The position numbers were made by a program, and so were the translations under genes. Below are positions 1 to 64,000 of a stretch of DNA of 64,000 nt, one piece after another. The stretch spans positions 1 through 64,000 of the forward strand of contig JACPTF010000013.1 of the NCBI GenBank assembly GCA_016192915.1, written 5' to 3'. The notes under the pieces were generated by a model. That model made no database searches. It was given only the letters and a program-made list of their open reading frames with translations, and was not told where the DNA came from. Positions within the stretch are counted from its first letter, which is position 1, and every line of letters begins with the position of its first letter. This stretch comes from Candidatus Woesearchaeota archaeon. Its GTDB lineage: Archaea; Nanobdellota; Nanobdellia; Woesearchaeales; UBA10216.

Positions 1-70
1 TGCCTACGAAGAACAGCTCCCACGGCTCACGCTCGGCCTTTTTGGGATTGATAAGCAGCTCCAGGACCAT
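1..70 (-). CDS. Membrane protein N-terminus, partial (possibly SpoIIM-like)
   Basis: Only the first 23 codons lie in the window, and the frame stays open to the edge. The start at 70 is chosen because a TATA-like tatttaaat lies at about 95-103, the usual 25-30 nt upstream for a leaderless archaeal mRNA; an in-frame ATG at 94 is too close to that box. The peptide begins MVLELLINPKKAEREPWEL. From memory this resembles the N-terminus of archaeal stage II sporulation protein M-like membrane proteins, but the fragment is too short to be sure. It is divergent from the surface-protein gene that starts at 148. Confidence 0.4.
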   Translation of the reverse strand, partial: MVLELLINPKKAEREPWELFFVG

Positions 71-147
71 ACCCGCAGAAATGGCGCAGACCATTTAAAT
101 AGCTTTCCAAAAACTTTAATAACAAACAACAACAAGGCAAAAAGGCA

Positions 148-3100
148 ATGAAAAGATTCGTTAAAGTAATGGCACTGTTTGCCGTGTTCGTTCTCACGCT
201 ATACGTTTTTGACAAGCTCCAGCCAACAATAACTACAGTAACAAAGGCAGCACAACCAACCCCGCCGACAACCTACGCAGTCTACGAAGTAAGGCAGCTG
301 CAATGGGCTCTTGACGACCAGGCCGACTACGACTACAACAGCTCTCTGATAAACTTAAGCAGCGGCGAAGCCAAGCTCAAGCTTCAGAAGGTTCTCAAAG
401 AGCTCAAAAACCAAACCACACTCACCATACAGCAAAAAAGCAGCGGCAAGTACAACAAGAAGCTAGAATTTGAGTCAGAGCCCTACAGCTACAAAGGCAC
501 GCTAAAAACACTTTACTTCGATGCAGAAACACCAGCCCAAACAAGCGTAAAGCTCAAAATAAGGACAGCAAGCAGCCAACAGGCACTGGAAGAAGCAGAG
601 TGGCAGCCAAAGGGCAAAGACTACTACACCACAACCGGACAAGCCATAACAGCAGAGCCAAATGGCTACGTGCAGTACAAGGCGGTGCTGGAAACAGACG
701 ATGACACAAAAACGCCAATGCTCAACAGCGTCACAATAACTTACGAAACAGAGGAATACCCCGCAGAAGCAGCCATAACAACAAAAGAATACTCCTTCGC
801 CAGAAGCGTGGAAATACAGAAGCTGAAGACTGAGGAACAGCTCAACGGACAGACAGTAAAGTACGAATACTCAACAGACTCAGGACAAGCATGGAAAACA
901 CCAGTAAGCGGCCAGGTGCTGGCTGCAGCAGCAGACAAGATGCTGATTAAAGCCACCCTATTTTCCAACAAGACAGAAACGCCTGCAGTGAATGATATCA
1001 GGCTCAGCTACAAAATCAGCATATGCGACGAGAAGTGGCAGCCGAACTACACTGGCTGCGGCAAAAGCAACAGCAGGGTGAAATACTACACTGACGCAAA
1101 CAGCTGCGGCTCAACAGAAGACCTGCCGGCAGACAATGGAACAGCAGAAAGCTGTGACTACTGCACTCCACAATGGATAAACGTGAGCAGCAGCTGCAGA
1201 AGCGACGATACGATCACTGTGAGTTACCTCTACACCAACACCTGCTGCCAAGAGACAGGGCTGCCAAGCGACTGCACAATACCCCAGAACACGACAACTG
1301 CCTGTGATTACTGCACTCCAAACTGGCTGGAAACAAAAGGCAGCTGCGGCGCGAATGACAGGGTAACAGCAACATTCACTGACTTGAACACCTGCTATGC
1401 GATAACAGGGCTGCAGTCAGACAACAACAGGCCAGCTAACAAAACATACGATTGCGACTACTGCGCGCCGTCCTTTGTGTGCGGCAGCTACGGCGACTGC
1501 GGTGAGGACAACAAAAAGGCGTGCATACAGGTTAACGACAGCAGCAGCTGCTATGGAAAGACAGGGCTGGCATCCGACAACTACACCGGCAACTACAGCG
1601 AATTCACAGCGAGCTGTGCATACGATAACGAGAGACCGAACATAAACAGCGCAATAGCAGCTGCCATAGGCGATACACTGACTGTGCTGGCAAACATCAC
1701 AGACAAATCGGCAATAACAGCCATTGCACACATAATCAAGGATAATGATGCGGTGATGAACCTGACATTCACAAAAACAGCAAACAACGTCTACACAGCA
1801 TCGGCAAACGCCGCAGAACTAAGAGGGGCATATATCGTAAGCATCATTGCAAAAGACACATACAACAACACAGCAACTGCGAGAGGAATAGCAGGCGTAA
1901 CCCTTGATTCTGAAAAATCAGAGATAAAGGAAATCGTGCTGAACAGCACTGGTAAAGCTCTCATCGTTCTGGCAAACACAGCAACCATTGAGGTAAGGGG
2001 CAAAGCAGAGCCAACAGCACCCAGCGTAACAGGCAGGATTGTCGTGGCCGAGCAAGCAACTGGAAAGATGAATGCTACAAGACCGCAGGAGAAAAAAGAG
2101 CTCGGCATGTACATAGAGATAGAGGCTGACGAAGCGCTGAAATCAAACGTCTCCTCAGCAACGCTGAAAATAAGCTACACCGACCAGGAAGTCCTGGCTG
2201 CAAACTTGAGCGAAACAAGCCTTGCAATTTACTATTATGACGAACCATCCCTGTTATGGCAGCAGCTGAACTCCACAGCCAACGCAGCGCTGAACTACGT
2301 TGAAGGCAACACAACACACCTCAGCCTGTTCGGAGTATTCGGCGAGCAGAACCAAACAATTAATGCGACTTTCAACGCAACAGCGAATGCAACGATAAAC
2401 GCGACTATCAACTCCACAAGTAATACCACAAGCAACACCACAGAAAACGCGCAGCAGTCGCAGGCACAACCAAGCGACACAACGGCAGCAGCAAATGCGG
2501 CAGGAGAAGAAGGTGCAAGCGCGGGCAAAGAAGACTCGCTACAGCAAACAAAACCTGATGAGGCAGCAGGTGAAACAACCAAGGCACAGGAAAACTGCAG
2601 CTACAACGTGGCCGTAGAGGTGGAAGACAAGCCATCGTTCGTAAACAAGACCAGCATCACAGCAGCCCTAAAAAACACAGGGACATGCGCGATTGAAAAC
2701 CTTGAGGTAAAAGTCGCCCAGCCGCTGGATGATTACGTAGCAATAGAAAACGGCAAGGCAGCAAAGCTCGAACCAGAGCAGTCCCTCACATTCACCATAA
2801 AATCAAAAACAGCGGAGAATCGGGAGCAGGCAGAGCAAACAGCACAGGGGCAGCCGCCGCAGGGATTTGCCGTAAAAGAGCAAAGAAAAACATCAACGCG
2901 GAAAGGCAAGATAATAATAACAGGAAACGCCATAAAAGAAACAGCCTTAGAGGGCAAGCTGCCACTACGACAAGAGGTGCCCCTTAACATAGAAGTTTAC
3001 GAGCTCGAGCAGAAAAGCGGAAAAAGCGGCCTCGCAGCCATGATAACCGGACTCGTAATCCTAGCTATGCTGCTTACAATCACCTACAACAGGATAATCA

Positions 3101-3387
3101 AATTCAGAAGAGGCGGCATCAGCAAAGGGGGAGAGGCAATGAAAAAAGAAGCAGCAGCTGAAAAGGAAGAAACCAAAAGTGAAGAAGAGCTACCAACCCC
3201 GAAAGTAATAAAGGCCACAGACCACGAAACCATTAAATTCCACGAAAGCCTCAAAAAGTTCGAAGAAAAGGAAAACCTAAGGCAGCAGAACCTTTTTAGC
3301 GAAGGTTCATCAAAAAACGAATCAAAAAATGAATCGGAATACGAGCACGAAACAGGCGAAGACCGGCGCAATGACAAATTAGAGTGA
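148..3387 (+). CDS. Large cysteine-rich, membrane-anchored cell-surface protein
   Basis: 1079 residues. There is a hydrophobic signal or anchor segment at residues about 6-24 and a second membrane segment near 960-980, followed by a charged tail of about 100 residues (presumably cytoplasmic), so most of the protein faces outward. Residues about 290-500 hold repeats, each of about 45-55 residues and rich in Cys, with variants of CDYCTPxW, which suggests disulphide-stabilised modules. An Asn/Thr/Ser-rich linker near 735-775 looks like a glycosylated stalk. An AT-rich TATA-like stretch at about 111-121 precedes the ATG. The function is unknown; adhesion, S-layer association or surface structure are possible. 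Near the C-terminus the code contains an ACCTTTTT hairpin-tail repeat reading QQNLFSE. Confidence 0.75.
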   Translation: MKRFVKVMALFAVFVLTLYVFDKLQPTITTVTKAAQPTPPTTYAVYEVRQLQWALDDQADYDYNSSLINLSSGEAKLKLQKVLKELKNQTTLTIQQKSSGKYNKKLEFESEPYSYKGTLKTLYFDAETPAQTSVKLKIRTASSQQALEEAEWQPKGKDYYTTTGQAITAEPNGYVQYKAVLETDDDTKTPMLNSVTITYETEEYPAEAAITTKEYSFARSVEIQKLKTEEQLNGQTVKYEYSTDSGQAWKTPVSGQVLAAAADKMLIKATLFSNKTETPAVNDIRLSYKISICDEKWQPNYTGCGKSNSRVKYYTDANSCGSTEDLPADNGTAESCDYCTPQWINVSSSCRSDDTITVSYLYTNTCCQETGLPSDCTIPQNTTTACDYCTPNWLETKGSCGANDRVTATFTDLNTCYAITGLQSDNNRPANKTYDCDYCAPSFVCGSYGDCGEDNKKACIQVNDSSSCYGKTGLASDNYTGNYSEFTASCAYDNERPNINSAIAAAIGDTLTVLANITDKSAITAIAHIIKDNDAVMNLTFTKTANNVYTASANAAELRGAYIVSIIAKDTYNNTATARGIAGVTLDSEKSEIKEIVLNSTGKALIVLANTATIEVRGKAEPTAPSVTGRIVVAEQATGKMNATRPQEKKELGMYIEIEADEALKSNVSSATLKISYTDQEVLAANLSETSLAIYYYDEPSLLWQQLNSTANAALNYVEGNTTHLSLFGVFGEQNQTINATFNATANATINATINSTSNTTSNTTENAQQSQAQPSDTTAAANAAGEEGASAGKEDSLQQTKPDEAAGETTKAQENCSYNVAVEVEDKPSFVNKTSITAALKNTGTCAIENLEVKVAQPLDDYVAIENGKAAKLEPEQSLTFTIKSKTAENREQAEQTAQGQPPQGFAVKEQRKTSTRKGKIIITGNAIKETALEGKLPLRQEVPLNIEVYELEQKSGKSGLAAMITGLVILAMLLTITYNRIIKFRRGGISKGGEAMKKEAAAEKEETKSEEELPTPKVIKATDHETIKFHESLKKFEEKENLRQQNLFSEGSSKNESKNESEYEHETGEDRRNDKLE
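3289..3322 (+). repeat. Hairpin-tail repeat inside the surface-protein gene
   Basis: The sequence aaccttttt, a short loop, aaggtt and a catcaaaaaacg tail matches copies at 31264 and 42279. It reads in frame as NLFSEGSSKNE near the C-terminus of the surface protein. Pairing is partial in this copy. Confidence 0.45.
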
Positions 3388-3410
3388 ATAAAAGAACCGC
3401 ACGTAAAATG

Positions 3411-3534
3411 TCAGAATTTTCCACTAGTCTTTGACTAGTGGCAGAACTTGTTGTTCTGCCAAATTCCATTGAGGAAAATTCTGAGCACTAAGAACCACCC
3501 ATATAATCCCACCCGTCTCTGACGGGTGGTTCTT
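3411..3534. repeat. Compound inverted-repeat element (copy 1)
   Basis: An outer stem TCAGAATTTTCC (3411-3422) pairs perfectly with 3473-3484. It encloses two hairpins: CCACTAGTC-ttt-GACTAGTGG (3421-3441) and GGCAGAAC/GTTCTGCC (3440-3460). A second stem AAGAACCACCC (3490-3500) pairs with 3524-3534, with an alternative 9-bp hairpin CCACCCGTC-tct-GACGGGTGG inside. The spacer GAGCAC-N2-AGAACC recurs in a similar element at 44099-44208. It lies between the convergent surface-protein and rps12 genes, so it could also act as a bidirectional terminator. The hairpin with a three-base loop recalls right ends of IS200/IS605-family elements, but no transposase is present. Confidence 0.65.
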
Positions 3535-3546
3535 TAGTCCCAATAC

Positions 3547-5511
3547 TTACTTCCTAGCCTTCTCAACCTTGCCCTTAAGCAGCGCATCAAGGCTCTGGTC
3601 ATTGATTTTTATGACCTTCCACCTGACGCCTGGAATGTCACCATAGGAACGGCCCTTCCTGCCGCCTATGCACTCGACCATGACCTCATCGTGCTCATCA
3701 ACAAGCTTAGAAGCGCCATCGCCGGGGCAGAAAGCCGTCACCTGCCTGCCGTTCTTGATGAGCTGGACCCTTACACAGTTGCCTGTCAAGATGCCATTTG
3801 CGAAGAAATTATGATTATCGCTTGCAGTGGTAACGTCAATCAACTCGTCGCATTTCGTTTGCCGAATACCAGTTACCGTTTCCCAAACCAAGCCGTCGCC
3901 CAAACCAGCCGTAGCTTCAGTTGCCCACTCCTTAAACCCTATAAACCCGGAAGTAGTCCCGAGTTTCTCCACATCCTTAACACCGCACGAAACCCAGTAA
4001 TTAACAGCACCTTTTTTAACAAAATTAAAGCCGGCCCTGTTTAATATTTCGGTAATAGCAGCTATGCTATGACCTTTTTCCCTTAAATTTTGGAATTCAA
4101 CGTATGCCCTTTTACACTTCTCCATGTGCCTTAGTTTTATGGTTAAATACTGGAAAGCAAGCTTGGCAAGGCAACCCCTCTGCTGATTGTACCTGTAACC
4201 TATCTTACCATAAAGATTTGCCAAGTTTTTATGATTAGAATCGATATATAAGTAAGTCCTGTACGTTTTTGCACCGCTTTTTCTTCTTCCATACTCTTCA
4301 TGCCTTATTTTCGAAGTAATGCCAAAATCTTTAAGCATCTCTACAATATCTGTTACGAAACTCATGCCGCTTTTGAAGTTCTCTTCTGTTTTATTAATAG
4401 CCAGAGATGGCGGCATAAAAGTCTTACCTTTCAGCCTGGGCTTTTCAAGCTCGCTCCCAAAATAAGCTGCCAAGAATTCTTCCTTAACCCAAAGCGGCCC
4501 CTCTTTGATAAATGAAGGGACACCGTAGCTCTGATTTGCCTTATCGCCTGTAGGCACGCCAAGCGCCCTGAAAAGCGTGAAGAGGCTCACCGAGCCTGAT
4601 TTTATCAAATTATAATCTCCCTCAATTACCCTTTCTTTACCCCCGATGTTAACCAAGCTTTTAGAATGCCCCGTAATTATTTCAGAGCAGTAAAACCCTA
4701 AAGCTTTGATGTCATCAGCGATTTTCCCAAGCTCATCCTTTTGCCCTGACGCTATTACCTTAACATCATTAAAGCCGTCTTTTTTAACGTAACAAGCCAA
4801 TGTGCCATCTCCGAACAAATGACCCGCTAACCTGACAATCTTCGGCAGCTTAGGGTTGTCCAATTTAAGAGGCAGCAGCCCTTTGCTTTTTAGTTCAGAA
4901 ACAACCCTCTCTGCATTTGAGCCTTCTGGAACATTCACGACAACATCCTTCTCAGTCAGGATTTCCTTATCAGAAACTTCATACTTAACAGGGTCCAATG
5001 GCATAACTACGACTTTGTCCCCTACCCTTAGCTTACTAAGGTCTATTTTCCCATTATTGGTATAGATAGGATGGTCGCCTGTTGCTATTAATTGCCTGCC
5101 GGTATCTGTAGTAAGCTGAAAAGCTGTTGACTCTTCTATTTCCTTTTCTGTGAGAGAAAAATAATCAACAACTTTCGAATGCTCAAGCTCCTTTTTTGCT
5201 CCATTGTAAGTATAAATTTCTCCAGAATGCCATAAATTACCAAATTCTTTAATGGTCACTTCACAGCCATCTGACAAATAAACAGGCGTATTTGGAGCAA
5301 CGCATTTCCTCATGGCAGAGTTAGGCTGCTTGGCCTCAAACTGAACCTTCTCAAGAACAATGCCCTTAGCCTGCCAGGCGCCCTCCAACGGGTCAGACTT
5401 GGCCCTCATGTTCAGAATACGAACCACATAAGTGTGCTTAGCCCACCTTGCAGCAGCCCTTCTCCTAGCAAGAGAACCGCCAGCATTCAAACCACGAGCC
5501 TTAGACGCCAT
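3547..5511 (-). CDS. rps12: Ribosomal protein S12 (uS12) precursor with an intein
   Basis: The 654-residue precursor has S12 at both ends: an N-extein of 69 residues ending KQPNSAMRK and a C-extein of 76 residues starting [10 protein letters not shown]. They join to a normal 145-residue archaeal S12. S12 sits in the decoding centre of the 30S subunit, and the KQPNSA loop, where the intein is placed, is the highly conserved segment that contacts the A site and carries streptomycin-resistance mutations in bacteria. The gene is last in the RNA polymerase cluster, after a 176-nt gap that holds its own TATA box. The usual next genes rps7 and tef1a are absent; a convergent gene follows. Every S12 molecule must therefore be made by protein splicing. 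Confidence 0.96.
3778..5304 (-). other. Intein in S12, LAGLIDADG (DOD) homing-endonuclease type
   Basis: Precursor residues 70-578 (509 aa). Cys70 is the first intein residue ([13 protein letters not shown], block A). TGDHPIYT near 144-151 is block B with its Thr-x-x-His. Endonuclease motifs are LAGHLFGDG near 228-236 and a degenerate second motif [11 protein letters not shown] near 347-357. Block F is [10 protein letters not shown] near 564-573, and the intein ends ILTGN before the +1 Cys. The penultimate residue is Gly instead of the usual His, which is known in a minority of active inteins. The second DOD motif has G-S-E where an Asp is usual, so endonuclease activity is uncertain. Confidence 0.93.
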
Positions 5512-5533
5512 AACCAGAAGAGCATTGAGGGGT

Positions 5534-5545
5534 GGTTTATAAAGA
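5534..5545 (-). promoter_or_regulatory. TATA box of rps12
   Basis: On the minus strand tttataaacc lies about 25-30 nt before the rps12 ATG at 5511, the spacing of a leaderless archaeal promoter. It indicates that rps12 can be transcribed apart from the upstream RNA polymerase operon. Confidence 0.55.
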
Positions 5546-5687
5546 TTGCTGCCATAAGCGGGTGTGGGACAGAATTAGTTAAGCTTTTCCCGCATCTTCC
5601 ACTTGCACAGCTTTCAGTAGCAAATCCTTCCAGTTCGCTGCTTGACTGATTCCCACGTTCTGCACCAGCGTTATAAAAACATCACAG

Positions 5688-6143
5688 CTAAACAACCTTC
5701 AGCTCCTTGACGGAAAAGTAGCGCCGCAGGATTGACTCATAATTCCTGAGGCTGCTCCCGCCCCGGCCAATAAGGTAGCCACGGCTTTGGGAATCGGCAG
5801 CCACTGTGACAACGCCATCAGCAAAGGAAATGTTCCGGGCCCTTATCGGAAGCACAAGGCTTGCGACAAAGGAGAGGATGTCATCGGAATATTCAACAAC
5901 CTTGACCTTTCTCTTGAGAACAGACTCAAGGCGCTTCACATGTGAACCAGCCCGGCCGACAGCCAGCCCGTACTGCGCAGGCTCCACCACGTAAACCAGA
6001 AGGCCGTTGCCGTCAACAAAGCAGTCCTTAAGCTTGGCCCTCGTTACCGACTCAAAAAAGGACATCAGCTTAATCAATGCGTTATCATACTTGATCTTAT
6101 GACGCTTTCCCTCAACCGACCCAGAACCAGACTCTGAAACCAC
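5688..6143 (-). CDS. nusA: NusA-like transcription factor (two KH domains)
   Basis: Archaeal NusA is a short protein made of two KH RNA-binding domains, linked to transcription elongation or termination, and its gene regularly lies between rpl30e and rps12. The KH GxxG motifs are visible as VGRAGSH and IGRGGSS. The reading frame is open much further upstream, but that part overlaps rpl30e. I choose the GTG at 6143, preceded by an aggt ribosome-binding motif and 13 nt after the rpl30e stop, which brings the conserved KIKYDNALIKLMSFFE stretch close to the N-terminus. An internal ATG at 6065 is a less likely alternative because it would remove that conserved segment. Confidence 0.85.
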   Translation of the reverse strand: MVSESGSGSVEGKRHKIKYDNALIKLMSFFESVTRAKLKDCFVDGNGLLVYVVEPAQYGLAVGRAGSHVKRLESVLKRKVKVVEYSDDILSFVASLVLPIRARNISFADGVVTVAADSQSRGYLIGRGGSSLRNYESILRRYFSVKELKVV

Positions 6144-6156
6144 GACGCTTACCTGT

Positions 6157-6420
6157 TTACTTAAGGACGCCGACCACTGCGATTGAAAACGGCTTCTTGC
6201 ACATAACACCCAGCTCGTCATTAGGAACTGCAAGCTCAACAAGCTCGCAGCCTGCAACAGAGCAGTAATGCCTGATGTCACCCTTTATCTTGTCAGGGCA
6301 GTTTGAGGCAATAAAAACCTTGGCAAGCCCGCTGTGCCTGAGGTGCTTCATAACCTCATCAGTGCCCATGACAAACTTGCTCCCCTGCACGTGCTTCCTA
6401 AGCTCAGTCAACGCTTCCAT
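6157..6420 (-). CDS. rpl30e: Ribosomal protein L30e (eL30)
   Basis: 87 residues, full length for the family. L30e is a small alpha/beta RNA-binding protein of the 50S subunit, related to L7Ae. The conserved SNCP motif and the core around VFIASNCPDKIKGDI are present. It follows rpoA'' by 12 nt and precedes nusA by 13 nt, the standard archaeal order rpoA''-rpl30e-nusA-rps12, so it is very probably co-transcribed with the polymerase genes. Confidence 0.93.
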   Translation of the reverse strand: MEALTELRKHVQGSKFVMGTDEVMKHLRHSGLAKVFIASNCPDKIKGDIRHYCSVAGCELVELAVPNDELGVMCKKPFSIAVVGVLK

Positions 6421-6432
6421 TTCAAGTGCCTG

Positions 6433-9129
6433 TCACTTATTCTTTGAAATCAGTTTTGGCAGCCCTGTGCCTATTGGAACGGGCTGGTTAAGCATAACGT
6501 TCTCAACAACTGATGTGAGCTTGTCAACCTCGCCGTAAAGGCTTGCGTTGATAATGTGCTTAATCGGAGTCTCAAATGACGCCCGGGCCAGAACGCTTGC
6601 CTTGTCACGCACAACACCATACCGGGTAATGCCCTTGACCTTGCCATCAGCGCACATAACATCGGCAACGAGCATCAGATGGCGGATGTCAACATTAAGG
6701 CCCTGCGTCTCGATAACCTTGAAAACCTCATCAATAACCGCCTGCCTCGCTGCCTCTATTCCCAAGGTTTCCTCAATCTCAAAAACATCATTAGTCTTTG
6801 TGCGGGTTTCATCAACAAAAGGAATCTGCAGCACCTTCTTAAGGTTGGAGCCAAACGTAAGGATAACATACTCGTTGTTCTTCTTGACAGGAAGCACCTG
6901 AGTCACTCCGCGAACTCCCTTCACAAAAGCCTCCTTGGCCTTCTCCTTTAGCTTGAAGATATCGCTCACGCCGCCCTCCTTCGTCTTCACTTTCAGAATC
7001 AAGGTGCTGCCCTTTACCTCAACAGTAACGCCCTTGGCACTTACCTTCAGGGCCTTGGCCAGGATGACCTCATTTATGCCAAGCTCCTTCATCTTGCCAA
7101 CATCAAGCTGGGCCTCAATCCTGTTGTCAGCAACATTAATTGAAAACTCAGTTGCAATATCCTGAAGCTTTGTCTCCCTAATCATCAGCGCAGCCTTCTT
7201 GATATCCTGGCCTTCAGCATAAGGCTTCTTCAGGTAAATCTCCATCATTGGAGTGGTAAGGTTCTTCCTGCCATCAAGGATTTCAATAATCCTGGGCAGG
7301 CCCATGGTGACATTCATCGCTGAAACGCCTGCGAAGTGGAATGTGTCCAGAGTGTTGTGTGTCACTACACCATCGAAAGTTGTGAAGGTCTCTGTTTCCT
7401 CTACTGAGAAGTCGTAGACAAAAGGCGTGCTTGGCTTAACATACTCCAACGCAATTATCTCATCCCAAACAATATCCGCATCAACCATTTTTCTTATCAG
7501 AGCTAACTCTTCTTCAATGTTAATGCCTTGTTGAGACGCGATAGACGCAAATTCTTTAACATACCTCTGCAACGCTGTCCTGCCAACTTTTTGCTTTTTT
7601 GTTAGTTTCATGACTAATCTGCTTGGAAGGCCAAGCTTTCTTCCCAGAGTTAAGAAAATATTTCCGTAACCCGGAATCATATCTATTGCATCATAACTTT
7701 TCCCTTCTTTTTTCGCTTTTTCCAAATTTGCTGCCAGCTGAATCAGCGCTGACTTCTTTGCCGGTATTGATGATCCTATCTTTCGCAAGAATATCTCGCT
7801 ATACCTGTAAGAAACAGAAATCCAGTGCTGGCCTTTCTTGTCAGCATTTTTTACAGAGAATATTCCCAGGCGCGTAAGGAGCAATGAGATTCCGTCAATA
7901 AGCGCCTCCGAATTTGAGCTTGCCCTTATCACGTTTCTCGTAACGCTTACGTTTCCATCGCCATCAAAGTACGCCTGCAGCAGGTTAGCGATAAAGTCCT
8001 CATTTGCATCAAAAGCGAACTGCGGAACCCTTTTATGCGAGGATTTTCGGCCGCACGCCAGCTTTAGAAGGTCTGCCAGCACAGTTGAATGAAGCCACAA
8101 CGTGGCGCTTGGGCCAAATTCGCCGGTTTCGTGCTTGACGTTATACCCTATTTTGTACTTGGCTGCGAACTCTGCTGCCCTTGCCAAATAAGGCTCGGAA
8201 ATGTTGGAAATGCCGATAGAGTTCTCAACGTGAACGCCCTCAGCAAGGTAGGCTCCTACGAGCCAGCCAAACAAACTGTCAAAAGGCATAACTTCCGGAA
8301 TCTGCGCCCTGCTGTGGTTTTGGCAAGGGTAAACACACTGCTCCTGAACCAAAATCTGGCTGGAAGAGTTTGCATAATTATTAATTTGCTCGTAGCCCAA
8401 AGGAATTGTGGCTGAGCGATGCAGCCTGCTGTTGCTGCTAATGGCCTTTTTCAGCTCACTGCCGTAGATGTATTTTTCCTTAGGCAGAAATTCCTCAAGA
8501 GCTAAACTACCCCTTACTTCACCAACATCAAGCGACTTCAGCACTGGAATCCTATCGCCCTCCTTAAGTTTGCTTCCTGCAACAGGCACAATTTTATTGT
8601 CCTGCCTGAGCACAAATGAGTGGTAAGGGGTTGCTACAATCCTTCTTCCAGAAGCCATCGTTATTCTCAAAAGCTCAGAAGGGGCTTGGTGCCTGCTTAC
8701 GGCAGTAACGCGTTTCCAAACGATCTTTTCAGTTTGGCTCAAGCTCGGAACCCAAACTGCAGCATCTTTAGGCAGCCTGTAAACTTCTGTCTGCTCAGGA
8801 TTAACAAGCTTTTTGAAGCCGTAACTAGAAAGCGTGACATCAACAAACTCGCCTATCTTCACAGCCCTGACGCCTTTGGCTGTCTTGATAATCACCCTCT
8901 CTTCGTAATCGATCGACATCTGCGTCCCAGGCTCCCCAATCGACTCTGCAGCAACAAGGCCAACAGACTCGCCAGGCTCAACCTTCATCTCGCCGTACTC
9001 ATCAGAAATCCTCTTCGCAACCTCCCGGGCTTTCGACTCGGAAAGCTTATCAGGAATAGCTCCAGCTATCATGTTGAAAACACCCTCAGGAAGGGCGTCC
9101 TTCAATTCCTTCAAAACACTAGCTGCCAT
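6433..9129 (-). CDS. rpoA2: RNA polymerase subunit A'' precursor with an intein
   Basis: The 898-residue precursor contains an N-extein of 71 residues ending ESIGEPGTQM and a C-extein of 306 residues starting TLDTFHFAGV, which join to a 377-residue A'' (C-terminal part of the largest RNA polymerase subunit, carrying trigger-loop and jaw elements). The join restores the conserved GEPGTQM-T-x-x-TFHFAGV trigger-loop region. The gene follows rpoA' and precedes rpl30e by 12 nt. Splicing is needed for an active polymerase, so both this subunit and S12 in the same cluster depend on inteins. Confidence 0.96.
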   Translation of the reverse strand: MAASVLKELKDALPEGVFNMIAGAIPDKLSESKAREVAKRISDEYGEMKVEPGESVGLVAAESIGEPGTQMSIDYEERVIIKTAKGVRAVKIGEFVDVTLSSYGFKKLVNPEQTEVYRLPKDAAVWVPSLSQTEKIVWKRVTAVSRHQAPSELLRITMASGRRIVATPYHSFVLRQDNKIVPVAGSKLKEGDRIPVLKSLDVGEVRGSLALEEFLPKEKYIYGSELKKAISSNSRLHRSATIPLGYEQINNYANSSSQILVQEQCVYPCQNHSRAQIPEVMPFDSLFGWLVGAYLAEGVHVENSIGISNISEPYLARAAEFAAKYKIGYNVKHETGEFGPSATLWLHSTVLADLLKLACGRKSSHKRVPQFAFDANEDFIANLLQAYFDGDGNVSVTRNVIRASSNSEALIDGISLLLTRLGIFSVKNADKKGQHWISVSYRYSEIFLRKIGSSIPAKKSALIQLAANLEKAKKEGKSYDAIDMIPGYGNIFLTLGRKLGLPSRLVMKLTKKQKVGRTALQRYVKEFASIASQQGINIEEELALIRKMVDADIVWDEIIALEYVKPSTPFVYDFSVEETETFTTFDGVVTHNTLDTFHFAGVSAMNVTMGLPRIIEILDGRKNLTTPMMEIYLKKPYAEGQDIKKAALMIRETKLQDIATEFSINVADNRIEAQLDVGKMKELGINEVILAKALKVSAKGVTVEVKGSTLILKVKTKEGGVSDIFKLKEKAKEAFVKGVRGVTQVLPVKKNNEYVILTFGSNLKKVLQIPFVDETRTKTNDVFEIEETLGIEAARQAVIDEVFKVIETQGLNVDIRHLMLVADVMCADGKVKGITRYGVVRDKASVLARASFETPIKHIINASLYGEVDKLTSVVENVMLNQPVPIGTGLPKLISKNK
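7354..8916 (-). other. Intein in RpoA'', LAGLIDADG (DOD) type
   Basis: Precursor residues 72-592 (521 aa). It starts with Ser72 (SIDYEERVIIKT) and ends VVTHN with canonical His-Asn before the +1 Thr. The splicing-block B motif TPYHSFVL is present (Thr-x-x-His). Endonuclease motifs LFGWLVGAYLAEG and LLQAYFDGDG both retain acidic residues, so homing activity is plausible. The RpoA'' GEPGTQM insertion point is an established archaeal intein site. The sequence does not obviously resemble the S12 intein beyond family motifs. Confidence 0.93.
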
Positions 9130-9148
9130 TTTTCAGCACCTGCACCAA

Positions 9149-11764
9149 CTACGCCTTCTCCTTCTCCGTAACTTCGGCTACAATCCTCTTGACGTTCAGC
9201 ACGCCACCCTCAGACTTGGAAACATCAATGCTATCTTCACCATAGGTGAACTGGACTATCCTCTTGCCTGAGTCACGAACTGTGCCATCGTATTCAACCT
9301 TCAGGTCCTGCAGCGCATTTGCCAGCCTCCTGTACAAGTAACCTGACTTCGGAGTCCTCAAAGCAGTGTCCATCAGAGCATCCCTTCCGACAATAGACTG
9401 GAAGAAAAACTCAGCCGGCTTCAGGCCAGCCTTGAAGCTGTTCTTGATAAAGCCGCGGGCTTCAGGAGTCAAATCATCGCGCTTAAAAGAGGAAAGGGTC
9501 CTTCCGGCATAGCCTATCTCAATCCTCTTGCCACGCAAAGCCTGCTGGCCAACACAGCCCGCCATCTGGGCAAGGTTAAGAGGTGTTCCTCTCGCTCCGG
9601 AAATTGCCATGACAATGGTATGGGAATCGCTCGCAACATTCATGGCAACAATCTTGCCAGTCTCATCGCGGGCCTTGTTAAGCACCTCAAGAATCTTCAG
9701 CTCAAGCGTTTCCCTAAGCGTCCTGCCAGGCAGCATGTCAAGCTGGCCTGAGTTGTAAAGCGAGATAAGCTCAGCAACATCCTGCTCAGCCTTCCCAAAA
9801 ACATTCCAAATCGCGTCCTTGGCTTCCTTAGGAAGGTCGGTATCAGACAAGGCAGTCGTGAAGCCCCTCTTCATAAGAAGAGCAACACCAAGCTTGAACA
9901 TCTTGCCGAGAACATCAAGGGCAAACTGCTTGCCATAACGCTTATGCAGGTTCCTCAGCAACAAGCCAGAGCCCTCGCCAAGGTTGTTCTTGTCCATGAC
10001 ACCGCTGACAAGCCTGCCATTCTTAATGACAACCTCAGGCTCCTCCCTGGACTTTGAACGTCCGACAAAACTGAAATCATCGGGCAAAATCACGCCAAAT
10101 ATTTCCTTTCCGGAAACAACCTCTTTCTTCGGGAGCTTAGAAACATCAGTAACCCCAATGGATGCAAGAAGGTCAATCGCGCCCTCCCTTGGCATGGAAA
10201 AGCTGCTCCTTGTAAGCAGGTAGTTCCCTGAAATGGCGTCCTGAATGCAGCCAATGACAGACAAGCCATACCTTGGGGAAATCATCTGGGTATCAACAAG
10301 CATAAGCAATTCAGCTTCAGCCCTTGCCTCCTCAGTCTGGGGAATATGAAGGTTCATCTCATCGCCGTCAAAGTCAGCATTGTACGGGAAACAAACAGCG
10401 GGGTTGAGGCGCAGCGTCTTGTTCGGCAGCACCCTGACCTTGTGGCACATCATGCTCATCCTGTGAAGCGAAGGCTGCCTGTTAAAGATGGCAATATCGC
10501 CATCCATCAGGTGCCTTTCAACAATGTAGCCGGGCTGAAGCTCCTCAATCGAAGCCTCAATTGTGTCCTCAGTAAGCTTCTTCTTCTTGCCATCAGGCCT
10601 GATGACGTAATTAGCTCCGGGATAGGCCTTGGGCCCGCGCTTGACGAACGCCTTAAGATAATCCATGTTCCACTCTGTAATCCTCTCAGGAACAGTAAGC
10701 TTCATGGCCATAATATCAGGAACACCCACCTCGTTCAGCTCCAGAAGCGGATCAGGGCTGATAACAGTCCTCGCGGAAAAGTTCGTCCTCTTGCCAGTAA
10801 GGTTGTGCCTTATCCTGCCTTCTTTGCTCTTGATTCTCTCGGTAAGGGTCTTTAGCGGCTGGCCCGACCTGTGCCTGGCCGGAGGAAGCTGTGCCACTTC
10901 ATTGTCAAAGAACGTTGTGATGTGATACTGGAGCAAGTCCCACAAGTCCTCAACGATAATCTCAGGAGCGCCAGCATTGATGTTTTCAAACAGTCTCTGG
11001 TTAATCCTCACAATATCGCCAAGCTTGTGCGTGAGGTCATCTTCCGAACGCTCGCCTGTCTCCAGAGTAATGGAAGGCCTCATCGTAACAGGAGGAATGG
11101 GCAGGACAGTAAGTATCATCCACTCAGGCCTTACAGAAGCAGGGTTAAGCCCGAAAAGCTCAATATCAGCATCCTGAAGCTTCTCAAGGCGGCTCCTGAT
11201 TTCAATAGGAGATATTCTTTTGTCATCCTCAAAGAATGTTGTTGGCTTCTCAATCACAATCTTCTTCTGCTTTGCCTTGCAGTAAGGGCACTTGCCAGCG
11301 GTCTTTGAGGAAGTAATAAGGTCCTTGAGCTTCTTCCTCATGACATCAGGGCCCTTGTCCTTCCCAAGGCGCTTAAGCCTGTCGCCGTACTGCTCAACCT
11401 TGGCAGAAGGAAGCATAATCCTTGAGCACTCCATGCACGTATACCTCAGCAAAGTCAGAATGACAGAGATAAAGCTGATATGAATAACCGGCCTGGCGAG
11501 GGAAATGTAGCCAAAGTGGCCCGTGCACTCCTTAAGCTTGGAGCCGCAAGTCTTGCACCTGAGGCCTGGATCGATAACGCCAAGCCTGACATCCATAAGG
11601 CCGCCATCAACAGGGTAGCCCTCCTTGTCATAAAGCTCAGGCGTGACAATCTTGGCAGCAGCCATCTTCTTAATCATCTTCGGGCTCAACACGCCAAATA
11701 CAACAGTGACAACCTTCTTGTACACGTACGGCTCGGAATCACTCAACATTTTATTTTTCACCAA
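9149..11764 (-). CDS. rpoA1: RNA polymerase subunit A'
   Basis: 871 residues, the N-terminal part of the largest subunit (clamp, active site and bridge region). The metal-A motif NADFDGDEMNLH lies near residue 461 and holds the three catalytic aspartates. Zinc-binding cysteines are seen in CKTCGSKLKECTGHFG near 68-83 and again in CPYCKAK. No intein is present here, unlike the neighbouring A''. The start is 2 nt after the rpoB' stop, which indicates translational coupling inside the operon. Confidence 0.96.
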   Translation of the reverse strand: MVKNKMLSDSEPYVYKKVVTVVFGVLSPKMIKKMAAAKIVTPELYDKEGYPVDGGLMDVRLGVIDPGLRCKTCGSKLKECTGHFGYISLARPVIHISFISVILTLLRYTCMECSRIMLPSAKVEQYGDRLKRLGKDKGPDVMRKKLKDLITSSKTAGKCPYCKAKQKKIVIEKPTTFFEDDKRISPIEIRSRLEKLQDADIELFGLNPASVRPEWMILTVLPIPPVTMRPSITLETGERSEDDLTHKLGDIVRINQRLFENINAGAPEIIVEDLWDLLQYHITTFFDNEVAQLPPARHRSGQPLKTLTERIKSKEGRIRHNLTGKRTNFSARTVISPDPLLELNEVGVPDIMAMKLTVPERITEWNMDYLKAFVKRGPKAYPGANYVIRPDGKKKKLTEDTIEASIEELQPGYIVERHLMDGDIAIFNRQPSLHRMSMMCHKVRVLPNKTLRLNPAVCFPYNADFDGDEMNLHIPQTEEARAEAELLMLVDTQMISPRYGLSVIGCIQDAISGNYLLTRSSFSMPREGAIDLLASIGVTDVSKLPKKEVVSGKEIFGVILPDDFSFVGRSKSREEPEVVIKNGRLVSGVMDKNNLGEGSGLLLRNLHKRYGKQFALDVLGKMFKLGVALLMKRGFTTALSDTDLPKEAKDAIWNVFGKAEQDVAELISLYNSGQLDMLPGRTLRETLELKILEVLNKARDETGKIVAMNVASDSHTIVMAISGARGTPLNLAQMAGCVGQQALRGKRIEIGYAGRTLSSFKRDDLTPEARGFIKNSFKAGLKPAEFFFQSIVGRDALMDTALRTPKSGYLYRRLANALQDLKVEYDGTVRDSGKRIVQFTYGEDSIDVSKSEGGVLNVKRIVAEVTEKEKA

Positions 11765-11765
11765 A

Positions 11766-13565
11766 TCAGTATTTTGTCTTCAGCTTCAGCTGCGGGTATA
11801 ACACGAGGCTCTTGAACTCGTCCAGTATCAGCTTAAACGCGTACGAAACCTCAATAAAGCTGATGCTTGACTCTCCGCACACCTGGCAGTAGCTTCGGCG
11901 CTTGAACTCATCATAAATCGCGACCATGCCGCAGTTCTCGCAGACAGGCACAATGGTGCGGTCAGCATCAAACCTCTCCTTAAGCAGCATTGCAGCGCCG
12001 TGAGCCACAAAAGTATCCTTCTCCATCTCGCCAAGGCGCAAGCCGCCCTCCTTAGCCCTGCCCTCAGTAGGCTGCCTCGTAAGCAGCTGGATCGGGCCTC
12101 TCGCTCTGGAATGAATCTTATTAGCAACCATGTGCTTCAACCTCAGGTAATACATGTCACCGACAAAAATGCCAACCTCAAACGCCTCACCAGTCTCGCC
12201 ATTGAACACTGTCTCGAGGCCATTGTCCCTGAAGCCAAGCCTCAACAGCTCCTTCCTAACGCTCTCCTCAGGCTCAGCATCAAAAACAGTGCCGTCAATC
12301 GGCCTTCCCAAAAGCGCACCCGCCTTCCCAGCAATAAGCTCGATAAGGTGGGCCATGGTCATCCTAGTAGGAATACTGTGGGGACTGAAGATTATGTCAG
12401 GCTTAATCCCAGAAGCGGTAAAAGGCATATCAGCTTCAGGAACAATCAAGCCAACAACACCCTTCTGGCCATGCCTCGAACTAAACTTGTCACCAACCTC
12501 AGGAACGCGCTGATCCCTGATTTTAACCTGCACAAGCTTGTTGCCCTCGTTGTTCTCAGTAATAATGACAAGGTCAACAATGCCCTCCTCGCCATGCTTC
12601 ATTGTAGCAGAACTCTCCCTCCTTGTCTCAGCAGAGAGGGAATACTGCTCCATGCTGCTTAGGAACCTTGGCGGGGAAGTCTTGCCGATGACAACATCGC
12701 CCTCCTTAACCTGGGCTTCCGGATAAATGATGCCATCCTCCTCCAAAAAGCGGTAATCCTTCTCGCTCTTGAAGCCCTTAACATCCTTTGAAGGAATGCA
12801 AACCTCATCAACAAGGCCGCCAGAGTAGCGCAGCTCCTCGGTAATCATAGGCCTGTAATAGCTGCCCCTGCCCATTCCCCTGTCAATGGAGCCCCTGTTG
12901 ATTATGATAGCGTCCTCCATGTTATAGCCCTTGTAGCTCATGACAGCAACAACAAGGTTCTGCCCGGCAGGATGCTTAGCATACTCAGAAATATCATGCA
13001 TGATAGACTTAACAACAGGCATCTGGGGATTATGCAGCAGGTTAACGTCCATGTCCATCCTTATCATGTAGTTAGAAGCGTAAAAGCCCAATGCCTGTTT
13101 CTGGTTCTTGGAACCAGTGTTAACCTTCTGCGCAGAATTAAAGTTGGCATAAGGAACAAGGCTGGTAACAAGGCCAAACATGGTCAGAGGGGTAAGCTCA
13201 AGATGAGTATGCTCAGTGGTGAGCTCCTCCTCAAAAAAAGCAACAAGCGCGTTCTCCTCCTCAGCAGCATCCGCATATTCAATAACACCCTGCCTGATAA
13301 GGTCAGACCACTTCAGCTCGTTCCTGCCAAGCTTGTCGACGTGCTCAGGCGTAAGCATAGGCCTGCCATCACGGACAACAATAAGAGGCCTCCTCAAACG
13401 GCCCTTGCCCGCCTCAATATGAACCTCGCCGGCTGCAGAATCGTAAAAGACGTTAATGTTCTCTGAAAGAATGCCCCTCCTTCTCTCCTCGCGAAGGGAG
13501 CTGGCGAATGCCTCGCCATCATCAATTGTTCCAACAAACTTTCCGCTCAGGTAAACATCAGCCAT
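11766..13565 (-). CDS. rpoB1: RNA polymerase subunit B' (C-terminal half of B)
   Basis: 599 residues, corresponding to the C-terminal half of bacterial beta / eukaryotic Rpb2. Conserved blocks include DQRVPEVGDKFSSRHGQKG and, near the C-terminus, a zinc ribbon with CENCG and CQVCG. The B subunit is split into two genes, as in many euryarchaea and some DPANN lineages; the split here is clean, with separate starts and stops and a 26-nt gap from rpoB'', and so is not a frameshift. Confidence 0.96.
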   Translation of the reverse strand: MADVYLSGKFVGTIDDGEAFASSLREERRRGILSENINVFYDSAAGEVHIEAGKGRLRRPLIVVRDGRPMLTPEHVDKLGRNELKWSDLIRQGVIEYADAAEEENALVAFFEEELTTEHTHLELTPLTMFGLVTSLVPYANFNSAQKVNTGSKNQKQALGFYASNYMIRMDMDVNLLHNPQMPVVKSIMHDISEYAKHPAGQNLVVAVMSYKGYNMEDAIIINRGSIDRGMGRGSYYRPMITEELRYSGGLVDEVCIPSKDVKGFKSEKDYRFLEEDGIIYPEAQVKEGDVVIGKTSPPRFLSSMEQYSLSAETRRESSATMKHGEEGIVDLVIITENNEGNKLVQVKIRDQRVPEVGDKFSSRHGQKGVVGLIVPEADMPFTASGIKPDIIFSPHSIPTRMTMAHLIELIAGKAGALLGRPIDGTVFDAEPEESVRKELLRLGFRDNGLETVFNGETGEAFEVGIFVGDMYYLRLKHMVANKIHSRARGPIQLLTRQPTEGRAKEGGLRLGEMEKDTFVAHGAAMLLKERFDADRTIVPVCENCGMVAIYDEFKRRSYCQVCGESSISFIEVSYAFKLILDEFKSLVLYPQLKLKTKY

Positions 13566-13591
13566 TTTGTTTCACTCGTTTATTGCTTTAA

Positions 13592-15094
13592 TTATTGCTG
13601 CTTGCCAACCGGCTTGAGGCCGTAGTTGCGCATAAGCTTCAAAACCTCATCCTCATTGGCATCCAAACTGACAGTAGCAACAAGCGACAGATTCTTCTTC
13701 AAGCCAATGTTGGTGCCTTCTGGCGTCTCAATCGGGCACAGCCTGCCCAAGTGAGTGCAGTGAAGCTCCCTCGCCTTGAAGTTCTCCTGCGTAGCTGATA
13801 AAGGACTGACTACCCTCTGAAGATGGCTCATCATCTCAAGGAAATTAAGGCGCTGAATCCTCTGGCTGACACCCTTCCTGCCGCCAACCCAGGCACCGGT
13901 AGCCATTGAGCTGTAAATCCTCGAAGTCAAAAGCTTCTCACGGATGATAACCTTAAGGGTTGGGAACTTGCCGCGCTTGACAACGCGCTGGAAGTTGTAC
14001 AGCAAATCACCAATCAGGACTTTCAGGTTGACCCTTAACAAGTCAGCCAACAAATCACCAGAAAGCTTGAGGCGCTTATTCATGTAGTGATCCTTGTCAT
14101 CAGCCTTGAGCTGGCCTCTCAAAGCCAGAACATACTTCCTGAGCATCTTGCACAGGTTGTAAGCCTTCCAAATCCTGTCCTTGGGATTTATCCCAAGATG
14201 CGGAAGAAGGTACTTATCGAGAATCTCCTTCATGCGCTCAAGCCTTATCTCCTTTGGCTGGGTAATGCCGGAAACCTTGGCAACACCGTCCATGGCATCT
14301 TCCTCTGTCTTAAGGTCAGCCGAGTCAAGGAGGTTAACGATAATCTCATCAAAGTTATCATTTCCGGAAATAAACCTCATTATCTCCTCATCCTTGGTCA
14401 TGCCAAGGGCCTTGATGATGGCAATCAAAGGAACCCTCCTTACCCTTGTGAAAGTCAGGTAGAAAATCCCGTCCTTCAGGCGCTCAATAGTGTGAGGAAT
14501 CTTGTAAGAGCCCTTCTCGGAGAAAATCTTGCAGACAAACTTGCCACCACCTGCAGAATCCTTGTCGATTAGTACCTTGTTTGAGGCAAGATCCTCGACC
14601 TTGACAAGAACCTTCTCAGTGCCGTTGATAATGAAATAGCCGCCAGGGTCATCAGGGTCCTCGCCTTGCTGTATAAGCTCCTCCCTGGTAAGCTTGCTAA
14701 GATGGCACTTCTTTGACTTAAGCATAATCGGAAGGTTGCCAATCTGGGTCTCGAATGACTCACGCTGGGCGCCGTTAATGTGGGCGCTGACTGTAATGAA
14801 AAGGGGAGCGGCATAAGTGAGCTTCCGCAGCCTTGCCTCCATAGGATAGATTGGCCTCTCAGAGCCGTCAGCCTCTGTTATTTTTGGCTTGTCAATCCTC
14901 ACGTTGTCAAACTTAATCTTGAACTCATCAACATTAGGCGGAATAATAGTCGGAAGCACTTCCTTGTTCTCATCAACTATGGTGCTAAGCTCATTCTCCA
15001 AGAAATAGTTAAAGGACTCTATGTCAGACTTTACAAAAGACTGCTCCTCAAAAAACTTTTTCACAAGAATAGCAGAGTTATTCATCGCGCACAT
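13592..15094 (-). CDS. rpoB2: RNA polymerase subunit B'' (N-terminal half of B)
   Basis: 500 residues covering the protrusion, lobe and fork part of subunit B. Typical sequence includes GGYFIINGTEKVLV and the C-terminal HLGRLCPIETPEGTNIGL, which marks the usual rifampicin-region/fork block. Two in-frame starts (15094 and 15085) are possible; the second has better spacing from an aaggtg ribosome-binding motif. It follows rpoH with a short gap filled by a palindromic element. Confidence 0.95.
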   Translation of the reverse strand: MCAMNNSAILVKKFFEEQSFVKSDIESFNYFLENELSTIVDENKEVLPTIIPPNVDEFKIKFDNVRIDKPKITEADGSERPIYPMEARLRKLTYAAPLFITVSAHINGAQRESFETQIGNLPIMLKSKKCHLSKLTREELIQQGEDPDDPGGYFIINGTEKVLVKVEDLASNKVLIDKDSAGGGKFVCKIFSEKGSYKIPHTIERLKDGIFYLTFTRVRRVPLIAIIKALGMTKDEEIMRFISGNDNFDEIIVNLLDSADLKTEEDAMDGVAKVSGITQPKEIRLERMKEILDKYLLPHLGINPKDRIWKAYNLCKMLRKYVLALRGQLKADDKDHYMNKRLKLSGDLLADLLRVNLKVLIGDLLYNFQRVVKRGKFPTLKVIIREKLLTSRIYSSMATGAWVGGRKGVSQRIQRLNFLEMMSHLQRVVSPLSATQENFKARELHCTHLGRLCPIETPEGTNIGLKKNLSLVATVSLDANEDEVLKLMRNYGLKPVGKQQ

Positions 15095-15112
15095 ACACCT
15101 TCAATCTCTTAA

Positions 15113-15161
15113 AACAGAGGCGGCTTCGCCGCCTCTGCGCATCGGCTCTGCCGATGCTGTT
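15113..15161. repeat. Palindromic cluster element between rpoH and rpoB''
   Basis: An outer AACAG/CTGTT stem encloses AGAGGCGGC-ttc-GCCGCCTCT and GCATCGGC-tct-GCCGATGC. It has the same style of 7-9 bp stems with 3-4 nt loops as the clusters at 15505, 18945, 24736 and 62562. It ends at the rpoH stop codon. A role in RNA processing or attenuation is possible but not shown. Confidence 0.7.
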
Positions 15162-15399
15162 ATGAAAGCACAACCACCCTGTAAAAAACAGTCTGGCCAG
15201 CGGTTAAGCTTCTCCTTGTTATCTTAATCATGTCGCCGAACTTGACATTAATGCCCTGCAGGGCGGCATCCCTCTTGAGTATCCTGGGAAAATCATCGGT
15301 AGTTGCGCTGTAAGACTTCAGAACCTCATCCTTTTCCTTCTCAGAAAGCTTTTCATGCCTGGGAACAAGCAAATGCTTTCTGACGTCAATTTTCTTCAT
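15160..15399 (-). CDS. rpoH: RNA polymerase subunit H (Rpb5-like)
   Basis: 79 residues, the typical length of archaeal RpoH, equivalent to the C-terminal domain of eukaryotic Rpb5. It contains the conserved HLLVPRHEKLSEKEKDEVL stretch and ends RVVVLS. It is the first gene of the polymerase operon, the usual place. The final codons touch a palindromic element. Confidence 0.94.
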   Translation of the reverse strand: MKKIDVRKHLLVPRHEKLSEKEKDEVLKSYSATTDDFPRILKRDAALQGINVKFGDMIKITRRSLTAGQTVFYRVVVLS

Positions 15400-15417
15400 G
15401 CTTAACTCCCTTTAACC

Positions 15418-15500
15418 GAATGCTAGTTTTCTGACGGCGTTTTTGTGCGTCGTTTCTTAATCGCGTTTTTGGATGGCGTTTTTGATCAAACTTTTTCGCA
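15418..15500 (-). repeat. Hairpin-tail repeat with reiterated AAAAACGC units
   Basis: On the minus strand GGGTTTTTGCGAAAAAGTT is followed by TGATCAAAAACG, and then by several spaced (A)AAAACGC units. This is the same hairpin-plus-TTGATCAAAAACG layout found at 31264 and 42279. It separates the palindromic cluster next to tRNA-Lys from rpoH. Confidence 0.5.
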
Positions 15501-15504
15501 AAAA

Positions 15505-15601
15505 CCCAAATCGTGTACGACACGATTGGGCCCATTCGCAAATCCTGCCTAGCAGGATTGCGCAATCGGCTACTGCCGATTTGCGCCAAAGGCGAATTGG
15601 G
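15505..15601. repeat. Two-part palindromic cluster element
   Basis: Part one is CCCAAATCGTG-tacga-CACGATTGGG. Part two is CCCATTCGC...GCGAATTGGG enclosing AATCCTGC/GCAGGATT and AATCGGC-tact-GCCGATT hairpins. The same two-part layout occurs at 24736-24879 and 38395-38442, and partly at 61026 and 62699. It lies just downstream of tRNA-Lys. Confidence 0.8.
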
Positions 15602-15608
15602 GGTTGAA

Positions 15609-15734
15609 TGGGCCGGACGGGAAATTCACTGCCGTTTCCCCCAGGGCTTTTTTCCCAAAGGAAAAAAGGGCTGGTTTGAACCCGCGACCATCGGATTAAA
15701 AGTCCGTTGCGCTACCAGGCTGCGCTACCGGCCC
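15609..15734 (-). tRNA. tRNA-Lys(TTT) with a T-loop intron
   Basis: Acceptor GGGCCGG pairs with CCGGCCC; the D arm is GCGC/GCGC and the anticodon loop CTTTTAA. The T arm is GCGGG-TTCAAA / T-CCCGT and is interrupted by a 52-nt intron at 15623-15674 (between positions 59 and 60). The junction can form a bulge-helix-bulge: TTCA pairs with TGAA, with three-base bulges AAC and TTT. The anticodon stem has an A27:A43 mismatch. The intron holds an 8-bp TTTTTTCC/GGAAAAAA hairpin and a GGGGGAAACGG segment like the Asp and Tyr introns. Confidence 0.88.
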
Positions 15735-15760
15735 ATACCTGGACCATACATGAACTGAAG

Positions 15761-15893
15761 CGCCCTGGCCGGGACTTTCCCAACCGTTTTCCGCCAGCGC
15801 TTTTTACGAGCTAGGCGAGTAAAAAGGGCTGATTTGAACCCGGGTCGCAGCCGTGACAGGGCTGTATTCTAGGCCAGGCTGAACCACCAGGGC
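15761..15893 (-). tRNA. tRNA-Asp(GTC) with a T-loop intron
   Basis: Acceptor GCCCTGG/CCAGGGC with G73; anticodon arm CAGCC-CTGTCAC-GGCTG. The T stem CCGGG/CCCGG is closed only after removing a 58-nt intron at 15775-15832, again between TTCAAA and T60. Predicted bulge-helix-bulge: inner helix CAGCC/GGTTG, a central helix of TTC with GAA plus one mismatch, and bulges AAT and AGT. The core AAAAAGCGCTGGCGGAAAA is nearly identical to that of the tRNA-Tyr intron. Confidence 0.9.
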
Positions 15894-16212
15894 AATAAGG
15901 GCATTCGCTGCTGCTCACGCCCTTATCAACCCTCGCATTACCAAGGGAAGCGTGAATTTTTGCGAATCTTGTGAGGCTTTTAATACCGTCGGGTAATTTG
16001 GCTAATATTGGCTTCTGCAGTGCAAAACGGCGATAGCTCTACCTGTTGGAAACAACATTAAGTAGAGAAAAGTGTCTTGCCCCGGCCATTCCAGAGTCAA
16101 AAACAGCCACTTGTTTATAAAGTTAACTGTCCTCGAACTGGCACGGCATTCGGCACCTAGTAAACCGATACTTTAAATACCGGAAGTTGAAAATCTGCGA
16201 AGTGACGCAAAA
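15894..16212. other. Intergenic stretch, mostly without assignable features
   Basis: 319 nt between tRNA-Asp and a small ribbon-helix-helix gene. I see a TATA-like actttaaatacc near 16170 that fits the gene at 16213, and a ttttaatac motif near 15975 of unclear use. I found no tRNA, convincing ORF or palindromic cluster in the remainder. Confidence 0.4.
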
Positions 16213-16368
16213 ATGGGCAAGATGACCATAAGAATAAGTGATGAGCTTGAGAAAAAAGTCCGTGCGAAAGCAAAAGAAAGGTTTGGAGAAGGCGATGATA
16301 AGCTTAGCAAAGCATTTGAGGAAGCATTCAACGAATACATTGAAACCGTTCTGAAAGAGAAAAAGTAA
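16213..16368 (+). CDS. Small ribbon-helix-helix DNA-binding protein
   Basis: 51 residues: MGKMTIRISDELEKKVRAKA followed by an amphipathic helix and a charged tail. The beta-strand TIRIS followed by DELEKKV is the classic ribbon-helix-helix (CopG/Arc-like) pattern of antitoxins and small repressors. No toxin follows directly, but a complete toxin-antitoxin pair begins 100 nt downstream. A TATA box sits at about 16170-16180. Confidence 0.7.
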   Translation: MGKMTIRISDELEKKVRAKAKERFGEGDDKLSKAFEEAFNEYIETVLKEKK

Positions 16369-16466
16369 AATATCCCCGCACCCGGACTTTCTGCCGTTAA
16401 CGAAAGCTTTAAATACTTTCGTATCTATTTGCTTCAAAACGATACGATTTTTGAGCTGATGGGCAA

Positions 16467-16781
16467 ATGACAGCAACTGTAACAACAAGGGTGGCTGAGG
16501 AAGTGCTGAGGCAGATTGACGAGTTTTCAGCAGACAGGAACATGGACAGGGCTACAATGCTGCGCAACCTGATTGAACGAGGCTTGGAAGAAGAGAGAAG
16601 GAGAAAAGTGCTTCTGTTATATAAGAATAGAAGGATCAGCATGCAAAAGGCTGCCTCAATGCTTAGAATTGATTTGCTGGAAATGATTGACCTAATGCAA
16701 AAAGAAGGGCTTTATCTTGATTACACTGAAAAAGAGCTGAGAGAGGACTTAAAGGGCTTGCCAGATGAGAATAGTAAGTAA
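16467..16781 (+). CDS. Antitoxin, ribbon-helix-helix plus UPF0175-like domain
   Basis: 104 residues. The N-terminal VTTRVAEEVLRQIDEF resembles a ribbon-helix-helix DNA-binding unit. The C-terminal half (KAASMLRIDLLEMIDLMQKEG) resembles the helix-turn-helix-like UPF0175 antitoxin domain. It overlaps the following PIN-domain gene by 17 nt, which is typical of toxin-antitoxin operons. It probably neutralises the toxin and represses the shared promoter. Confidence 0.75.
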   Translation: MTATVTTRVAEEVLRQIDEFSADRNMDRATMLRNLIERGLEEERRRKVLLLYKNRRISMQKAASMLRIDLLEMIDLMQKEGLYLDYTEKELREDLKGLPDENSK

Positions 16782-17265
16782 CACATCACCCCTTGTTTTT
16801 CTCGCGAAACTGGGCAAACTGGAATTCTTAGACAAGCATGAGTTACTTGTACCACAGCAGGTTGTTGAGGAACTGCACATTTGGGAAAAAAGCGGCAAGG
16901 GGGCATACGTTAGGCTCATGGGATGGTTTGCGAATGCTAATGTTGCCGTGAAAAAAACTTACATCTTGCCAAAACTCCCAAAAATCCTTCATGAGGGAGA
17001 AAAAGCTGCGATTTCTCTGGCCATAAATGAAAAGGTAAAAACCGTTCTTATGGACGAAAGAAGAGCTAGGATTGCTGCAGAAGCGCTAGGTTTGAAGGCA
17101 ATTGGAACGATGGCCGTCATCAAACAGCAGCTTAAGGAAAAGAGAATCACAGTGAAAGAATGCAGGCAAACGGTATTTGAACTTATAAAGAATGGTTACA
17201 GGATAAAGGAAGAGCTTCTTGCAGAGTTTTTGTTGAACATTGAAAAGCCGGAAGATAAAAAATAG
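16765..17265 (+). CDS. PIN-domain toxin (DUF3368-like)
   Basis: 166 residues starting MRIVSNTSPLVFLAKLGKL. This SNTSPL motif and the later LMDERRARIAAEALG acidic block are typical of DUF3368, a PIN-fold family of putative ribonucleases paired with UPF0175-type antitoxins. Acidic metal-binding residues are seen at E in HEGEKAAI and D/E in MDERRAR. The classic first Asp of PIN nucleases is replaced by Asn in SNTS, as is usual in this subfamily. It overlaps the antitoxin gene upstream; tRNA-Tyr lies on the opposite strand immediately after. Confidence 0.8.
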   Translation: MRIVSNTSPLVFLAKLGKLEFLDKHELLVPQQVVEELHIWEKSGKGAYVRLMGWFANANVAVKKTYILPKLPKILHEGEKAAISLAINEKVKTVLMDERRARIAAEALGLKAIGTMAVIKQQLKEKRITVKECRQTVFELIKNGYRIKEELLAEFLLNIEKPEDKK

Positions 17266-17267
17266 AA

Positions 17268-17459
17268 TCCCCGCACCCGGACTTCCAAGCCGTAGTTTTT
17301 CCGCCAGCGCTTTTGTGAACAATGGCGAACAAAAGGGCTGTTTGAACCGGGAATCCCTCGGGCACGGCTGGCTGCCACTCATTCTGTCTCTCGTGGAGAA
17401 AGTTGTGGCAGTGATTTTCATCTACAGCCGAGTGCTCTGCCAGGTTGAGCTATGCGGGG
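17268..17459 (-). tRNA. tRNA-Tyr(GTA) with two introns
   Basis: Acceptor CCCCGCA/TGCGGGG. The anticodon stem CTCGG/CCGAG holds CTGTAG, followed by a 59-nt intron at 17363-17421 (around the canonical 37/38 site), which contains a CTGCCAC/GTGGCAG stem. A second 59-nt intron at 17282-17340 splits the T-loop between TTCAAA and T60. For the second a clean bulge-helix-bulge can be drawn: AGCC/GGCT, bulge AAC, TTCA/TGGA, bulge AGT. I could not draw a perfect motif for the anticodon intron. A TATA-like tttataagc lies about 30 nt upstream. Confidence 0.88.
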
Positions 17460-17494
17460 ATAAGATTCAGAAGTTTGAAAGTTGCTTATAAAGG

Positions 17495-19063
17495 TTACGG
17501 CTTTATCGTTACCGTGTTGGAATGGGTGACGAACTTGACGTTCTTCTCTGTGAAGAAGCGGAGCGAGCCTTTCGGAAGGACAAACGTGCCGAGGATGCTC
17601 AGCCTTAAGCGGATTTTGTAAGCCAGGATGCGCTCTTCATGCGCGTCAATGCTTTCAAGCTCCCACTTGACGACAGAGCCGCGGCCGTCATTGAAAATCG
17701 TGGCGGGCTTGAGCGTGCCCATGGAATCGTGCTCAACCTCTGCAATCATAGGAACCCTGTCCATGGCAGTAAGCTTTACGTAAGGCTGCGCGGACCTGTT
17801 TTTCAGGCGCAGTATAACCTTAAGCTCAGAAACCCCTCCCTCCTTGTAACTGATCGCGCTTGCCTCCTTGATAAGCTGCACAGGGCTCTGGAAGAACCTG
17901 TACAGCAGCACAAAAACAATGACAATTATAATGAGATAAAATATGGAACGGTAGCTCTCAACCACCTTAATTGTGGCAGTCTCCTGCTGGCCAAGGGATA
18001 GCTCCCAGGCGTTAAAGCGCTTTCCTTCCTTGCTGATGGAAAAAGACTTGGGATTGCCTTTTGTAAATAGGAACTTAAGCCAGCTCGTTTCTGACTCAAC
18101 CACCTTAGTGTTCCTGACGTTGCCGTCGTTTACGTAAGTTGTCTCGTTAACCCACTTAAAAAAAGACCCTTTCCTTTCAGACTTAACAGGCTTTATCTCA
18201 GAATAGCTTATAACCTCAAACTTCTCAAAAATTGTGGGCTCCAGGGGCTTGTTGTCAACAAAAAGAACAACCTTCAAAGTATCCTTAGCTGGCGGGGTTA
18301 ACGGGTCAAGCTTGACCTTGGCAGAGACAGACTTGCTCTCCAGGGGCCTAAGGCCGGTTAATATCTCCTGCCTTATCAAATCAGATGAAACGCTTGAAAG
18401 GACAACCTTGAGCTGCGAGATGTTCTTGGGGTTGCGGTTAATCAGGTTAACCTTAATCTCAAATTCTTTCCTTGGGTCAACCTGCGAAGGGATTTCAACA
18501 ATCCTGCTAACAGCAGCAAGGTACTCCAATATGAGCTGATTATTGGAACGGATGTTCACAAAGGGAGTAATGGACTGTGACTTCCCGCCTTTCACCGACT
18601 CGATTCCAATGTTAACTGCCCGAAACCCGGGCGGGAAAGCAACAGTCGGCTTCAAAAGAAGCCTCACATTCTCAGAGCCTAAACCGGGGATGTCAACTCC
18701 TGAAAAGTAATGGTACAAGGGATCTGACTGGACACTCCACTCAATATCCGGAGCTGAAATCCTGAACTTTTCAGGGTAATTGCTCAGGCTCTTTATAGTC
18801 AAGTCAAAAGCAGCCTGCCCGTCAAGAAAAATGGAATCATTAACAGCTGTTATTGACACTGTGAAATCAGGAGCGCCATCATCCTGCGCCCGGGCAGAAG
18901 CAGCAAAAACAAGCAGCATGGAAAACGCCAGAAAAGCTGCGAACAAAGTACAATTCCGCTTGCTGCGGAATGTGCTATCGACCTCGGGTCGATACGCATC
19001 GGCTGCCGCCGATGCTGAATCGGACATCGTCCGATTTGTACTTTTTTGAGACGGCTTAAGCAT
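17495..19063 (-). CDS. Secreted/membrane-anchored Ig-like repeat protein
   Basis: About 522 residues from the ATG at 19063 (an upstream in-frame start at 19105 is possible). A hydrophobic signal segment occurs near residues 40-60, then a long beta-rich extracellular region resembling NEW3/CARDB-type adhesion modules, a membrane segment near residue 370-390 (YLIIIVIVFVLLYRFF) and a further beta domain of about 130 residues. Between the start and the signal segment about 30 residues (TMSDSASAAADAYRPEVDST and flanks) are encoded by a palindromic cluster element, so the N-terminus looks extended by insertion. The function is unknown; a surface or transport accessory role is likely. Confidence 0.65.
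   Translation of the reverse strand: MLKPSQKSTNRTMSDSASAAADAYRPEVDSTFRSKRNCTLFAAFLAFSMLLVFAASARAQDDGAPDFTVSITAVNDSIFLDGQAAFDLTIKSLSNYPEKFRISAPDIEWSVQSDPLYHYFSGVDIPGLGSENVRLLLKPTVAFPPGFRAVNIGIESVKGGKSQSITPFVNIRSNNQLILEYLAAVSRIVEIPSQVDPRKEFEIKVNLINRNPKNISQLKVVLSSVSSDLIRQEILTGLRPLESKSVSAKVKLDPLTPPAKDTLKVVLFVDNKPLEPTIFEKFEVISYSEIKPVKSERKGSFFKWVNETTYVNDGNVRNTKVVESETSWLKFLFTKGNPKSFSISKEGKRFNAWELSLGQQETATIKVVESYRSIFYLIIIVIVFVLLYRFFQSPVQLIKEASAISYKEGGVSELKVILRLKNRSAQPYVKLTAMDRVPMIAEVEHDSMGTLKPATIFNDGRGSVVKWELESIDAHEERILAYKIRLRLSILGTFVLPKGSLRFFTEKNVKFVTHSNTVTIKP
18945..19044. repeat. Cloverleaf-like palindromic cluster in a gene's N-terminus
   Basis: The outer stem AAAGTACAA/TTGTACTTT encloses four hairpins in tandem: ATTCCGC/GCGGAAT, TATCGACC/GGGTCGATA, GCATCGGC/GCCGATGC and AATCGGAC/GTCCGATT. 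All stems are perfect and all differ in sequence, which suggests that pairing is maintained. The element is read through in frame by the membrane-protein gene at 17495-19063. Confidence 0.85.
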
Positions 19064-19192
19064 TTCAAACACTACTCCAAAACAGCTGGACCAAAACAGT
19101 TCCAAAACGGCTTTACTTATTTAAATAGTTTGTGATGTGACGCAGAAATTACAGCCAGATTGCCTGCGGCAGCAGAAATGATGAAGAAGAAA

Positions 19193-19264
19193 TGGGGCCG
19201 CGAGGATTTGAACCCCGCTTATGCCCACCCCAAGGGCATGTCATGCCAAATAGACCACGGCCCC
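19193..19264 (-). tRNA. tRNA-Pro(GGG), no intron
   Basis: 72 nt. Acceptor GGGGCCG/CGGCCCC with A73, anticodon arm TGCCC-TTGGGGT-GGGCA, T arm CGGGG-TTCAAAT-CCTCG. All arms close without an intron, in contrast to the other tRNA-Pro gene at 60880. Confidence 0.92.
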
Positions 19265-19469
19265 GTATTGCAAAAGAACAACTGACTCGTTTAAAAGGAT
19301 TATGGAAATTTTTGGAAGTTTTTGAATTACGCCGGTATTGAAAGATTTACGAGAAAAAGCCAAATAAGTGAAGAATTAACGGAAGAACCGCAAACTTTAC
19401 GGAGATGCCCGGAATTTTTACGTAAAACCGCAGGAAAGGCTTATTAAGCTGTAAATTCAGAAATGAGTC

Positions 19470-19682
19470 ATGATTGAAAAATCGGATTTGGCTTACATAT
19501 TTACAGGAATTGCTGCATTTGCAGCCGTATTCTCGGCGAATAACGTAGCCGTCCAGCTAATTGGCAGCATGTTCATTGCCTTGGTAATAATGCTATACGT
19601 TAGTGGCGACCAAAATAGAAAAATTAATAAGCGCATAGATGAATTAGAGAGGAGATTCGAAGATGAAACTCGCAAAAGATGA
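19470..19682 (+). CDS. Small membrane protein with coiled-coil tail
   Basis: 70 residues. Two hydrophobic segments (about residues 8-26 and 29-44) are followed by a charged helix QNRKINKRIDELERRFEDET. It overlaps the next small gene by 20 nt, so the two are probably co-translated. The family is not recognised. Confidence 0.6.
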   Translation: MIEKSDLAYIFTGIAAFAAVFSANNVAVQLIGSMFIALVIMLYVSGDQNRKINKRIDELERRFEDETRKR

Positions 19683-19785
19683 AAAGAAGAAAGGGAAGGC
19701 ACGCGACCCTTATCTTATTGTGTTGGTGGTTATGATAATAATCCTTATTTACTTCTACCTCAAGTCAAAAGGAATTGTGCCTTGA
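19663..19785 (+). CDS. 40-residue single-span membrane peptide
   Basis: MKLAKDEKKKGKARDPYLIV followed by a hydrophobic segment and a short polar end. It overlaps the upstream gene by 20 nt and stops 5 nt before the convergent rad50 stop codon. The highly basic N-terminus suggests an in/out topology with the N-terminus inside. It is probably a real small protein given the overlap and composition, but no family is recognised. Confidence 0.5.
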   Translation: MKLAKDEKKKGKARDPYLIVLVVMIIILIYFYLKSKGIVP

Positions 19786-19790
19786 AAATA

Positions 19791-22052
19791 TCAAGCTACA
19801 ACCTTGCTGACATGCTGCTCTTTTGTAATCCGGATAACGTGCTGCACAAAGCTTTCCACCCGGTCCTCGTGGCTAACGAGTATAATCTGAGGAAGCTGCA
19901 GCTGTGCCAGGACGTCCCTAAGCTTGTCAAGCTGCTCGGTGCTGAAGCCGTCAGTCGGCTCGTCAAGTATCAGCAGGTCTTTTGTCCTGATTGTGGAAAC
20001 AAGGTTGTTGATGACTGTATTAAGGGCGAGCCTGTAGGCAAGCGCGCAGCTTGTTTTCTCACCACCGGAGAGGTTCTCTACCGGAATTTCAAAGCCATCT
20101 GCCTCAACAACAGGAGTAAACTCATCATCTATCCTTGCTGCCAGCGACTCAGTGCCCATCAGCATGGCAAACCAGTCCCTAAAAAGAGCATCAAACTCGC
20201 GGTGAACCTTCATCATAACGTGCTTTTCGATAACGGCAACAAGGCCAACAAACATCTCATCAAGCCAGTAGTTCAGGTTATTCGTAACATCAAGCTCCTT
20301 CTTCGCCGCCTCCTTTTTCCTTATCTCATCCGACAGCAGCTTCAGCTGGCTTGAGACGCTTTCCCTTTCCTTATCAAGAGAGGCATTCTGCACCATAAGC
20401 TGGGTTTTTTCACTGTTTACCTTATCGATATCAGCCCGGAGCTGCAGCACCTCTGCATCAATGTCGCCAAATGAAGATATCATGGCAGAAATCCCGCCAA
20501 GGCTTGACTCAAGTGAACGAGTTTCCTCCTTCAACAAGGCAATTGATCTTTCTGAATTACCAATGATGCTCTCCTTCTCTGATACAATGAGAAGCTTTTC
20601 CTTTGCAGAATCAAGCCTCTTCTTCGAGGAAGAAAGGGACTTAAGCTCGGCATGCGTCTCGGCAACAGAAAGTTCAGAGGGCATTGCACCACCGCTCACG
20701 GAAACTCCCAATACGCCTGCAATCTCGAGATATGGCTTCAGCTCAGAGGACAAGCCCGCGGCAATCTTTTCCTTGGACTGAAGCTCGCTCAATTCTGACC
20801 TCAAGGATTTTATTTTCTGAACCAGAGATGATTTTTTCACGGCAGCAGCCGCGGACTTAGCTGAAAGCTCAGAAACCTTTGCCTGTTCCTCAGAGGATAT
20901 CTTGTGCTTGTGCCCGCTTGAAACAGGCTGCAGGCAGGTTGGACAGCTATCAAGCAGGGAGATTTTCTGCTGCAGCTGCTGCGAGGACAATTTAAGAGCC
21001 TCATTCCGGCTTATTTCAGACTCGGCATCAGACCTAAGCTGCTCGGCTGACAAAAGCTCTTCCTCAAGCGACTTCCTGCTTTCAACCTGGTGCAGCAGCA
21101 TATCTGAAAAAGCCTTAAGCCTTGAAAGGCTTGAGGAAAGCTGCGCGACTGCATCAGAATTATCCTGCAGCTGCGATTTCAGCAAAGCGATTTCCTTATT
21201 AGTTGCGGAGATTTCAGCCTCCTTGGACGTGATTAGCTTTTTCTTCTCAGAAATAACAGCCCCTGTTGTGCCGAGCTGGCTCTTTAAGCTGTTAAGCTGC
21301 CTTGCTTTTTCATCCAGCAATTTCAGCGAGCCCTGCTTCTGCTGCAGCAACTGCCCGGTTTTTTCAATAAGCGGCTGAAGTGCCAAGAGCTTTTTCTCAA
21401 CAGTCGCCAAATCACCAGCCAGTTGCCCAGACTGCTGCTGCTTCTGCGGCAGGTCCTCAATCCTGGCAGAAAGCTCCCTCTTATTCTCGCGAAGGGCCTG
21501 CATAACGATGCCCGTGTTTTCCCGGACAAGCTTATACTTCTCAACCTGAAACACCCTGTGCAGCGTGTCAAGCCTCACCTGAGGATCCTCAAAAAGGATG
21601 TGCTTCATCTCCTCCTGGGGCGTGTAGACTGTGAAACGGTAAATCATGCCCTTGGACTTTTTCAGGAGCTCCTTCGGATAGCCAAGCATTTCCAGAACTC
21701 TGGCCCGGAGCTCCTCTGCCGTGCAGAACTGCTTAACGCCATTAACCACAATAAAGCCCTCATCCTGCCTTATGGAGTCCTTAAGGCGCTTCAGGCTCCT
21801 GCGAATAACCACGTCCTTGCCGTCAAAAGTAAAAACCATCTCAACATAGCCCGACTGCTTGCCATGGCGCAAAATAGCCTCCCCGGAAAGAAGTCCCTTG
21901 CTGATGCCGAAAAGCGCAAACTCAATAGCCAAAAGGACAGTAGACTTCCCGCTGCCAATATCACCTGAAAGAAGCACAGTGCCTTCGGGAAACCCAATCT
22001 CCTGGGTAAGGTAGCTGCGGATGTTGTGGAGCTTGATAGACTTTATAATCAT
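19791..22052 (-). CDS. rad50: Rad50-like SMC-family ATPase
   Basis: About 753 residues from the ATG MIIKSIKLHNIRSY. Walker A GDIGSGKST lies near residue 30, then long coiled coils, a zinc hook with CPTC in the middle, a signature NLSGGEKTS and Walker B LLILDEPTDG with a D-loop. Rad50 with Mre11 tethers and processes DNA double-strand breaks. The coiled coil is short compared with typical archaeal Rad50 (about 880 residues). No mre11 lies next to it; a NurA-like gene is at 44.3 kb. Upstream ATGs at 22076 belong to the leader region. Confidence 0.9.
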   Translation of the reverse strand: MIIKSIKLHNIRSYLTQEIGFPEGTVLLSGDIGSGKSTVLLAIEFALFGISKGLLSGEAILRHGKQSGYVEMVFTFDGKDVVIRRSLKRLKDSIRQDEGFIVVNGVKQFCTAEELRARVLEMLGYPKELLKKSKGMIYRFTVYTPQEEMKHILFEDPQVRLDTLHRVFQVEKYKLVRENTGIVMQALRENKRELSARIEDLPQKQQQSGQLAGDLATVEKKLLALQPLIEKTGQLLQQKQGSLKLLDEKARQLNSLKSQLGTTGAVISEKKKLITSKEAEISATNKEIALLKSQLQDNSDAVAQLSSSLSRLKAFSDMLLHQVESRKSLEEELLSAEQLRSDAESEISRNEALKLSSQQLQQKISLLDSCPTCLQPVSSGHKHKISSEEQAKVSELSAKSAAAAVKKSSLVQKIKSLRSELSELQSKEKIAAGLSSELKPYLEIAGVLGVSVSGGAMPSELSVAETHAELKSLSSSKKRLDSAKEKLLIVSEKESIIGNSERSIALLKEETRSLESSLGGISAMISSFGDIDAEVLQLRADIDKVNSEKTQLMVQNASLDKERESVSSQLKLLSDEIRKKEAAKKELDVTNNLNYWLDEMFVGLVAVIEKHVMMKVHREFDALFRDWFAMLMGTESLAARIDDEFTPVVEADGFEIPVENLSGGEKTSCALAYRLALNTVINNLVSTIRTKDLLILDEPTDGFSTEQLDKLRDVLAQLQLPQIILVSHEDRVESFVQHVIRITKEQHVSKVVA

Positions 22053-22128
22053 GCTGTGCAGGATGGCTGCTGGCAATAAAAATGTTTTTGAAAAAATTTA
22101 AATATACACGTAAATTAGCTGTTCTGCT

Positions 22129-22419
22129 ATGGGAACAGACTTAGAACTTCGCCTTAGCAGAATAGTCGGGGAAGGCAGGAACGTTGCCGTTTCTTTTGGT
22201 GATGGGGAGCTAAATGGAGTTAGAGCACCGTTAGTTGAAATTATTCTTGAGGATGGGAGGCTGGTTGAAGTACCAGTAAACCCACAACCAGGGAAGAAGC
22301 CAAGCTACCAGCTTATCAAGGATGGAGAAACGCTGTACGTTGATCCAAGTCTGCATACCCTTAAAGTGGTTGACCATAGCGGCCAAGTTTTAAGCCAACA
22401 GAAATACAGTAACCGCTGA
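22129..22419 (+). CDS. Conserved-looking hypothetical protein, 96 residues
   Basis: A soluble, beta-rich protein (VAVSFGDGELNGVRAPLVEI...). A TATA-like tttaaatatac about 28 nt upstream supports a leaderless start at this ATG. It ends 2 nt before a DUF131-type membrane protein gene, suggesting an operon. No family is recognised. Confidence 0.55.
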   Translation: MGTDLELRLSRIVGEGRNVAVSFGDGELNGVRAPLVEIILEDGRLVEVPVNPQPGKKPSYQLIKDGETLYVDPSLHTLKVVDHSGQVLSQQKYSNR

Positions 22420-22421
22420 AG

Positions 22422-22679
22422 ATGACCAATGAACAGCTTCTGCAGTTAGGTGTACTTGTTGTTTTTATTGGCCTCATCATAATAATCGGCAGTTTCTTAT
22501 TTGCGGCGCATGACAAAGAAAGAGGCAAAAGCACGTTCAAATTCTCTGTGGTCGGCTTCCTGGGATTTATTCCGTTTGGGTTCAGCAACGACAAAAAGCT
22601 GTTGCTATTCGGAATAATATTAACCATAGTTGTAGGGGCTGCAACAATGCTACTGTTCTCAAGAAATCTTAAGCCTTAA
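22422..22679 (+). CDS. DUF131-like small integral membrane protein
   Basis: 85 residues with two membrane segments (about 8-28 and 61-79) separated by a polar loop ending in FGFSNDKKLLLFGII. This pattern is that of the archaeal DUF131 family (conserved two-span membrane protein of unknown role). It lies directly after the gene at 22129 and converges with the sugar isomerase, overlapping its stop by 4 nt. Confidence 0.7.
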   Translation: MTNEQLLQLGVLVVFIGLIIIIGSFLFAAHDKERGKSTFKFSVVGFLGFIPFGFSNDKKLLLFGIILTIVVGAATMLLFSRNLKP

Positions 22680-23680
22680 ACAAACGGAACCCTGCCAAGC
22701 TGCTTCTTGAAGTCCTCAATGATGGCTACCGGCTCTGGGTCAACGCCTGTAAGCTTTGCAAGGTAAACGCTCGCGAGGTCGCCTATGTGAACGGCAGAGA
22801 GGATTCTCGTCAGAAGATGCTCACCTTTTATCACTATCTGGGTTGAGGGAACGCCCTTGCTGCCAATCATGTCCTTTGTGAGCTTTATCCTCTCCTTAAT
22901 CCGGCGGCTGTCAGCCTCGTCTTCAATCATGACTGCATAATAATTCGCGTTAAGCTTTGAAAAGCCAACCAGCTCGTTGTGGTTGAGCTCGGGAAAAAAG
23001 TTGCTGAACGCGTGAACCTTCGCATTCTCATTGAGCTCCGATTTCCAGCGGTAGGCAATCCCGGCAAACCTGTCAGACGAATAAATCAGGGGAACCTTGC
23101 CAACAAGCTTCTCAGCCAGCGACCTTGCGCGTTCCTTATAATTCGCTGCGGCAGCCTTAAGCGACGAAATTGCTGAAGAAATCTCAGAGGAAGGGTCAGG
23201 GATAAGGCCTGACGCGTGCATAACGTTGAGAAGCGGAAGGAAAAGGTAAGGAAGCGCTGCCCTGGGCTGGATGCCTTCCGGAAGGGCAACAAGAGGCTTG
23301 TTGAGCTCCCCAGCCTGCTTCAGGATTCTTCCGCCGGAAGAAACAACAACAATCCGCGCACCCTTCCTCATCGCAGACTTAAAGGAGGAAAGCGTTTCCT
23401 CAGTGTTGCCGGAATAAGAGCTTACAAAAACAAGGGTCTTGCTGTCAACAAAAGCAGGAACCTCGTAACTTCTTGAAACGTGAACGTGGAGATTCGGGGC
23501 CTTTTCAGAGCAGTATATCTGAAGAAGGTCGCCTGCTATTGCGGAGCCCCCCATCCCGGCAATGACAACCTTATCAACACCAGAAACCCTAATACCAGAA
23601 CCAAGGCTTTTTGCCTCAGACAAATGCTCGGGAAAGCGCTCAACAAGTGCAATATAGGAATCAGCAGACACGTCAATCAC
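22676..23680 (-). CDS. Bifunctional phosphoglucose/phosphomannose isomerase
   Basis: About 334 residues. The SIS-fold motifs VVIAGMGGSAIAGDLL and VSSYSGNTEETL, and the C-terminal LNHNELVGF with its catalytic His/Glu region, are those of the archaeal PGI/PMI family, which interconverts glucose-6-P, fructose-6-P and mannose-6-P. I prefer the GTG at 23680, which gives the usual family N-terminus; the frame also extends to a TTG at 23713. A TATA-like region lies near 23719-23730. Confidence 0.88.
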   Translation of the reverse strand: MIDVSADSYIALVERFPEHLSEAKSLGSGIRVSGVDKVVIAGMGGSAIAGDLLQIYCSEKAPNLHVHVSRSYEVPAFVDSKTLVFVSSYSGNTEETLSSFKSAMRKGARIVVVSSGGRILKQAGELNKPLVALPEGIQPRAALPYLFLPLLNVMHASGLIPDPSSEISSAISSLKAAAANYKERARSLAEKLVGKVPLIYSSDRFAGIAYRWKSELNENAKVHAFSNFFPELNHNELVGFSKLNANYYAVMIEDEADSRRIKERIKLTKDMIGSKGVPSTQIVIKGEHLLTRILSAVHIGDLASVYLAKLTGVDPEPVAIIEDFKKQLGRVPFV

Positions 23681-23864
23681 CAGTGCAAACCAGCAAAATT
23701 TTTCAAACACCAAACAAAGTAATTATTTTACGATGCAACAGTGGATGCGCAATATATAAATATTGCGCTGCGGCTTTTTGCGGCTGGCTGCATTAGTAAC
23801 CACTGCAGTCAACGACAATTTCACACCAAAACGCTTATAAAGCACTGCAAAAATCCTTCAAGGC

Positions 23865-23906
23865 ATGACCTTCTTAGGAAGAATGTCAATCAAGAAACGA
23901 AAATGA
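23865..23906 (+). CDS. Possible leader peptide of rpl15e (13 codons) on a hairpin-tail repeat
   Basis: A TATA box (cttataaag, about 23834-23842) lies the leaderless distance from the ATG at 23865, not from the rpl15e ATG. The mini-ORF reads MTFLGRMSIKKRK and its TGA overlaps the rpl15e start (ATGA). It is built from an ACCTTCTT-agg-AAGAA hairpin followed by GTCAATCAAGAAACG, the repeat also found at 45236. Translation of L15e may depend on re-initiation after this peptide. Confidence 0.45.
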   Translation: MTFLGRMSIKKRK

Positions 23907-24478
23907 ATCTTTACTCACGGATTAGCAAGGCGTGGCAGGAGCAGCCTGAGCAGTTCGACGCTGCACAGAGGGAGCGGCTAATAAAGTGGAGAACTGAATC
24001 TGTAACATTACGAATAGCTCACCCAACAAGGCTTGACAGGGCCCATGCGCTTGGCTACAAGGCAAAGCCGGGCTTCATTGTCGTAAGGCAAAGGGTTGAC
24101 CGAGGAGGCAGGCAAAGGCCCCAGATAAGAAAGGTCAGGAAGACCTCACACGCAAGGCAAACCAAGGTACTCAGCAAGAACTACCAGCAGGTAGCGGAAG
24201 AAAGGACAGCCCGAAGATTCCCGAACCTTGAAGTTCTCAATTCCTACTACGCTGGAAAGGACGGCCAGCATTACTGGTACGAGATAATAATGGTTGACAA
24301 GCAGCACCCCGGCATACTTGCAGACAAAAGAATAAGCTGGATAGCAAGGCAGCAAAACAGGCGAAGGGTGTTCCGCGGATTAACTTCTGCAGCAAAGAGG
24401 AGAAGAGGGCTGCACAAGAAAGGAATAGGCACGGAAAAGATGAGGCCCAGCCTGAGAGCGCACCAAAGAACGAAATAA
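23903..24478 (+). CDS. rpl15e: Ribosomal protein L15e (eL15)
   Basis: 191 residues from MNLYSRISKAWQ, which is the family's normal N-terminus. It is a 50S subunit protein rich in Arg/Lys. Conserved blocks include HPTRLDRAHALGYKAKPG and the C-terminal RGLTSAAKRRRGL followed by a basic tail. The frame is open 54 codons further upstream, but that part is not L15e-like and spans the promoter. Confidence 0.95.
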   Translation: MNLYSRISKAWQEQPEQFDAAQRERLIKWRTESVTLRIAHPTRLDRAHALGYKAKPGFIVVRQRVDRGGRQRPQIRKVRKTSHARQTKVLSKNYQQVAEERTARRFPNLEVLNSYYAGKDGQHYWYEIIMVDKQHPGILADKRISWIARQQNRRRVFRGLTSAAKRRRGLHKKGIGTEKMRPSLRAHQRTK

Positions 24479-24539
24479 AAGCCACTTCTGTAGCTTCTTT
24501 AGAAAAACTTTAAATACTTTGCAAATGCAGGGCTGAAAC

Positions 24540-24722
24540 GTGGCATTACCAAAGCTTTACTGCACAAGCTGCAACTACCAATTTGTCCCGAAAACAGAAA
24601 AGGTGCCAAACAGGTGCCCCTACTGCGACAGGCTCGGAACAGTTGAGAAAGTAATGCAGATGCAGGACCTACTGGACGATGTAGGCAGGGAAACAATCGA
24701 GAAGGAAGAAAGAAACAGGTAA
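24540..24722 (+). CDS. Small zinc-ribbon protein
   Basis: 60 residues with a GTG start, after a TATA-like ctttaaatac near 24509. Two knuckles CTSC and CPYC form a zinc ribbon in the N-terminal half, followed by an acidic helical tail. Archaea carry many such stand-alone zinc ribbons, often nucleic-acid binding. The function is unknown. It lies between rpl15e and a palindromic cluster. Confidence 0.65.
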   Translation: MALPKLYCTSCNYQFVPKTEKVPNRCPYCDRLGTVEKVMQMQDLLDDVGRETIEKEERNR

Positions 24723-24735
24723 GATTAATCAGCTT

Positions 24736-24879
24736 CCCAAGTCGCAAATCGGGTTGCGCCCGATTGCTCATTCCGCCGTCCGCGGAATTGCGCTGTTGCG
24801 ACTGGGCCCAATCGGCCGCTGCAAATCCTGCTTTGGCAGGATTGCACAGTCGGCTACTGCCGACTTGTGCCGATTTGGG
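24736..24879. repeat. Large two-part palindromic cluster at the end of the DUF1385 gene
   Basis: 144 bp. On the minus strand part one is CCCAAATCGGC...GCCGATTGGG enclosing AGTCGGC/GCCGACT and AATCCTGC/GCAGGATT hairpins. Part two is CCCAGTCGC...GCGACTTGGG enclosing ATTCCGC/GCGGAAT and AATCGGG/CCCGATT. The outer arms match those at 38395-38442. The DUF1385 reading frame runs into it and takes its last about 37 residues from it. Confidence 0.85.
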
Positions 24880-25760
24880 TTTCTCAGAACAGCCTTAAGA
24901 GCTGCAACAGCCACAGCAATCTGGCCAGCATCAGGCTCCTTGGTAGTTATGCGCTGAAGCAGCAAGCCAGGAAACACCAGCAGCCTCATGAAGATGTTTT
25001 TCTCAAATTTTGCGCCCAAACGAAGCAGCTCATACGAAACACCAGCTATAACTGGAAAAAGCACTATCCTTGACAGCAGCTTCGGAATAAATCCTTCCGG
25101 ATTAACAAGCGAGAAAACGAAAATGCTCACAATTACTACGATAAGAAGGAAGCTAGTCCCGCAGCGGGGATGCATAGCGGGATATTTCCTAATCTTCTGC
25201 GGCAGAAGCTGCTCACTGTGCTCATAAGCGTGAATGGTCATGTGCTCCGCTCCATGGTACTGGAAAAGGCGCTGCACATCCTTAAAGAACGAAATGAAGA
25301 CCAGATAGCTGAGAAAAGCAAGCAGGCGAAGCACGCCATCAACAACATTGAACCAAAAGGGGTTATTTTTCACAAAAAAATTAGCCAGGAACAGCGGAGC
25401 AGCCACAAAGAGAGCAATGGCAAGAACAATCGCCACAGCAAAAGAAATAAACATCTCCTTGCCACCAAGGACGTCCTTGCCCTTTTCATCCTTGCCACCA
25501 GCAACGTTCGCAGAGAAAGCAAGGGCCTTAAAGCCGATAACGAGCGTTTCATAGAGAACGCCAACGCCCCGCACCAGCGGCCACCTGAAAGGCTTCACTC
25601 TTTCCGAAAGAGGCTTAATCACCCACTTCTGCGTTATTATCCTGCCTGATTCTGCCCTCACGGCAACCGCAGTCCTTTCCTTGCTGCGCATCAGGACGCC
25701 CTCAATAATGGCCTGGCCGCCAACAAGAAGCAACTGATTTTTAGTGTCCGGAACTTTCAT
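24768..25760 (-). CDS. DUF1385-family membrane protein
   Basis: About 330 residues from the ATG at 25760 (MKVPDTKNQLLLVGGQAI), which has a TATA box (tatttatataac) about 30 nt upstream. Family hallmarks are GGQAIIEGVLMR at the N-terminus, HGAEHMTIHAYE, and a CGTSFLL motif in the second half, with four to five membrane segments. The His/Glu-rich motif suggests a metal site; the function is unknown. The homologous part ends near VAALKAVLRNPN; the remaining about 35 residues are encoded by a palindromic cluster element and are probably not functional. Confidence 0.85.
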   Translation of the reverse strand: MKVPDTKNQLLLVGGQAIIEGVLMRSKERTAVAVRAESGRIITQKWVIKPLSERVKPFRWPLVRGVGVLYETLVIGFKALAFSANVAGGKDEKGKDVLGGKEMFISFAVAIVLAIALFVAAPLFLANFFVKNNPFWFNVVDGVLRLLAFLSYLVFISFFKDVQRLFQYHGAEHMTIHAYEHSEQLLPQKIRKYPAMHPRCGTSFLLIVVIVSIFVFSLVNPEGFIPKLLSRIVLFPVIAGVSYELLRLGAKFEKNIFMRLLVFPGLLLQRITTKEPDAGQIAVAVAALKAVLRNPNRHKSAVADCAILPKQDLQRPIGPSRNSAIPRTAE

Positions 25761-25840
25761 AAAAGCAAAAGCCACGGCTTCAGTTATATAAATATTGGGG
25801 AAAATTATTTAAAATTGCGGCAAATGGCTTAATCCGCAAG

Positions 25841-26545
25841 ATGACTCAAACAATTTTCCTAGACGACTGCTACGCCAAAGAGTGCGACGCAGGTGTCGTG
25901 GCTGCTGAAGGCAGCAAGGTTGAGCTCGACAAAACAGTGTTCTGCTACGAAGGGGGAGGGCAGCCGTCTGACAACGGGAAGGTAACATGCAATGGCAACG
26001 AATACAATGTTGTTGACGTCAAAAAAGAATCCGGAAAGATAATGCACTACCTTGACAAGCCAGGGCTGAAGCAGGGAGATAATGTGCACTGCACTGTTGA
26101 CTGGGAGCGAAGGCACAAACTCATGAGGTACCATACGGCAGCCCACATTTTATCAGCAATAATTAACAAAAACACAGGAGCGCTGATAACAGGAAACCAA
26201 ATCTCGCTTGACCAGGCAAGGTTTGACTTTGACCTTGAAAACTTTGACCGCGCAGTGATTGAGGAGTGCGTGAAAGAGGCAAATGCCGCAATAGGCAGAA
26301 ATATGGCTGTTAAAATGTATTTTTTGCCAAGGGAAGAAGCGATGAAAATACCGGGCGTTGTCAAGCTCGCGAACGCCTTGCCGCCGCAAATACAGCAGCT
26401 GCGGATTGTTGAGATTGGTGACGTTGACATCCAAGCCGATGGCGGAACGCATGTAGGCAACACCTCAGAGATTGGCACTGTTGAGATTATCAAGATGGAC
26501 AACAAGGGCAAGAGCAACAGGAGGATTTACTTCAGGCTTGTGTAG
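25841..26545 (+). CDS. alaX: AlaX-type alanyl-tRNA editing protein
   Basis: 234 residues, matching AlaX-M size. It hydrolyses Ser (or Gly) mischarged on tRNA-Ala. The zinc-binding motifs are HTAAHIL and, in the C-terminal part, QADGGTHVGNT, where the usual editing-site Cys is Asp, as in several archaeal AlaX. The N-terminal half has the GGGQPSDNG loop of the AlaRS editing family. A TATA-like element lies about 29 nt before the ATG. Confidence 0.9.
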   Translation: MTQTIFLDDCYAKECDAGVVAAEGSKVELDKTVFCYEGGGQPSDNGKVTCNGNEYNVVDVKKESGKIMHYLDKPGLKQGDNVHCTVDWERRHKLMRYHTAAHILSAIINKNTGALITGNQISLDQARFDFDLENFDRAVIEECVKEANAAIGRNMAVKMYFLPREEAMKIPGVVKLANALPPQIQQLRIVEIGDVDIQADGGTHVGNTSEIGTVEIIKMDNKGKSNRRIYFRLV

Positions 26546-26593
26546 AGGCGGTACGAAATGACATCACGGGAAATAGTAAACGGTGGAGGCAAC

Positions 26594-26776
26594 ATGGTTA
26601 TTGTCCGAAACTTGAACGAACAACCAGAACAAGACGAAAGGAATGATGCTATTAAGGCCGCAGTCGCCAATTTGCAAAAGAAAAGGAGACGAAAGAAAAG
26701 GATACAAAACATATTTTTTGGATTTGTTGTTATTGTTCTGGCAGTAATTGCGTTTATTGTGCTCAAGAAATTCTAG
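26594..26776 (+). CDS. Small single-span membrane protein
   Basis: 60 residues. An acidic N-terminal part, then KKRRRKKR, then a hydrophobic segment to the C-terminus. The ATG at 26594 is preceded by ggtggagg at good ribosome-binding distance; an upstream ATG at 26558 in the same frame lacks one. It follows alaX and is probably in the same transcript. No family is recognised. Confidence 0.5.
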   Translation: MVIVRNLNEQPEQDERNDAIKAAVANLQKKRRRKKRIQNIFFGFVVIVLAVIAFIVLKKF

Positions 26777-26787
26777 TGCGTTTTGTG

Positions 26788-26871
26788 CGCCGGGCCAGGG
26801 ACTTGAACCCTGATGGCTGTGGAGCCACTCGTTTCTGAAACGAGCGCGTCTACCGATTTCGCCAGCCCGGC
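26788..26871 (-). tRNA. tRNA-Leu(CAG), no intron
   Basis: 84 nt, class II. Acceptor GCCGGGC/GCCCGGC with G73, anticodon arm CTCGT-TTCAGAA-ACGAG, long variable arm TGGCTCCACAGCCA, T arm CAGGG-TTCAAGT-CCCTG. All arms close perfectly. Confidence 0.93.
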
Positions 26872-27031
26872 TTTGCACAAACGCTTGATTAATTTGGATT
26901 TTATTGTTCATAAGTTTTAGCCAAGAATTTGAGGAAAATTTGCGAAAGTTGTGGAAGAAATACCGACAATGCCAAAACTCTTTCGGCTTTTTATGAATTT
27001 TCCGAAAATCTTTCAACAAAACCGAACAAAG

Positions 27032-27245
27032 GTTTAAATATAAGTTATGCCATAATAAAATCATATGGCTGTGGAGTAACCTTCGGGTTCGGCTACCGAT
27101 TTCGGAGCCCGATTCCCAAGTCGTGCAAAGGCACGATTTGGGCTTTTTTCTCATTTTTGGTTGAGCGTTTTTCCGGGGGCGCTTTTTGCCGCAGCAAAAA
27201 GGGTCCACTGGACACTGGACACGTGCCAGGACAAGGTATTTAAGC
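27032..27245. other. Gene-free stretch with a tRNA-Leu relic, hairpin and orphan intron-like core
   Basis: The stretch from 26872 to 27270 has no convincing gene. Minus-strand sequence at about 27066-27112 matches the tRNA-Leu gene next door in two 12-nt blocks (ATGGCTGTGGAG and CTACCGATTTCG on the plus strand) in the same order, but lacks a T arm and a proper anticodon arm, so it looks like a relic. It is followed by the hairpin CCCAAGTCGTGC-aaag-GCACGATTTGGG (27115-27142). At about 27165-27203, CCCTTTTTGC/GCAAAAAG and GCGCCCCCGGAAAAACG (minus strand) resemble the tRNA T-loop intron core. The TATA box (gtatttaag, about 27236) serves the gene at 27271. Confidence 0.45.
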
Positions 27246-27270
27246 CAGAGTAGCAGTTACTGCAGCTGCA

Positions 27271-28062
27271 ATGATTCAAAGCTCGTTCATATTTCTTGAA
27301 AAAATAACCGCTGCAAGGGAGAGGAAACTCTGGCAGCAGGGTATACTGAGCTGGGATGATTTTTTGAAAACAGAGAGGATAAGAGGAATATCAACAGCTG
27401 CAAAGAAATACTACGACCGCAAAATAATTGAGGCAAGAAAGCAGCTTTATCTTGAGAACAGCAACTATTTTGCCAGCTTAATGCCGCAGGCAGAGCACTG
27501 GCGGCTTTATGAGTTCTTTAAGGAAGAAGCGGTTTACATTGACATCGAGACAGACGGCCTCAGCGACAACAATGATGTGACGCTTGTCGGACTGTTTGAC
27601 GGCTTTGACACAAAAACAATGATACGAAGAGTGAATCTGGACTGGCAGCGGCTGCGGAAGGAGCTGGAGAAGTACAGGATTGTTGTGACTTTTAACGGCA
27701 GCGTTTTTGACTTGCCGTTCATGGAGAGAAGGTATGGCAAGGTGCTGCCAAAGGTTCCGCACGTTGACTTACGCTTCTGCTGCAGCCGCATAGGACTAAC
27801 CGGCGGCTTGAAAAAGATAGAAAAGGAACTCAACATCCACAGAGGCAACTCAATAGTTGAAGGGCTGTACGGCGGGGATGCTGCACAGCTTTACAGGATG
27901 TGGAGGGGAAGCGGCGACGACTACTACCTGCAGCTGCTGGTAGAGTACAATGAAGAGGACGTGATTAACCTGAAAAGAATTGCCGAATATGCTTATGCAA
28001 AGCTAAAGACGCAATGCCTGCAACAGCAACCAATAAAAATAGCAGGTGTAAGTGATAGGTGA
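27271..28062 (+). CDS. RNase H-like 3'-5' exonuclease domain protein (RNase_H_2/YprB type)
   Basis: 263 residues. The exonuclease motifs are YIDIETDGL (DxE), FNGSVFDLPFMERR (second Asp) and YNEEDVINL (third Asp), the DEDD arrangement of the YprB-like ribonuclease H superfamily. It is a presumed nucleic-acid exonuclease. A TATA box about 30 nt upstream indicates a leaderless start. Its stop is 3 nt before the Nudix gene start, so they are coupled. Confidence 0.82.
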   Translation: MIQSSFIFLEKITAARERKLWQQGILSWDDFLKTERIRGISTAAKKYYDRKIIEARKQLYLENSNYFASLMPQAEHWRLYEFFKEEAVYIDIETDGLSDNNDVTLVGLFDGFDTKTMIRRVNLDWQRLRKELEKYRIVVTFNGSVFDLPFMERRYGKVLPKVPHVDLRFCCSRIGLTGGLKKIEKELNIHRGNSIVEGLYGGDAAQLYRMWRGSGDDYYLQLLVEYNEEDVINLKRIAEYAYAKLKTQCLQQQPIKIAGVSDR

Positions 28063-28064
28063 TA

Positions 28065-28493
28065 ATGAAAGAAACCTCTGCAGGCGCAATCATCTTCAGG
28101 GTTGACAAGAAAAGCAAGAAACCGAAGTACTTGCTGCTGCACTACGGATCGGGGCACTGGGACTTTGTCAAAGGCCACATTGAGGGCAGCGAGACAGAGG
28201 AAGAGACGCTTCTCAGGGAGGCAAGGGAGGAGTCTGGGCTGACCGAATTACACATAATAAGCGGGTTCAGGGAAAAGGTAAGCTACTTCTACAGAAAAGA
28301 AGGAGAAACAGTTCCAAAGGACGTAATATTCCTGCTGGCGCAAACGGCAGCTGCTGAGAAAGAAGTGAAGCTGTCATTTGAGCACTCAGAATACGTTTGG
28401 CTGGAATTTGCAGCTGCAGTGAAAAAAGTGACGTATGGCAACAGCAAGGAAGTCCTGAAAAAAGCTGACAGTTTCCTGAAAAAGTTTCAGTAG
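28065..28493 (+). CDS. Nudix hydrolase (Ap4A-hydrolase/MutT-like)
   Basis: 142 residues from MKETSAGAIIF. The Nudix box is complete: GHIEGSETEEETLLREAREE followed by SGL. The N-terminal ETSAGAIIF and GHWDFVKGH are typical of archaeal bis(5'-nucleosyl)-tetraphosphatase-like members, which clear damaged or signalling nucleotides. It is preceded closely by the exonuclease gene. The substrate cannot be settled from sequence. Confidence 0.85.
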   Translation: MKETSAGAIIFRVDKKSKKPKYLLLHYGSGHWDFVKGHIEGSETEEETLLREAREESGLTELHIISGFREKVSYFYRKEGETVPKDVIFLLAQTAAAEKEVKLSFEHSEYVWLEFAAAVKKVTYGNSKEVLKKADSFLKKFQ

Positions 28494-28607
28494 CAGCGAA
28501 GATTGTCCGAATAAATTGTAAATTTCCGAAAATTTTGCGGCTTTGTCCGTAAATTTTCCGACGAGAAAGGCGCAAAGCTTATTAAGAAGTTCTACAATAC
28601 TACCATT

Positions 28608-28748
28608 ATGGCGGCAAACTATGAAATGCCAGGAACAGAACACAGGCTTACATTCAAGAAGTTTGGCTATGATAATCTTTTAATGATGGCTTTACTTGCC
28701 ATAGCTGCAATTTCGCTACTAATATGGCTGATAAAGGGTGTTGAGTGA
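28608..28748 (+). CDS. 46-residue membrane peptide
   Basis: A polar N-terminal half (MAANYEMPGTEHRLTFKKFG) is followed by one membrane segment and a short charged end. A TATA-like gcttattaag lies about 28 nt upstream, and the stop overlaps the next ATG (TGATG), so it is likely translated together with the downstream membrane protein. Family unknown. Confidence 0.5.
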   Translation: MAANYEMPGTEHRLTFKKFGYDNLLMMALLAIAAISLLIWLIKGVE

Positions 28749-29065
28749 TGGACCAGCAGGATATACTTGAATTTATGGGAAAGTTCTCACACATAATATC
28801 CGTAATAGGATTTATCGTTGTGATTGTCCTGATTTGGTATAAAATTACGGGACATTCCCCAACAGCCGATCAGATTATAATAACGTTTGAGACAGCCATC
28901 CTAGCAGCCATATTCGGATTTATTTATTATTTCGCAGATTTTAAAGGCGCTACCCAGTCGGATGTTCGGAAATTAAGAGAAGAAGCATCTGATATTAAGC
29001 GAATAATCTCCCAAATGCAGCTTCAGCTTATGAAAATAGAGGTGAAACTCTCACACAGAAGGTAG
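28748..29065 (+). CDS. Two-span membrane protein with coiled-coil tail
   Basis: 105 residues. Membrane segments lie near 15-32 and 47-65, followed by a charged helical tail with heptad pattern (DVRKLREEASDIKRIISQMQ). The layout is like the pair at 19470-19785: a small hydrophobic protein with a cytoplasmic coiled coil. It starts in the TGATG overlap with the upstream gene. Family unknown. Confidence 0.6.
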   Translation: MDQQDILEFMGKFSHIISVIGFIVVIVLIWYKITGHSPTADQIIITFETAILAAIFGFIYYFADFKGATQSDVRKLREEASDIKRIISQMQLQLMKIEVKLSHRR

Positions 29066-29070
29066 GTGTG

Positions 29071-29520
29071 CTACTTTTCTCTAAGTAGTGAGCTCTTGTA
29101 CATTTCCGGCTTATACGCCGGCATCCTCACGATATCAACGCTTACCCCCCTCTCCTGCAGCTTTTCCTTAATCTTGTCCGTGAAAAAGGTCTGGTCGTAG
29201 CCGAGGCAGATAACTTGCGGCCTTTCGTCCTCAACAACTTTTAACTTATCTCCGGGATTGCCGAGAACGACTTTATCGGCGATGCCAAGCTGCTTCAAAT
29301 GGCGAACTCGCTCGCTTTCGCTGTGCAGCGGCTGCTTCTCCTTTACTTTTTTAACCGTTTCGTCCCGGGCAACAACTACAACTAAATAATCACCCAGCTT
29401 CTTCGCCTCAGAGAGGTAAAACCTGTGGCCCTCATGCAAAACGTCAAAGGTGCCGAAGCACATGACCTTCTTTGGCGCGGCAAAGAAGCTCAACCAAGAA
29501 ATGCACATGACCTTTTTCAT
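29071..29520 (-). CDS. ribL: Cytidylyltransferase-like FAD synthase (RibL type)
   Basis: 149 residues. GTFDVLHEGHRFYL contains the HxGH nucleotidyltransferase motif, and the length matches archaeal RibL, which adenylates FMN to FAD; a glycerol-3-phosphate cytidylyltransferase role is the main alternative. The start at 29520 sits a leaderless distance from a TATA-like sequence shared with the divergent rpl10e promoter. The first 15 residues (MKKVMCISWLSFFAA) precede a second KKVMCFGTFD, which is where family members normally start (MKKxxxxGTFD), so a 45-bp in-frame insertion has duplicated the gene start. Confidence 0.8.
   Translation of the reverse strand: MKKVMCISWLSFFAAPKKVMCFGTFDVLHEGHRFYLSEAKKLGDYLVVVVARDETVKKVKEKQPLHSESERVRHLKQLGIADKVVLGNPGDKLKVVEDERPQVICLGYDQTFFTDKIKEKLQERGVSVDIVRMPAYKPEMYKSSLLREK
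29458..29517. repeat. Start-proximal insertion flanked by a direct repeat in ribL
   Basis: GCACATGACCTTCTT at 29458 and GCACATGACCTTTTT at 29503 form a direct repeat with a 45-bp period. Between them lies CTTTGGCGCGGCAAAG then AAGCTCAACCAAGAAA, matching the hairpin-tail repeat seen at 45236 (ACCTTCTTTGGCAAAGAACG then TCAATCAAGAAA). The insert keeps the ribL frame on the minus strand. Confidence 0.65.
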
Positions 29521-29573
29521 GAAGCCGGGGAGGACAGCAACCTTTTTAAACCTGCTGCAAAATCCTTTCAGGC

Positions 29574-30149
29574 ATGGCAAAGCTGAGAAGGGCAAGGACG
29601 TACAGGGATATTGACAGGCCCTACACGAGGGTGAGCAAGTTCAGGAAGAAATCATTCATCAGGATGAGCCCGCAAAGGAAGGTAACGAGGTATGACATGG
29701 GAGATGCCTCAAAACAGTTCAGCTATACATTAGACCTGATACCAATAGACTCGCTGCAGATAAGGCAGGAAGCAATGGAATCAGCAAGGATGACGAGCAT
29801 TAGGCTGCTTGAAAAGAAGCTTGCCAAGAACGCATTTCACTTCAAGATACTGAAGTACCCATACCACATTCTCAGGGAGAAATCACTCGCGCTTGGCGCA
29901 GGAGCTGACCGCGTAAGCACAGGCATGCAAAAGCCATTTGGAAAGCCGATAGGGTTAGCCCTCCAGATAAGAGCAGGCGAGATGTTCTTCAGAGTCCAGG
30001 TTGACAAGCCAGCAATAGAAACAGCGAGGCTGGCGCTTCAAAGGGCATCAAAAAAGATGCCGTGCTCATTCTCGATAATAGTAACGCGCAACGAGATACC
30101 AGCCCAGGACAAGGAAGCGGCAGTTGCTCCAGCAGCAGTTACAGCATAA
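29574..30149 (+). CDS. rpl10e: Ribosomal protein L10e (uL16)
   Basis: 191 residues, the archaeal/eukaryal equivalent of L16, which lies near the 50S A site and peptidyl-transferase centre. Conserved RDIDRPYTR at the N-terminus, YPYHILREKSLALGAGADR and GMQKPFGKPIG are seen. TATA (ctttttaaacc, about 29541) is 28 nt upstream, giving a leaderless start. The C-terminus has an extra Ala-rich tail. Confidence 0.95.
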   Translation: MAKLRRARTYRDIDRPYTRVSKFRKKSFIRMSPQRKVTRYDMGDASKQFSYTLDLIPIDSLQIRQEAMESARMTSIRLLEKKLAKNAFHFKILKYPYHILREKSLALGAGADRVSTGMQKPFGKPIGLALQIRAGEMFFRVQVDKPAIETARLALQRASKKMPCSFSIIVTRNEIPAQDKEAAVAPAAVTA

Positions 30150-30272
30150 TCATTTCCGGATACTCTAACTAGATTCTATCTAAATTAGCCGCAGCAAAAC
30201 CGATTTCCGAAACTTTTTTATAGCCAAAAGATAAAAAGTGAAAGCAGGGAAAAAGGGTGAGTCGGGGAGCGA

Positions 30273-30671
30273 ATGGAACAGAACATACAGACTGTTGTTG
30301 TAAAGCTCAAAAAGGCCAGGGTTGCAAATTTCTCTGCCGCTGAAAACACGGTAAGCATAGCTGTTGCCATAAACGACGGCAAGGACAAGGGGCATAACTG
30401 GAAAGCAAGGATAACAGAGCCCAGGCTTATGGCAGCCAAGCTGCTCACAGAACTCATAGCCCTGGAAGAAGGCGAACACGCCGAATTTGACGGAGAGGTC
30501 ATGGCGAACAGCTCAACCATCCTTCTTTACGAAAGTGCAAGGACAGAAACAGCGCTTGTTGACTTCTTCCAGACAATCTACAGCAAAGCAAGGAAGATTA
30601 GGAACGCAACAAAAAGCGACGGCTACCTGAACATTGTGGCAGACCTCCGCAGAACGGAAACTACATTTTAA
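30273..30671 (+). CDS. Hypothetical soluble protein, 132 residues
   Basis: An alpha/beta protein with no membrane segment; MEQNIQTVVVKLKKARVANF opens with alternating hydrophobic residues. A possible TATA (ttttttatagcc, about 30214-30225) and a ggggagcg motif precede the ATG. It ends 16 nt before the membrane-protein gene at 30688, so they may form an operon. No family is recognised. Confidence 0.55.
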   Translation: MEQNIQTVVVKLKKARVANFSAAENTVSIAVAINDGKDKGHNWKARITEPRLMAAKLLTELIALEEGEHAEFDGEVMANSSTILLYESARTETALVDFFQTIYSKARKIRNATKSDGYLNIVADLRRTETTF

Positions 30672-30687
30672 GGCAGGGGCAGAAAGA

Positions 30688-31311
30688 ATGAGCAACCTGA
30701 AGAAGTGGGTACTGGCAGTGGCAATAGCGATAGTCCTAAACCTATTTGTCAACTATGGAATAAGCGTCTTCTACAAAGCACCCCAATATGACGACTTCTG
30801 CAAGGACAGCATGAGGCCCTACCCCTACAAGATCTACCCGGCCGAGCCAGCAGCGCAGCAGCCAAAAGAGTGCGCAACAATAGAGGTAAGCGAGGAGCTC
30901 CAGAAGAGCTGCGGTGAGCAGAAAGGCTACATTAGCTACAAATACAACACTACAGGCTGCCCGACAGAAGCACACTGCGAGCTGTGCGGCAAGATGTTCG
31001 AGGACATTAACCAGAAACGCAACTCCAACGTCTTCGTAATACTGGTTGTTTTTGGCGTGGTTGCCATAGTTGCCGGATTTGTGCTCAAGGCAGAAGCCGT
31101 TGCCAACGGATTCCTCTTCGGCGGAATACTAAGCCTTGTTATTGCAGCAATAAGAAACTGGGGACAGCTCCAGGACATATTCAAATTCATAATTCTCGGG
31201 GCGGTGCTGGCGCTGCTGATATGGATAGGCTACAAGAAAGGAAGCGCGCTTATCCCACAGCACAACCTTTTTCCTAAAAAGGTTGATCAAAAAACGAAAA
31301 AGAAAAAATAA
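30688..31311 (+). CDS. Membrane protein with Cys-rich extracytoplasmic loop
   Basis: 207 residues. A hydrophobic N-terminal segment (about 6-24), then a loop of about 90 residues with six to seven cysteines (CATIEV, CGEQ, GCPTEAHCELCG), then three membrane segments and a basic tail. The ATG is preceded by a purine-rich aggggcagaaag. The final about 20 residues (QHNLFPKKVDQKTKKKK) come from a hairpin-tail repeat at 31264-31299, so the natural C-terminus probably ended near SALIP. Function unknown. Confidence 0.6.
   Translation: MSNLKKWVLAVAIAIVLNLFVNYGISVFYKAPQYDDFCKDSMRPYPYKIYPAEPAAQQPKECATIEVSEELQKSCGEQKGYISYKYNTTGCPTEAHCELCGKMFEDINQKRNSNVFVILVVFGVVAIVAGFVLKAEAVANGFLFGGILSLVIAAIRNWGQLQDIFKFIILGAVLALLIWIGYKKGSALIPQHNLFPKKVDQKTKKKK
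31264..31299 (+). repeat. Hairpin-tail repeat forming a C-terminal extension
   Basis: AACCTTTTT-ccta-AAAAAGGTT (9-bp perfect stem) followed by GATCAAAAAACGAAAA. It is nearly identical to the copy at 42279. It is read in frame as NLFPKKVDQKTK at the end of the membrane protein gene. Confidence 0.75.
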
Positions 31312-31315
31312 GAAA

Positions 31316-31468
31316 ATGAAACTCAGAACATGCCCCCGGTGCGGCTCGACAGACATTGGCATGGACAAGATGATGGGCTTAACAGGCACCCGATATAAAT
31401 GCAGAACGTGCGGCTATACTGGCGACATCATTGTTGAGCAGGATATTGAGAAGACATTTAAGAAGTAA
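31316..31468 (+). CDS. Small zinc-ribbon protein
   Basis: 50 residues: MKLRTCPRCGSTDIGMDKMM, then CRTCGYTGDIIVEQD. Two CxxC knuckles form a zinc ribbon similar to those at the N-terminus of TFB or to the small protein at 32370. It starts 4 nt after the upstream stop, so it is coupled. Function unknown. Confidence 0.7.
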   Translation: MKLRTCPRCGSTDIGMDKMMGLTGTRYKCRTCGYTGDIIVEQDIEKTFKK

Positions 31469-31473
31469 AATAA

Positions 31474-32325
31474 TCAGGCCGTAACTTCTTCCAAAATAAC
31501 GACTTTGCTATTTTTCACGCCAGCTTTGAATTTCTCTTCTGCAGAGCTGTAGTTGCTGCCCAGCAGCATGCGGTAGTGCATTGGAACAGTTATATCAGCG
31601 GCTATCGTGTTGGCTGCTGCAATGGCCTCGTCAACATCCATCGTATAAGTTCCTCCAATTGGAAGCAGGGCAACGCTGATTTTGCCAAGCTGCTTCATCT
31701 CAGGAATAAAGTCCGTATCGCCAGCATGGTAAACTGTCTGGTTGTTAAGCTGAAATACATAGCCAACCCAGCTGTTGCTTTTCGGATGGTACTGCAAGCG
31801 GCCAGGCTTGACGTTGTACGCTGGAACAGTCCTGAACTTGAAGCCATTAACGTCGTACTCTTTGTTAGGCACAGCATCGATAAATTCAGCGTTGACTTTT
31901 AATTTTTCCTTGCAGCCGCCAGGAACAACGATGACAGTTGTTGGCTTCAGAATCTTTTTGACGGCTGAAGGGTCGCAATGGTCGTAATGGGCATGAGTGA
32001 TGAAAACTATATCAGCCTTTTCGTAGCTGCCGCCCTTGAACTCGAACGGGTCAACGTAGTAGATTTTGTTGCCACTATTCCTATCAGTAAACATAAAACT
32101 GGCATGCCCAAACCACTTCACTGAGCTTAAAACTTCTGGCACCTCAGGCATAATACCACCCCCTGATTCTTCTCCGCTTCCGGCAACATAATCTTCGATA
32201 ACGTACTGCACTGGTTGTTCTGGTTTTTCTGGTTGCCCTTGTTGTTTCTCTGCTGATGAACACCCTGCGATGAATAGCAAAACTACCAAAACCGCTGCAA
32301 GCAGCGGCAGCACTACCAGCTTCAT
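31474..32325 (-). CDS. Metallo-beta-lactamase-fold hydrolase, lipoprotein
   Basis: 283 residues. An N-terminal signal with lipobox-like LLFIAGCSS suggests lipid anchoring outside the membrane, followed by a Gln/Glu/Pro-rich linker. The catalytic domain shows WFGHASFMF, the THAHYDHCDPSAV metal motif, HAGDTDFIPEM and PMHYR, the pattern of the UlaG-like/YtkL branch of metallo-beta-lactamase hydrolases. The substrate is unknown. It converges with the small zinc-ribbon gene at 31316, leaving only 5 nt between stops. Confidence 0.85.
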   Translation of the reverse strand: MKLVVLPLLAAVLVVLLFIAGCSSAEKQQGQPEKPEQPVQYVIEDYVAGSGEESGGGIMPEVPEVLSSVKWFGHASFMFTDRNSGNKIYYVDPFEFKGGSYEKADIVFITHAHYDHCDPSAVKKILKPTTVIVVPGGCKEKLKVNAEFIDAVPNKEYDVNGFKFRTVPAYNVKPGRLQYHPKSNSWVGYVFQLNNQTVYHAGDTDFIPEMKQLGKISVALLPIGGTYTMDVDEAIAAANTIAADITVPMHYRMLLGSNYSSAEEKFKAGVKNSKVVILEEVTA

Positions 32326-32369
32326 GATGCTGGAAAACGCGCTTGGCTTATTTATACTTTTCCTCAGCG

Positions 32370-32534
32370 TTATTTCCCTTCTGCCTTGTCAATCTCAGGA
32401 AAAATCTGGCCGGAGAAGCCGCAGTCCATGCACACGTAATTGGGAACAGATAGACCTGCAGATGCCCTTGGATTATCCGTGTCAATTTTCACGTTCTCAC
32501 TGCCACACTTCGGGCAAACCTTCACAAAAGGCAT
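32370..32534 (-). CDS. Small zinc-ribbon protein downstream of malic enzyme
   Basis: 54 residues from MPFVKVCPKCGSENVKIDTD. Cysteine pairs CPKC and CMDC make a zinc ribbon. The ATG at 32534, with aaggag upstream, starts 6 nt after the malic-enzyme stop, so it is co-transcribed. The frame runs further upstream but into the malic enzyme gene. Function unknown. Confidence 0.7.
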   Translation of the reverse strand: MPFVKVCPKCGSENVKIDTDNPRASAGLSVPNYVCMDCGFSGQIFPEIDKAEGK

Positions 32535-32539
32535 TGTTT

Positions 32540-33718
32540 TCACAACTCCTTTTTTGCATTTCCGCTGAGATATGCGGCAGACCAAACCGCCTTTGAAACT
32601 GCAGGCACAATGGCAGGGTCAAGAGGATCAGGCACAATCTTCTCCGGTGAAGGAGAAGGCACAAGTGAGGCAAGAGCCTTGGCTGCGGCAAACTTCATCT
32701 CCTCATTTATTTCAGAGGCGCGGCAATCAAGAGCACCCCTAAAAATCCCTGGAAAAGCAAGCGAATTGTTAACCTGATTCGGGAAATCAGACCTGCCAGT
32801 AGCAACAACAGCAGCCCCCGCAGCCTTCGCATCATCAGGCATAATCTCAGGCACAGGGTTAGCCATTGCAAAGATTACCGGATTCAAACTCATGGACTTT
32901 ACCATTTCCCTAGTCAAGACGCCTGCCTTTGAGACGCCAATAAAAACATCTGCGCCTGAAATCACTTCGGATAGGCGGCCTTTCCTCATTCCGCGATTGG
33001 TGATTGAAGCCATATGGATTTTTTCACCATTCATGCCTTCCTTCCTTCCCGCATAAATTGCCCCAGAGGTGTCAACCATAACAACATCCTTGACGCCAAA
33101 AGCAACCATCATTTTCGCTGTTGCTATCCCGGCAGCGCCTGCACCATTCACAACAACAGCTACATCCTCCTTTTTCCTACCAACAACCTTCAGGGCATTC
33201 ATCAGGCCTGCAAGGACAACAACTGCAGAAGCGTGCTGGTCATCATGCATAACAGGAATGGAGAGCCCCTTCTTTAACCTGGATTCAATCTCAAAACATT
33301 TTGGAGCTGCGATGTCCTCTAGGTTAATGCCACCGAAAACAGGCGCTATTGCCTTCACTGCCGCAACAATCTCATCAGCGGTGTGGACATCAAGGCAAAT
33401 CGGGAAGGCATCAACGCCAGCCAGCTTCTTGAACAAAACACACTTGCCCTCCATAACAGGGATAGCACCCTCAGGACCGATATCACCCAAGCCTAGAACA
33501 GCAGAGCCATCACTCACAACCGCAATACAGTTCTGCTTAATCGTGTACTTATATGCGAGTTCGCGGTCATTGGCAATCGCTGATGAAACAGCCGCAACGC
33601 CAGGCGTATAAGCAAGCGAAAGGTCTTTCCGGTTTTCAACCTGCACCTTGCTAACTACCTCAATCTTCCCCTTCCTGCTGCTGTGGAGAGCAAGGGCTTC
33701 CTGGTCAAGCGGACTCAT
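32540..33718 (-). CDS. maeB: NAD(P)-dependent malic enzyme
   Basis: 392 residues, the short MaeB-like form without a phosphotransacetylase domain. It converts malate to pyruvate and CO2 with reduction of NAD(P). Conserved regions: SLAYTPGVAAVSSAI, GSAVLGLGDIGPEGAIPVMEGK, PVMHDDQHASAVVVLAG and the Rossmann VVNGAGAAGIATAKM. With PEP synthase at 45.4 kb it gives a malate-pyruvate-PEP route. It starts 5 nt downstream of the NYN-nuclease stop. Confidence 0.92.
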   Translation of the reverse strand: MSPLDQEALALHSSRKGKIEVVSKVQVENRKDLSLAYTPGVAAVSSAIANDRELAYKYTIKQNCIAVVSDGSAVLGLGDIGPEGAIPVMEGKCVLFKKLAGVDAFPICLDVHTADEIVAAVKAIAPVFGGINLEDIAAPKCFEIESRLKKGLSIPVMHDDQHASAVVVLAGLMNALKVVGRKKEDVAVVVNGAGAAGIATAKMMVAFGVKDVVMVDTSGAIYAGRKEGMNGEKIHMASITNRGMRKGRLSEVISGADVFIGVSKAGVLTREMVKSMSLNPVIFAMANPVPEIMPDDAKAAGAAVVATGRSDFPNQVNNSLAFPGIFRGALDCRASEINEEMKFAAAKALASLVPSPSPEKIVPDPLDPAIVPAVSKAVWSAAYLSGNAKKEL

Positions 33719-33722
33719 TCCT

Positions 33723-34331
33723 TCACCCCCTCATCAAAAACTTGGCTGGAGTTGTGTCAAGGTCCAAAAAACTGTCGGCTTCCTCAACGAGCTTGCTGGA
33801 AGCGCTCTTCCCAAACGCAACAACCTCAACCCTGCAGCCCATAGCCCTCCTCAAGTGCTGCACAAGAGGCTGATAATCGCCATCGCCTGAAACGAGGATT
33901 ATTGTATCCAGCTTAGGGGAAAGCTCAATCGTGTCCATAGCAATTCCAATATCCCAGTCGCCTTTCTTGGCGCCTCCAAAAAACACCTGAAGGTCCTTGG
34001 CCTTAACCTCAAAGCCAATGTTCTCAAGCGCATCAAAGAAGTTCTGCTCATCCTTAACATCAGCCCGGATAACGTAAGCGATGGCCCGAACAAGCTTCCT
34101 CCTGCCAACAGCAGCCTTGAGAATGTTGCTGAAGTTAACCTTGGCACCGTAAACATTCTTGGCAGAATAGTAAAGGTTCTGGACATCAACAAAAACGCCT
34201 ACGCGCTGCTCAGAATGCTGCAGCGAGCTTGCAACGTTGTGCCTTTCGCTGCGGCTGCTCAGGCTACCAGTACCTGACTTAGTATCGCGGCTCTGCCTCT
34301 CCTCATGCACTGTCCTTGCCAGTTCAACCAT
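33723..34331 (-). CDS. NYN-domain (LabA/DUF88-like) putative ribonuclease
   Basis: 202 residues from MVELARTVHEERQ; the start has a TATA (gcatttaaat) 25-30 nt upstream. The PIN-like fold is indicated by VGVFVDVQNLYY (first Asp), the DWDIGIAMD block, and ILVSGDGDYQPLVQHLR with the last acidic pair. NYN proteins are presumed metal-dependent RNA nucleases. It is co-directional with malic enzyme and divergent from DNA polymerase. Confidence 0.85.
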   Translation of the reverse strand: MVELARTVHEERQSRDTKSGTGSLSSRSERHNVASSLQHSEQRVGVFVDVQNLYYSAKNVYGAKVNFSNILKAAVGRRKLVRAIAYVIRADVKDEQNFFDALENIGFEVKAKDLQVFFGGAKKGDWDIGIAMDTIELSPKLDTIILVSGDGDYQPLVQHLRRAMGCRVEVVAFGKSASSKLVEEADSFLDLDTTPAKFLMRG

Positions 34332-34447
34332 AGCCCAGCGGAAACAAGAGGGATATTTAAATGCTTCCTTGAAGCGTCCGCCACCGAGCCGCAAATATTT
34401 ATATATGCGGCAGCTTACTTATACGACGATATAAGGGGGAACACTTA

Positions 34448-36955
34448 ATGGCAGAGCTTGACTTTTACCCAATTGATGTTGTGTACAAGGTAGAGAAAAA
34501 AACAGATGCTGCAGGAGCAGCCACAGCTGAAAACGCGCCAGTAATAGAGCTTTACGGAAGGGGCGTAACTGAAAGCCGGCAGCTCAGCCATGTGAAAGTC
34601 AAGTACTTGGACTTTTCACCTTACTTCTGGGTAATCCCCACTGGTGATTCTGAGGGAGCAGCAGTGCAGTTGCAGCAGATGAAGGCAGACAGCCCCGAAT
34701 ACAAAGTAACAGCGGCAGAGGTGCACGCCAAAAACTACCTTGGCAAGGAAGTAAAGGCAGTGAAGGTAACTGCTAACATTCCGGCTGCCATTCCGCAGCT
34801 TAGGGAAAAGGCAAGGGAATTCGGGCTGGTGCTTGAAGCAGACATACCATTCACCAAACGGTTCCTGATAGACAAAAGGGTAATGCCACTAGCGCTTTAC
34901 AAGGCAGATGTCACAATTGCTGCTGCAGATTCTGACGACGAGAAAAACAGAGGGCTGCCGAGCTACGACGCCAGCAAGCTAAGCCAGATAAGCGAAGAAA
35001 TGCCGAACCTGAATATACTGGCCATTGATATAGAGACTCACAACCCTCTTGGCAAGACAATGCTGCCGGAAGAGCACCCAATAATAATGGCTGCGCTCTG
35101 CGGAGACAGCGGATTCAGGAAGGTGCTCACATGGAAAAAGTTCCCGACAAAGCTAGAATACATAGAATTCGTAAACAGCGAGGTCGAGCTGCTTGAAAGG
35201 CTGAAGCATTACATCAGGCAGTGCGAGCCGGACATAGTCGCAGGATACTTCTCTGACGTGTTTGACCTGCCCTACATAAAATCAAGGGCGGACAGGTACA
35301 GGATAAAATTCGACATCGGGCTTGACGGCTCGCAGCCAAAAATAAGCAAAACAGCAGCCAACACAACCACAGAAATAACAGGCATCGTGCACCTTGACGT
35401 GTTCAAATTCATAAGAAAGGTGATGTGGACCTCGCTCCAGACAACAGTCTATGACCTGTCATCAGTTGCAAAAGAGCTCCTGAACGAGACAAAAGAAGCA
35501 GTTGACATAGACAAGCTGTACATTGCATGGGACAACCACGAAGGCTCTGAACTGGAAAGCTACTGCTCCTACAACATGCAGGACGCGCAGCTCACGCTAA
35601 ACCTATGCAAAAAAGTCCTGCCAAACGTGATGGAGCTGACAAGGACAATAGGCCTGCCACTTTACGACGTAAGCAGGATGAGCTACTCCCAGCTTGTCGA
35701 ATGGTACCTTATCAAGCAAGCAAGGGAATTCAACGAGCTCGCGCCAAACAGGCCAAGCAACCCAGAGGAAAGCAGGAGAAGGATGACAAGCTACACTGGA
35801 GGCTTTGTATACGAGCCAACACCAGGGCTGTACAAGGACATTGCCGTGTTCGACTTCATGAGCCTGTACCCGACCATAATATCAGCCCATAACGTTTCAC
35901 CCGATACCCTGAACTGCAGCTGCTGCATAAGCTCAACCCAAAACAAAGTTCCCGGAGAAGAAAACATCTGGTTCTGCACGAAAAGAAGAGGGTTCATACC
36001 AACAGTAATAGATGAAGTCATAAAAAGAAGGATACGCGTCAAGGAAATAATAAAAGCTGCCGGCAACGACAAAACCCTCAACGCCAGGCAGATGGCACTG
36101 AAAACAATAGCCAACTCCATGTATGGCTACTTCGGCTTCTTCGGGGCAAGGTGGTACAGCATAGAATGCGCGAAGGCAATAACAGCCTTCGGCAGAAACC
36201 ACATCCAAACAGTCATACAAAAGGCAAAAAGCGAGGGCTTCAAAGTGCTTTATTCAGACACCGACTCAATCATGGTAGCATTGGAAGGCAAAATTATCGG
36301 AGAAGCGCTCAACTTCGTAGCAGACATAAACAAAACGCTGCCAGGAATGATGGAGCTCGACTACGAAGGTTTTTATCCGGCAGGGATATTTGTCGGAACG
36401 AAAGGAACAGGGCAGGGCGCGAAGAAAAAATACGCGCTCGTATCAGAAGACGGCAGGATGAGAATAAGAGGGTTTGAAACAGTCAGGAGAAACCTGTCAA
36501 AAATAGCAAAGGAAACGCAGGAAAGAGTCCTTGACATAATACTAAGGGAAAACGACATTGCTGCGGCAGTTGAGCATGCGAAAGGCGTAATCCACCAAAT
36601 AAGAAGCAGAAAAACACCTGTGGAAAAGGTCATCATAACAACGCAGCTGCAAAAAGAAATAAAAAGCTACGAATCATACGGGCCCCACGTAGCAGCAGCG
36701 CAAAGGATGAAAGAGCAAAACATACCAGTAGGGCCAGGCTCCGTCATAAGATACGTCGTGATCCAAGGCAGCGACAGGATAAGGGACAGGGTAAAGCTTC
36801 CCGAAGAAGTCAAGGAAGGGGAGTACGATGCCGAGTATTACGTCAACAACCAAATCGTGCCGGCTGTTGAAAAGATACTGGAAATATTCGGCTACAACGC
36901 AGAAGAGCTCGCTGCAGAGAAGACGCAGAAAAAGCTGGCAGCGTGGTTTGGATAA
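34448..36955 (+). CDS. polB: DNA polymerase family B
   Basis: 835 residues, a full-length archaeal replicative/repair polymerase. The 3'-5' exonuclease motif ILAIDIETHN lies near 190-199, with GYFSDVFDLPYI (Exo II) further on. Polymerase motif A DFMSLYPTII is near 467, motif B KTIANSMYGYFGFFG near 555 and motif C YSDTDS near 602; a KKKYAL region is present. No intein occurs at these motifs, although they are common archaeal intein sites. TATA and an aaggggga ribosome-binding motif precede the ATG. Confidence 0.96.
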   Translation: MAELDFYPIDVVYKVEKKTDAAGAATAENAPVIELYGRGVTESRQLSHVKVKYLDFSPYFWVIPTGDSEGAAVQLQQMKADSPEYKVTAAEVHAKNYLGKEVKAVKVTANIPAAIPQLREKAREFGLVLEADIPFTKRFLIDKRVMPLALYKADVTIAAADSDDEKNRGLPSYDASKLSQISEEMPNLNILAIDIETHNPLGKTMLPEEHPIIMAALCGDSGFRKVLTWKKFPTKLEYIEFVNSEVELLERLKHYIRQCEPDIVAGYFSDVFDLPYIKSRADRYRIKFDIGLDGSQPKISKTAANTTTEITGIVHLDVFKFIRKVMWTSLQTTVYDLSSVAKELLNETKEAVDIDKLYIAWDNHEGSELESYCSYNMQDAQLTLNLCKKVLPNVMELTRTIGLPLYDVSRMSYSQLVEWYLIKQAREFNELAPNRPSNPEESRRRMTSYTGGFVYEPTPGLYKDIAVFDFMSLYPTIISAHNVSPDTLNCSCCISSTQNKVPGEENIWFCTKRRGFIPTVIDEVIKRRIRVKEIIKAAGNDKTLNARQMALKTIANSMYGYFGFFGARWYSIECAKAITAFGRNHIQTVIQKAKSEGFKVLYSDTDSIMVALEGKIIGEALNFVADINKTLPGMMELDYEGFYPAGIFVGTKGTGQGAKKKYALVSEDGRMRIRGFETVRRNLSKIAKETQERVLDIILRENDIAAAVEHAKGVIHQIRSRKTPVEKVIITTQLQKEIKSYESYGPHVAAAQRMKEQNIPVGPGSVIRYVVIQGSDRIRDRVKLPEEVKEGEYDAEYYVNNQIVPAVEKILEIFGYNAEELAAEKTQKKLAAWFG

Positions 36956-37888
36956 TTATGTGGCAAATTCAGCTTCGAGCCCCATAAAATGGCCAAGGTC
37001 GTAGGCTTCCCTGAAAGCCCTCCTCACCCACCGAATTTTTTCATCGCTATATTTCGGGCGCTCATGTTTAATTACCTCAAACATTACACGGTCACTTCGC
37101 ATCAATCGCTCTAAGCGTTTAATCCCTATTGACAGATCTGAGTCTCGTGGCATCGGTGCACCGGCAATCTCGGCCAGTTTAGAATAAATAGCCTCGCCGA
37201 GCTTTCTGTAATGATGCTCAGAATCTTCCCTTCCAAATATTCTAACCATAGACCTCACAAACTTATCCTCGTCAGATTCAACCACTTTCTTCAATTCCTC
37301 CTCCAGTAGTATTGCCCTCACTATCCTGTTGAGTTCTGGACCGAATGACTTATCATAATAATGCTCTGCGCTTAGATTCATGTAAAGATAAGCCTCGTGG
37401 TGAAAGATAATCCTGAAGAGGTTAAGTAGAATCTCCTTCATATTGTCAGGCCTATTCCTTATTAGGCGTATTGCGTGTAACTCAGTCTCCAACACATTAT
37501 GGAGCGTTTTCAGAGTAGTAAGAACTGCATTTTGCCTGCTGATTGCGGAACCGATTTTGTGCCGCAAACTTTCACTTTTGCCCAAACTCTCCCTTGAAGC
37601 AAGGCGTTCTAGGTCACGTAAGATCTCATCATCTGCCTTCTTTTCTTCGCCGATCTCAACCAAATCAGTTGAAATTAGGCCTTCAATCTGCTCCAGCACG
37701 GCATCAAGGGCGGGCAAGTCAGCCAGTGCCTTATCAACATTGGCAAAAGAGAAGAACTTGACCAACTGCTCCCGCTTAGGATAATCAGCAACATGCTGCT
37801 CCCACAACTGTAGCCGTTTTTGCTCATCAAACGCTAGTTCTGTTGCCACGCCTTTTTTGCCGCCAAACAAATTGTTGAACAAGCCCAT
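36956..37888 (-). CDS. Hypothetical helical protein, 310 residues
   Basis: Mainly alpha-helical, charged, no membrane segment; the start MGLFNNLFGGKKG has an amphipathic look. Its stop abuts the polB stop (convergent). A TATA-like ctttatatattt lies about 25 nt upstream in the region shared with the divergent nuclease gene. No domain is recognised. Confidence 0.6.
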   Translation of the reverse strand: MGLFNNLFGGKKGVATELAFDEQKRLQLWEQHVADYPKREQLVKFFSFANVDKALADLPALDAVLEQIEGLISTDLVEIGEEKKADDEILRDLERLASRESLGKSESLRHKIGSAISRQNAVLTTLKTLHNVLETELHAIRLIRNRPDNMKEILLNLFRIIFHHEAYLYMNLSAEHYYDKSFGPELNRIVRAILLEEELKKVVESDEDKFVRSMVRIFGREDSEHHYRKLGEAIYSKLAEIAGAPMPRDSDLSIGIKRLERLMRSDRVMFEVIKHERPKYSDEKIRWVRRAFREAYDLGHFMGLEAEFAT

Positions 37889-37960
37889 GCCACGTATGCG
37901 AAACGCATACCTTTATATATTTATGTTCAAATATTGGGGTTGCAAAAAAAGAGGTAAATT

Positions 37961-38719
37961 ATGAAAATTTTAAACGCAGCTGCGGCAATCACAATTATTA
38001 CAATATTTATACTCGTAGCCGCTGTCGTTGTTGCAAGCCCTGAGAAAACCGACAAGTTCGGCTGCCACAAGTGCATGAAGGACTGCGAAAAATACAGCCT
38101 TGTAAAAAACGAGTATCACTGCCACGGCTCAGTCAGCGTGCAAAGCCAAAACATACAAATAGCGCCAAGGATTTACGGCAACACGACATACAGGAGGGTA
38201 GCGCGGATAATAGACGGCGACACACTGACTGCCTATTTCAACGGAAACCAGCAGGTCATCAGGCTTTTGGGCATTAACGCACCGGAAACAAGCCCGAAAG
38301 AAAAGGCGGAATGCTACAGCTCTCAGGCAACCGAGCAGCTGAAAAAGCTAGTAGCCACTAAATTCGTTCTACTGGAAAAGGACAAGCTCCAGAACCCAAA
38401 TCGTGCAGGCACGATTGGGCCCAGTCGCAGCAGCGACTTGGGTGATGATAAAGACAAGTACGGAAGGCTGCTAAGGTATGTCACAGTCATAGGCACGAAC
38501 GTTTCTGTAAACGAGGAACTGGTAAATGGCGGCTTTGCAAAAGCCTACCCTTCACTCACAACAAAAGTGGAAGAGTACAAGAAGCTTGAGAACGCGGCCA
38601 AGGAGAAAAAGCTCGGGATGTGGGGAGAATGCTTCAAGGAAAAGAAGAACGAAACGCTGACAAGGCTTTTCCCGCTTAAGGGGAAAAGGATAGACAAATA
38701 CGGGGAGCACCAGGGATAA
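37961..38719 (+). CDS. Secreted staphylococcal-nuclease-like protein
   Basis: 252 residues with a signal or anchor segment (about 6-26), a Cys/His-rich stretch (CHKCMKDCEKY), then the thermonuclease fold: ARIIDGDTL, IRLLGINAPE (catalytic Arg/Glu) and DKYGRLLRYV (second catalytic Arg), ending LGMWGECF. A 16-codon block NPNRAGTIGPSRSSDLG sits just before DKYGR and is exactly a palindromic element, which other SNases lack; it occupies a surface-loop position. gaggtaa precedes the ATG. Probably a nuclease for external DNA or RNA. Confidence 0.85.
   Translation: MKILNAAAAITIITIFILVAAVVVASPEKTDKFGCHKCMKDCEKYSLVKNEYHCHGSVSVQSQNIQIAPRIYGNTTYRRVARIIDGDTLTAYFNGNQQVIRLLGINAPETSPKEKAECYSSQATEQLKKLVATKFVLLEKDKLQNPNRAGTIGPSRSSDLGDDKDKYGRLLRYVTVIGTNVSVNEELVNGGFAKAYPSLTTKVEEYKKLENAAKEKKLGMWGECFKEKKNETLTRLFPLKGKRIDKYGEHQG
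38395..38442. repeat. 48-bp palindromic element inserted in frame in the nuclease gene
   Basis: CCCAAATCGTGC-ag-GCACGATTGGG followed directly by CCCAGTCGC-agca-GCGACTTGGG. This is the minimal two-part form of the clusters at 15505 and 24736. The length is a multiple of three and the frame is kept. Confidence 0.9.
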
Positions 38720-38775
38720 CGCCATTTCCAGCCTCTGCAAATATTTAAATAAGCAGCAACAGCCGCAGCCCGCGT

Positions 38776-40059
38776 ATGAGGATAATTTTTGACGGGCACA
38801 TCCACAGCAGCTACAGCAGGGCATGCAGCAAGGACTTGAGCCTTGAGAACCTTGAAAAGTATGCAAGGATAAAGGGTGTAGGGCTCCTTGGAACTGGCGA
38901 CTTTACCCATCCGAAATGGCTGCAGGAAATAAAAGCAAAGCTGAAAGAAGATGAAAACGGCGTGCTTTACAGCAGCAGCGGCTTCCCTTTCGTTTGGCAA
39001 ACAGAGCTTTCTTTGGCGTACACACAAGGCGGCAAAGGAAGGAGAATACACTACATCATACTGGCACCGAGTAGCGCAGTTGTTGCGCAGATAACAGAAT
39101 TCCTTCTAAAGAAAGGCAGGGTGGATTATGACGGCAGACCAATATTTGGAATGAACAGCATCGAGCTCCTGGACGAGCTGTTGCGGATAAGCAACGATAT
39201 TGAGCTCATACCGGCGCACGCGTGGACAAGCTGGTTCGGAATATTCGGCTCAGAGTCAGGCTTTGACTCCCTAAAGGAGTGCTTTGGCGACAAAGTTAAC
39301 AAAATCCACGCAATTGAGACGGGAATGTCGTCGGACCCTGCAATGAACTGGCGCATACCCTTGCTAGATAACATAACTCTCACGTCAAACTCAGACTGCC
39401 ACAGCTACTGGCCCTGGCGCATGGGAAGGGAAGCAAACGTGTTTGAATTTAAGGAGCTTACTTACAAGAACGTGCTTGCAGCCATAAGGGAAAGAAAAGG
39501 ATTCGTTGAAACGATTGAAACCCCGCCTTCCTACGGCAAATACCATTTTGACGGCCACAGGCTCTGCAACGTTGTCATGAACCCAGAGGAATCAGCAGAA
39601 CACAAGAACGTGTGCCCAAAATGCGGCAAGAAACTAACAATTGGAGTGCTGAATAGGGTGAACGAGCTGGCTGCTCCTGATAGGCTAGAGGGATATGTCA
39701 GGAAAGATGCTGTTCCATTCAAATCCCTAATACCACTTTCCGAAATAATCGCTGAACTGAACGGCTTCCCTGTTGCCAGCCGAAAGACGTGGCAGGTTTA
39801 CAATGCCCTGATTGAGAGGTTTGGGAACGAATTTAACGTTTTACTGGAAGCGACAGAAGATGAATTGAAAAAAGTTGTGGACGAAAAACTTGCAGCTGCC
39901 ATAATGAAAAACCGCGAGGGCAGGATAACGGTCGAGCCGGGCTACGACGGAGTATACGGCAAGCCGGTGCTTGACGGCAACAGCGAAAGAGGCAGCGGAA
40001 GAAAAGCAGAAGCAGCTGCAGCTGTGAGAAGGCAGAAAGGGCTTAATGAGTTCTTTTAG
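38776..40059 (+). CDS. PHP-family endonuclease Q-like protein
   Basis: 427 residues. The N-terminal PHP domain shows DGHIHSSYSRA, GTGDFTHP, the PAHAWTSWFG block and SNSDCHSYWP, all metal ligands. A zinc-binding CPKCGKK segment and a helix-hairpin-like region with DRLEGYVRKDAVPF follow. This architecture is that of archaeal EndoQ, which cuts 5' to deaminated bases or abasic sites. TATA (aatatttaaat) lies about 30 nt upstream. The last about 30 residues are Ala/Gly-rich. Confidence 0.85.
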   Translation: MRIIFDGHIHSSYSRACSKDLSLENLEKYARIKGVGLLGTGDFTHPKWLQEIKAKLKEDENGVLYSSSGFPFVWQTELSLAYTQGGKGRRIHYIILAPSSAVVAQITEFLLKKGRVDYDGRPIFGMNSIELLDELLRISNDIELIPAHAWTSWFGIFGSESGFDSLKECFGDKVNKIHAIETGMSSDPAMNWRIPLLDNITLTSNSDCHSYWPWRMGREANVFEFKELTYKNVLAAIRERKGFVETIETPPSYGKYHFDGHRLCNVVMNPEESAEHKNVCPKCGKKLTIGVLNRVNELAAPDRLEGYVRKDAVPFKSLIPLSEIIAELNGFPVASRKTWQVYNALIERFGNEFNVLLEATEDELKKVVDEKLAAAIMKNREGRITVEPGYDGVYGKPVLDGNSERGSGRKAEAAAAVRRQKGLNEFF

Positions 40060-40061
40060 AA

Positions 40062-40526
40062 TCACACTTCAGCATTTGCCATCCTTGACTGCCGCAGGAA
40101 AAGCTTTCCCAGCTCCATGAGCAGGAAGCCGAGGCTGGAGACTGCAAGTATTTTTGCCCATTCTGCGATGCCAAGAGCTACTGTGCCGAATACCGGCTGA
40201 AGCGGCTGCCAATACACAATTGTTAGTTGCATAAGTATTGAGAGAGCTACGCCGCCCAAAAGCCACTTGTTGGTTAACGGGTTGAGTTTCTTGAATGGCG
40301 AGATTGAGAGGCTGCCGATAACAGCAAACATCTCAAACATGACAAGGGTCGTGAAGGCTGCTGTCTGGGCAAGCTTTAGGGTTTCAGGCATGCTGCTGTC
40401 GTAATAAATGTTGAATATGAACAATGTGCCAGCGCCCATTATGATGCCGAAAAGCAGCTTCGGATTCGGAAAGCCCAGCTTTTGAAGCTGCAAGAAGCGA
40501 GAGGGCTTCTTCAACAGGAACGTCAT
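40062..40526 (-). CDS. Orphan C-terminal domain of a cation-transporting P-type ATPase
   Basis: 154 residues with four membrane segments. The sequence around AQTAAFTTLVMFEMFAVIGS and LNPLTNKWLLGGVALSILMQ matches the Cation_ATPase_C region (last transmembrane helices) of Ca2+-type P-ATPases. The catalytic and A domains are absent: upstream sequence holds an unrelated plus-strand gene and a hairpin. It is either a truncated remnant or a stand-alone domain. I lean to remnant, though the frame is intact. Confidence 0.6.
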   Translation of the reverse strand: MTFLLKKPSRFLQLQKLGFPNPKLLFGIIMGAGTLFIFNIYYDSSMPETLKLAQTAAFTTLVMFEMFAVIGSLSISPFKKLNPLTNKWLLGGVALSILMQLTIVYWQPLQPVFGTVALGIAEWAKILAVSSLGFLLMELGKLFLRQSRMANAEV

Positions 40527-40607
40527 GGAATGTTGCCAATTATCACACCGCTTTTTTACTGAATAAGGAAATAAGCTCGCTGCGGCTTATATAAATATTT
40601 TGCAGCC

Positions 40608-40633
40608 ATAGCGGCGTTGAAAACGCCGCATAT
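40608..40633. repeat. Single intergenic hairpin
   Basis: ATAGCGGCGTT-ga-AAACGCCGCATAT, a 9-bp GC-rich stem between divergent genes. It resembles one module of the palindromic clusters. Confidence 0.5.
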
Positions 40634-40680
40634 GGGAAACGCTTTTAAGCAGCAGCCACAAACTGCCGGATTAAAGCAAA

Positions 40681-41070
40681 ATGAATGCAAAAAAAGCGGG
40701 GGCTGAGGCCCTTTTCTGGACGCACTTCGTGCTTGTAGCGGTGTGGTTTGGCCTGTTTCTTGTGCCGACAGATGCATGGGCAGGCAAGGTAACATTCCAC
40801 TTCTGGTTCATATTAATTGCAGTAGCTGTGCAGTTTGGATGGGGATTCCTGATGCTGCCGGTAACGAGGAAGTACAGGATGATATGCCCCCTCACAACAC
40901 TAATGCAGCTTCTCCGCGGCTATCCTGTAGCTGATGCGAGGAACAACAACCACTCCTGCATAAAGGAATTCTTCCGCAGGATAGGCAAGCCGGTGCCGAA
41001 GAGGGCGGTAACCATATCGACGTTTGTTTCGCTTGGAATTGTTACGCTGCAGTACTTTTTCTTGCACTAA
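40681..41070 (+). CDS. Four-span membrane protein of unknown function
   Basis: 129 residues with membrane segments near 12-28, 36-58 and 108-127 and a polar loop RNNNHSCIKEFFRRIG. It begins MNAKKAGAEALFWTHFVLVA. It overlaps the C-terminal codons of a convergent small membrane-protein gene by 29 nt. The pattern WFGLFLVP...FHFWFI is reminiscent of DUF2784-like proteins, but the match is weak. Confidence 0.55.
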   Translation: MNAKKAGAEALFWTHFVLVAVWFGLFLVPTDAWAGKVTFHFWFILIAVAVQFGWGFLMLPVTRKYRMICPLTTLMQLLRGYPVADARNNNHSCIKEFFRRIGKPVPKRAVTISTFVSLGIVTLQYFFLH

Positions 41071-41350
41071 GCCTTGTTCTAATAAATTCATAAAGATAAA
41101 TGGTAATTGCAACAGAAAAGCCTTCCGCTAACGTCATGGATACTGGAAGCCCAAACAGTGTCAGCTTGTAAAAATCAGGGTAGGAATAGTAGCCGTTTGC
41201 AAAGGAAAAAATGTCAAAGTAAAATCCAAAGACAGCTCCTGCAAGGAAGTAAATGAAATACCTGCGCCTATCCTTCACGGTAAGCTGTATAGCCAAATAG
41301 CAAAGCAGCAAGACTGCAAATAATCCATACCATACTGCAGCGTTAGCCAT
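41042..41350 (-). CDS. Small three-span membrane protein (pair member 2)
   Basis: 102 residues with three to four hydrophobic segments and the motif KDRRRYFIYFLAGAVFGFYFD followed by a YYSYP loop. The neighbour at 41343 has a matching layout (DRRRIRDYFFLWLLGLAAAF then WNYHSEP), so the two look like ancient duplicates that may form a heterodimer. They overlap by 8 nt. This two-gene pattern recalls the split lycopene-cyclase (CrtYc/CrtYd) type of membrane domain, but key residues were not confirmed. Confidence 0.5.
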   Translation of the reverse strand: MANAAVWYGLFAVLLLCYLAIQLTVKDRRRYFIYFLAGAVFGFYFDIFSFANGYYSYPDFYKLTLFGLPVSMTLAEGFSVAITIYLYEFIRTRLSARKSTAA

Positions 41351-41654
41351 TCTTCCTCACCTTTGAGCTGAACTTCTTGCCGACAACGTTGCTGACAACG
41401 TTGCCAACAAAGTAGCAGAATGACAGATAAGGCACGTAAAGAAGCCATGTGTAAAGTGAAATGAGGAAAACCTTTGGCTCAGAATGATAATTCCAGAAGC
41501 CAAGGGCTGTCGTGGCTGTCTCGAAAACAAAAGCGGCAGCCAAGCCAAGAAGCCAGAGGAAAAAATAATCCCGAATCCTGCGCCTGTCAATGACAACCAC
41601 AGCGGCAGTTAGTGCCAGATTGAGGAGAAAAAAAGAAGAGTGCGCGATTGGCAT
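41343..41654 (-). CDS. Small three-span membrane protein (pair member 1)
   Basis: 103 residues, first gene of the pair with 41042-41350 and overlapping it by 8 nt. Segments lie near 8-22, 32-52 and 66-88. The DRRRIRDYF motif followed by a hydrophobic span and a WNYHSEP loop parallels the second gene. The start MPIAHSSFF faces the divergent acyltransferase pseudogene, with a shared promoter region. Function unknown. Confidence 0.5.
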   Translation of the reverse strand: MPIAHSSFFLLNLALTAAVVVIDRRRIRDYFFLWLLGLAAAFVFETATTALGFWNYHSEPKVFLISLYTWLLYVPYLSFCYFVGNVVSNVVGKKFSSKVRKNG

Positions 41655-41690
41655 AACATTTTAAAAGCCATTCGGCAATATATAAACATT

Positions 41691-42253
41691 ATGGTCGGGA
41701 TTGACAAAAAAGAGGCATACGCTTTCAGGAAGAATGGAAAGAAAATGCTCAAGCTTGTAAAGTTCGGGAAAGGCGAAAACCCTGCAAGGCAATGGTGCAG
41801 GTACAAAAATCCAATGATTCAAGCAATTAACTATGCAGTAATGCTATTCTGCAAGCTTCTGCCTCCATGCGAAATAAAAAACAGCCTTTACAGGCTGATT
41901 GGAGTCAAAATCGGCAAGAACGTTTCCATATCAAACGACTGCATAATTGACACTATATTTCCAGAGCTTATAATGATTGATGATAACGCCATAGTTGGCT
42001 GGGGAACAAAGCTCTACACTCACGAGTTCACACAGACAACAGAAGGATAGGGACAATACACCTCAAGAGGAACAGCATGGTTGGAGAGTGGTCTGTAGTA
42101 AGACCAGGCACAGTTGTTGGGGAGAATTAGCTTATTGCTGCCATGTCATTTGTAAACGAAGACGTGGCTGACAACCTCGTGGAAGGAGGAGTACCAATAC
42201 ACATAATAAAGCACCTAAAAAAGCTGAAGGAAAAACGAAAGGGCAAAAAATGA
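41691..42253 (+). pseudogene. Hexapeptide-repeat acyltransferase, frameshifted with an in-frame TAG
   Basis: The first 102 codons read as a left-handed beta-helix acetyltransferase (RLIGVKIGKNVSISNDCIID, then the HEFTQTTE active-site loop). One base appears missing near 42043-42048, because the next frame continues IHLKRNSMVGEWSVVRPGTV. This second part meets an in-frame TAG at 42128-42130 (GEN-stop-LIAAMSFVNEDV) and then runs to a TGA at 42251. The downstream sequence remains well preserved, so decay is recent, or the errors are from sequencing. TATA (aatatataaac) directly precedes the ATG. The final stop overlapped the original start of the next gene. Confidence 0.8.
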
Positions 42254-42314
42254 TCCCTGAAAACTGCACGTTCTGCGCAACCTTTTTAATAAAAAGGTTG
42301 ATCAAAAAGAGCTA
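42250..42314 (+). repeat. Hairpin-tail repeat with duplicated gene start
   Basis: An ATG at 42250 begins 28 nt that encode MIPENCTFC, interrupted by AACCTTTTT-aata-AAAAAGGTT and GATCAAAAAG (42279-42310). The mini-ORF ends in a TAA that overlaps the real ATG at 42315 (TAATG), where MIPENCTFC is encoded again with six synonymous changes. The first copy sits in the ATGA overlap with the upstream gene, so it is the original start. Confidence 0.75.
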
Positions 42315-42740
42315 ATGATACCAGAGAACTGTACATTTTGCGGCCTGTGCTGCACATTGACTGTGAGGCTGAGCGAGAGGGACATAAAGCGAATAGAAAA
42401 AGGCAGCGGCCGCAAACGAGAAGACTTTGTTGTTGCCGATAACGACGGGAAGCCGCTGCTGAAGCGGGAAAAGGGATGGTGCACGTTCTTCAAAAGGGAA
42501 GGCAGGGTTGGAATATGCACGATATACGACAGCAGGCCTGACAACTGCCGCGACTTCCCTGGAAAAAGGCTGTGCGACCTTGCAGAAAACCCACTTTATA
42601 GGCACCTGAGCGACAACAACGAAAACAAAAGAGTAAGGCTGCTGCTGAAAAACGCGCCAACTTCAGCAACACCTGCAAAAGCGATAGAAGAAGCCCAGCA
42701 GAATGCAGCAGAGACATTCAAAGCGATTTCTGAAAAGTAG
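42315..42740 (+). CDS. YkgJ-family cysteine-cluster protein
   Basis: 141 residues. The N-terminal CTFCGLCC, then GWCTFF, GICTIYDSRPDNCRDFPG and the last Cys CD match the YkgJ/UPF0153 family, which carries a metal (zinc or iron) cluster and has unclear function. The C-terminal about 50 residues are Ala-rich and helical. The end overlaps the convergent nth gene by 23 nt. Confidence 0.85.
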   Translation: MIPENCTFCGLCCTLTVRLSERDIKRIEKGSGRKREDFVVADNDGKPLLKREKGWCTFFKREGRVGICTIYDSRPDNCRDFPGKRLCDLAENPLYRHLSDNNENKRVRLLLKNAPTSATPAKAIEEAQQNAAETFKAISEK

Positions 42741-43359
42741 TTGTGTAGTAGTTGCAATACTTCTTCACAGGACATACCTGGCAGCGCGGCTTTATCGGCA
42801 GGCAGACCTGCTGGCCGTGCTTCACAAAAACCTCATTGATGCCAAGCCACTTGCCTTTTGGCAGCAGCCGCATCAGTGATTTTTCCGTCTGCTCGGCTAT
42901 TTTTGTCTTTACAAGCCCGATTCTGTTGCTGATGCGGTGAACGTGTGTATCAACGGCAATTGCCGGCTTGTTAAAGGCGTAAATGAGGACGCATGATGCT
43001 GTCTTGCGGCCGACGCCCGGCAGCTGCAACAGCTCATCCATATTATCCGGCACTCTTCCGCCGTATTTTTGCAGCAGAATTTGCGATATTCCCTTAACTC
43101 TTCTGGCTTTCTGCCTGAACAGGCCAATGAATTTTATGGTTTTTTCTATATCGGCTGTTGTGGCTGAGGCAAGGGATTCCATAGTCGGAAATCTCTTGAA
43201 TAGCGCAGCGGCTGCCTTGTACGTCTGAGCGTCTCGGTTCCTTGCTGACAGGACAGTAAAGATGAGCACGAAGAAAGGGTCTTCATTGCTGTGAAAGCTG
43301 CGGCCGTAGCGCTGCTTCAGCAGCGAAATTGCCTTAAGGGCTTCTGACTGCGGACTCAT
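42718..43359 (-). CDS. nth: Endonuclease III (DNA glycosylase/AP lyase)
   Basis: 213 residues, full length. The helix-hairpin-helix LPGVGRKTASCV is followed by the catalytic VDTHVHRISNRIGL Asp, and the C-terminal [4Fe-4S] ligands CLPIKPRCQVCPVKKYC (C-x6-C-x2-C-x5-C) are present. It removes oxidised pyrimidines in base-excision repair. The usual catalytic Lys region (LSARNRDAQTYKAA) is seen earlier. The start overlaps the DUF1461 stop (ATGA), so the two are co-transcribed. Confidence 0.94.
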   Translation of the reverse strand: MSPQSEALKAISLLKQRYGRSFHSNEDPFFVLIFTVLSARNRDAQTYKAAAALFKRFPTMESLASATTADIEKTIKFIGLFRQKARRVKGISQILLQKYGGRVPDNMDELLQLPGVGRKTASCVLIYAFNKPAIAVDTHVHRISNRIGLVKTKIAEQTEKSLMRLLPKGKWLGINEVFVKHGQQVCLPIKPRCQVCPVKKYCNYYTTTFQKSL

Positions 43360-44063
43360 GCCTTAACGCTGATTGCCTTCGGGTTATAAAACTTGCCAAT
43401 GACCAGGGATGCAACCACCAGAGCCAACCCCTCCACAAAGGCTGCCGCGACAGCTGCCCTTGTCACGCCCGCGAAGAAATCCGCTGTAAAAAGGTTCACG
43501 AGCAGATAATCTGAAGGGAACTGCCACTGGCTGCTGGTGCTGAAGAAAACAGAGTGAAAGGCCGTAAATGCGGCATCAAATTGCAAGGACAGCAAAGAAA
43601 CAACCGCAATTACTGCAAGGGAAAGCAAACCAGACAGAAGCAGCAGCCTTCTCAACAAGGGCAAGAAGCTGCCCAGCCCGGAAACGAGAAGGAAAAGGGA
43701 CAACACGCTAATGGCAAGGGCGGCTGCTACAACATGGAAAAACAGCTTAAGCACTGATATTTTTCCCCTGACATCCGAAAGGTGGTAAAGCTCTTCCTGC
43801 CTGAAATAGCTTCCGTATGCAATTGAGCCGGACTTGCCTGTAACGTAGCTTATGGCATCAGCTGCCATCAAATCTGCAACAGCCCCAGAGCCTGGCGAGG
43901 GGGAAGCGCTTCCCCATGTCGAGGTTGAGCGGGCCAGCGAACCGAGATAACCCGTGCCTGAAACCAAAGCAACAAGGCTGGAAAGAAAAACAAAAAGCGA
44001 AAGAAGGATGGCAGCTGCAACTAAAAGACAGCGAATTGCAAGCTTATCCTGAAGGAAAGGCAT
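43356..44063 (-). CDS. DUF1461-like integral membrane protein
   Basis: 235 residues with five membrane segments. The loop YFRQEELYHLSDVRGKISVL, containing E-x-x-H-x-x-D-V, matches the TIGR01906/DUF1461 family of unknown function. It overlaps nth by 4 nt. The ATG faces the compound inverted-repeat element at 44099. Confidence 0.75.
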   Translation of the reverse strand: MPFLQDKLAIRCLLVAAAILLSLFVFLSSLVALVSGTGYLGSLARSTSTWGSASPSPGSGAVADLMAADAISYVTGKSGSIAYGSYFRQEELYHLSDVRGKISVLKLFFHVVAAALAISVLSLFLLVSGLGSFLPLLRRLLLLSGLLSLAVIAVVSLLSLQFDAAFTAFHSVFFSTSSQWQFPSDYLLVNLFTADFFAGVTRAAVAAAFVEGLALVVASLVIGKFYNPKAISVKA

Positions 44064-44098
44064 GCAGGAAAGGGCGAAAAGCAGCTTTTAATAGTTTG

Positions 44099-44208
44099 TC
44101 AAAAACCACCGGTCAGAGACCGGTGGCATTTTTTGACGCTCAGAATTCCACGAACCGGTGGTTTTTGAGCACACAGAACCCCACTGATCATAGATGAGTG
44201 GAATTCTG
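44099..44208. repeat. Compound inverted-repeat element (copy 2)
   Basis: TCAAAAACCACCGGT (44099-44113) pairs perfectly with 44154-44168, and also locally through CCACCGGTC-aga-GACCGGTGG (44106-44126), so two structures compete. CAGAATTCCAC (44141-44151) pairs perfectly with 44198-44208. The spacer GAGCAC-N2-AGAACC is shared with copy 1 at 3411-3534. It lies between divergent genes. Confidence 0.7.
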
Positions 44209-44272
44209 TTGTTTGAAGAATGGCTTCTAATAAGGCAAAGATTAAAAAACACGAAGCAACCGGGAAAATGCC

Positions 44273-45235
44273 ATGTTCGCGCTGCTCAGCAGGACAGCTT
44301 ACCGGCTGCATGAAATAGACCCGGCAGCATGGGGCACTATTGGCGAAGCAGAATGGGAAAAAATTGCTTTTGTCGACGGAGGGAACGCCTCAATAATCAA
44401 AACTCCTGCTGCAGAGCTGCAGAGGATAAGGACAGCAGTTGTCACAACCAAAAAAAACAGGCTCACAGGGGCAGCCCAGAAGGAAGGCTACCTGCTTGCC
44501 AAGCTGCAGCCAGACAGCAGCGGGAAAATCCAGTGCATGGCAGAGCTTACCGAATCCACGCTTGAAATAAGCAGCAGTGAGCTAAGCAGCATTGGCCTTG
44601 AAAGCCCTGGGAACGGAGAAAGCACTGCTGCGCTGGCCAAATTCTGCGAGACAGCCAGAAGGATTTCTGAGCTAAACACGGCATCGAATGCTGCAAGGCG
44701 GCAGAGAGGAGGATTCATTGTGCTTGACGGAACTCTTGAAGCGTTCAATGCAGCCGAGATGAAGGCCATGAAGGAGCTAATGGCGGCTGCAGCGGATAAT
44801 AAGGTCATAATCGGCGCAGTGGCAAAAACGTGCTCGCTACTAACCAACAGCGGAGAATCGCTGACGTCCGCTGCAGATGGAATTTCAGAAGGGAAAGATG
44901 GCTACGTCATAGTCGCCGAAGGAATAAGCGAGAGGCACAAGGCAGCAGTCGCTGCTGCAAGGCTGAACAGCTCCTCATCCTACCTTTTCAGAATCGAGGC
45001 GGCAACAGCGGAAGACATGAAAAAGCTGCTGCCAGAGCTGAAAAGCCAGTCAAACGACTTAGCATTCCCCGGCTACCCGTACGGAATGCTGATGGCAGAC
45101 AGGTTTGCAAGGATAAGCAACGCGGATGCCGAGCTGACAAAAACAAAGATGCGCGCTACGGCAACTGCTGAGGTGAAAGCGCTCCTGAAGCACGAAAAGG
45201 CGCTGGATGCGCACAGCATACTGGACCGCATGTGA
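44273..45235 (+). CDS. NurA-domain-like nuclease
   Basis: 320 residues. FVDGGNASI near residue 34 and VLDGTLEAF near 148 resemble the two Asp-containing strands of the NurA fold, followed by GAVAKTCSLLT and the C-terminal GYPYGMLMADRFARIS, as in NurA 5'-3' nucleases that work with HerA, Mre11 and Rad50 in end resection. herA is not in the window; rad50 is at 19.8 kb. TATA lies about 30 nt before the ATG. Sequence is divergent, so function is probable rather than certain. Confidence 0.65.
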   Translation: MFALLSRTAYRLHEIDPAAWGTIGEAEWEKIAFVDGGNASIIKTPAAELQRIRTAVVTTKKNRLTGAAQKEGYLLAKLQPDSSGKIQCMAELTESTLEISSSELSSIGLESPGNGESTAALAKFCETARRISELNTASNAARRQRGGFIVLDGTLEAFNAAEMKAMKELMAAAADNKVIIGAVAKTCSLLTNSGESLTSAADGISEGKDGYVIVAEGISERHKAAVAAARLNSSSSYLFRIEAATAEDMKKLLPELKSQSNDLAFPGYPYGMLMADRFARISNADAELTKTKMRATATAEVKALLKHEKALDAHSILDRM

Positions 45236-45266
45236 CCTTCTTTGGCAAAGAACGTCAATCAAGAAA
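45236..45266 (+). repeat. Hairpin-tail repeat at the NurA-like gene end
   Basis: ACCTTCTTTGGCAAAGAACG then TCAATCAAGAAA directly overlaps or follows the stop codon of the NurA-like gene. It is closely related to the rpl15e leader repeat at 23868-23897 and to the insert in ribL at 29458. Confidence 0.65.
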
Positions 45267-45353
45267 AAATAAGCCGGGAAAAAGCAAAGTTTAAATAAGC
45301 AAAGAAAGCTTTGAATATTCAGCTTATTCGGCTAAAAAAAGGGGGATTTCGGG

Positions 45354-47777
45354 TTGGCTAATGGAACTAACGGCAAAAAGAGCGCTCTCATTCTGTGGTT
45401 TGATGAGATAGCGATAGAAGACACCCCGCTTGTTGGAGGCAAGAACTCCTCGCTCGGCGAGATGTTCAGAGAGCTTGGCAGGAAAGGCGTAAACATACCA
45501 AACGGCTTCTCAATAACAGCAGCAGCTTACAGGCTATTCGTAAAGGAAGCAGGCGTCGAAAAAGGCGTGAGGAAAGCCCTTGCAGGGCTCAACATCAAGA
45601 ATGTCGAAGCTGTTGCGGAAGCAGGCCACAAAGTAAGAGAGCTTATACTTGGAGCAGAGTTCCCCCAGAAGCTAAAAACCGGGATACTTGAAGCATACGC
45701 AAAGCTATGCAAAGAGTACGGCGAACACACCGACGTTGCTGTAAGGAGCTCAGCGACAGCCGAAGACCTCATCGGCGCCTCTTTCGCAGGGCAGCAGGAA
45801 TCATACCTCAACATAAAAGGCGAGCACTCTCTCCTGGAAGCGTGCAAGAAATGCTTTGCCTCGCTTTTCACCAACCGTGCAATAGTGTACAGGCACGAGA
45901 AAGGATTCGACCACTTCAAAGTGGCATTGTCAATCGGAGTGCAGAAGATGGTCAGGTCAGACAAGGCCGGCTCAGGCGTGATATTCACGATAGACACGGA
46001 ATCAGGGTTCAAGGATGTTGTTGCAATAAGCGCCGGCTACGGCCTTGGGGAGAACATTGTCAAGGGAAGGATAAACCCGGACGAGTACAGTGTGTTCAAG
46101 CCAACCTTGATGAAAGGGCACAAGGCAATCATATCAAAGAAGCTGGGAGACAAAAAGATGCGCATGGTGTACAACCAGGAAGGCACGGCAACAACAAGAA
46201 ACGTAGTTGTCCCGTACGAGGAAAGGAAGCGCTACGTCCTCAATGACGAAGAAATACTGACGCTGGCAAGGTGGGCGTGCATAGTGGAAAACCACTACTC
46301 GCAGAAAAACCGCAAGCCAACTCCAATGGACCTCGAATGGGCAAAGGACGGCTTAACTGGAGAGCTGTTCATCGTCCAGGCAAGGCCTGAGACAGTGCAG
46401 GCAGGTAAGGATGTAACAAAAATCGAAAGATACGTGCTAAAGGAAAAAAGCAAAATAATAACCGTGGGGAGAAGCGTTGGAGACAGGATAGGGCAGGGAA
46501 AGGCACACATAATCAGGGATGTGAGGCACATAAAACAGTTCAGGCATGGAGAAGTGCTTGTAACGGAAATGACGGACCCAGACTGGGTGCCTGTCATGAA
46601 AATGGCCGCTGCAATCGTGACGAATAGAGGGGGTTCTGCATGCCACGCTGCAATCGTGAGCAGAGAGCTTGGGATACCATGCGTAGTGGGAACAAACAAC
46701 GCAACAGAAAAGATAGCAGAAGGGCAGAAGGTAACAGTAAGCTGCAGCGAGGGAGAGGAAGGCAGGGTATACGAAGGCATGCTCAAGTACGACGTTGAAC
46801 ACCTAGACCTGAAACAGCTGCCGCAGACAAAGACGAAGCTGATGGTGAACATTGGAAGCCCTGAAGAGGCGTTCAAGTACAGCTTCTTGCCAGTCGAAGG
46901 CGTAGGGCTGGCGAGGGAGGAGTTCATAATAAACAGCTACATAGCAATACACCCGCTCGCGCTTGTTGAATACGACAACCTGAAAGACGTTGTAGCGAAG
47001 AAAACCATAGAAGGGCTCACGTACTGCTACAAGGACAAAAAGCAATACTTCATTGATAGGTTGGCAGAGGGAATATCAACAATCGCAGCTGCATTCTACC
47101 CCAAAGACGTAATCGTGAGGATGAGCGACTTCAAAAGCAATGAATATGCGAACCTCATCGGAGGACATGCCTTTGAGCCGAAGGAAGACAACCCCATGCT
47201 GGGGTGGAGAGGCGCTTCAAGGTACTACAGCGGGCGCTACAAAAAAGCGTTCGAGCTGGAATGCAAGGCACTGATAAAAGCCAGGGAGGAGATTGGGCTC
47301 ACAAACGTGAAGGTAATGGTGCCAATGTGCCGCACACCGGAAGAAGGCAAGAAAGTCATTGCCGTAATGGCAGCCAACGGCCTGAAACAGCACAAAAACG
47401 GGCTTGAGGTATACGTGATGTGCGAGGTGCCAAGCAACGTAATCCTCGCAGAGCAGTTTGCCGAGATATTCGACGGCTTCAGCATAGGAAGCAACGACCT
47501 GACGCAGTTCACGCTCGCAGTTGACCGCGACTCGGAACTGATAAGCCAAATATTCAACGAAAGAAACGATGCTGTGAAGTGGATGGTAAAGCACGTCATC
47601 GAAGTTGCCAAAAAGAAGAAAAGGAAGATCGGAATTTGCGGAGAGGCCCCTTCGACGTATGAGGATTTTGCAAAATTTTTGGTAGATTGCGGTATTGACA
47701 GCATTTCCTTAAGCCCGGATGCTGTGGTGAGGACGCTGATGGTGGTGGCGAAGAAGGAAAAGCGGATGCAGCGATAA
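45354..47777 (+). CDS. ppsA: Phosphoenolpyruvate synthase
   Basis: 807 residues with a TTG start (no in-frame ATG nearby; a purine-rich agggggat lies upstream, and TATA gtttaaataagc further up). The N-terminal ATP-grasp domain starts at VGGKNSSLGEM, with VAVRSSATAEDL. The phosphohistidine motif is GGSACHAAIVSRELG near 423-437, and the C-terminal PEP-binding barrel shows GSNDLTQFTLAVDRDS and GICGEAPS. It makes PEP from pyruvate and ATP for gluconeogenesis, and fits with malic enzyme and PGI/PMI in this window. Confidence 0.95.
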   Translation: MANGTNGKKSALILWFDEIAIEDTPLVGGKNSSLGEMFRELGRKGVNIPNGFSITAAAYRLFVKEAGVEKGVRKALAGLNIKNVEAVAEAGHKVRELILGAEFPQKLKTGILEAYAKLCKEYGEHTDVAVRSSATAEDLIGASFAGQQESYLNIKGEHSLLEACKKCFASLFTNRAIVYRHEKGFDHFKVALSIGVQKMVRSDKAGSGVIFTIDTESGFKDVVAISAGYGLGENIVKGRINPDEYSVFKPTLMKGHKAIISKKLGDKKMRMVYNQEGTATTRNVVVPYEERKRYVLNDEEILTLARWACIVENHYSQKNRKPTPMDLEWAKDGLTGELFIVQARPETVQAGKDVTKIERYVLKEKSKIITVGRSVGDRIGQGKAHIIRDVRHIKQFRHGEVLVTEMTDPDWVPVMKMAAAIVTNRGGSACHAAIVSRELGIPCVVGTNNATEKIAEGQKVTVSCSEGEEGRVYEGMLKYDVEHLDLKQLPQTKTKLMVNIGSPEEAFKYSFLPVEGVGLAREEFIINSYIAIHPLALVEYDNLKDVVAKKTIEGLTYCYKDKKQYFIDRLAEGISTIAAAFYPKDVIVRMSDFKSNEYANLIGGHAFEPKEDNPMLGWRGASRYYSGRYKKAFELECKALIKAREEIGLTNVKVMVPMCRTPEEGKKVIAVMAANGLKQHKNGLEVYVMCEVPSNVILAEQFAEIFDGFSIGSNDLTQFTLAVDRDSELISQIFNERNDAVKWMVKHVIEVAKKKKRKIGICGEAPSTYEDFAKFLVDCGIDSISLSPDAVVRTLMVVAKKEKRMQR

Positions 47778-47782
47778 AAGGC

Positions 47783-49654
47783 TTAGATTTTAACTTCCAT
47801 TCTTACGTAAGTCTCTCTTAGCTCTCCAGCTCCGAGCTGTTCCTCACCCAAACGAACGCCGCCAAGCCTTTCGACAAGCCCGTCAATCCCGACAGACTTT
47901 CGAGCTAAGAGAGATACAGCTTCATAACCTTTCCCTTTTGCTTCTGAACGAAAGCGCGTCAGCAAATGCAGAAATGCAAGCGGATATTCTCCCTGCGCAG
48001 CCACGCTTTCAATGTGCAAAGTGCCATCTTTTGGATAAGAAACAAGGTAGCCAACAACAATTCCTTCTTTGTTTTCACAAGCTAAGTTTATGCCATTCTG
48101 CAAAAAGGCAGACGTTAAAGAATCAGGGTCTCTAAGATATTCTGGAAGTGATGCTACTTCCACGAGAAGAATCTGCTCCAAATCGCGCTGTACCGCTGGC
48201 CTGACTGAAAATCCAGAAGGAAATTTAGCAGCAATTTGAGAACTTCCCAGAGCATAAACGGTTACTTCACTAAAAGAATTGCCAGCCTTACCATTAAAAG
48301 CCTCTAGATAAAGAGGATTTCCTGTTTCGGAAGGAAGCCTAAGCTTAACCCTCCTTTGCTCAAGTGAGAAGCTGCGCAGATAATTAAAAAATTTTACAGG
48401 CACTGAGCTAGCCCCTGTGAACCTCGGATTAACAAGGACATCATGTTCAACTCCGTCAATTGATGCTGCAAATGAGTTAATTGCCTGATAGGCGAGATTT
48501 TTCCAGACAGACTCTCTAATACGCTGAAGAGTCTCTCCGCCCTCAACAGAGTCAACAAGCACATAACGCTTTCCACGAACATCTTCTACAAAGGCCAGAA
48601 TGGCAACCCCTACCGGATCAAGGGCTTTTCCTCTGCTGATGGGCACGAAGTGCAACAAAGCAACGTCAGGACTTATCAGATAACTAAGAGAAGCAGTTTT
48701 ATATTCTCCGGCAGGAAAGAATGGGCAAGCCATAAAGCGGTGGTTATCATAAAGGTCACTAAGTGTGCCTGTCTGAGCCCTTACAACCAATTTGTCAAAC
48801 GACACATCACCAGTAAAAAGGCTTTCAACACCACTAATCAGTTCACTAACAGCGTTATGACGATACGTTTCCTTTAAAGTCCTTAAAACGTTAAGAGCAG
48901 CTTCCTGATTTCTATTACGAATTCCTCCGAAATCATTCTGCACCATTCTAAATGCTTTCTTTCGAGAAACGTGGTGGTGACCTACAAAGCGTTGCACTTC
49001 AGCTATCTTTCCAGCATCAAACATCTCTGCTGCCCTAGCGACCTTTTCGGCGTCCCCGCTTATTAGCACATCGACAATGCTCTGTGCAACTTCAAAAGGG
49101 TCCGCCCTTTCCTTCAATCCTGTTATTGAAGCTTCTGCATAAACTGCGCCAAGAGGAAAAGGTTTTATGGGTTTGCAGTCTGAATTAAGATAGCTAATTG
49201 CAAATCTAGATAGAGCGGTTCCGGTAACTCGAAGCTCTGGAGCAATGTCCTTTGCTATATCAGAATAGTCAATCGGGAAAAAGTCCACTACTTGCTCAAT
49301 TGACAGACCTTGAGGTGCAACACCTGTCCTCTCTTGCCACAACTGCATAATCATACCTTTAGCTTCGTCGAGCTGCGAGTCCGAAAGCCCAAGGGCTGGT
49401 GCGTCGTTCAGATTAGAAGTAAAAAGATGTCTGAAATAGATTAAGCCCCACGACAAAAATTGCTGAAAATCCAAACCGGCAATTACTTCCTTTTCTTCTT
49501 CGTCATAGCTATCGGCAATAGTTTTCTTAATGTGATTAAATGCTGCTGATAAATCAAAATGCTTTCCAGTAACTCTGCAATCCGCCCATACCATAAACAC
49601 TGCTTCGGGCATAACTGAGCTTTCGAGGTCGGAGGTTAATGTCCTCATGTCCAT
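47783..49654 (-). CDS. Large hypothetical protein with C-terminal GNAT domain
   Basis: 623 residues. The first about 460 residues are not recognised; they are helical in the first half and beta-rich later (FNYLRSFSLEQRRVKLRLPS). Residues about 480-620 read as an N-acetyltransferase: RPAVQRDLEQILLVEVASLP, GIVVGYLVSYPKDGTLHIES and the helix RFRSEAKGKGYEAVSL. A TATA-like cttttaaatc lies about 25-30 nt upstream. Substrate unknown. Confidence 0.6.
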   Translation of the reverse strand: MDMRTLTSDLESSVMPEAVFMVWADCRVTGKHFDLSAAFNHIKKTIADSYDEEEKEVIAGLDFQQFLSWGLIYFRHLFTSNLNDAPALGLSDSQLDEAKGMIMQLWQERTGVAPQGLSIEQVVDFFPIDYSDIAKDIAPELRVTGTALSRFAISYLNSDCKPIKPFPLGAVYAEASITGLKERADPFEVAQSIVDVLISGDAEKVARAAEMFDAGKIAEVQRFVGHHHVSRKKAFRMVQNDFGGIRNRNQEAALNVLRTLKETYRHNAVSELISGVESLFTGDVSFDKLVVRAQTGTLSDLYDNHRFMACPFFPAGEYKTASLSYLISPDVALLHFVPISRGKALDPVGVAILAFVEDVRGKRYVLVDSVEGGETLQRIRESVWKNLAYQAINSFAASIDGVEHDVLVNPRFTGASSVPVKFFNYLRSFSLEQRRVKLRLPSETGNPLYLEAFNGKAGNSFSEVTVYALGSSQIAAKFPSGFSVRPAVQRDLEQILLVEVASLPEYLRDPDSLTSAFLQNGINLACENKEGIVVGYLVSYPKDGTLHIESVAAQGEYPLAFLHLLTRFRSEAKGKGYEAVSLLARKSVGIDGLVERLGGVRLGEEQLGAGELRETYVRMEVKI

Positions 49655-49704
49655 AATAACGGGGTAACGTGGAATGATTTAAAAGCTTTTTTGAAACTCG
49701 ATAC

Positions 49705-49837
49705 TGTCAAGTTAAGCGTGTTGGTTGGCTAACCGTGCCTGAGTTGCACTAAGGTTCACTTCTCCTTCCCTCGGTAACCGAAGAGGAGAGAAGTGAAGTC
49801 GGCACGACCACGGTTAGCTTTCCCACTTAACTTGACA
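49705..49837. repeat. 133-bp long imperfect hairpin
   Basis: TGTCAAGTTAAG (49705-49716) pairs perfectly with 49826-49837, GCTAACCGTG (49728-49737) with 49809-49818, and TTCACTTCTC near 49755 with GAGAAGTGAA near 49787-49796; TCGGT-a-ACCGA is at the tip. It resembles a MITE or a fold-back element. It supplies the last about 27 codons and the stop of the nucS frame. Confidence 0.8.
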
Positions 49838-50574
49838 ACACCTTGAAACTCCCCTAGACTCTTCTGACCCCTGCTGAAGCGCTCAAGATACTTTGGCGGA
49901 GCTATCTTGCGGTACTCAAAGCCGTTGTCTGTCAGCATCTGCAAGGTATTGGCAGAGATTTCGGGAGCAGCGATAATGCCGCGCACCTTGTCAACGCCTT
50001 TCAGCTGCTTTATTTTCTTCACGTACCGCTGAAGCTGCTCAACCGCCCTGAAATCGGCAGCGTAGCGCTTGCATTCGACCACAACCAGAATGTTGTTTTT
50101 ATCGTAACCGAAAACGTCAATAAAGCCGTATTTTGTGTGCTCCTCACGGCTGAGGGGCCTGAAGCCAGGCTCAACCAGTTCAGGGTTGTCATAAATCATG
50201 TCAGACATGTCCCTTTCAGAGCCAACCAGCTGAAGCTTTGCGCTGTCTTCCAGCTGCAGCTGCTGGAAGGAATGAACTTTTGAAATAAAGATATCCATGA
50301 ATTCCTTTAACGGGAGATTGCTGCAATGAAGAACAAGTTTTCCCTCAGCCTTCGCCAGAACATAGCTTGTGCCTTCCTTCATATAATTTATCGGATTGCT
50401 GCCGCTTGGCTGGTGAATAAGCAGCGTCTTGTCGGATTTAATTATGATAAGCCTGTCGCCGCTGCCAAGAAAGCTCTCAGCCCTGCCGCTGTAATGGATT
50501 TCGCAGCTGCAGCTTAGAAGTATGACGCTGTTCCTATTGAGCGCATCGTTAAAAACTGCAGTATCAAGCTCCAT
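49756..50574 (-). CDS. nucS: Endonuclease NucS (EndoMS)
   Basis: About 272 residues from MELDTAVFND, chosen for a TATA (ctttttatcc) at leaderless distance. The N-terminal DNA-binding half shows LIIIKSDKTLLIHQP. The C-terminal RecB-like nuclease has GFIDVFGYDKNNILVVVECK with the Asp and Glu-x-Lys active site, then RAVEQLQRYV. NucS/EndoMS cuts mismatched DNA and serves mismatch repair in archaea lacking MutS. The final residues after FSRGQKSLGEF derive from a long hairpin. Confidence 0.92.
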   Translation of the reverse strand: MELDTAVFNDALNRNSVILLSCSCEIHYSGRAESFLGSGDRLIIIKSDKTLLIHQPSGSNPINYMKEGTSYVLAKAEGKLVLHCSNLPLKEFMDIFISKVHSFQQLQLEDSAKLQLVGSERDMSDMIYDNPELVEPGFRPLSREEHTKYGFIDVFGYDKNNILVVVECKRYAADFRAVEQLQRYVKKIKQLKGVDKVRGIIAAPEISANTLQMLTDNGFEYRKIAPPKYLERFSRGQKSLGEFQGVVKLSGKANRGRADFTSLLFGYRGKEK

Positions 50575-50624
50575 GGCTGCAGCGGGAAACACAACGGGAT
50601 AAAAAGTTTATTGCCAAACCAGTT

Positions 50625-51065
50625 CTAGAATTCCAGTTTATTGACCCAGTCCGGTATTTTACCATCTTCTACCTTGTCGTACTGCGGCCAGTAAGGCTTA
50701 ATGTCGATGACAGGGGTCCCATCCAATGTATCCAGGCCCTTTACCCTAATTTTGTTTCCCTCATGGCCAATCAGCCTTACGGTTGTGATTGCAATCGGGT
50801 TTGGCCTTCCCGGGCAGCGGCAGGCAAAAATGCCAATGATTGGCACGTTCGGGTTGCCCTGAGGCCTGTGCTGGATAACATGCTCCTTAACCCTGTCCAT
50901 CCAGTAGACGATGATAACGTGGGAATAATCGTCAATGCCCTTCAACGCCTCAGTAAATTTCTCATCAACTATAATCTCGGAAACCTCATTGGCAAAGTTC
51001 CCAAACCTGGGCGCTTTGACATTGTTTTTTACAAAACCTATTGGTTTAAGGGTGATTTCATTCAT
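50625..51065 (-). CDS. trmO: tRNA (N6-threonylcarbamoyladenosine-37) methyltransferase TrmO
   Basis: 146 residues from MNEITLKPIGFV (an upstream ATG at 51074 is poorly placed relative to the gagga motif). The TsaA/YaeB-fold signature CRCPGRPNPIAITTVRLIG, VIIVYWMDRV and GTPVIDIKPYWP are present. TrmO methylates t6A37 of some tRNAs with S-adenosylmethionine. It lies directly downstream of, and just overlapping in frame with, the membrane gene at 51071. Confidence 0.88.
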   Translation of the reverse strand: MNEITLKPIGFVKNNVKAPRFGNFANEVSEIIVDEKFTEALKGIDDYSHVIIVYWMDRVKEHVIQHRPQGNPNVPIIGIFACRCPGRPNPIAITTVRLIGHEGNKIRVKGLDTLDGTPVIDIKPYWPQYDKVEDGKIPDWVNKLEF

Positions 51066-51070
51066 AACGG

Positions 51071-51580
51071 TCATTTCCTCTTTATCGGCTTGTAAAGCCA
51101 TAGGGCCGCCAAAGCTGAAACAATGATTAAGAGAATAAGCAATAACGTCAGAAGAGCATTATTAACATTCCCTAAGCCATAAGAGTAGGAAGCGCCCATC
51201 ATGCCAGCTCCGCCAGCCCCCATCATGCCACCCATCCCCACGCCCATCATGCCTGTGCTTAATTCGCCACAGTACATTGTCTTAGCGAGACTTATGTGAA
51301 ACTTCTCTTCTGTTTCCGAACCTTCCTCAAGCCCCATCCTCTGGTGCATGAACTCATGAGCCTCTCCAGGATGCATCTGCTCCATGTAGTATTCGCCAAT
51401 CCCTTCAAGCTGTTCGTCACTCAACTCATCGCAGGCAATGTTCGAACTGACAAGCTTTTTTGTCTCATTAAAGTCAGCAGCATGCGCAAACGCAAAGGCT
51501 GCAGCGAGTGCAAATGCTGCAGTTACGACTAATATAAGCAATGCAAGCTGCAAACCACTCCCGGCCATAACTGCAGACAT
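51071..51580 (-). CDS. Exported membrane-anchored Met/Gly-rich protein
   Basis: 169 residues. A signal segment at about 10-34, a domain with the pattern DELSDEQLEGIGEYYMEQMH, then a Met/Gly tract (MMGVGMGGMMGAGGAGMM) near 108-130 and a C-terminal membrane segment. Proteins with this layout occur widely in bacteria and archaea without an assigned function. The Met-rich tract might bind copper or silver, but that is inference. It is upstream of trmO. Confidence 0.6.
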   Translation of the reverse strand: MSAVMAGSGLQLALLILVVTAAFALAAAFAFAHAADFNETKKLVSSNIACDELSDEQLEGIGEYYMEQMHPGEAHEFMHQRMGLEEGSETEEKFHISLAKTMYCGELSTGMMGVGMGGMMGAGGAGMMGASYSYGLGNVNNALLTLLLILLIIVSALAALWLYKPIKRK

Positions 51581-51678
51581 GCAAACCCTTATTTAAATGC
51601 TTTTTGGAAAAAACCAGGGGAAGGTTGAAAAGGAAAAGAGAGGAAAAAGAAAAAGAAAAATCAAAAAAAGAAAAGGCC

Positions 51679-51825
51679 TTATGCCTTTCCCAGAATCCTG
51701 AAAACCTTTGTGCCGCACTTCGGGCACGTGCCCTTCATGGCCTTCATGCCGTTCTTCATCGTGACTTCCTTTCCATCCTTAATCTGGACCTGCTTCTTGC
51801 ACTTCATGCACCTTCCTTCAACCAT
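51679..51825 (-). CDS. 48-residue zinc-ribbon protein (DUF5679-like)
   Basis: Reads MVEGRCMKCKKQVQIKDGKE then MKAMKGTCPKCGTKVFRIL. Two CxxC knuckles with a Lys-rich loop match the DUF5679 type of small zinc ribbon common in archaea and CPR bacteria. The ATG is preceded by gaggtg at 6 nt. An in-frame stop follows, and the downstream sequence is A-rich on the plus strand. Confidence 0.8.
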   Translation of the reverse strand: MVEGRCMKCKKQVQIKDGKEVTMKNGMKAMKGTCPKCGTKVFRILGKA

Positions 51826-51963
51826 CCGCTTCACCTCACACTTCAAAGTTTAAGATATTATAAACAAATACGGCTGCTGCCTTTTACTATTTAAAGCTTT
51901 GCCACACAAGCAATAAATTCAATATGGAAAAGTATTTATGCTATAGCTAAACCGTGCCAAGGC

Positions 51964-52305
51964 ATGAAACGCGGAAGACCGCAAGGAAGCCCTGTAAGGC
52001 AGAACGTAACAGAGCTTCTAAGCCAGTTTGGAGAGCTTCACGGCTACGATGTTTACAAGCATTATGCCAAGCTATTTCCAAAGGTGAGCATGAGGGCAGT
52101 TTACTACAGCCTCCGCAACGGCGTCAAAAAAGGCTACTTTAAAATTGCAAAAGTGGAAAGGCAACATGGCAGCTACAGCTGGGGGCCTGAGGCGCAGCGG
52201 GTGTACTACGCGCTTGGGGAAACGGCAAAGCCAGTCGGGGATGCAAAAGTGAAAAAGTATTTTGAAGATTTTACAGCATCCAAAAATCAAAAAGGAGCCT
52301 CCTGA
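51964..52305 (+). CDS. PadR-like winged-helix regulator
   Basis: 113 residues. The N-terminal RGRPQGSPVRQNVTELLSQF, GYDVYKHYAKLFPKVSMRAV and YYSLRNGVKKGYF form a winged helix of the PadR/replication-relaxation kind. RVYYALGETAKPVGDAKVKK follows. TATA (agtatttatgct) about 28 nt upstream gives a leaderless start. The regulon is unknown; no target is evident nearby. The 3' end is followed by a short CCTGAG/CTCAGG stem. Confidence 0.75.
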   Translation: MKRGRPQGSPVRQNVTELLSQFGELHGYDVYKHYAKLFPKVSMRAVYYSLRNGVKKGYFKIAKVERQHGSYSWGPEAQRVYYALGETAKPVGDAKVKKYFEDFTASKNQKGAS

Positions 52306-52414
52306 GTCTTAAGCCTCAGGATTGGGGCAAAGGAACTGAGAGACTAAGTGAGAAAATAGATGATACTTTGTACTGAACGAAGGGAAATCAAAATATCCCC
52401 AGTTTCAGCCACGG

Positions 52415-53119
52415 TTATTTACTTTTTATCATTTTTATTACTTTCCTCAAAAATCCCAGCAGCGCGTACATTTCACGCTTGGTGAGGAAAGCCTTGCTTA
52501 TCAGCCTGGACCAAACCATGCTTTGGATCTCTCGCTTGCCCTCAAGGCCAAAATCCATCCTTGCCAAAATAGCATTCGCCATGGACATTGCAAGCCCCTT
52601 TTCATGCCTGGATGACAGCGTGATATGGCTCCTAATGCTTGTTGCTGACTTGAACAACTCATAAAGAATTATGGCGACAGAATGAGAAAGGTTAAGGGCA
52701 GGATACTTTTTTGATGACTGGATAGTAACCAGAACATCACATGCCGCAATCTCACTTGTCGTAAGGCCGCTGCTTTCTCTCCCAAACACAATGGCAATTT
52801 TGCCTCTCTTGCCCTTCAGCTGCCGGGCGAACTGGTTCGGAGCAATGGGGGAGCGCACAACATTGTAGTCGCTTCCCAGATCGGAAGTGGTTGCAACAGC
52901 ACAATCGAATTTCCTTATGCAGCTGCCGAAGTTTTTCACGACCACGGCCTCTTTCAGAACATCCCTCGCGTGCATTGCCCTGCCGTAAGCCTCTCCGTCA
53001 AGATGGCTGCACTTTGGATTAACAAGCAGCAGCTGCCTGACTCCAAAGTTCTTCATTACCCTGGCAACTGAACCAATGTTGCCTGGAGTTTCGGGCTCAA
53101 CGAGCACAACAGATAGCAT
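52415..53119 (-). CDS. trmJ: tRNA 2'-O-methyltransferase TrmJ (SPOUT family)
   Basis: 234 residues from MLSVVLVEPETPGNIGSVAR, with TATA (ttttaaatacgg) at leaderless distance; the frame extends upstream but into the neighbouring gene. The knot-fold motifs GNIGSVARVMKNFG, VFGRESSGLTTSE and PALNLSHSVAIILYEL are those of TrmH/TrmJ enzymes that methylate the ribose at tRNA position 32. The C-terminal extension is helical. Confidence 0.9.
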   Translation of the reverse strand: MLSVVLVEPETPGNIGSVARVMKNFGVRQLLLVNPKCSHLDGEAYGRAMHARDVLKEAVVVKNFGSCIRKFDCAVATTSDLGSDYNVVRSPIAPNQFARQLKGKRGKIAIVFGRESSGLTTSEIAACDVLVTIQSSKKYPALNLSHSVAIILYELFKSATSIRSHITLSSRHEKGLAMSMANAILARMDFGLEGKREIQSMVWSRLISKAFLTKREMYALLGFLRKVIKMIKSK

Positions 53120-53168
53120 TGGAAGAAGGGGAAAGGCGCCGTATTTAAAACTTCGGTGACGTGTTGCC

Positions 53169-54059
53169 CTATCTGGCTGAAGCATGTGTTGGGAGAAGTC
53201 CAGGGTGTGCTCTTGCAATTTGGACAATTCTTTCAAGGGGAACTTTTGTCACTGGGGTAATTCTCTCTGCTTTGTCCAGGCCGAGTTTTCCGATGACTGC
53301 AAATGCACTGTAAAACGTTTCCTTATCGATAGCCACACCTGACTTTTCTAATTCGAAGTAAACAAGAGACGCTGCAATTTCAAACCGCAGAGCGCGGCTC
53401 TCATTATCAACAGAATTGACAGCCTCAGAGCCAAATAGGTAGGAAGATACATTCATTTGAGACGCAGCTCTCATGCGCAAAAGAGGGTAGCGAACCTTAG
53501 ACTCAAACAAGATTCTTGCTGCGGGAACCGCAAGTGAAGAAAAAAATCCTAATGCCACATCGAGGACATACCTACCATCAGTTGACGTTGTTGGGAACTG
53601 CTGGTAAATCAACTCTCCGCCACCAACGCCAGCCGCAAGACCAAGGCCCGCGTATATGCCGAGAATAGCCAAGGGGTTTTTCAATAAACGGGTTTCAAAC
53701 GACCGGGTCATGTCTGTAAAATACCTGCCAATGACATCAGCATCGTGGGCAAGTTCTTCAACACTTAGCTTTATGCCTGGTCTCGTCATTAATAGATGGT
53801 CTACCTTTTCATCCACGCCGTATGCCCGCACCATTGCAGCTGAAGACATTTGCACTGGCTCATTTCGTGGCAGGAAAAACAGAGGAGAATAATTGTGTCT
53901 TGACAAAACGTGAAGCGAGCCGAAGTGAGGGATCGGAACTTCAGTTACTTGCCTATAACCTAATCCGCCAAGCTTCTGTGATAAATCTTTCCAGGGAAGT
54001 TCAGAATAATGTGATAGTTCGCCCCTTCCAAATTGCTCTGCTGCAGCAAGGTTTAGCAT
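53169..54059 (-). CDS. Hypothetical membrane-associated protein
   Basis: About 296 residues from MLNLAAAEQFGRGELSHYSE; the start is chosen from a TATA (tttatatactt) located 25-35 nt upstream. Two hydrophobic segments near 145-165 (LAILGIYAGLGLAAGVGGGE) and 180-200 form a hairpin in the middle; both flanks are soluble. Its 3' end overlaps the upstream region of trmJ. No family is recognised. Confidence 0.55.
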   Translation of the reverse strand: MLNLAAAEQFGRGELSHYSELPWKDLSQKLGGLGYRQVTEVPIPHFGSLHVLSRHNYSPLFFLPRNEPVQMSSAAMVRAYGVDEKVDHLLMTRPGIKLSVEELAHDADVIGRYFTDMTRSFETRLLKNPLAILGIYAGLGLAAGVGGGELIYQQFPTTSTDGRYVLDVALGFFSSLAVPAARILFESKVRYPLLRMRAASQMNVSSYLFGSEAVNSVDNESRALRFEIAASLVYFELEKSGVAIDKETFYSAFAVIGKLGLDKAERITPVTKVPLERIVQIARAHPGLLPTHASAR

Positions 54060-54096
54060 TAAATTAATAGTTGTGGCTAAAGTATATAAATTTTTC

Positions 54097-55299
54097 CTAG
54101 AAAATCCCTGCAACCGACTTCAATATCGCCTTGAATATCGGGCTGAGCAGGAAAAGGATGACAAGCAGCAGGAGCAGGCTGAACTTGGCGAAAGCCCGGT
54201 TTGCCTTCTGCTCACCCCTAATCCTTGTCAGGGCAAGGTGGAGCATCTTCCCGCCATCCAATGGGCCAATTGGTATCATGTTTGCAATGCCAATGCCGAA
54301 GCTCAGAGTAGCAATCCACAACAAAAGCTGCTGAAGCCACGAAAACGCTGCAAAGTAGCCGGTGTCCTGATTCCTGATTACTGACTCCATGACTACCCCA
54401 AGGTATCCCCTGTTTGGCGCAGTTGGATGAGGGGCTGCAGCCATGGTGAAATTAGATGAGCCGTCGCTGAAGGCAACGGCCTGACCAGGGTAAGTATACC
54501 GCAAGGCAAAAATTGGGGCATCCCGGACAGAGGAAACGGCCTGGCCGTTGACTGATTTAACCGCCATTCCGGGCTTCAGACCCGCAGCCTCAGCAGAAGA
54601 GCCCGGCTCTACAGATTTCAGGATAACCCCATGCTCACTGAAAAAGGCAGAGCTTAGTGGCGCAAAGACAGCTGACAGGACGAACATCACAAGAATGGCA
54701 AGCACAACATTTGAGAAAGTGCCTGCCGCAAACAGGGAGTAGTTAACGATATCCGGCTTCTTCTTCAGCTGCTGCTCATCCGGCTCAACAAATGCGGCAA
54801 GGATAGGGCCGATAATTGCAGGGCCTGAGCTCTTGACTTTAATGTCATGAGCCCGGGCAACAACGCCATGGGCAAACTCGTGCACAACCGCAATGATGAA
54901 TATTGCAATTATGCCCTGCACGAAAGGAACAAAAAATCCGTCAGGAACGCCTGGTATCCTCACACCAGGAAGTACAGGGCTTATCGGCGAAGGCGAGCCG
55001 GGAACAGTGAGCAGGGTGAAAACGCTCTGGACAAGTATAAGGACAATGAAAAGCATGCTCAGAAAACCCGCGCCAATACCGATGTAGCCAAACAGCTTAA
55101 CAAGCTCCCTATGCCTTGAGGCGATTCTGTCCATAAGGCCAAGGCCGAGCTTAGTCCGGCAGATTGCGATGAACTTCAGCTGGAACTGGAACTTCCTGCG
55201 ATAGATGAAAACAAGCAGGGCAACAAGAAGGTAAAAGCCAACGACGAGCTTGTGCCTTAAGACAAACTGCACCAGTGACGACAAAAATTCAAGCGCCAT
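54097..55299 (-). CDS. Site-2 protease-type M50 metalloprotease with PDZ domain
   Basis: 400 residues with about seven membrane segments. The zinc motif HEFAHGVVARAHD lies near residue 137-149 and the second motif NMIPIGPLDGGKM near 340. Between them a PDZ-like domain (VEPGSSAEAAGLKPGMAVKS) sits outside the membrane. Such enzymes cut transmembrane regulators or signal-peptide remnants. TATA (tttaaatagc) is at leaderless distance. Confidence 0.92.
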   Translation of the reverse strand: MALEFLSSLVQFVLRHKLVVGFYLLVALLVFIYRRKFQFQLKFIAICRTKLGLGLMDRIASRHRELVKLFGYIGIGAGFLSMLFIVLILVQSVFTLLTVPGSPSPISPVLPGVRIPGVPDGFFVPFVQGIIAIFIIAVVHEFAHGVVARAHDIKVKSSGPAIIGPILAAFVEPDEQQLKKKPDIVNYSLFAAGTFSNVVLAILVMFVLSAVFAPLSSAFFSEHGVILKSVEPGSSAEAAGLKPGMAVKSVNGQAVSSVRDAPIFALRYTYPGQAVAFSDGSSNFTMAAAPHPTAPNRGYLGVVMESVIRNQDTGYFAAFSWLQQLLLWIATLSFGIGIANMIPIGPLDGGKMLHLALTRIRGEQKANRAFAKFSLLLLLVILFLLSPIFKAILKSVAGIF

Positions 55300-55356
55300 A
55301 AGCTAAGCAATTTGGGCTGCTATTTAAAAAACTTTGGCTGGAGAAAAATGCTTTTA

Positions 55357-55917
55357 TCAGTAATGCAAACCGGGCTGAGATTCCATCAGCACTAGTACAG
55401 CGCGGGTGAACTGCTCGGCAGTTTTGCCTTCGGAACGTTCATTAATTTGGTATAACCATCGAGGATTATGGGGAGTGTAGAATGCAGAATCCATCGCCGC
55501 AAATAACCTTAAAGACTCATCTTTAAAGCCTAAATTTTCAGTCAGTTCAGTTACTTGGGTTTCAAGTTTTTCGTAGGACTCGCCATTACGAATAAAGCCT
55601 TGCGGTTTGTGCGCATCTAGGCGTTTTAGGCCAGCTAAATGACCAGCTGCCACTATTAGATTTACATACGCAGCAGCATATCCTGAATTGCCATTCCAAG
55701 AAAGCCAGTGCCGAGCATCTGCAAGCCTTCTTTCGGCATCGCTCCTGGTTACTGCAAAAGCATAGCCTAATGAAATAATCGTACAATCATCATGACTTGC
55801 GTTTATAGGCATCATACCTGTTAAGTCTTCTTTGACTCTTCCAAATTCCTCAATCACGCCTTCCAAATCCTTAACAAGTTCATTGGTAGGAACAAGTTCA
55901 CCACTAAGTTTCGGCAT
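55357..55917 (-). CDS. Hypothetical helical protein, 186 residues
   Basis: Soluble, helical; one recognisable regularity is SDAERRLADARHWLSWNGNSG. A TATA-like agctattatacg lies 20-25 nt upstream of the ATG. It lies between the site-2 protease and L40e genes with its own promoter. No family is recognised. Confidence 0.5.
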   Translation of the reverse strand: MPKLSGELVPTNELVKDLEGVIEEFGRVKEDLTGMMPINASHDDCTIISLGYAFAVTRSDAERRLADARHWLSWNGNSGYAAAYVNLIVAAGHLAGLKRLDAHKPQGFIRNGESYEKLETQVTELTENLGFKDESLRLFAAMDSAFYTPHNPRWLYQINERSEGKTAEQFTRAVLVLMESQPGLHY

Positions 55918-55991
55918 AGTGACAGCGACCGTATAATAGCTTAAAAATGTTTAGATAATTTGTCAGAAATGCATACTGGTAGCTTGGGTGC

Positions 55992-56156
55992 TTACCCTTT
56001 CTTCCTCAAAGGCCTTAGAACAGAGCTGTTGCAGTTCCTGCACTTGACCTTGCCCTGGGCAACCTTGAGGCTTGATGCGCGCATCTTGTGCTTGCACTTC
56101 CTGCAAACAAATATGTTCCTGAAAGTCCTCGCCTCTGCTTCCGGGATTTTTGCCAT
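55992..56156 (-). CDS. rpl40e: Ribosomal protein L40e (eL40)
   Basis: 54 residues: MAKIPEAEARTFRNIFVCRK then CKHKMRASSLKVAQGKVKCR, then CNSSVLRPLRKKG. The four cysteines in two CxxC pairs form the zinc finger of L40e. It follows aif5A by 17 nt. The reading frame is too short to be found by length-based gene searches. Confidence 0.93.
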   Translation of the reverse strand: MAKIPEAEARTFRNIFVCRKCKHKMRASSLKVAQGKVKCRNCNSSVLRPLRKKG

Positions 56157-56173
56157 GTGAAATCATGCTCTCC

Positions 56174-56590
56174 TTACTCTTCTTCTTCCTTGCCTTCGCC
56201 GCTCTTCACCTGCTTCAGGACCTTGTCTTCCAAAACCTTCCAGTAAAGCACTGAAACGCCTGCAACGCAGCTGCCCTGAAGCTCTTCCGGAATTGGAAGG
56301 TCAAAGGTTTCGTAAGTTTCAGCATCCATGACATTAGCTGTGCTGCCGTGGACCGAAAGGACCTGGGCAGAGCGCTTCTCTATGATTGGAACCTCGATGT
56401 TATCATGTGCAGGCATGACAATAATGCGCCTTTTGCCATCAATAACGCCCATGCCCTCCATGCGCATCTTGGCATGGCCGTGCTTACCAGGCCTTGAAAT
56501 GTCAATATTCACAATTTTGCAGGCAGCGCCCTCAATGATTATGTAGCTGCCAACCTTGATCTCATTACAGCCAACTGTCTTGGTAGCCAT
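56174..56590 (-). CDS. eif5a: Translation initiation factor 5A
   Basis: 138 residues. The hypusination loop SRPGKHGHAK places the modified lysine at about K36. The N-terminal SH3-like and C-terminal OB domains are both present (VLSVHGSTANVMDAETYETF). aIF5A promotes peptide-bond formation at difficult sequences. It lies just before rpl40e. The C-terminus has a short Glu-rich tail. Confidence 0.95.
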   Translation of the reverse strand: MATKTVGCNEIKVGSYIIIEGAACKIVNIDISRPGKHGHAKMRMEGMGVIDGKRRIIVMPAHDNIEVPIIEKRSAQVLSVHGSTANVMDAETYETFDLPIPEELQGSCVAGVSVLYWKVLEDKVLKQVKSGEGKEEEE

Positions 56591-56724
56591 AAATGCACAC
56601 CTCTGAAACTAAAAATAATTCAATTGACTGAAAAAGCAGGTCTGATTTGTATATAAAGTTATCGCAACACCATTTAGCGAATGATAAACAAGTATACACA
56701 GATTAAACATAAATAAAGCTTCTA

Positions 56725-57189
56725 TTAATTGCTCAATTTTTTTCTTATAGCTTCATACATATACTCTATATTTCTCCAGTCTTCCACGCTTATACCGCCT
56801 CCAACATGTTGAATTGATCTCTGATATTTAAATAACATAACTCTTAATTCAGTCAGATTTAACCTATCCAATTGCGACGGATTCTCAAAAGGCGATTCCG
56901 AAAATTTTTTATTTATATTGTCATACTTGGCGTCGCTTATGTTAGCTTCCCCTAATATACTCCAAGCAAACTTAGTAAACTCCTCAAAATCTCTTGATTT
57001 TGGTATGTGCTTAGTTTGTAATTTGTCATCGGGTATCTGCAAATATTTCATATCACCAAATCTCTCTTCAGTTATGCCTTCTTCAATTATCGGTATATCT
57101 TGAGTTTGTTGTATAACTCTTTCTGTACATCCATTGACTAAGATGATAAAAATAACTAAAAACACCATCCATACAAATTTAAACTTCAT
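56725..57189 (-). CDS. Small AT-rich lipoprotein of unknown function
   Basis: 154 residues. The signal segment ends in LVNGCTERV, a lipobox-like Cys. The rest is helical and charged. The gene and its flanks are visibly AT-richer than the neighbours and use A/T-ending codons, which suggests recent transfer. gaggtg precedes the ATG. No domain is recognised. Confidence 0.55.
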   Translation of the reverse strand: MKFKFVWMVFLVIFIILVNGCTERVIQQTQDIPIIEEGITEERFGDMKYLQIPDDKLQTKHIPKSRDFEEFTKFAWSILGEANISDAKYDNINKKFSESPFENPSQLDRLNLTELRVMLFKYQRSIQHVGGGISVEDWRNIEYMYEAIRKKLSN

Positions 57190-57408
57190 TTTACACCTCA
57201 GAATTAATTGTATATATAGAATTCTATAAAAACATTACCATTAGGGCTAAGAAAGATAAACGCTGAGGCTTGGATTTTCAAATAGATATCAATTGCCAAA
57301 AACTGGACAAAAGTCCCTGAAAGGAGTAAAAAAGAGGCAATAGGGAATGAGAAAAAAAGGCCAATCAAAAAACTAACTCAGTTCATATATAAATTTTATT
57401 CTTTCAAG

Positions 57409-58149
57409 CTATTGAAAGGAAAAAAGACGCAGCCAGTTAGGACGCTGGCGAACATTACGCAATTGCCTGCGGCTGCTGCGAAGAAACAAATTCAGTTTCT
57501 GCTCAATTGTGCTGCTACCTTCAAAATCAAGCTCTAATCTGCGAAATTCGCTGCTGTGGTGCTGGACACGGCCATTGCTGCTGCTGAACTTCAGCTTCTT
57601 GTGAAGCAGCTCGTGATACATGAGATAGTCAAGAAGCTGCTGCGGAGCATCACGGAAAAGGCTGCTTACGGTTATCGTGTTGGTGTGATAGTCGTAGCTT
57701 GCAAGCTTCCTGAATGAGCCGAGGCCCCATCTCAGGTTTGGCTTGTCAGCAATGCCAAAAAAATATTTCTCATTCACCCTAGCGAAGGATGACTCAAGAC
57801 TTTCATCACTACTGCCACTGCCATTGTTAACAGCTGCAACTTCTGAGATTCCTTTAATAAAATCGTCATAAAGCTGCATGTTCAACGACGATATTTTTCC
57901 ACTATTATCCTTTGCGGCTGCCAAACGCTCACTGCGCAAAATCTTGACAAGAAGATGCTGGATAAGGCCTATGACGATCTCTTCGCTGGTGCTTTTCCAG
58001 CTTCTGCTGAGATTAAAATAAAGAGCACCGCCCGCCTTTCTCACAGTTGCGTTGTACTGCTTGAACTTGCCGGAATAACGCAGGTGCGCAGCATAAGTAA
58101 AAGCTGCTTCGGGAAACAGCCGCGAGAATGCTTCATCAACAAGGCTCAT
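57409..58149 (-). CDS. SprT-like zinc metalloprotease domain protein
   Basis: About 246 residues from MSLVDEAFSRLF, chosen from a TATA (tttttatacgcc) at leaderless distance. The zinc motif YHELLHKKLKF, with the later HHSSEFRRLE, resembles SprT/YgjP-type minigluzincins. The preceding RWGLGSFRKLASYDYHTNTI strand is typical of that fold. The proposed role is protease, perhaps DNA-protein crosslink repair. It ends in a Gln/Arg-rich tail and is adjacent to aRF1. Confidence 0.7.
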   Translation of the reverse strand: MSLVDEAFSRLFPEAAFTYAAHLRYSGKFKQYNATVRKAGGALYFNLSRSWKSTSEEIVIGLIQHLLVKILRSERLAAAKDNSGKISSLNMQLYDDFIKGISEVAAVNNGSGSSDESLESSFARVNEKYFFGIADKPNLRWGLGSFRKLASYDYHTNTITVSSLFRDAPQQLLDYLMYHELLHKKLKFSSSNGRVQHHSSEFRRLELDFEGSSTIEQKLNLFLRSSRRQLRNVRQRPNWLRLFSFQ

Positions 58150-58196
58150 GGGGTTGCAACAGGAATAAGGCGTATAAAAAATTTGCTGCAACGTAA

Positions 58197-59300
58197 CTAT
58201 GTTTCGGTATTAACCTCATACCTCAGAATTGCGGCAATACCGCCAAAGTCCTTAAGCTGGGCGCCTTCCCTGGTCTCAATTGAAATTATAGCAACATTAG
58301 TGCCCATCTTCTTTGCTTCCTGCTCAAAAGACTCAATCTTATCATCAGGCAGGCTCTCCGAAAGCAGCAGGATGTCAACAGCGCCGTTACTGATTGCGCC
58401 AAGCACATGCTGCTCGCCGTAAGTGACCATGCCCGGCTTTGTCACCAAGAAGCCAAAGAAGCGGTTCACAATCTTCTTCTCCTCAGCGAGCTCCTCAGCA
58501 GCAAGGACATCCTGGCTCTTGTCAACCAGGTCATGAACGCCAAACTCATCGGTGTAGGTAATGTCCTTCACCGCAATAATCCTCTTCTTGAGCTCGTTGG
58601 TAATGTAGCCGCCCTCTATAAGCTCGTGCTTCGTAGGGCCGGGGCCGCCAACAATAATCCCCTTCAGGTTGGGGTTGCTGAAAAAAGCCTCCTTCATGTA
58701 CTCCCCAACCCTCACGTAAAACTCCTTGGCAGCGTTCTCGCGGATGCGGCCAAAGCGGGCAGCCGATTGTCCTCCCGCACGGTATTTTCCAGGAACATTC
58801 GACGTGTGCGTCCCCAGGATTGTAATGCTCTTGCCCCTCAGCTCGCCAATCGTGCACTCACGCCTGTCTACAGCAACAAGGCCGTAAGTTTCCTTAGCCT
58901 CAAGCATGCCCTGAAGGATGCCAAGCTCAAAGTCCTTGTCGCAGCGGTAAATTCTTGTTTGGACGGGAATAGGCGGTTCTATTGACCAGACGCGAAAATC
59001 CTGCTGGCCCTCAGCAGCAATGTTGCCCGAAAAAACAGCAAGGCCGTGCTCAGGAGTCCTGCTATACAGCCGCAAGTGCTGGACCATGCGCTCAAGGGCT
59101 CCGGTAACGTTCTTCCTCGTGGAAGCAGACTTTATGTTCATGGCGGTTCCCTGCTCCTGCTGGATATGCTGTATAATCTTGACTATGTCATAGCCCTGCG
59201 GGATGTAAACAGAGACAAGCTCAGTATGCCTGCCCTTATAGGCCTCAAGCTCCTTGATGAACTTCTTCAGGTCATGCTTCTGCTTTTCTGTCAGGGACAT
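58197..59300 (-). CDS. prf1: Peptide chain release factor aRF1
   Basis: 367 residues, shorter than the usual about 410. Stop-codon recognition: TAMNIKSASTRKNV (NIKS present, with Met replacing Ser of TASNIKS). The catalytic GGQ lies in RAGGQSAARFGRIRE. The C-terminal domain that binds ABCE1 is present but trimmed. It releases peptides at all three stop codons. Confidence 0.95.
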   Translation of the reverse strand: MSLTEKQKHDLKKFIKELEAYKGRHTELVSVYIPQGYDIVKIIQHIQQEQGTAMNIKSASTRKNVTGALERMVQHLRLYSRTPEHGLAVFSGNIAAEGQQDFRVWSIEPPIPVQTRIYRCDKDFELGILQGMLEAKETYGLVAVDRRECTIGELRGKSITILGTHTSNVPGKYRAGGQSAARFGRIRENAAKEFYVRVGEYMKEAFFSNPNLKGIIVGGPGPTKHELIEGGYITNELKKRIIAVKDITYTDEFGVHDLVDKSQDVLAAEELAEEKKIVNRFFGFLVTKPGMVTYGEQHVLGAISNGAVDILLLSESLPDDKIESFEQEAKKMGTNVAIISIETREGAQLKDFGGIAAILRYEVNTET

Positions 59301-59523
59301 TTTTCATGCGCTCGTTTTGCTGCTGCAGTAATTGCGAGAATTATTTTTTGCAGCTGCCGCAGCACGGTTAGGCTATTCGGAAAGGGCTGAAGCTACAAAA
59401 GAAGGGCTTACATTTCCTGCTTCAGCTGCTGATTCCATAGCCAACAGGATAGGAAAAGAGACTATTTAAATATTTGTGTAAAATTTCACATCTATAAAGT
59501 AGTAAAAAACGAAAGATTTATAA

Positions 59524-60822
59524 ATGGCGAATTTGCCCATAGCACTTATGGCAAACGGCGGTTACAGGGAATTCAAGCTAGACAACGGCCTTATTGTGGC
59601 GTTGCAGGAAACACCAACGCAGACAATCTACGGTGGCTTGCGCGTCAATCATGGCGCCCTTCATGAGCATCCTGGGGAAGAGGGTTTTGCACATTTTCTT
59701 GAACACGCGCTGATAACTGGAGGGACTGAACGATATACTCCGGATGAGATTTCTGAATTGAGGGGCAGGTTTGGACAGAATAATGCGTTCACTTTCCTTA
59801 ACATGACAACTTTTCCATCTGACTTGCTGGCAACAGACGTAGAAGACTACCTCGCCATGTTGCCTGAGATTGTATTCAGGCCGAGATTTGAACCTGGGAA
59901 AGTTGATGAAGAGCGGCAGAGGGTGTTAAGAGAAATTGGGGATGAAAAGAGCAGTAAGGCATTTCAGGTTGAACGGCAATATTCCCTAGCTCTGCTTGGA
60001 GAAGGTCCGCATAATTATTATGTAAAAGGAAAAGAAGAGAGCATCCAGACCGCAACTCCGGAAACTTTACGAGCATTCCATTCACGCGGCTACCACCCCA
60101 ATAACTCAAGCCTGATACTGGTCGGTGGCATCCCAAAAAACATTGACGCGATAGTACAGCAGCATTTTGGAAAAATCCCAACAGGAGGAGGGTCACGATA
60201 TGTCTTTCCACAAGCACCTCCCTTGGAACAATTAGCAGCATTTCACATTCCAGCATCAGAGCTTATGAACGAAGAGAAACCAGAAGAAAGCAGCGCTGAG
60301 CTTCGAATCGGAATACGAGGCCCCCCGCTTACACATGAAGACAGTTACGTTGTCGCTATGCTGGCGTGGATTTTGGGAGGCGGTGGAGGTTCTCGGTTGT
60401 TCAAAAGAGTAAGCCAGCAGGAAGGGTTGGCATACTCAATCCAATGCTCATATGGCGGCACAGAGTACGGAGGTGTTCTGGAAATAAGAGGCAGAATTCT
60501 CGCAAGAGGTTCTCAAAATGCTGTTGATGGTATTTTTGAAGAGATACAACGGTTGCGGACAGAACAGATTGATCAGGAAGAGTTTAATAAGCTTAAAAGA
60601 GTATCAATGTATTGGATTGCTAAGGCGGAGGAGACAAATGAGGGACACGCAGTCGCAATACAAAAAAAGCTGGATTACGGTATAACTCCAGAAATGCACT
60701 TGGCAAGGGCAAATGCAGTAACGCCAAGGAACATTCAAGAAGCAGCACACAAATATCTACCCGCTGACAAAAACGGAAAGTTTGTGTTTCTGCTCCGTGA
60801 CCCCTTTAAAAAGCTCGAATAG
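59524..60822 (+). CDS. M16-family zinc metallopeptidase
   Basis: 432 residues. The inverted zinc motif is HFLEHALITGG (HxxEH) near residue 59, with a downstream Glu in the EDYLAMLPEIVFRP region. The second M16 domain has the GGGGGSRLFKRVSQQEGLAYSI glycine-rich segment (written here in part). It resembles processing-peptidase-like archaeal and bacterial M16 members. A second ATG at 59551 (MANGGYREF) is a plausible alternative start, since a TATA-like gatttataaa lies only a few bases before the first ATG. Confidence 0.88.
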   Translation: MANLPIALMANGGYREFKLDNGLIVALQETPTQTIYGGLRVNHGALHEHPGEEGFAHFLEHALITGGTERYTPDEISELRGRFGQNNAFTFLNMTTFPSDLLATDVEDYLAMLPEIVFRPRFEPGKVDEERQRVLREIGDEKSSKAFQVERQYSLALLGEGPHNYYVKGKEESIQTATPETLRAFHSRGYHPNNSSLILVGGIPKNIDAIVQQHFGKIPTGGGSRYVFPQAPPLEQLAAFHIPASELMNEEKPEESSAELRIGIRGPPLTHEDSYVVAMLAWILGGGGGSRLFKRVSQQEGLAYSIQCSYGGTEYGGVLEIRGRILARGSQNAVDGIFEEIQRLRTEQIDQEEFNKLKRVSMYWIAKAEETNEGHAVAIQKKLDYGITPEMHLARANAVTPRNIQEAAHKYLPADKNGKFVFLLRDPFKKLE

Positions 60823-60879
60823 TTGCAAGCGCCCAGCATCAATACATTTAAAAAACACAGCGAAAGACCTGAAGGGCAA

Positions 60880-61003
60880 GGGGCCATGGGGCAGCTTGGT
60901 CTAACCTATCTGGTTTGGGACCAGATGACCCCGGTTCAAAACCCTTTTGCGAAAAGGGTTTATCCAAAACCGACGCAAAGGGATGAAAGTCCGGGTGGCC
61001 CCA
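60880..61003 (+). tRNA. tRNA-Pro(TGG) with a T-loop intron
   Basis: Acceptor GGGGCCA/TGGCCCC with A73, anticodon arm TCTGG-TTTGGGA-CCAGA. The T stem CCCGG/CCGGG closes only after removing a 49-nt intron at 60941-60989, between TTCAAA and T60. A bulge-helix-bulge can be drawn: CCCTTT(t)GCG/CGCAAAGGG, bulge AAA, TTCA/TGAA, bulge AGT. The intron also forms a competing CCCTTTT-gcga-AAAGGG hairpin followed by TTTATCCAAAACCG, similar to the hairpin-tail repeat. Confidence 0.92.
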
Positions 61004-61025
61004 CTAAACCTTTTTACCGCTGCGG

Positions 61026-61082
61026 CGGCAAAAACACAAGTCGAGATACGCTCGACTGTGCCCAGGCGACAGCGGTCGCCTT
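61026..61082. repeat. Two-hairpin palindromic element
   Basis: CAAGTCGAG-atacg-CTCGACTG followed by CCCAGGCGAC-agcg-GTCGCCTTGGG. It has the two-part layout of the clusters at 15505 and 38395. It lies between tRNA-Pro and rpl37ae. Confidence 0.75.
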
Positions 61083-61180
61083 GGGGCTTTACCAAAAAAC
61101 GGCACTCAAAAGCTTGACCAAAAAACCATAATCCCAATAGATTTATAAACCGCCCCTTAATCCAAAACTACTAAGATAAA

Positions 61181-61534
61181 ATGCCAGAAGAAACAAAGTT
61201 ATACGGCTCAGTGAAGAGGTACGGCGTAAGGTACGGAACCAAGCTGAAGGGCAAGATAGCGAAGATAGAGGCAGAAAGGCACCTGTCAACAAAGTGCCCG
61301 TACTGCCACTACAACAAAGCCAAAAGGCTAGCTGCAGGGATATGGAGCTGCGGCAAGTGCAAAAGCAAGTTCACAGGCAAGGCCTATACTCCAGGAGGGC
61401 ATGTTGCCATAAAGGAAGCAGTTGAAACAGCTGCGCAGCCGGTAGCAGAAACAGCGCAAGAAACTGCTGGGACAGATGACTTCGGCGAAGAAGACGCTGA
61501 AGAGGAAGAAGAAGGGCAGGAAGAGGAAAATTAA
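61181..61534 (+). CDS. rpl37ae: Ribosomal protein L37Ae (eL43)
   Basis: 117 residues. The zinc finger has CPYCHYNKAKRLAAGIWSCG and CKSKF. The N-terminal SVKRYGVRYG is typical. The last about 35 residues form an acidic tail of Glu/Asp not usual for the family. TATA (gatttataaac) lies about 30 nt upstream. It is first in an operon with rpoP, pcc1, pfdB and UPF0147. Confidence 0.94.
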   Translation: MPEETKLYGSVKRYGVRYGTKLKGKIAKIEAERHLSTKCPYCHYNKAKRLAAGIWSCGKCKSKFTGKAYTPGGHVAIKEAVETAAQPVAETAQETAGTDDFGEEDAEEEEEGQEEEN

Positions 61535-61536
61535 AA

Positions 61537-61674
61537 ATGGTCGAGTACAAATGCTTTGATTGCGGCAAGAAGGTATCAACAGAATACCTCAGGAAGAAGG
61601 TAAGGTGCCCGTACTGCGGCAGCAAAATTCTCTACAAGCCAAGAAGGATTTCAACCAAGATAAAAGCGCGATAA
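61537..61674 (+). CDS. rpoP: RNA polymerase subunit P (Rpb12-like)
   Basis: 45 residues: MVEYKCFDCGKKVSTEYLRK then VRCPYCGSKILYKPRR. The two CxxC pairs form the zinc ribbon of RpoP. It starts 2 nt after rpl37ae stops, the usual archaeal linkage. Confidence 0.94.
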   Translation: MVEYKCFDCGKKVSTEYLRKKVRCPYCGSKILYKPRRISTKIKAR

Positions 61675-61693
61675 AAATCCGCACATCAGCCAC

Positions 61694-61924
61694 ATGAAAT
61701 ACTCCGCAGTCATAAACGTAAGCGGCGATGCAGCGCTGATAAAAAAGGTCTTCGCTGCAGAAGACACAACAATAAAAGAAAAAGCAAGCTACAAGATAAA
61801 GAAAACCACAGAGGGGGTCACGTTCGCCATTGAAGCAGAAGACAGCGTGGGATTAAGGACTGCACTGAACTCAATAACAAAGGTCCTCACAGTCATAGAG
61901 AAGGTCAAGAGGATTAGTGATTAA
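61694..61924 (+). CDS. pcc1: KEOPS complex subunit Pcc1
   Basis: 76 residues, the usual archaeal size. Begins MKYSAVINVSGDAALIKKVF; the later GLRTALNSITKVLTVIEKV helix is the dimerisation part. KEOPS makes t6A37 on tRNAs decoding ANN codons. TrmO at 50.6 kb may act further on the same base. Confidence 0.88.
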   Translation: MKYSAVINVSGDAALIKKVFAAEDTTIKEKASYKIKKTTEGVTFAIEAEDSVGLRTALNSITKVLTVIEKVKRISD

Positions 61925-61925
61925 A

Positions 61926-62261
61926 ATGCCTGAAATACCTGAACAAACGCAAGAGAAGATAAGGCAGCTCCAGATGCTTGAACAGGCGCTACAGCAACTC
62001 CTCATGCAAAAGCAGGCGTTCCAGCTCCAGCTCATGGAGACAGACTCTGCCCTGAAAGAGCTTGAGGGAACACAGGAGGCATACAAGATAGTTGGCAACA
62101 TTATGATCCTAACCAGGAAAGAAGAGCTTGAGAAAGACCTCAAGGAAAAGAAGGAAACCATGGAGCTCAGGATAAGCTCCCTTGAAAAGCAGGAAACAAA
62201 GACAAGGGAAAAGGCGGCATCGCTCCAAAAAGACGTAATAGAATCAATGAACAAACACTAA
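61926..62261 (+). CDS. pfdB: Prefoldin subunit beta
   Basis: 111 residues. Two long coiled-coil helices flank the central hairpin region (ELEGTQEAYKIVGNIMILTR), characteristic of beta-prefoldin. It captures unfolded proteins with the alpha subunit and delivers them to the thermosome. Starts 2 nt after pcc1. Confidence 0.92.
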   Translation: MPEIPEQTQEKIRQLQMLEQALQQLLMQKQAFQLQLMETDSALKELEGTQEAYKIVGNIMILTRKEELEKDLKEKKETMELRISSLEKQETKTREKAASLQKDVIESMNKH

Positions 62262-62262
62262 A

Positions 62263-62523
62263 ATGTTCCCCGGAAGCAAAACCCAGACTGTTGAAGGAAT
62301 CATAGTAGCCATATCCGAGCTTCAGGACGACAATACTGTCCCAAAGAACGTGAAGGAAAGAGTGCACGCCGTAATTGAAACACTCAAAGACGAAAAGCTA
62401 GAGGTTTCAATAAGGATTAACAAGGCACTCCAGATTCTCGACAGCCTGTCAGAGGACTCAAACCTCCAGTCTTACACCAGAACCCAGCTGTGGAACGTAG
62501 TCAGCATGCTGGAGAAGATTTAA
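62263..62523 (+). CDS. UPF0147 family protein
   Basis: 86 residues. VPKNVKERVHAVIETLKDEK followed by SIRINKALQILDSLSEDSN matches UPF0147, a small helical archaeal family regularly beside prefoldin and Pcc1. It is the last gene of the operon. Function unknown. Confidence 0.88.
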   Translation: MFPGSKTQTVEGIIVAISELQDDNTVPKNVKERVHAVIETLKDEKLEVSIRINKALQILDSLSEDSNLQSYTRTQLWNVVSMLEKI

Positions 62524-62561
62524 GATTAACTTGATTTTTCGCTTATTTCTACGGCAACAAA

Positions 62562-62664
62562 TGCAGCACAAGTCGGCAGTAGCCGACTGTGCAAATGTCG
62601 GCAACGGCCGACAATCCTCAGCTCGCCGCTGAGGAATCCTGCCAAAGCAGGATTTGCAGCTGCA
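62562..62664. repeat. Cloverleaf-like palindromic cluster
   Basis: The outer stem TGCAGC/GCTGCA encloses AGTCGGC-agta-GCCGACT, TGTCGGC-aacg-GCCGACA, TCCTCAGC/GCTGAGGA and AATCCTGC-caaa-GCAGGATT. It lies between UPF0147 and the GTPase gene. The AGTCGGC and AATCCTGC modules also occur in the 24736 cluster. Confidence 0.85.
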
Positions 62665-62680
62665 AAAAGGTTAAATACGC

Positions 62681-62766
62681 ATGACCTTTTTGCCGAAACC
62701 AAGTCGTCAATGACGACTGGTCCCATCGCCTATGGCGATGTGGAAAGGTCAATCAAAAACCGCACA
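62681..62766 (+). repeat. Nested hairpin-tail and palindromic element at the GTPase start
   Basis: GACCTTT (62683) pairs with AAAGGTC before AATCAAAAACCG, the hairpin-tail repeat. Its loop carries CCAAGTCGTC-aat-GACGACTGG and CCCATCGC-cta-TGGCGATGTGG, the two-part palindrome. The element ends at the canonical ATG (62767). A TATA-like ttaaatac lies at 62671-62678, and an ATG at 62710 within the element opens the GTPase frame. Confidence 0.7.
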
Positions 62767-63937
62767 ATGGTAAGCTACGAAGAGGAGATAAGAGCCCTGC
62801 AGGAAGAGATAAGCAAGACGCAGTACAACAAGGCAACGCAGCACCACATCGGGCTTGTGAAGGCAAAGATAGCCCGGCTCAAGGAAAGGGCAGTTGCGCG
62901 CTCAAAAGGCGGCAAAAAGGGCGAGGGCTACGCAGTCAGGAAAAGCGGCGATGCCACCGTCATACTGATAGGCTTTCCTTCGGTTGGAAAATCAACCCTT
63001 CTCAACAAGATAACCAATGCAGAATCAAAAATAGCAGCCTACGACTTTACAACATTAACCTGCATACCTGGCATAATGGAGTACAACGGCGCCAAAATAC
63101 AGGTGCTGGACGTGCCAGGCATACTGAAAGGGGCAGCATCAGGGCTTGGAAAGGGCAGGGAGGTGATAGCTGTTGCGAGAAACGCCGACCTGGCAATTCT
63201 CATGGTTGATGTTTTCACGGTAAACCAGATTGACACACTGAGAAAAGAGCTTGAGGAGGCGGACATAAGAGTGAACCAGCAGCCACCTCACGTAACAATC
63301 ACATATAAGAGTAAACCAGCAGCCGCCTCACGTAACAATCACCAGAAAAGAGAGGGGAGGACTGAGCATAGCAACAACGGTAAAACTCACAAAGATTGAT
63401 GAGAAAACCATAGAGGCCATACTCAACGAGTTCAGGATAGTAAGCGCAGATGTTGTCATAAGGGAGGACATAAACGCAGACCAGCTCATAGACGCCATTG
63501 AAGGAAACCGAAAATACGTGCCAGCGATTGCTGTCGTGAACAAGATTGACTCACTCAACGATGAAGGAATGAAACAGCTGCAGCAGCAAAACCTTTTTAG
63601 CGAAAAAGCCCAAGAACAGCATCAACGTGAGGAAGTGATTTTTATTTCTGCAGAGAAAAACATAAACATTGACAAACTGGAAGAGAAAATTTACAGCAAG
63701 CTAAGCCTGATCAGGGTGTACCTTAAGGAGGCTGGCAAAAAGGCGGACATGGAAAAGCCTCTGATAATGAGGCACGGAAGCACGGTAAAAGAAGTGTGTG
63801 AAAAGCTGCACAGGGATTTCGTTGCGAAGTTCAAGTTCTCAAGGGTATGGGGCCGCTCTGCGAAATTCCCGGGACAAAAGTTCAAGATTGACCACAAACT
63901 GGCAGACAAGGATGTTGTGGAGATACACTTGAGGTAA
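62767..63937 (+). pseudogene. DRG-family (Obg-like) GTPase, frame broken by a 40-bp duplication
   Basis: The N-terminal part has EEEIRALQEEISKTQYNKAT, the P-loop GFPSVGKSTLLN, G3 DVPGILKGAASG and ends abnormally; the C-terminal part (from about 63344) has VVNKID (G4), SAEKNINID (G5) and a TGS domain ending HKLADKDVVEIHLR. The two frames meet at an imperfect direct repeat, 63270-63309 and 63310-63349. Deleting one copy restores HVTITRKERGGLSIATTVKL without loss. DRG GTPases bind translating ribosomes and are near-universal in archaea, so the break may be an assembly error. A QQQNLFSEKA insert lies in the C-terminal half. Confidence 0.88.
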
Positions 63938-63955
63938 TATTTATTGAGATAAGAT

Positions 63956-64000
63956 TTATTTCTGCATGCCCATGAACTCGCCCCAGTAGACGCCCTCTGT
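63956..64000 (-). CDS. C-terminal end of an unidentified gene, partial
   Basis: Fifteen codons on the minus strand end TEGVYWGEFMGMQK and a TAA at 63956-63958. The frame is open to the window edge. It converges with the GTPase gene. Too short to identify. Confidence 0.35.
   Translation of the reverse strand, partial: TEGVYWGEFMGMQK

Follow-up and report, generated by a model that had tools for sequence, protein, structure and literature searches.

How do clusters of short palindromes come to be scattered through the genome of a tiny groundwater archaeon, and do they belong together? The question was raised by a stretch of 64,000 nucleotides from a Woesearchaeota genome (the window), in which an earlier note had named eight such loci and taken them for one family of elements growing or recombining by modules. 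All eight were present, and all had repeat relatives elsewhere in the genus (Table 1). They are not one family throughout, however: 15113 and 18945 belong to a separate repeat family without the bulged A (family C, GCATCGGC..GCCGATGCTG). The family C pattern GCATCGGY..RCCGATGCTG had 15 copies in the window's own genome and 0 in the reversed control. The 15113 element adjoins the RNA polymerase B gene and has relatives at G005 L174, G004 L236 and G000 L135/L140/L144, and the compound at 18945 has relatives of 88-92 bp with 88-90% identity (G006 L128:10954-11041 and G000 L131:14374-14462).

Table 1. Palindromic elements, outer hairpins and an empty site in the window
Feature	Position	Strand	Remark
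Family C element made of two adjoining hairpins, both perfect (CAGAGGCGGC ttc GCCGCCTCTG; CGCATCGGC tct GCCGATGCTG)	15113..15159		
Family A double hairpin, CCCA[A]ATCG.. then CCCATTCG..TTGGG	15505..15601 (97 bp)		
Nested family B double hairpin, foot CGCA, in second hairpin of 15505-15601	15537..15586		
Family C compound, four hairpins (ATTCCGC, TATCGACC, GCATCGGC, AATCGGAC), outer arms AAAGTACA/TGTACTTT	18945..19043		
Family A double hairpin, both halves with nested hairpins	24736..24879 (144 bp)		
Nested family B element TGCAAATCCTGC..GCCGACTTGTGC within 24807-24879	24820..24870		
Outer-type hairpin AACCTTTTT..AAAAAGGTTGATCAAAAAAC, no insert	31256..31295		
Empty site in metallo-beta-lactamase-fold-like lipoprotein gene (31474-32325 -)	32017..32018	-	
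48-bp family A double hairpin, in frame within staphylococcal-nuclease-like gene (37961-38719 +)	38395..38442		
Outer-type hairpin, no insert	42275..42308		
Family A double hairpin, feet CACA / CCCA	61035..61085		
Four-hairpin cluster; family B matches in its outer parts (hairpins AGTCGGC and AATCCTGC), two further hairpins between	62562..62654		
Outer GACC hairpin GACCTTTTTGCCGAA..AAAGGTC, host of 62698..62744	62683..62750		read directly
Family A-like double hairpin, foot ACCA, within GACC..GGTC outer hairpin	62698..62744		

The commonest unit was a head-to-head hairpin pair of 46-52 bp, CCCA[A]RTCG..CGAYTGGG followed by CCCARTCG..CGAY[T]TGGG (family A), in which one unpaired base adjoins the foot of each hairpin, A in the first and T in the second. 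The two-part frame that several loci had been said to share (CCCAAATCG..CGATTGGG then CCCANTCG..CGANTTGGG) recurred as 51 half-frames genome-wide against 0 in the reversed control, and two-module clusters were nearly always head-to-head (96/98 +-, 0 -+). Plain hairpins of 7 bp or more were, as a class, only about twice as frequent as expected (66 vs 24-35 in Markov shuffles); their counts were therefore uninformative, and the specific bulged-A architecture was the right statistic. The window held 12 bulged-A hairpins against 0-1 per shuffle, and against 0-2 per strand for the other bulge letters. Beyond the window, the analysis drew on genome searches and on element-centred stretches, and the stretches behind the statistics were selected for holding elements. 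In five genomes of the genus, A-bulges were about 5-20 times as numerous as bulges of any other letter and as those in local shuffles; in G000, for example, 115 were counted vs 6-12 for other letters and 9 in local shuffles. The ends of the family A consensus read CCC/GGG, without a GTAG or CGTC tag, and terminal inverted repeats (CCCAARTCG / CGAYTTGGG) were present. Palindromy was equal on both DNA strands. Because the unit is symmetric, almost all copies match either strand; 118 model matches on both strands amounted to about 60 family A pairs in one genome.

Our results revealed that structure was indeed preserved over sequence, as the earlier note had proposed. Paired cells reached 98.0% vs 84.5% after shuffling, and double-changed cells 113 vs 31. 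Furthermore, 929 of the 940 inner-stem pairs were Watson-Crick, with only two G-T and two A-C. Among 90 pairs, gathered by a pattern that itself fixes part of the scaffold, 89 sequences were distinct and the scaffold alone was conserved. Because the inner stems vary among copies yet stay Watson-Crick, with G-T nearly absent, the data favour a DNA-level structure over RNA. Under an RNA function, hinted at in the earlier note, selection would maintain them site by site as UTR motifs or structured RNA, for example terminators or hairpins that bind proteins. Strong hairpins with compensatory changes and many intergenic copies agree with it; we nevertheless regard it as very unlikely, given the symmetry of the unit on both strands, the many copies in genes, sites often not common to species, and Rfam searches that at gathering cut-offs returned tRNAs only and no family for the elements. 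In addition, G-T pairs are common in the stems of REPs, which are considered to work in part as RNA (PMC3733652), unlike the two in 940 found here.

Sister species provided 12 clean filled/empty comparisons at 11 sites (two empty relatives were compared at one site only), which were precise and mostly without target duplication. For example, the G004 ortholog of the lipoprotein gene at 31474-32325 carries a 48-bp family A element in frame, exactly at the empty site 32017/32018. Family A copies are therefore insertions (or precise losses) and not conserved UTRs; the direction, gain or loss, we infer. Each gain or precise loss involved the complete unit and, in most cases, no target-site duplication: none was consistent at family A empty sites, and the 2-bp repeat on either side of nested family B copies was ambiguous as such. 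The support that the earlier note had asked for, dozens of copies with compensatory changes and empty orthologous sites in relatives, was found. Neither of the outcomes that would have refuted it appeared: the excess over shuffles was large, and most sites were not common to species.

The elements could also arise without any transposition, as palindromes that form where they stand and are perfected there when replication switches templates, so that the two arms become complementary at a stroke. This process fits stems that pair perfectly while their sequence is free, as well as the matching insertions in the two arms at one orthologous site (L113/L107), and template switching may be a cause of stem perfection. 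As the origin of the elements it is highly improbable, even slightly more so than the RNA explanation. Complete units of 48-51 bp, their scaffold fixed, turned up at unrelated sites, near-identical compound elements occurred at different loci and in different species, the bulged base was retained though correction would erase it, and the clean filled/empty sites weaken it as well. Alternatively, stems may change in place pair by pair under selection as a DNA structure used by the host, such as a chromosomal-protein site, with spread as a by-product; a DNA-binding protein would presumably also yield covariation and bulge conservation. However, in a small sample of orthologous filled sites, four pairs were nearly identical, and in three, with the base position unchanged, one stem or both had been replaced entirely. 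Since these stems look bimodal, whole-hairpin replacement fits better than stepwise change, and we consider selection of a host structure improbable, if less so than either of the foregoing alternatives.

Insertion targets comprised intergenic DNA, genes (in frame where kept), GACC..GGTC arms and one another. At least about a quarter of copies lay within protein genes, with 30 of 90 in ORFs of 120 or more codons. Element length was a multiple of three in 25/30 in-ORF copies vs 28/60 elsewhere (Fisher P = 0.0013). Host genes included AspRS, DnaG, TsaD/Kae1 and the CCA-adding enzyme, and insertions were nearly always in frame. In the window, the residues encoded by the 38395 element (about 145-160) formed a gap when the nuclease-like protein was aligned to solved nucleases. 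The encoded peptides (PKS..DWAQS..LG, NPNR..LGP..DLG or TQI..TIGPSR..TW) reflect different frames, so there is no conserved encoded peptide.

Nesting was frequent. The earlier distinction between empty and filled frames was confirmed, as the frames at 24736 and 15505 enclose another element in their second hairpin; at 15505 this is a whole family B element, and removing 47 bp restores CCCATTCGCCAAAGGCGAATTGGG. Across 19 cases, excision of the nested GCA-foot element restored a complete host hairpin in 12-13, and one of 9 bp or more in 12/19 vs 6/400 random. Pairs also lay within an outer GACC-type hairpin in 24/89 cases vs 32/20,000 random positions. We rejected the outer hairpin as a plain terminator: it was present or absent between species (31256..31295 is missing at the orthologous place in G004) and was read inside genes (DnaG, TsaD/Kae1). 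These outer hairpins, the bulged base and the in-frame position at 38395 are observations beyond the earlier note. The proposed modular growth was seen both in nested elements and in hairpins recombined between copies, with 23 hairpin sequences recurring nearly always with different partners. For example, the second half of the 144-bp element (24807-24879) has a match of 99% identity at G006 C40:5800-5872, but the first hairpin there is a different one.

The hosts are one genus of Woesearchaeota with dozens of hairpin pairs per genome. The exact pair pattern occurred in 4 of about 85,000 species genomes, all MAGs of this genus, and matched no viral contig; matches were found in 11/118 relatives, all within one family, and weaker forms extended to three related genera. 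We found no literature report of such elements for Woesearchaeota or DPANN, and a general REP survey covering archaea did not mention Woesearchaeota. The MAGs compared were 67-93% complete. In these incomplete genomes, Y1_Tnp was missing from four of the five element-rich ones (G000, G001, G005 and G006, the window's genome among them) and present once in G004; by eye, the Y1 genes of G004 and G002 had no family A hairpin at their ends. Reverse transcriptase was absent from all five element-rich genomes, whereas element-poor sister genomes do carry it, and IS110 was absent from the genus. The window's genome had just two tyrosine recombinases, one of a type in nearly every genome of the genus. 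The presence of none of these enzymes tracked element number, and the Y1, IS110 and reverse transcriptase searches gave no autonomous partner with matching ends. The earlier statement that no transposase is present thus extends genome-wide to Y1 and IS110, as well as reverse transcriptase, within a genome 92.9% complete.

These results bear on whether the elements are REP/REPIN proper, hairpin doublets moved by RAYT (a Y1 tyrosine transposase), which we think unlikely, though less so than a host-used structure. REPINs and BIMEs are likewise short hairpins in inverted pairs, and REPINs replicate as inverted doublets with compensatory changes and high copy number (PMC3116915); here too the inverted doublet is the repeated unit. 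REP dimers inside target palindromes and in frame in genes have also been recorded (PMC3733652). However, REPs are mainly extragenic and share a motif, whereas many copies here are intragenic, only the scaffold and no inner sequence is conserved, the GTAG/CGTC end tag is lacking and no RAYT was found in four of the five element-rich, incomplete genomes. Adjacent hairpins without spacer, frequent nesting and scarce G-T pairs are further differences from REPINs. Rickettsia palindromic elements (RPE) also lie in frame in protein genes and have no known transposase (PMC10969869, PMC3733652), as do the Woesearchaeota elements in their in-frame position; RPEs, however, are reported to span about 150 bp and to encode a conserved peptide. 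Mitochondrial RHE/DHE are repetitive hairpin elements that similarly invade related genomes and diverge in structure and composition (PMC2800124). Unlike the present elements, they are organellar and intergenic. To our knowledge, they have no bulged-base scaffold or in-frame gene insertion. The ends of IS200/IS605 and integron attC sites are recognised as folded single-stranded hairpins with extrahelical bases. This is possibly a working resemblance and not membership, as the window's genome has no Y1 gene and no cassette or attI array was seen. Family A has the terminal inverted repeats of a MITE without target-site duplication, and its scattered, adjacent inverted hairpins differ in architecture from a CRISPR array.

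The best reading is of mobile palindromes that work like REPINs or RPE yet fail the tests that define REP. The elements are probably short non-autonomous mobile DNA, a head-to-head hairpin pair whose structure is recognised by a putative enzyme. Such an enzyme, encoded elsewhere, would act on single-stranded or cruciform DNA, recognising the folded hairpin and its bulge, not the inner sequence, and would insert the unit where A/T-rich or hairpin-forming DNA is exposed. Pairing may be kept either because only foldable copies move or because whole stems are rewritten by exchange between copies, and copies in genes would survive only at lengths divisible by three. More tentatively, and with the odds against it, the fold and not the sequence could be the heritable identity of this mobile system: the bulged scaffold would spread through recognition of its structure, while inner stems are rewritten as whole cassettes during insertion or later. 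Rewriting and the nesting of further elements would then share one site, the RTCG/CGAY junction, and elements would grow by self-insertion. No transposition intermediates were seen.

To the question of how REP-like and Rickettsia-like palindromes spread without a dedicated transposase, this genus brings sister genomes with clean filled/empty sites, Russian-doll nesting and copies in essential genes. If recognition depends on hairpin shape and a bulged base, the elements would show structure-directed DNA mobility in archaea and would supply conserved proteins with insertions of 16-17 residues.

The genome holding the window is 1.2 Mb in size and 92.9% complete, and the nearest named relatives are MAGs of Candidatus Woesearchaeota. 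The earlier note had described palindromic clusters at eight loci of the window, and all eight were present. As a plain class, perfect-stem hairpins of 7 bp or more were only about twice as frequent as expected by chance. It is a narrower grammar, consisting of a foot 4 bp or longer, a single bulged A, an inner stem of 5 bp or more and a loop of 3-8, that tells signal from noise. The window contained 12 such modules compared with 0-1 per shuffle, and five genomes of the genus contained 115, 59, 61, 35 and 39, whereas in the same genomes every other bulge letter gave 1-12 modules and local shuffles gave 3-9. When the bulge position was allowed for, a CA[A]NTC core was found in about 280 of 307 modules.

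Two modules in opposite orientation formed a doublet of 46-52 bp, 5'-CCCA[A]RTCG-inner-CGAYTGGG|CCCARTCG-inner-CGAY[T]TGGG-3', in which the hairpins abut without a spacer and the feet are mostly CCCA, sometimes CACA or CGCA. The '+-' orientation was observed in 96 of 98 two-module clusters and '-+' in none. Because the doublet is symmetric, covariance-model matches fall on both strands. The 90 doublets comprised 89 distinct sequences. Among 46 representatives, 98.0% of cells were paired (84.5% in shuffles), both partners had changed in 113 cells, against 31 in shuffles, and the score for covariation was 0.317 (0.071 in shuffles). With a pattern not demanding pairing, 929 of 940 cells were Watson-Crick, with two G-T and two A-C. 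Since G-T, which RNA would tolerate as G-U, was almost absent, selection or copying probably works on DNA, both strands of which must fold, rather than on RNA.

Mobility was examined by aligning element flanks between sister genomes; as throughout the analysis, the stretches were centred on elements, and the MAGs compared are incomplete assemblies. Eleven sites gave clean filled/empty comparisons, 12 in all, and there were many further partial ones. For example, the window is empty at 32017/32018, where the sister genome G004 carries a 48-bp doublet at exactly that point, in frame. Around C3:6069-6175 of the window's own genome (G000), two doublets are both cleanly absent from G004, whose sequence is uninterrupted, and neither G000 nor G006 has an element at the site corresponding to L174:9145 of G005. 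The sites compared showed no consistent target-site duplication. The patchy distribution suggests gain rather than precise loss.

That distribution was narrow. A half-frame pattern occurred 51 times in the own genome and never in the reversed control; it had many occurrences in four sister species, few in three and hardly any beyond the genus. In about 85,000 species genomes, the exact doublet was found in 42 stretches, all from four Woesearchaeota MAGs, and the viral contigs searched gave no match. Among 118 genomes, the covariance model matched all eight of the genus and three further genera in its family (41, 6 and 2 matches), with zero matches in the remainder. The own genome has at least about 60 doublets, a lower bound because the model scored only 150 of 364 candidates there.

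Complete hairpin sequences found more than once numbered 23, and their partners differed in nearly all cases; the CCCAAGTCGCTGCTGCGACTGGG hairpin, for instance, occurred in six doublets and had a different partner in each. A compound half-element spanning 24807-24879 of the window shares 99% identity with G006 C40:5800-5872, where the partner hairpin differs. Halves are therefore exchanged as units. Of seven orthologous filled sites read in detail, four were nearly identical; in the other three the scaffold and insertion point were equal while one or both inner stems were wholly different and perfectly paired (e.g., G001 L074:2327 and G000 L146:11951). In this small sample, such a pattern fits whole-hairpin replacement, or several insertions at one and the same base, better than compensatory substitutions made step by step.

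The elements were also nested. Near-identical copies of a second subfamily, family B, which has a GCA foot and a TCCTGC stem, occur throughout the genus, and excision re-created a hairpin of 9 bp or more in 12 of 19 copies of this type, against 6 of 400 random positions. The restored hairpins usually had the canonical bulged form (e.g., CCCAGTCGACTGCTGTCGACTTGGG), and in many cases an RTCG/CGAY junction lay at or adjoining the insertion point. A third repeat, GACCYTTTT..AAAARGGTC, itself present or absent between species, enclosed 24 of 89 of the main (family A) doublets, against 32 of 20,000 random positions. Loci 15113 and 18945 of the window represent a fourth family, GCATCGGC..GCCGATGCTG, present in 15 copies genome-wide. 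The structured repeat of about 120-135 bp (see table) has no sequence kinship with these families. Eight CCCAAATCGTTTTGCGATTGGG hairpins of identical sequence were spread over L041, L050, L058 and L064 of G010, a genome from a different genus in the family; in the copies read they stood in a doublet adjoining TTACAAATAAATTTCGCC.., which resembles an IS608-type end, and L058 and L050, both in this one genome, gave a filled/empty comparison (CCAAAA|ATCCGCC).

Further repeats, and genes identified by Pfam among the hosts of doublets
Feature	Location	Details
Structured repeat, about 120-135 bp	window 3416-3535; L134:6515-6648; L139:15781-15863	CCACTAGTC.. and CCACCCGTCTCTGACGGGTGGTTCTTT
Repeated palindrome	window 44096-44140; L185:389-437	TTGTCAAAAACCACCGGTC..GACCGGTGG..TTTTGACGCT; relatives in G004 and G014
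AspRS		host
DnaG-like Toprim protein		host, two doublets
Nuclease	window 38395	host
DHH protein		host
D-aminoacyl-tRNA deacylase		host
CCA-adding enzyme		host
TsaD/Kae1		host
PurL-like protein		host
Glycosyltransferase		host
Intein in PilB-like ATPase	G005 L177:8605-8655	host, in frame

With genes called from ORFs, 30 of 90 doublets lay within ORFs of at least 120 codons; a few of these are chance ORFs or near gene starts, so the safe reading is a quarter or more. Lengths were divisible by three in 25 of the 30, compared with 28 of 60 elsewhere (P = 0.0013). The residues inserted in the window nuclease form a gap in alignments to solved nucleases. Since in-gene doublets are read in different frames, the encoded peptide is not conserved. 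The doublet in the PilB-like ATPase intein is a mobile element inside a mobile element. The window also carries an RNA polymerase large-subunit gene (6433-9129) with an intein bearing a LAGLIDADG domain (Pfam), and a DUF1385 gene (24768-25775, minus strand) whose frame enters a palindromic cluster and takes its C-terminal codons and stop from it.

REPINs are inverted hairpin doublets with compensatory changes (PMC3116915), as are the Woesearchaeota units, and Rickettsia palindromic elements (RPE) are inserted in frame (PMC10969869), as our doublets are. REP dimers are on record within target palindromes and inside genes (PMC3733652). However, the tag, RAYT and extragenic-with-shared-motif tests for REP were negative, and unlike RPE the doublets have no conserved peptide. 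For these reasons we filed them as small palindromic mobile elements belonging to neither REP/REPIN nor RPE. Searches of the own genome for Y1, reverse transcriptase and IS110 were all negative, and the tyrosine recombinases examined gave no candidate for the mobilising enzyme. Reverse transcriptases were present in the element-poor sisters G002, G003 and G007 and not in the element-rich genomes. Insertion or precise loss as a unit, symmetry, the bulge, module exchange, nesting and the frame constraint are established for these elements, and a trans-acting enzyme probably recognises the bulged hairpin when the DNA is single-stranded or forms a cruciform.

Follow-up and report, generated by a model that had tools for sequence, protein, structure and literature searches.

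How a 48-bp palindromic sequence came to lie, in frame, inside a gene for a protein of the staphylococcal nuclease (SNase) family is the question raised by this locus. The window, to which all coordinates without a prefix refer, is the whole stretch of 64,000 nucleotides that was analyzed. The host open reading frame matches the Pfam SNase domain (PF00565, E = 2.5e-19) and can be aligned with staphylococcal nuclease itself (phmmer, 3e-12). Its hydrophobic N terminus is likely a signal peptide or an anchor, as inferred from sequence alone and without a prediction tool. The features of the locus are as follows.

37961 to 38719, plus strand: SNase-family protein of 252 amino acids (ORF, Pfam, phmmer).
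38276 to 38278, plus strand: Asn106, within GINAPET, which reads GIDAPET in four congeneric orthologues and in staphylococcal nuclease (alignments).
38391 to 38446, plus strand: insertion site CAGAA^[element]^TGATGA; the empty form of the closest relative is CAGAC^TGATGA, with no visible target duplication (orthologue comparison).
38395 to 38442, no strand assigned: two-hairpin palindromic element, here called C-type, in frame, 48 bp or 16 codons (folding, covariance model, absence from four congeneric orthologues).
38395 to 38419, no strand assigned: hairpin 1, CCCAA(A)TCGTGC-AG-GCACGATTGGG, outer arm with one extra A (fold, covariation).
38420 to 38442, no strand assigned: hairpin 2, an inverted copy of the hairpin 1 design, CCCAGTCGC-AGCA-GCGAC(T)TGGG, outer arm with one extra T (fold, covariation).
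38453 to 38467, plus strand: DKYGR motif, with its Arg at the place of Arg87 in staphylococcal nuclease (alignment to that protein).

The original prediction had described a 48-bp two-hairpin element at 38395-38442 in an SNase-fold protein, adding exactly 16 codons next to DKYGR. Both parts held. The covariance model recovered identical ends, and the segment folds strongly as DNA (z = -5.1, with 0 of 200 shuffles equally stable) and as RNA (z = -4.7, with no shuffle as stable). The gain of 16 codons is a net count, since codons are split at both junctions; because the end codons are divided as AA/C and GG/T, the inserted peptide, which includes AGTIGPSR, reads NPNRAGTIGPSRSSDLG. The 3' end of the insert lies just upstream of DDK-DKYGR, and the Arg of DKYGR (Arg87 in staphylococcal nuclease) has a catalytic role in SNase.

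To locate the empty site, orthologues were sought by a protein search covering 59 related genomes, which yielded four congeneric sequences of 63-79% identity. All four lack exactly these 48 bp, and their flanks align cleanly on both sides; the junction reads KLQ/KIQ-x-DDKDKYGR or KLQ-K-EDKDKYGR, with 16 residues missing (4/4). At the DNA level, the alignment across the junction is free of gaps, with CTCCAGAA^TGATGATAAAG here (element omitted) against CTCCAGAC^TGATGACAAGG in the closest orthologue. More distant SNase homologues and staphylococcal nuclease lack the insert as well. The alignment with homologues that had been proposed as a check thus came out as predicted, and no close homologue was seen to carry the same loop with unrelated DNA, which would have refuted the claim. 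We infer that the SNase copy very probably arrived after the lineage had split from its closest sampled relative. A rival explanation takes the loop for an ordinary one, kept by selection for its function or inherited with the ancestral SNase fold, and treats the palindrome as incidental. The insert does adjoin the active-site loop, but its absence from all four close orthologues and from staphylococcal nuclease, together with the recurrence of this DNA between genes and, in every frame, within unrelated ones, leaves this reading practically ruled out.

The gene as a whole is under purifying selection, given a dN/dS of 0.14 against the closest orthologue. Together with copies in essential genes, this supports the claim that the element is tolerated inside proteins, with one caution, which is Asn106. 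Only this genome's SNase, among the five orthologues, has Asn for the conserved Asp of GIDAPET, a residue that serves as a calcium ligand in SNase. The protein carrying Asn106 might be a weakened enzyme, a possibility that rests on sequence alone.

The insert belongs to a family. Its unit consists of two abutting inverted hairpins, CCCAARTC-stem-GAYTGGG/CCCARTC-stem-GAYTTGGG (the slash marks where they abut), with one bulged base in each outer arm, and the consensus is CCCAARTCG-n-CGAYTGGG/CCCARTCG-n-CGAYTTGGG, simple copies measuring 46-54 nt. At this size, the element is too short to encode a transposase and is very likely non-autonomous. The core motif occurs at about 47 places in the 1.2-Mb Woesearchaeota genome, compared with 1-2 for a reversed-pattern control, and the covariance model gave 93 matches over both strands, or about 47 full copies; the element at 38395-38442 is therefore not a product of chance. 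An Rfam search matched only tRNAs. Three further copies, all found by segmentation and without an assigned strand, lie in the window, two of them containing two-hairpin elements of another kind, here called GC-type.

15505 to 15601: second C-type copy, with a nested GC-type element at 15538-15584.
24736 to 24879: third C-type copy, with two nested GC-type elements (24744-24791 and 24821-24868).
61035 to 61085: variant C-type copy (CACAAGTC..GACTGTG / CCCAGGC..GCCTTGGG).

Altogether, 104 C-type copies were segmented from this genome and its relatives. In 36 aligned copies, paralogues picked for their conserved core, stem cells were paired in 97.1% of cases versus 84.9% after shuffling, and the covariation score was 0.310 versus 0.081, the signal being lost when the partner was slid. 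The covariation shows that the structure is kept; it does not identify the process by which it is kept, and the copies are paralogous and were selected for the core. The conserved framework is free of stop triplets on both strands, and all six frames are open in 49 of 89 simple copies, compared with 4.7% of shuffles.

The distribution of the family is narrow. Using the covariance model, we counted about 47 copies in this genome, about 49, 46, 40, 23, 11, 9 and 7 in seven congeners, and, elsewhere in the family, about 20, 3 and 2 in three further genera, whereas 40 genomes, drawn from as many other families of the order, yielded none. These counts are both-strand matches halved, and the highest should be read as at least the number given. 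The exact pattern was absent outside Woesearchaeota MAGs among 84,980 species genomes. A search of 2.9 million viral contigs with this pattern returned nothing, which gives no sign of a viral carrier. It is very likely that the element has multiplied within a single genus-level group of Woesearchaeota.

Copies inside genes were identified by ORF, giving 22 cases, most of them backed by Pfam or by orthologues; two further plausible cases (L056:6236 and L052:14995) were left out. Nine lie in this genome, in the genes for SNase, AspRS, IleRS, DnaG (two copies), STT3, Trm1, FtsY and a membrane protein. Across the genomes, the hosts also include the CCA-adding enzyme, PurL, D-aminoacyl-tRNA deacylase, glycosyltransferases and an intein. 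The length is divisible by 3 in 21 of the 22 in-gene copies versus 47 of 81 elsewhere (p = 7e-4), with the reservation that the in-gene set was chosen by an open spanning frame, which biases it toward multiples of 3. The sole exception, of 52 nt, is compensated by an adjacent 1-nt deletion. All three reading frames are used (8/8/6), so no particular peptide is favored. Each copy would add 16-18 residues, or 31-32 when nested, translation being inferred from the sequence without transcript or protein data; the peptide inserted in AspRS, for example, includes SAATDWAQSQQR. In-gene copies may survive where the stop-free framework happens to land in frame in a tolerant loop. Species-specific loops of 16-18 residues in these archaeal proteins (NPNR..IGPSR..SDLG, PKS..WAQS..RLG, TQI..IGPSR..TWE) are probably inserted repeats and not adaptations. 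As a separate observation, the intein copy (L074:2604-2654) lies in an intein with splicing and LAGLIDADG domains within the gene of a PilB-like ATPase, so that one mobile element sits inside another.

These lengths bear on a second rival explanation, namely, that the insert is transcribed and then removed or bypassed, by splicing or ribosome hopping, leaving the protein unaltered. In its favor, the RNA fold predicts strong hairpins in the mRNA, and the byps of yeast mitochondria are a precedent. Removal or bypass would, however, require neither the frame nor the absence of stops, yet all but one of the 22 in-gene copies have lengths that are multiples of 3, and the exception is compensated; moreover, no bulge-helix-bulge motif was seen, although this was judged only by eye. 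We therefore regard this explanation as very improbable.

Direct evidence for movement comes from empty sites in other genes. The gene for D-aminoacyl-tRNA deacylase holds a copy in each of two species, but neither the copy nor its position is the same, and each serves as the other's empty site; in AspRS the exact 48 bp are missing from six congeneric orthologues. Further orthologous empty-site pairs were found for FtsY, a DHHA1 protein, a PAP2 protein and a metallo-beta-lactamase, the last of which lies in the window.

31480 to 32136, minus strand: metallo-beta-lactamase-fold gene, the empty site for the element in a relative's orthologue at L106:2405-2452 (orthologue comparison, Pfam).

In DnaG of this genome, two copies sit inside a hairpin repeat of another family (T-type), whose empty form in the relative G004 is GCGAAAAA^GGTCAATCAAA^AACAG. 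Weaker pairs, with agreement at the protein level and less exact junctions, were obtained for the CCA enzyme, an NTP transferase and one glycosyltransferase. The original prediction that the element is mobile is thus supported by precise, lineage-specific insertions, including reciprocal ones in one gene of two species, and both mobility and insertion into proteins are, on these comparisons, very likely. The targets comprise intergenic DNA, other hairpin repeats and genes.

At the clear empty sites, CCC...GGG is set seamlessly between neighboring bases, and target duplication is not visible. The flanks fit RAR^R at 80 of 104 copies, compared with 10% of random positions oriented alike; their consensus is A-rich purines next to the CCCAA of the framework, and in 21 of the 22 in-gene copies it is the sense strand that carries these A-rich flanks. 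These junctions weigh on a third rival, a transposon-derived miniature element (MITE) that depends on a conventional DDE transposase for its movement. The C-type element is indeed small, non-coding, inverted-repeat and multi-copy, but the clear empty sites show no target duplication, two separate hairpins make up the unit instead of a core between two terminal repeats, and exact half-hairpins do not flank genes. We consider a DDE-mobilized MITE unlikely.

Overall, the explanation that best fits these data, and that we hold to be very likely, is that a small, non-autonomous mobile element has spread in one Woesearchaeota genus and that the SNase insert is one of its copies. How it moves can only be inferred. 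The C-type unit would move as folded single-stranded DNA, and an enzyme acting in trans would recognize the folded strand in the manner of REPINs or of IS200/IS605 ends. Taken alone, and resting on anatomy, this single-strand mechanism seems to us marginally more apt to be wrong than right.

A more specific proposal is that an IS200/IS605 or RAYT-like Y1 transposase mobilizes the element in trans, which would make it an archaeal REPIN. For it speak the inverted doublet of bulged hairpins, the lack of visible target duplication, the conserved 5' flank bases and the compensatory stem changes, an anatomy matching the descriptions of IS200 and REPINs (PMC3116915, PMC6006769). Against it, the Y1 (HUH) transposase domain PF01797 was not found in this genome (92.9% complete) nor in G001, G003, G005, G006 and G007, several copy-rich genomes among them; PF01797 loci do occur in G002 and G004, but no C-type hairpin was present in the loci read. 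There is also no GTAG/GT[AG]G guide foot, and only the IS200-type subclass 1.1 is reported in archaea (PMC6006769). The absence of the transposase is limited by the draft state of the MAGs, which are 82-93% complete. The proposal remains possible, no more.

The preferred reading, a non-autonomous element moved in trans, needs an enzyme, which may be encoded in sequence that the MAG lacks or on a separate replicon, or may be of a different type. No gene-bearing parent was found with the exact pattern (divergent halves lay outside the search); exact half-hairpins are rarely seen outside doublets and do not flank genes. This genome has a TnpB-like gene (L161:1792-2973; G000 C3:85643) for which no TnpA was found, and it is not bounded by C-type ends. 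Two candidates were set aside. A TnpB locus in G001 has T-type hairpins and C-type copies nearby, but no C-type ends bound the gene, and tyrosine recombinases, being present in each of the eight genomes of the genus and in every control genome, do not discriminate.

In-frame palindromic elements have been described in Rickettsia and Wolbachia (PMC3767692, PMC10969869). Such insertions are known chiefly from these bacteria, and their generality as a source of new protein segments is unsettled. The Rickettsia (RPE) and Wolbachia elements resemble the C-type element in that they have entered a wide range of unrelated genes without loss of frame, often essential ones, and are tolerated there as extra residues. 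The claim that this is the same kind of event therefore holds for the event, but not for length or frame use: RPEs measure 100-150 bp (PMC3767692), against 46-54 nt for simple C-type copies, and the latter differ in being a hairpin doublet, in using all three frames and in their archaeal host. Several C-type sites also differ between species instead of being common to orthologues, and the exact pattern appears only in Woesearchaeota records, unlike the RPEs borne by Rickettsia and Wolbachia; no sequence relation is claimed.

REPIN/REP-BIME systems with RAYT (PMC3116915, PMC6006769) share with the C-type element a replicating inverted doublet of short hairpins, compensatory stem changes and non-autonomy. 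The C-type element differs from them in having no GTAG, GT[AG]G or CGTC foot and no spacer between its halves, in the absence of a detected RAYT/TnpA-REP gene, and in lying often inside protein genes, whereas REPIN/REP sequences are extragenic; REPs are likewise described as mostly extragenic in RepRanger, which does not mention DPANN (PMC12306157). The subterminal hairpins of IS200/IS605 are likewise small, with a short conserved 5' flank and no target duplication, but those elements have a gene-bearing parent and TnpA, neither of which was found in this genome. Archaeal MITEs (Sulfolobus, haloarchaea; PMC10969869) are also small and non-autonomous, but owe their movement to autonomous transposons that have matching ends and act in trans, whereas for the C-type element neither parent nor target duplication was found. 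The same review treats in-frame fusion mainly for RPEs and archaeal MITEs by taxon only.

As to the claim that no such archaeal element was known, we found no prior account of the C-type element, nor of any archaeal palindromic element lying in frame, in the literature searched, which left out most subscription papers. The class of event is known from Rickettsia and Wolbachia; the archaeal element, its double-hairpin form, the seamless junctions and the nesting are likely undescribed, bearing in mind that absence from the literature searched is no proof. The same outcome is thus met in a second domain of life, in DPANN archaea, and the insertions are recent enough for exact empty sites to persist in sister species. 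Because such sites exist, movement without target duplication, the protein loops that accept insertion and the enzyme become testable. A bolder reading, which we offer only as a possibility, is that archaea harbor a class of selfish DNA built as double hairpins and inserted seamlessly. Its families would nest in one another and enter core genes (tRNA synthetases, primase, SRP receptor), and the enzyme moving them would lie outside the known hairpin transposases.

Several other hairpin repeats accompany the C-type copies. The GC-type elements (GCAARTC..GAYTGCGCARTC..GAYTTGC, about 48 nt), three of which are nested in the window as listed above, in several cases sit exactly at the CCCARTC^G arm of C-type copies, and comparison of L095:6948-6995 with its non-nested twin at L095:3556 allows a GC-type insertion to be seen directly. 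Another two-hairpin sequence (TATCGACC..GGTCGATA / GCATCGGC..GCCGATGC) occurs at 18976-19015 of the window and is nested in the C-type copy at L056:7413-7505; others are nested at L103:569 and L055:6577.

The T-type palindromic family, GACCTTTTT-loop-AAAAAGGTCAATCAAAAAC, is represented in the window at 31263-31300 and 42278-42315 (with the tail motif also at 62747), near position 6040 of L048, and in L156 and L083. By a loose motif test, a T-type repeat surrounds 46 of 103 C-type copies, and the repeat itself lies in frame in DnaG and probably in PurL. Finally, hairpin repeats of the form CCACCxGTC..GACxGGTGG recur at 3509-3529 and 44106-44126 of the window and near positions 1470 of L008 and 9890 of L053, some of them beside C-type copies.

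Follow-up and report, generated by a model that had tools for sequence, protein, structure and literature searches.

Doubled gene starts around a small dispersed palindrome in a genus of uncultured woesearchaeal archaea

Introduction

How does a gene come to carry its own beginning twice? In the woesearchaeal DNA examined here, a stretch of 64,000 nt (the window) that is part of an 85-kb contig in a 1.2-Mb draft genome of 20 contigs (labelled G000), the peptide MIPENCTFC is encoded at 42250 and again at 42315, on either side of a hairpin, and at no other site in the 1.2-Mb genome searched (a reversed-pattern control gave 0). The right copy (X') opens a complete gene for a CxxCxxCC protein, which we take to be ykgJ, and the left copy (X) runs into the hairpin. 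A first-pass annotation held that silent divergence cannot have taken place in a truncated copy, and that one of the two must derive from a diverged homologue by gene conversion, lateral recombination or the joining of strains during assembly. Neither the dispersed nature of the hairpin nor the recurrence of the pattern had been noticed at that stage.

Results

Direct reading confirmed the doubled start and its main features (Table 1). Six of the 28 nt differ between the two copies, every one at a third codon position (six synonymous and no nonsynonymous differences over nine codons), and X continues through the element as a mini-ORF, all as first annotated. The loop, given there as aata, is corrected here to the 3-nt AAT, which closes a perfect stem of 10 bp. 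The RNA fold at this region is mildly stable (z -1.78).

Table 1. Features of the doubled start and further copies of the element in the window
Feature	Position	Strand	Basis and remarks
Hexapeptide-type acetyltransferase-like gene, degraded	41691..42253	+	name by eye, no Pfam match
Left copy of gene start (X), MIPENCTFC	42250..42277	+	read directly; ATGATCCCTGAAAACTGCACGTTCTGCG
Mini-ORF, 21 codons, from X through the element, ends TAATG	42250..42315	+	read directly
Element hairpin, 10-bp perfect stem, 3-nt loop AAT	42278..42300	+	stem arms CAACCTTTTT/AAAAAGGTTG
Conserved element tail ATCAAAAA	42301..42308	+	pattern search and alignment
Spacer GAGCTA before the second ATG	42309..42314	+	read directly
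Right copy of gene start (X')	42315..42342	+	read directly; ATGATACCAGAGAACTGTACATTTTGCG
Complete gene (ykgJ), CxxCxxCC putative Zn/Fe-chelating domain protein, 141 aa	42315..42740	+	family search
Further element copy	31260..31296	+	covariance model
Further element copy, inside a tRNA gene as read by eye	60936..60972	+	not called by ARAGORN or Rfam
Further element copy, second palindromic sequence nested inside	62679..62762	+	covariance model
Weaker element copy	3285..3319	+	covariance model
Weaker element copy	23863..23899	+	covariance model

The surroundings of X indicate which of the two starts is native. The TGA of the upstream acetyltransferase-like gene overlaps the ATG of X (ATGA), and in the related genome G006 an intact acetyltransferase-like gene runs into ykgJ through the same ATGA overlap, without the element. 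Because this relative has the same layout, and because the end of the broken upstream gene still overlaps the first ATG in G000, we regard X as the original start of the operon. The comparison is one of gene layout only, there being no close insert-free relative for ykgJ among the genomes compared; in G003 and G005 the gene has different upstream neighbours. The upstream gene in the window carries a one-base frameshift near 42045 and a TAG at 42128-42130, and its remaining sequence is well preserved.

The hairpin at 42278 is a copy of a dispersed palindromic element of about 31 nt, specific to the genus and made up of a covarying 10-bp stem and the tail ATCAAAAA. A covariance model found it in all eight genomes of this woesearchaeal genus and in none of 11 other genomes of the family. 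With 150 candidates scored per genome, so that the counts are lower bounds, at least 67, 30, 49, 1, 85, 65, 123 and 6 copies were recovered in the eight genomes in order (E 0.01). The exact pattern occurs 14, 6, 16, 0, 20, 20, 33 and 0 times in G000 to G007 (reversed control 0 in all); among 145 genomes of the order, its own included, it was found only in G000 and, as a single occurrence, in one further genome. Of 109 copies, 107 have complementary bases at the three outermost stem pairs, for which seven different triplets are used (e.g. TGA/TCA, AAA/TTT, CAA/TTG); compensatory pairs occur at three stem positions, all 25 of the model sequences are paired, and the loops vary between copies. Because the stem covaries while the loop is free to vary, the hairpin is conserved as a palindrome and not as a TATA box, and a terminator was rejected on the same grounds. 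No Rfam family matched the element above the gathering score, two tRNAs being the only Rfam matches in the window, and a literature search for a palindromic element in Woesearchaeota found no paper; broader queries gave none on such an element among the matches listed.

Element copies tend to keep out of long open frames, although about a quarter lie in one. In all, 23 of 139 (16.5%) lie no more than 40 nt upstream of a start codon, compared with 5.4% of random positions, and 36 of 139 fall inside long open frames, compared with 57% of random positions, in what is a rough ORF test rather than annotation. The left flank favours GCA. By eye, copies sit behind tRNA genes and stop codons, and one lies within the anticodon-loop intron of a tRNA in G001 (L038 1444-1571); a tRNA with such an intron was also seen in G005 (L077 662-795). 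Within 60880-61000 of the window, a copy occupies the T-loop place of a tRNA-like sequence (GGGGCC...GGCCCCA). A second type of palindrome (CCCAAGTCG-like and CGATGCC-like hairpins) is nested in the element at three sites, namely the window copy marked in Table 1, L120 (the PHP gene of G006) and L137 (the aldo/keto reductase gene of G000). In L107 (G006:C75), three 53-nt units stand head to tail with one element copy apiece. A DNA-alkyltransferase-like gene of G004 (L184, G004:C24) contains a variant of the element in frame, adjoining PCHRV, which we take to be a motif of that gene. Mobilisation of the IS200/IS605 type, hinted at by TTTTTGAT beside the hairpin on the other strand, was considered and rejected since Y1_Tnp is missing in most carriers: among the eight draft, incomplete genomes, Y1 (PF01797) matched only in G004 (once) and G007 (twice) and not in the carriers G000, G001, G002, G005 and G006, so that a match was missing from five of the six genomes in which the exact pattern occurs.

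Comparison with relatives, which had been proposed as a check in the first-pass annotation, revealed doubled starts around the same element at other genes in G005 and G006. The doubled start is a real, recurring pattern in one group of uncultured archaea. The start-element-start arrangement was found six times, at five different genes and in three of the genomes: ykgJ (G000), an aldo/keto reductase and a nucleotidyltransferase gene (both G006), an epimerase gene (G005) and a PHP gene (G005 and G006), where all names other than ykgJ were read by eye from the sequences. Scored systematically, a repeat of the left flank just past the element (score of 12 or more) was present for 7 of 145 copies, compared with 0.4 expected from mismatched flanks. 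Two of these seven form one tandem array and the other five are gene starts, in each of which the left copy ends no more than 2 nt from the left edge of the element; the G006 PHP case falls outside the 145 copies, its element being interrupted by another palindrome. A gene end, rather than a start, appears doubled around the element as a 10-nt exact repeat at one locus common to two genomes (L088, G000:C10; L075, G005:C19).

This recurrence bears on two of the possible origins. An assembly chimera of two strains would be conceivable in a draft of 20 contigs, in which repeats can misjoin. However, a misjoin at a repeat would still require a genuine X-element junction in one genome, and the structure is found in three assemblies, at several genes and each time abutting the same element, with the gene-end version at one locus in two of them; this part of the first-pass proposal is therefore very improbable. 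That the gene once had a full-length tandem duplicate, since deleted except for X, would account for the silent divergence, but every relative in the genus has at most one match to the gene and none has two, which also led us to reject a tandem paralogue. Such a duplicate would moreover leave both the recurrence at other genes and the exact element edge unexplained, and we find it scarcely credible.

Across the six cases X and X' range from identical to 39% different. Pooled, 27 codons differ silently and 8 change a residue, and over the stretches compared X has neither a stop nor an indel relative to X'. Third positions are G or C in 14 of 53 codons of X' and in 31 of 53 of X (nominal p 0.0015; the codons are not independent), the reference value being 0.50 for codons 2-12 of 43 long ORFs of the window. 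The AT-ending codons of X' may have been selected to keep the start open next to the hairpin, and they would also suit divergence in place. The intact state of X in all six cases, together with the predominance of silent differences, is what would be expected if X were still used, whether it serves as an alternative start or a leader or provides the take-off site for re-initiation or bypassing; the TAATG that ends the ykgJ mini-ORF is suited to re-initiation. This explanation is nonetheless improbable, as the mini-ORF ends vary among cases and a leader would need no amino acids in common with the gene. An archaeal mRNA intron or translational bypass was set aside as unneeded, since X' restores the frame.

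At the PHP gene an empty site is available for comparison. G000 lacks the insert (window position 38776) and G005 carries it, in flanks that are 145/153 and 79/84 identical (94-95%); the insert is 73 nt long and comprises the element and a complete, recoded start, with a few bases in between. X of G005 and the G000 gene both encode IFDGHIHSS, and X' of G005 encodes IADLHIHSS, as does G004, the IADL residues being found also in most of the more distant relatives compared. Because X' has this family motif and 12 of its 36 nt are unlike those of X, it would not easily have arisen by mutation since the insertion. The X' copies of G005 and G006 are alike and AT-ending, and their X copies show few differences, mostly silent, as continued use of X would also predict. 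The two inserts may represent one old event rather than two recent ones, in which case the long-intact first copies lack an explanation. Between species, identity along the PHP gene is a patchwork of 60-nt blocks at about 0.7 to 1.0 (L117-L120; the last block, at 0.53, is a gapped end), which suggests exchange between species. In the epimerase gene of G005 compared with G000, the first two 60-nt blocks after the second start are at 0.75 and 0.63, and later blocks mostly at 0.77-0.93, with one at 0.55.

At the nucleotidyltransferase gene of G006, X and X' share the same 26 nt without a difference. The duplication carries an alanine codon private to G006 among the genomes compared, which places its origin within the G006 lineage. 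These identical copies fit an insertion of the element that makes a long target duplication (about 20-40 nt), after which the copies would diverge in place, with the silent sites of the working one changing by drift or under selection for AT-rich codons beside the hairpin leader. The close abutment of the left copy on the element in the five scored gene starts, the poverty of X' in third-position G/C and the 10-nt flank repeat at the locus common to G000 and G005 all fit as well. As a general explanation, however, target duplication, the main rival to recombination between relatives, is possible but doubtful: at the PHP gene the flanks closely match the empty site, yet one third of positions differ between X and X', X' bears the family motif and is not a mutated X, and the insert must have been lost secondarily in G000; nor does it account for X copies that show no decay.

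Discussion

We lean towards an origin of the two starts in diverged relatives, joined at the edge of the element by one-sided homologous recombination. Recombination with a diverged homologue, the part of the first-pass proposal that holds up best, is favoured because X' at the sister locus is not derivable from X by recent mutation, and the coding constraint on both copies is in keeping with it. One-sided homologous recombination between diverged starts is favoured in view of the recoded PHP insert and the uneven identity profiles of the epimerase and PHP genes. The earlier statement that divergence is impossible in a truncated copy was too strong, long divergence in place and a still-used X being candidates as well. 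Under one-sided recombination, X at 42250 would be the resident start, fused through ATGA to the upstream gene, and an incoming or previously separate allele would have borne the element immediately 5' of its own start X'. The right side would then have been fixed through homologous pairing inside the gene, and the left side would be an illegitimate joint at the base of the hairpin. The product would read X, element, X', gene, with X' working as the start and X a recent leftover. In the portion of the bacterial literature available to us, such one-sided events go by the name of homology-facilitated illegitimate recombination. The proposed donor allele, with the element and a matching X', was not found in any genome examined. 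Against recombination stand the identical nucleotidyltransferase copies, made within a lineage, and the low third-position G/C of X', which a random donor would not predict. An unlikely further reading is that the element and the recoded start form a self-rescuing unit, travelling or arising together, in which the palindrome would enter gene starts and bring a working start with it, the altered codons blocking recombination from removing the element.

A small repeat repeatedly leaves probably hybrid gene starts in uncultured archaea, with an empty site to compare. Such loci give direct access to the question of how tiny non-coding palindromes spread when no transposase is in view, and to the frequency of cross-species recombination in these archaea. 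It also counsels caution for gene callers at start sites that adjoin such repeats.

Several known systems share some of these properties. Going by the available part of the REP/RAYT report (PMC2817692), REPs resemble the element in being short, numerous and lineage-specific palindromes, one foot of which is conserved in sequence. REPs, however, are nearly all extragenic, have a GT(A/G)G head and track with a Y1 transposase, whereas about a quarter of the element copies sit in open frames by the rough ORF test, most carriers gave no Y1 match, and the consensus lacks that head, one foot bearing ATCAAAAA instead. Set against a classical MITE, which has terminal inverted repeats and short target duplications, the element is a single hairpin, with flank repeats (10-41 nt) at a few copies only. 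The palindromic elements of Rickettsia, as described in the portion of PMC10969869 available, are likewise dispersed and also found in open reading frames, but they are bacterial, about 150 bp long and encode a conserved peptide, in contrast to the archaeal element of 31 nt. Yeast mitochondrial GC clusters (GC42) are short palindromes spread by recombination between species, and the accessible text (PMC4478555) describes variable loops with held stems, merged copies and a proposed co-conversion of flanks, as might be said of the element. They differ in being mitochondrial and GC-rich and in having target repeats of 2-3 nt, and that text makes no mention of a doubled gene start. Finally, in the mORF hybrids of Allomyces and Glomus, as far as the available part of PMC3630166 goes, an insert stands between the native end of a gene and a replacement for it that is diverged but largely synonymous; the native remnant resembles close relatives, and the working copy is unlike them. 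The fungal inserts are endonuclease ORFs and lie at gene 3' ends. The archaeal insert is a non-coding palindrome of 31 nt, found mostly at gene starts, and the PHP insert, at 73 nt, holds no such coding sequence. The arrangement here works much as in those hybrid genes, in which a diverged and mostly synonymous copy takes the place of the native end, and at the PHP locus we likewise find a native remnant like that of close relatives beside a diverged working copy.
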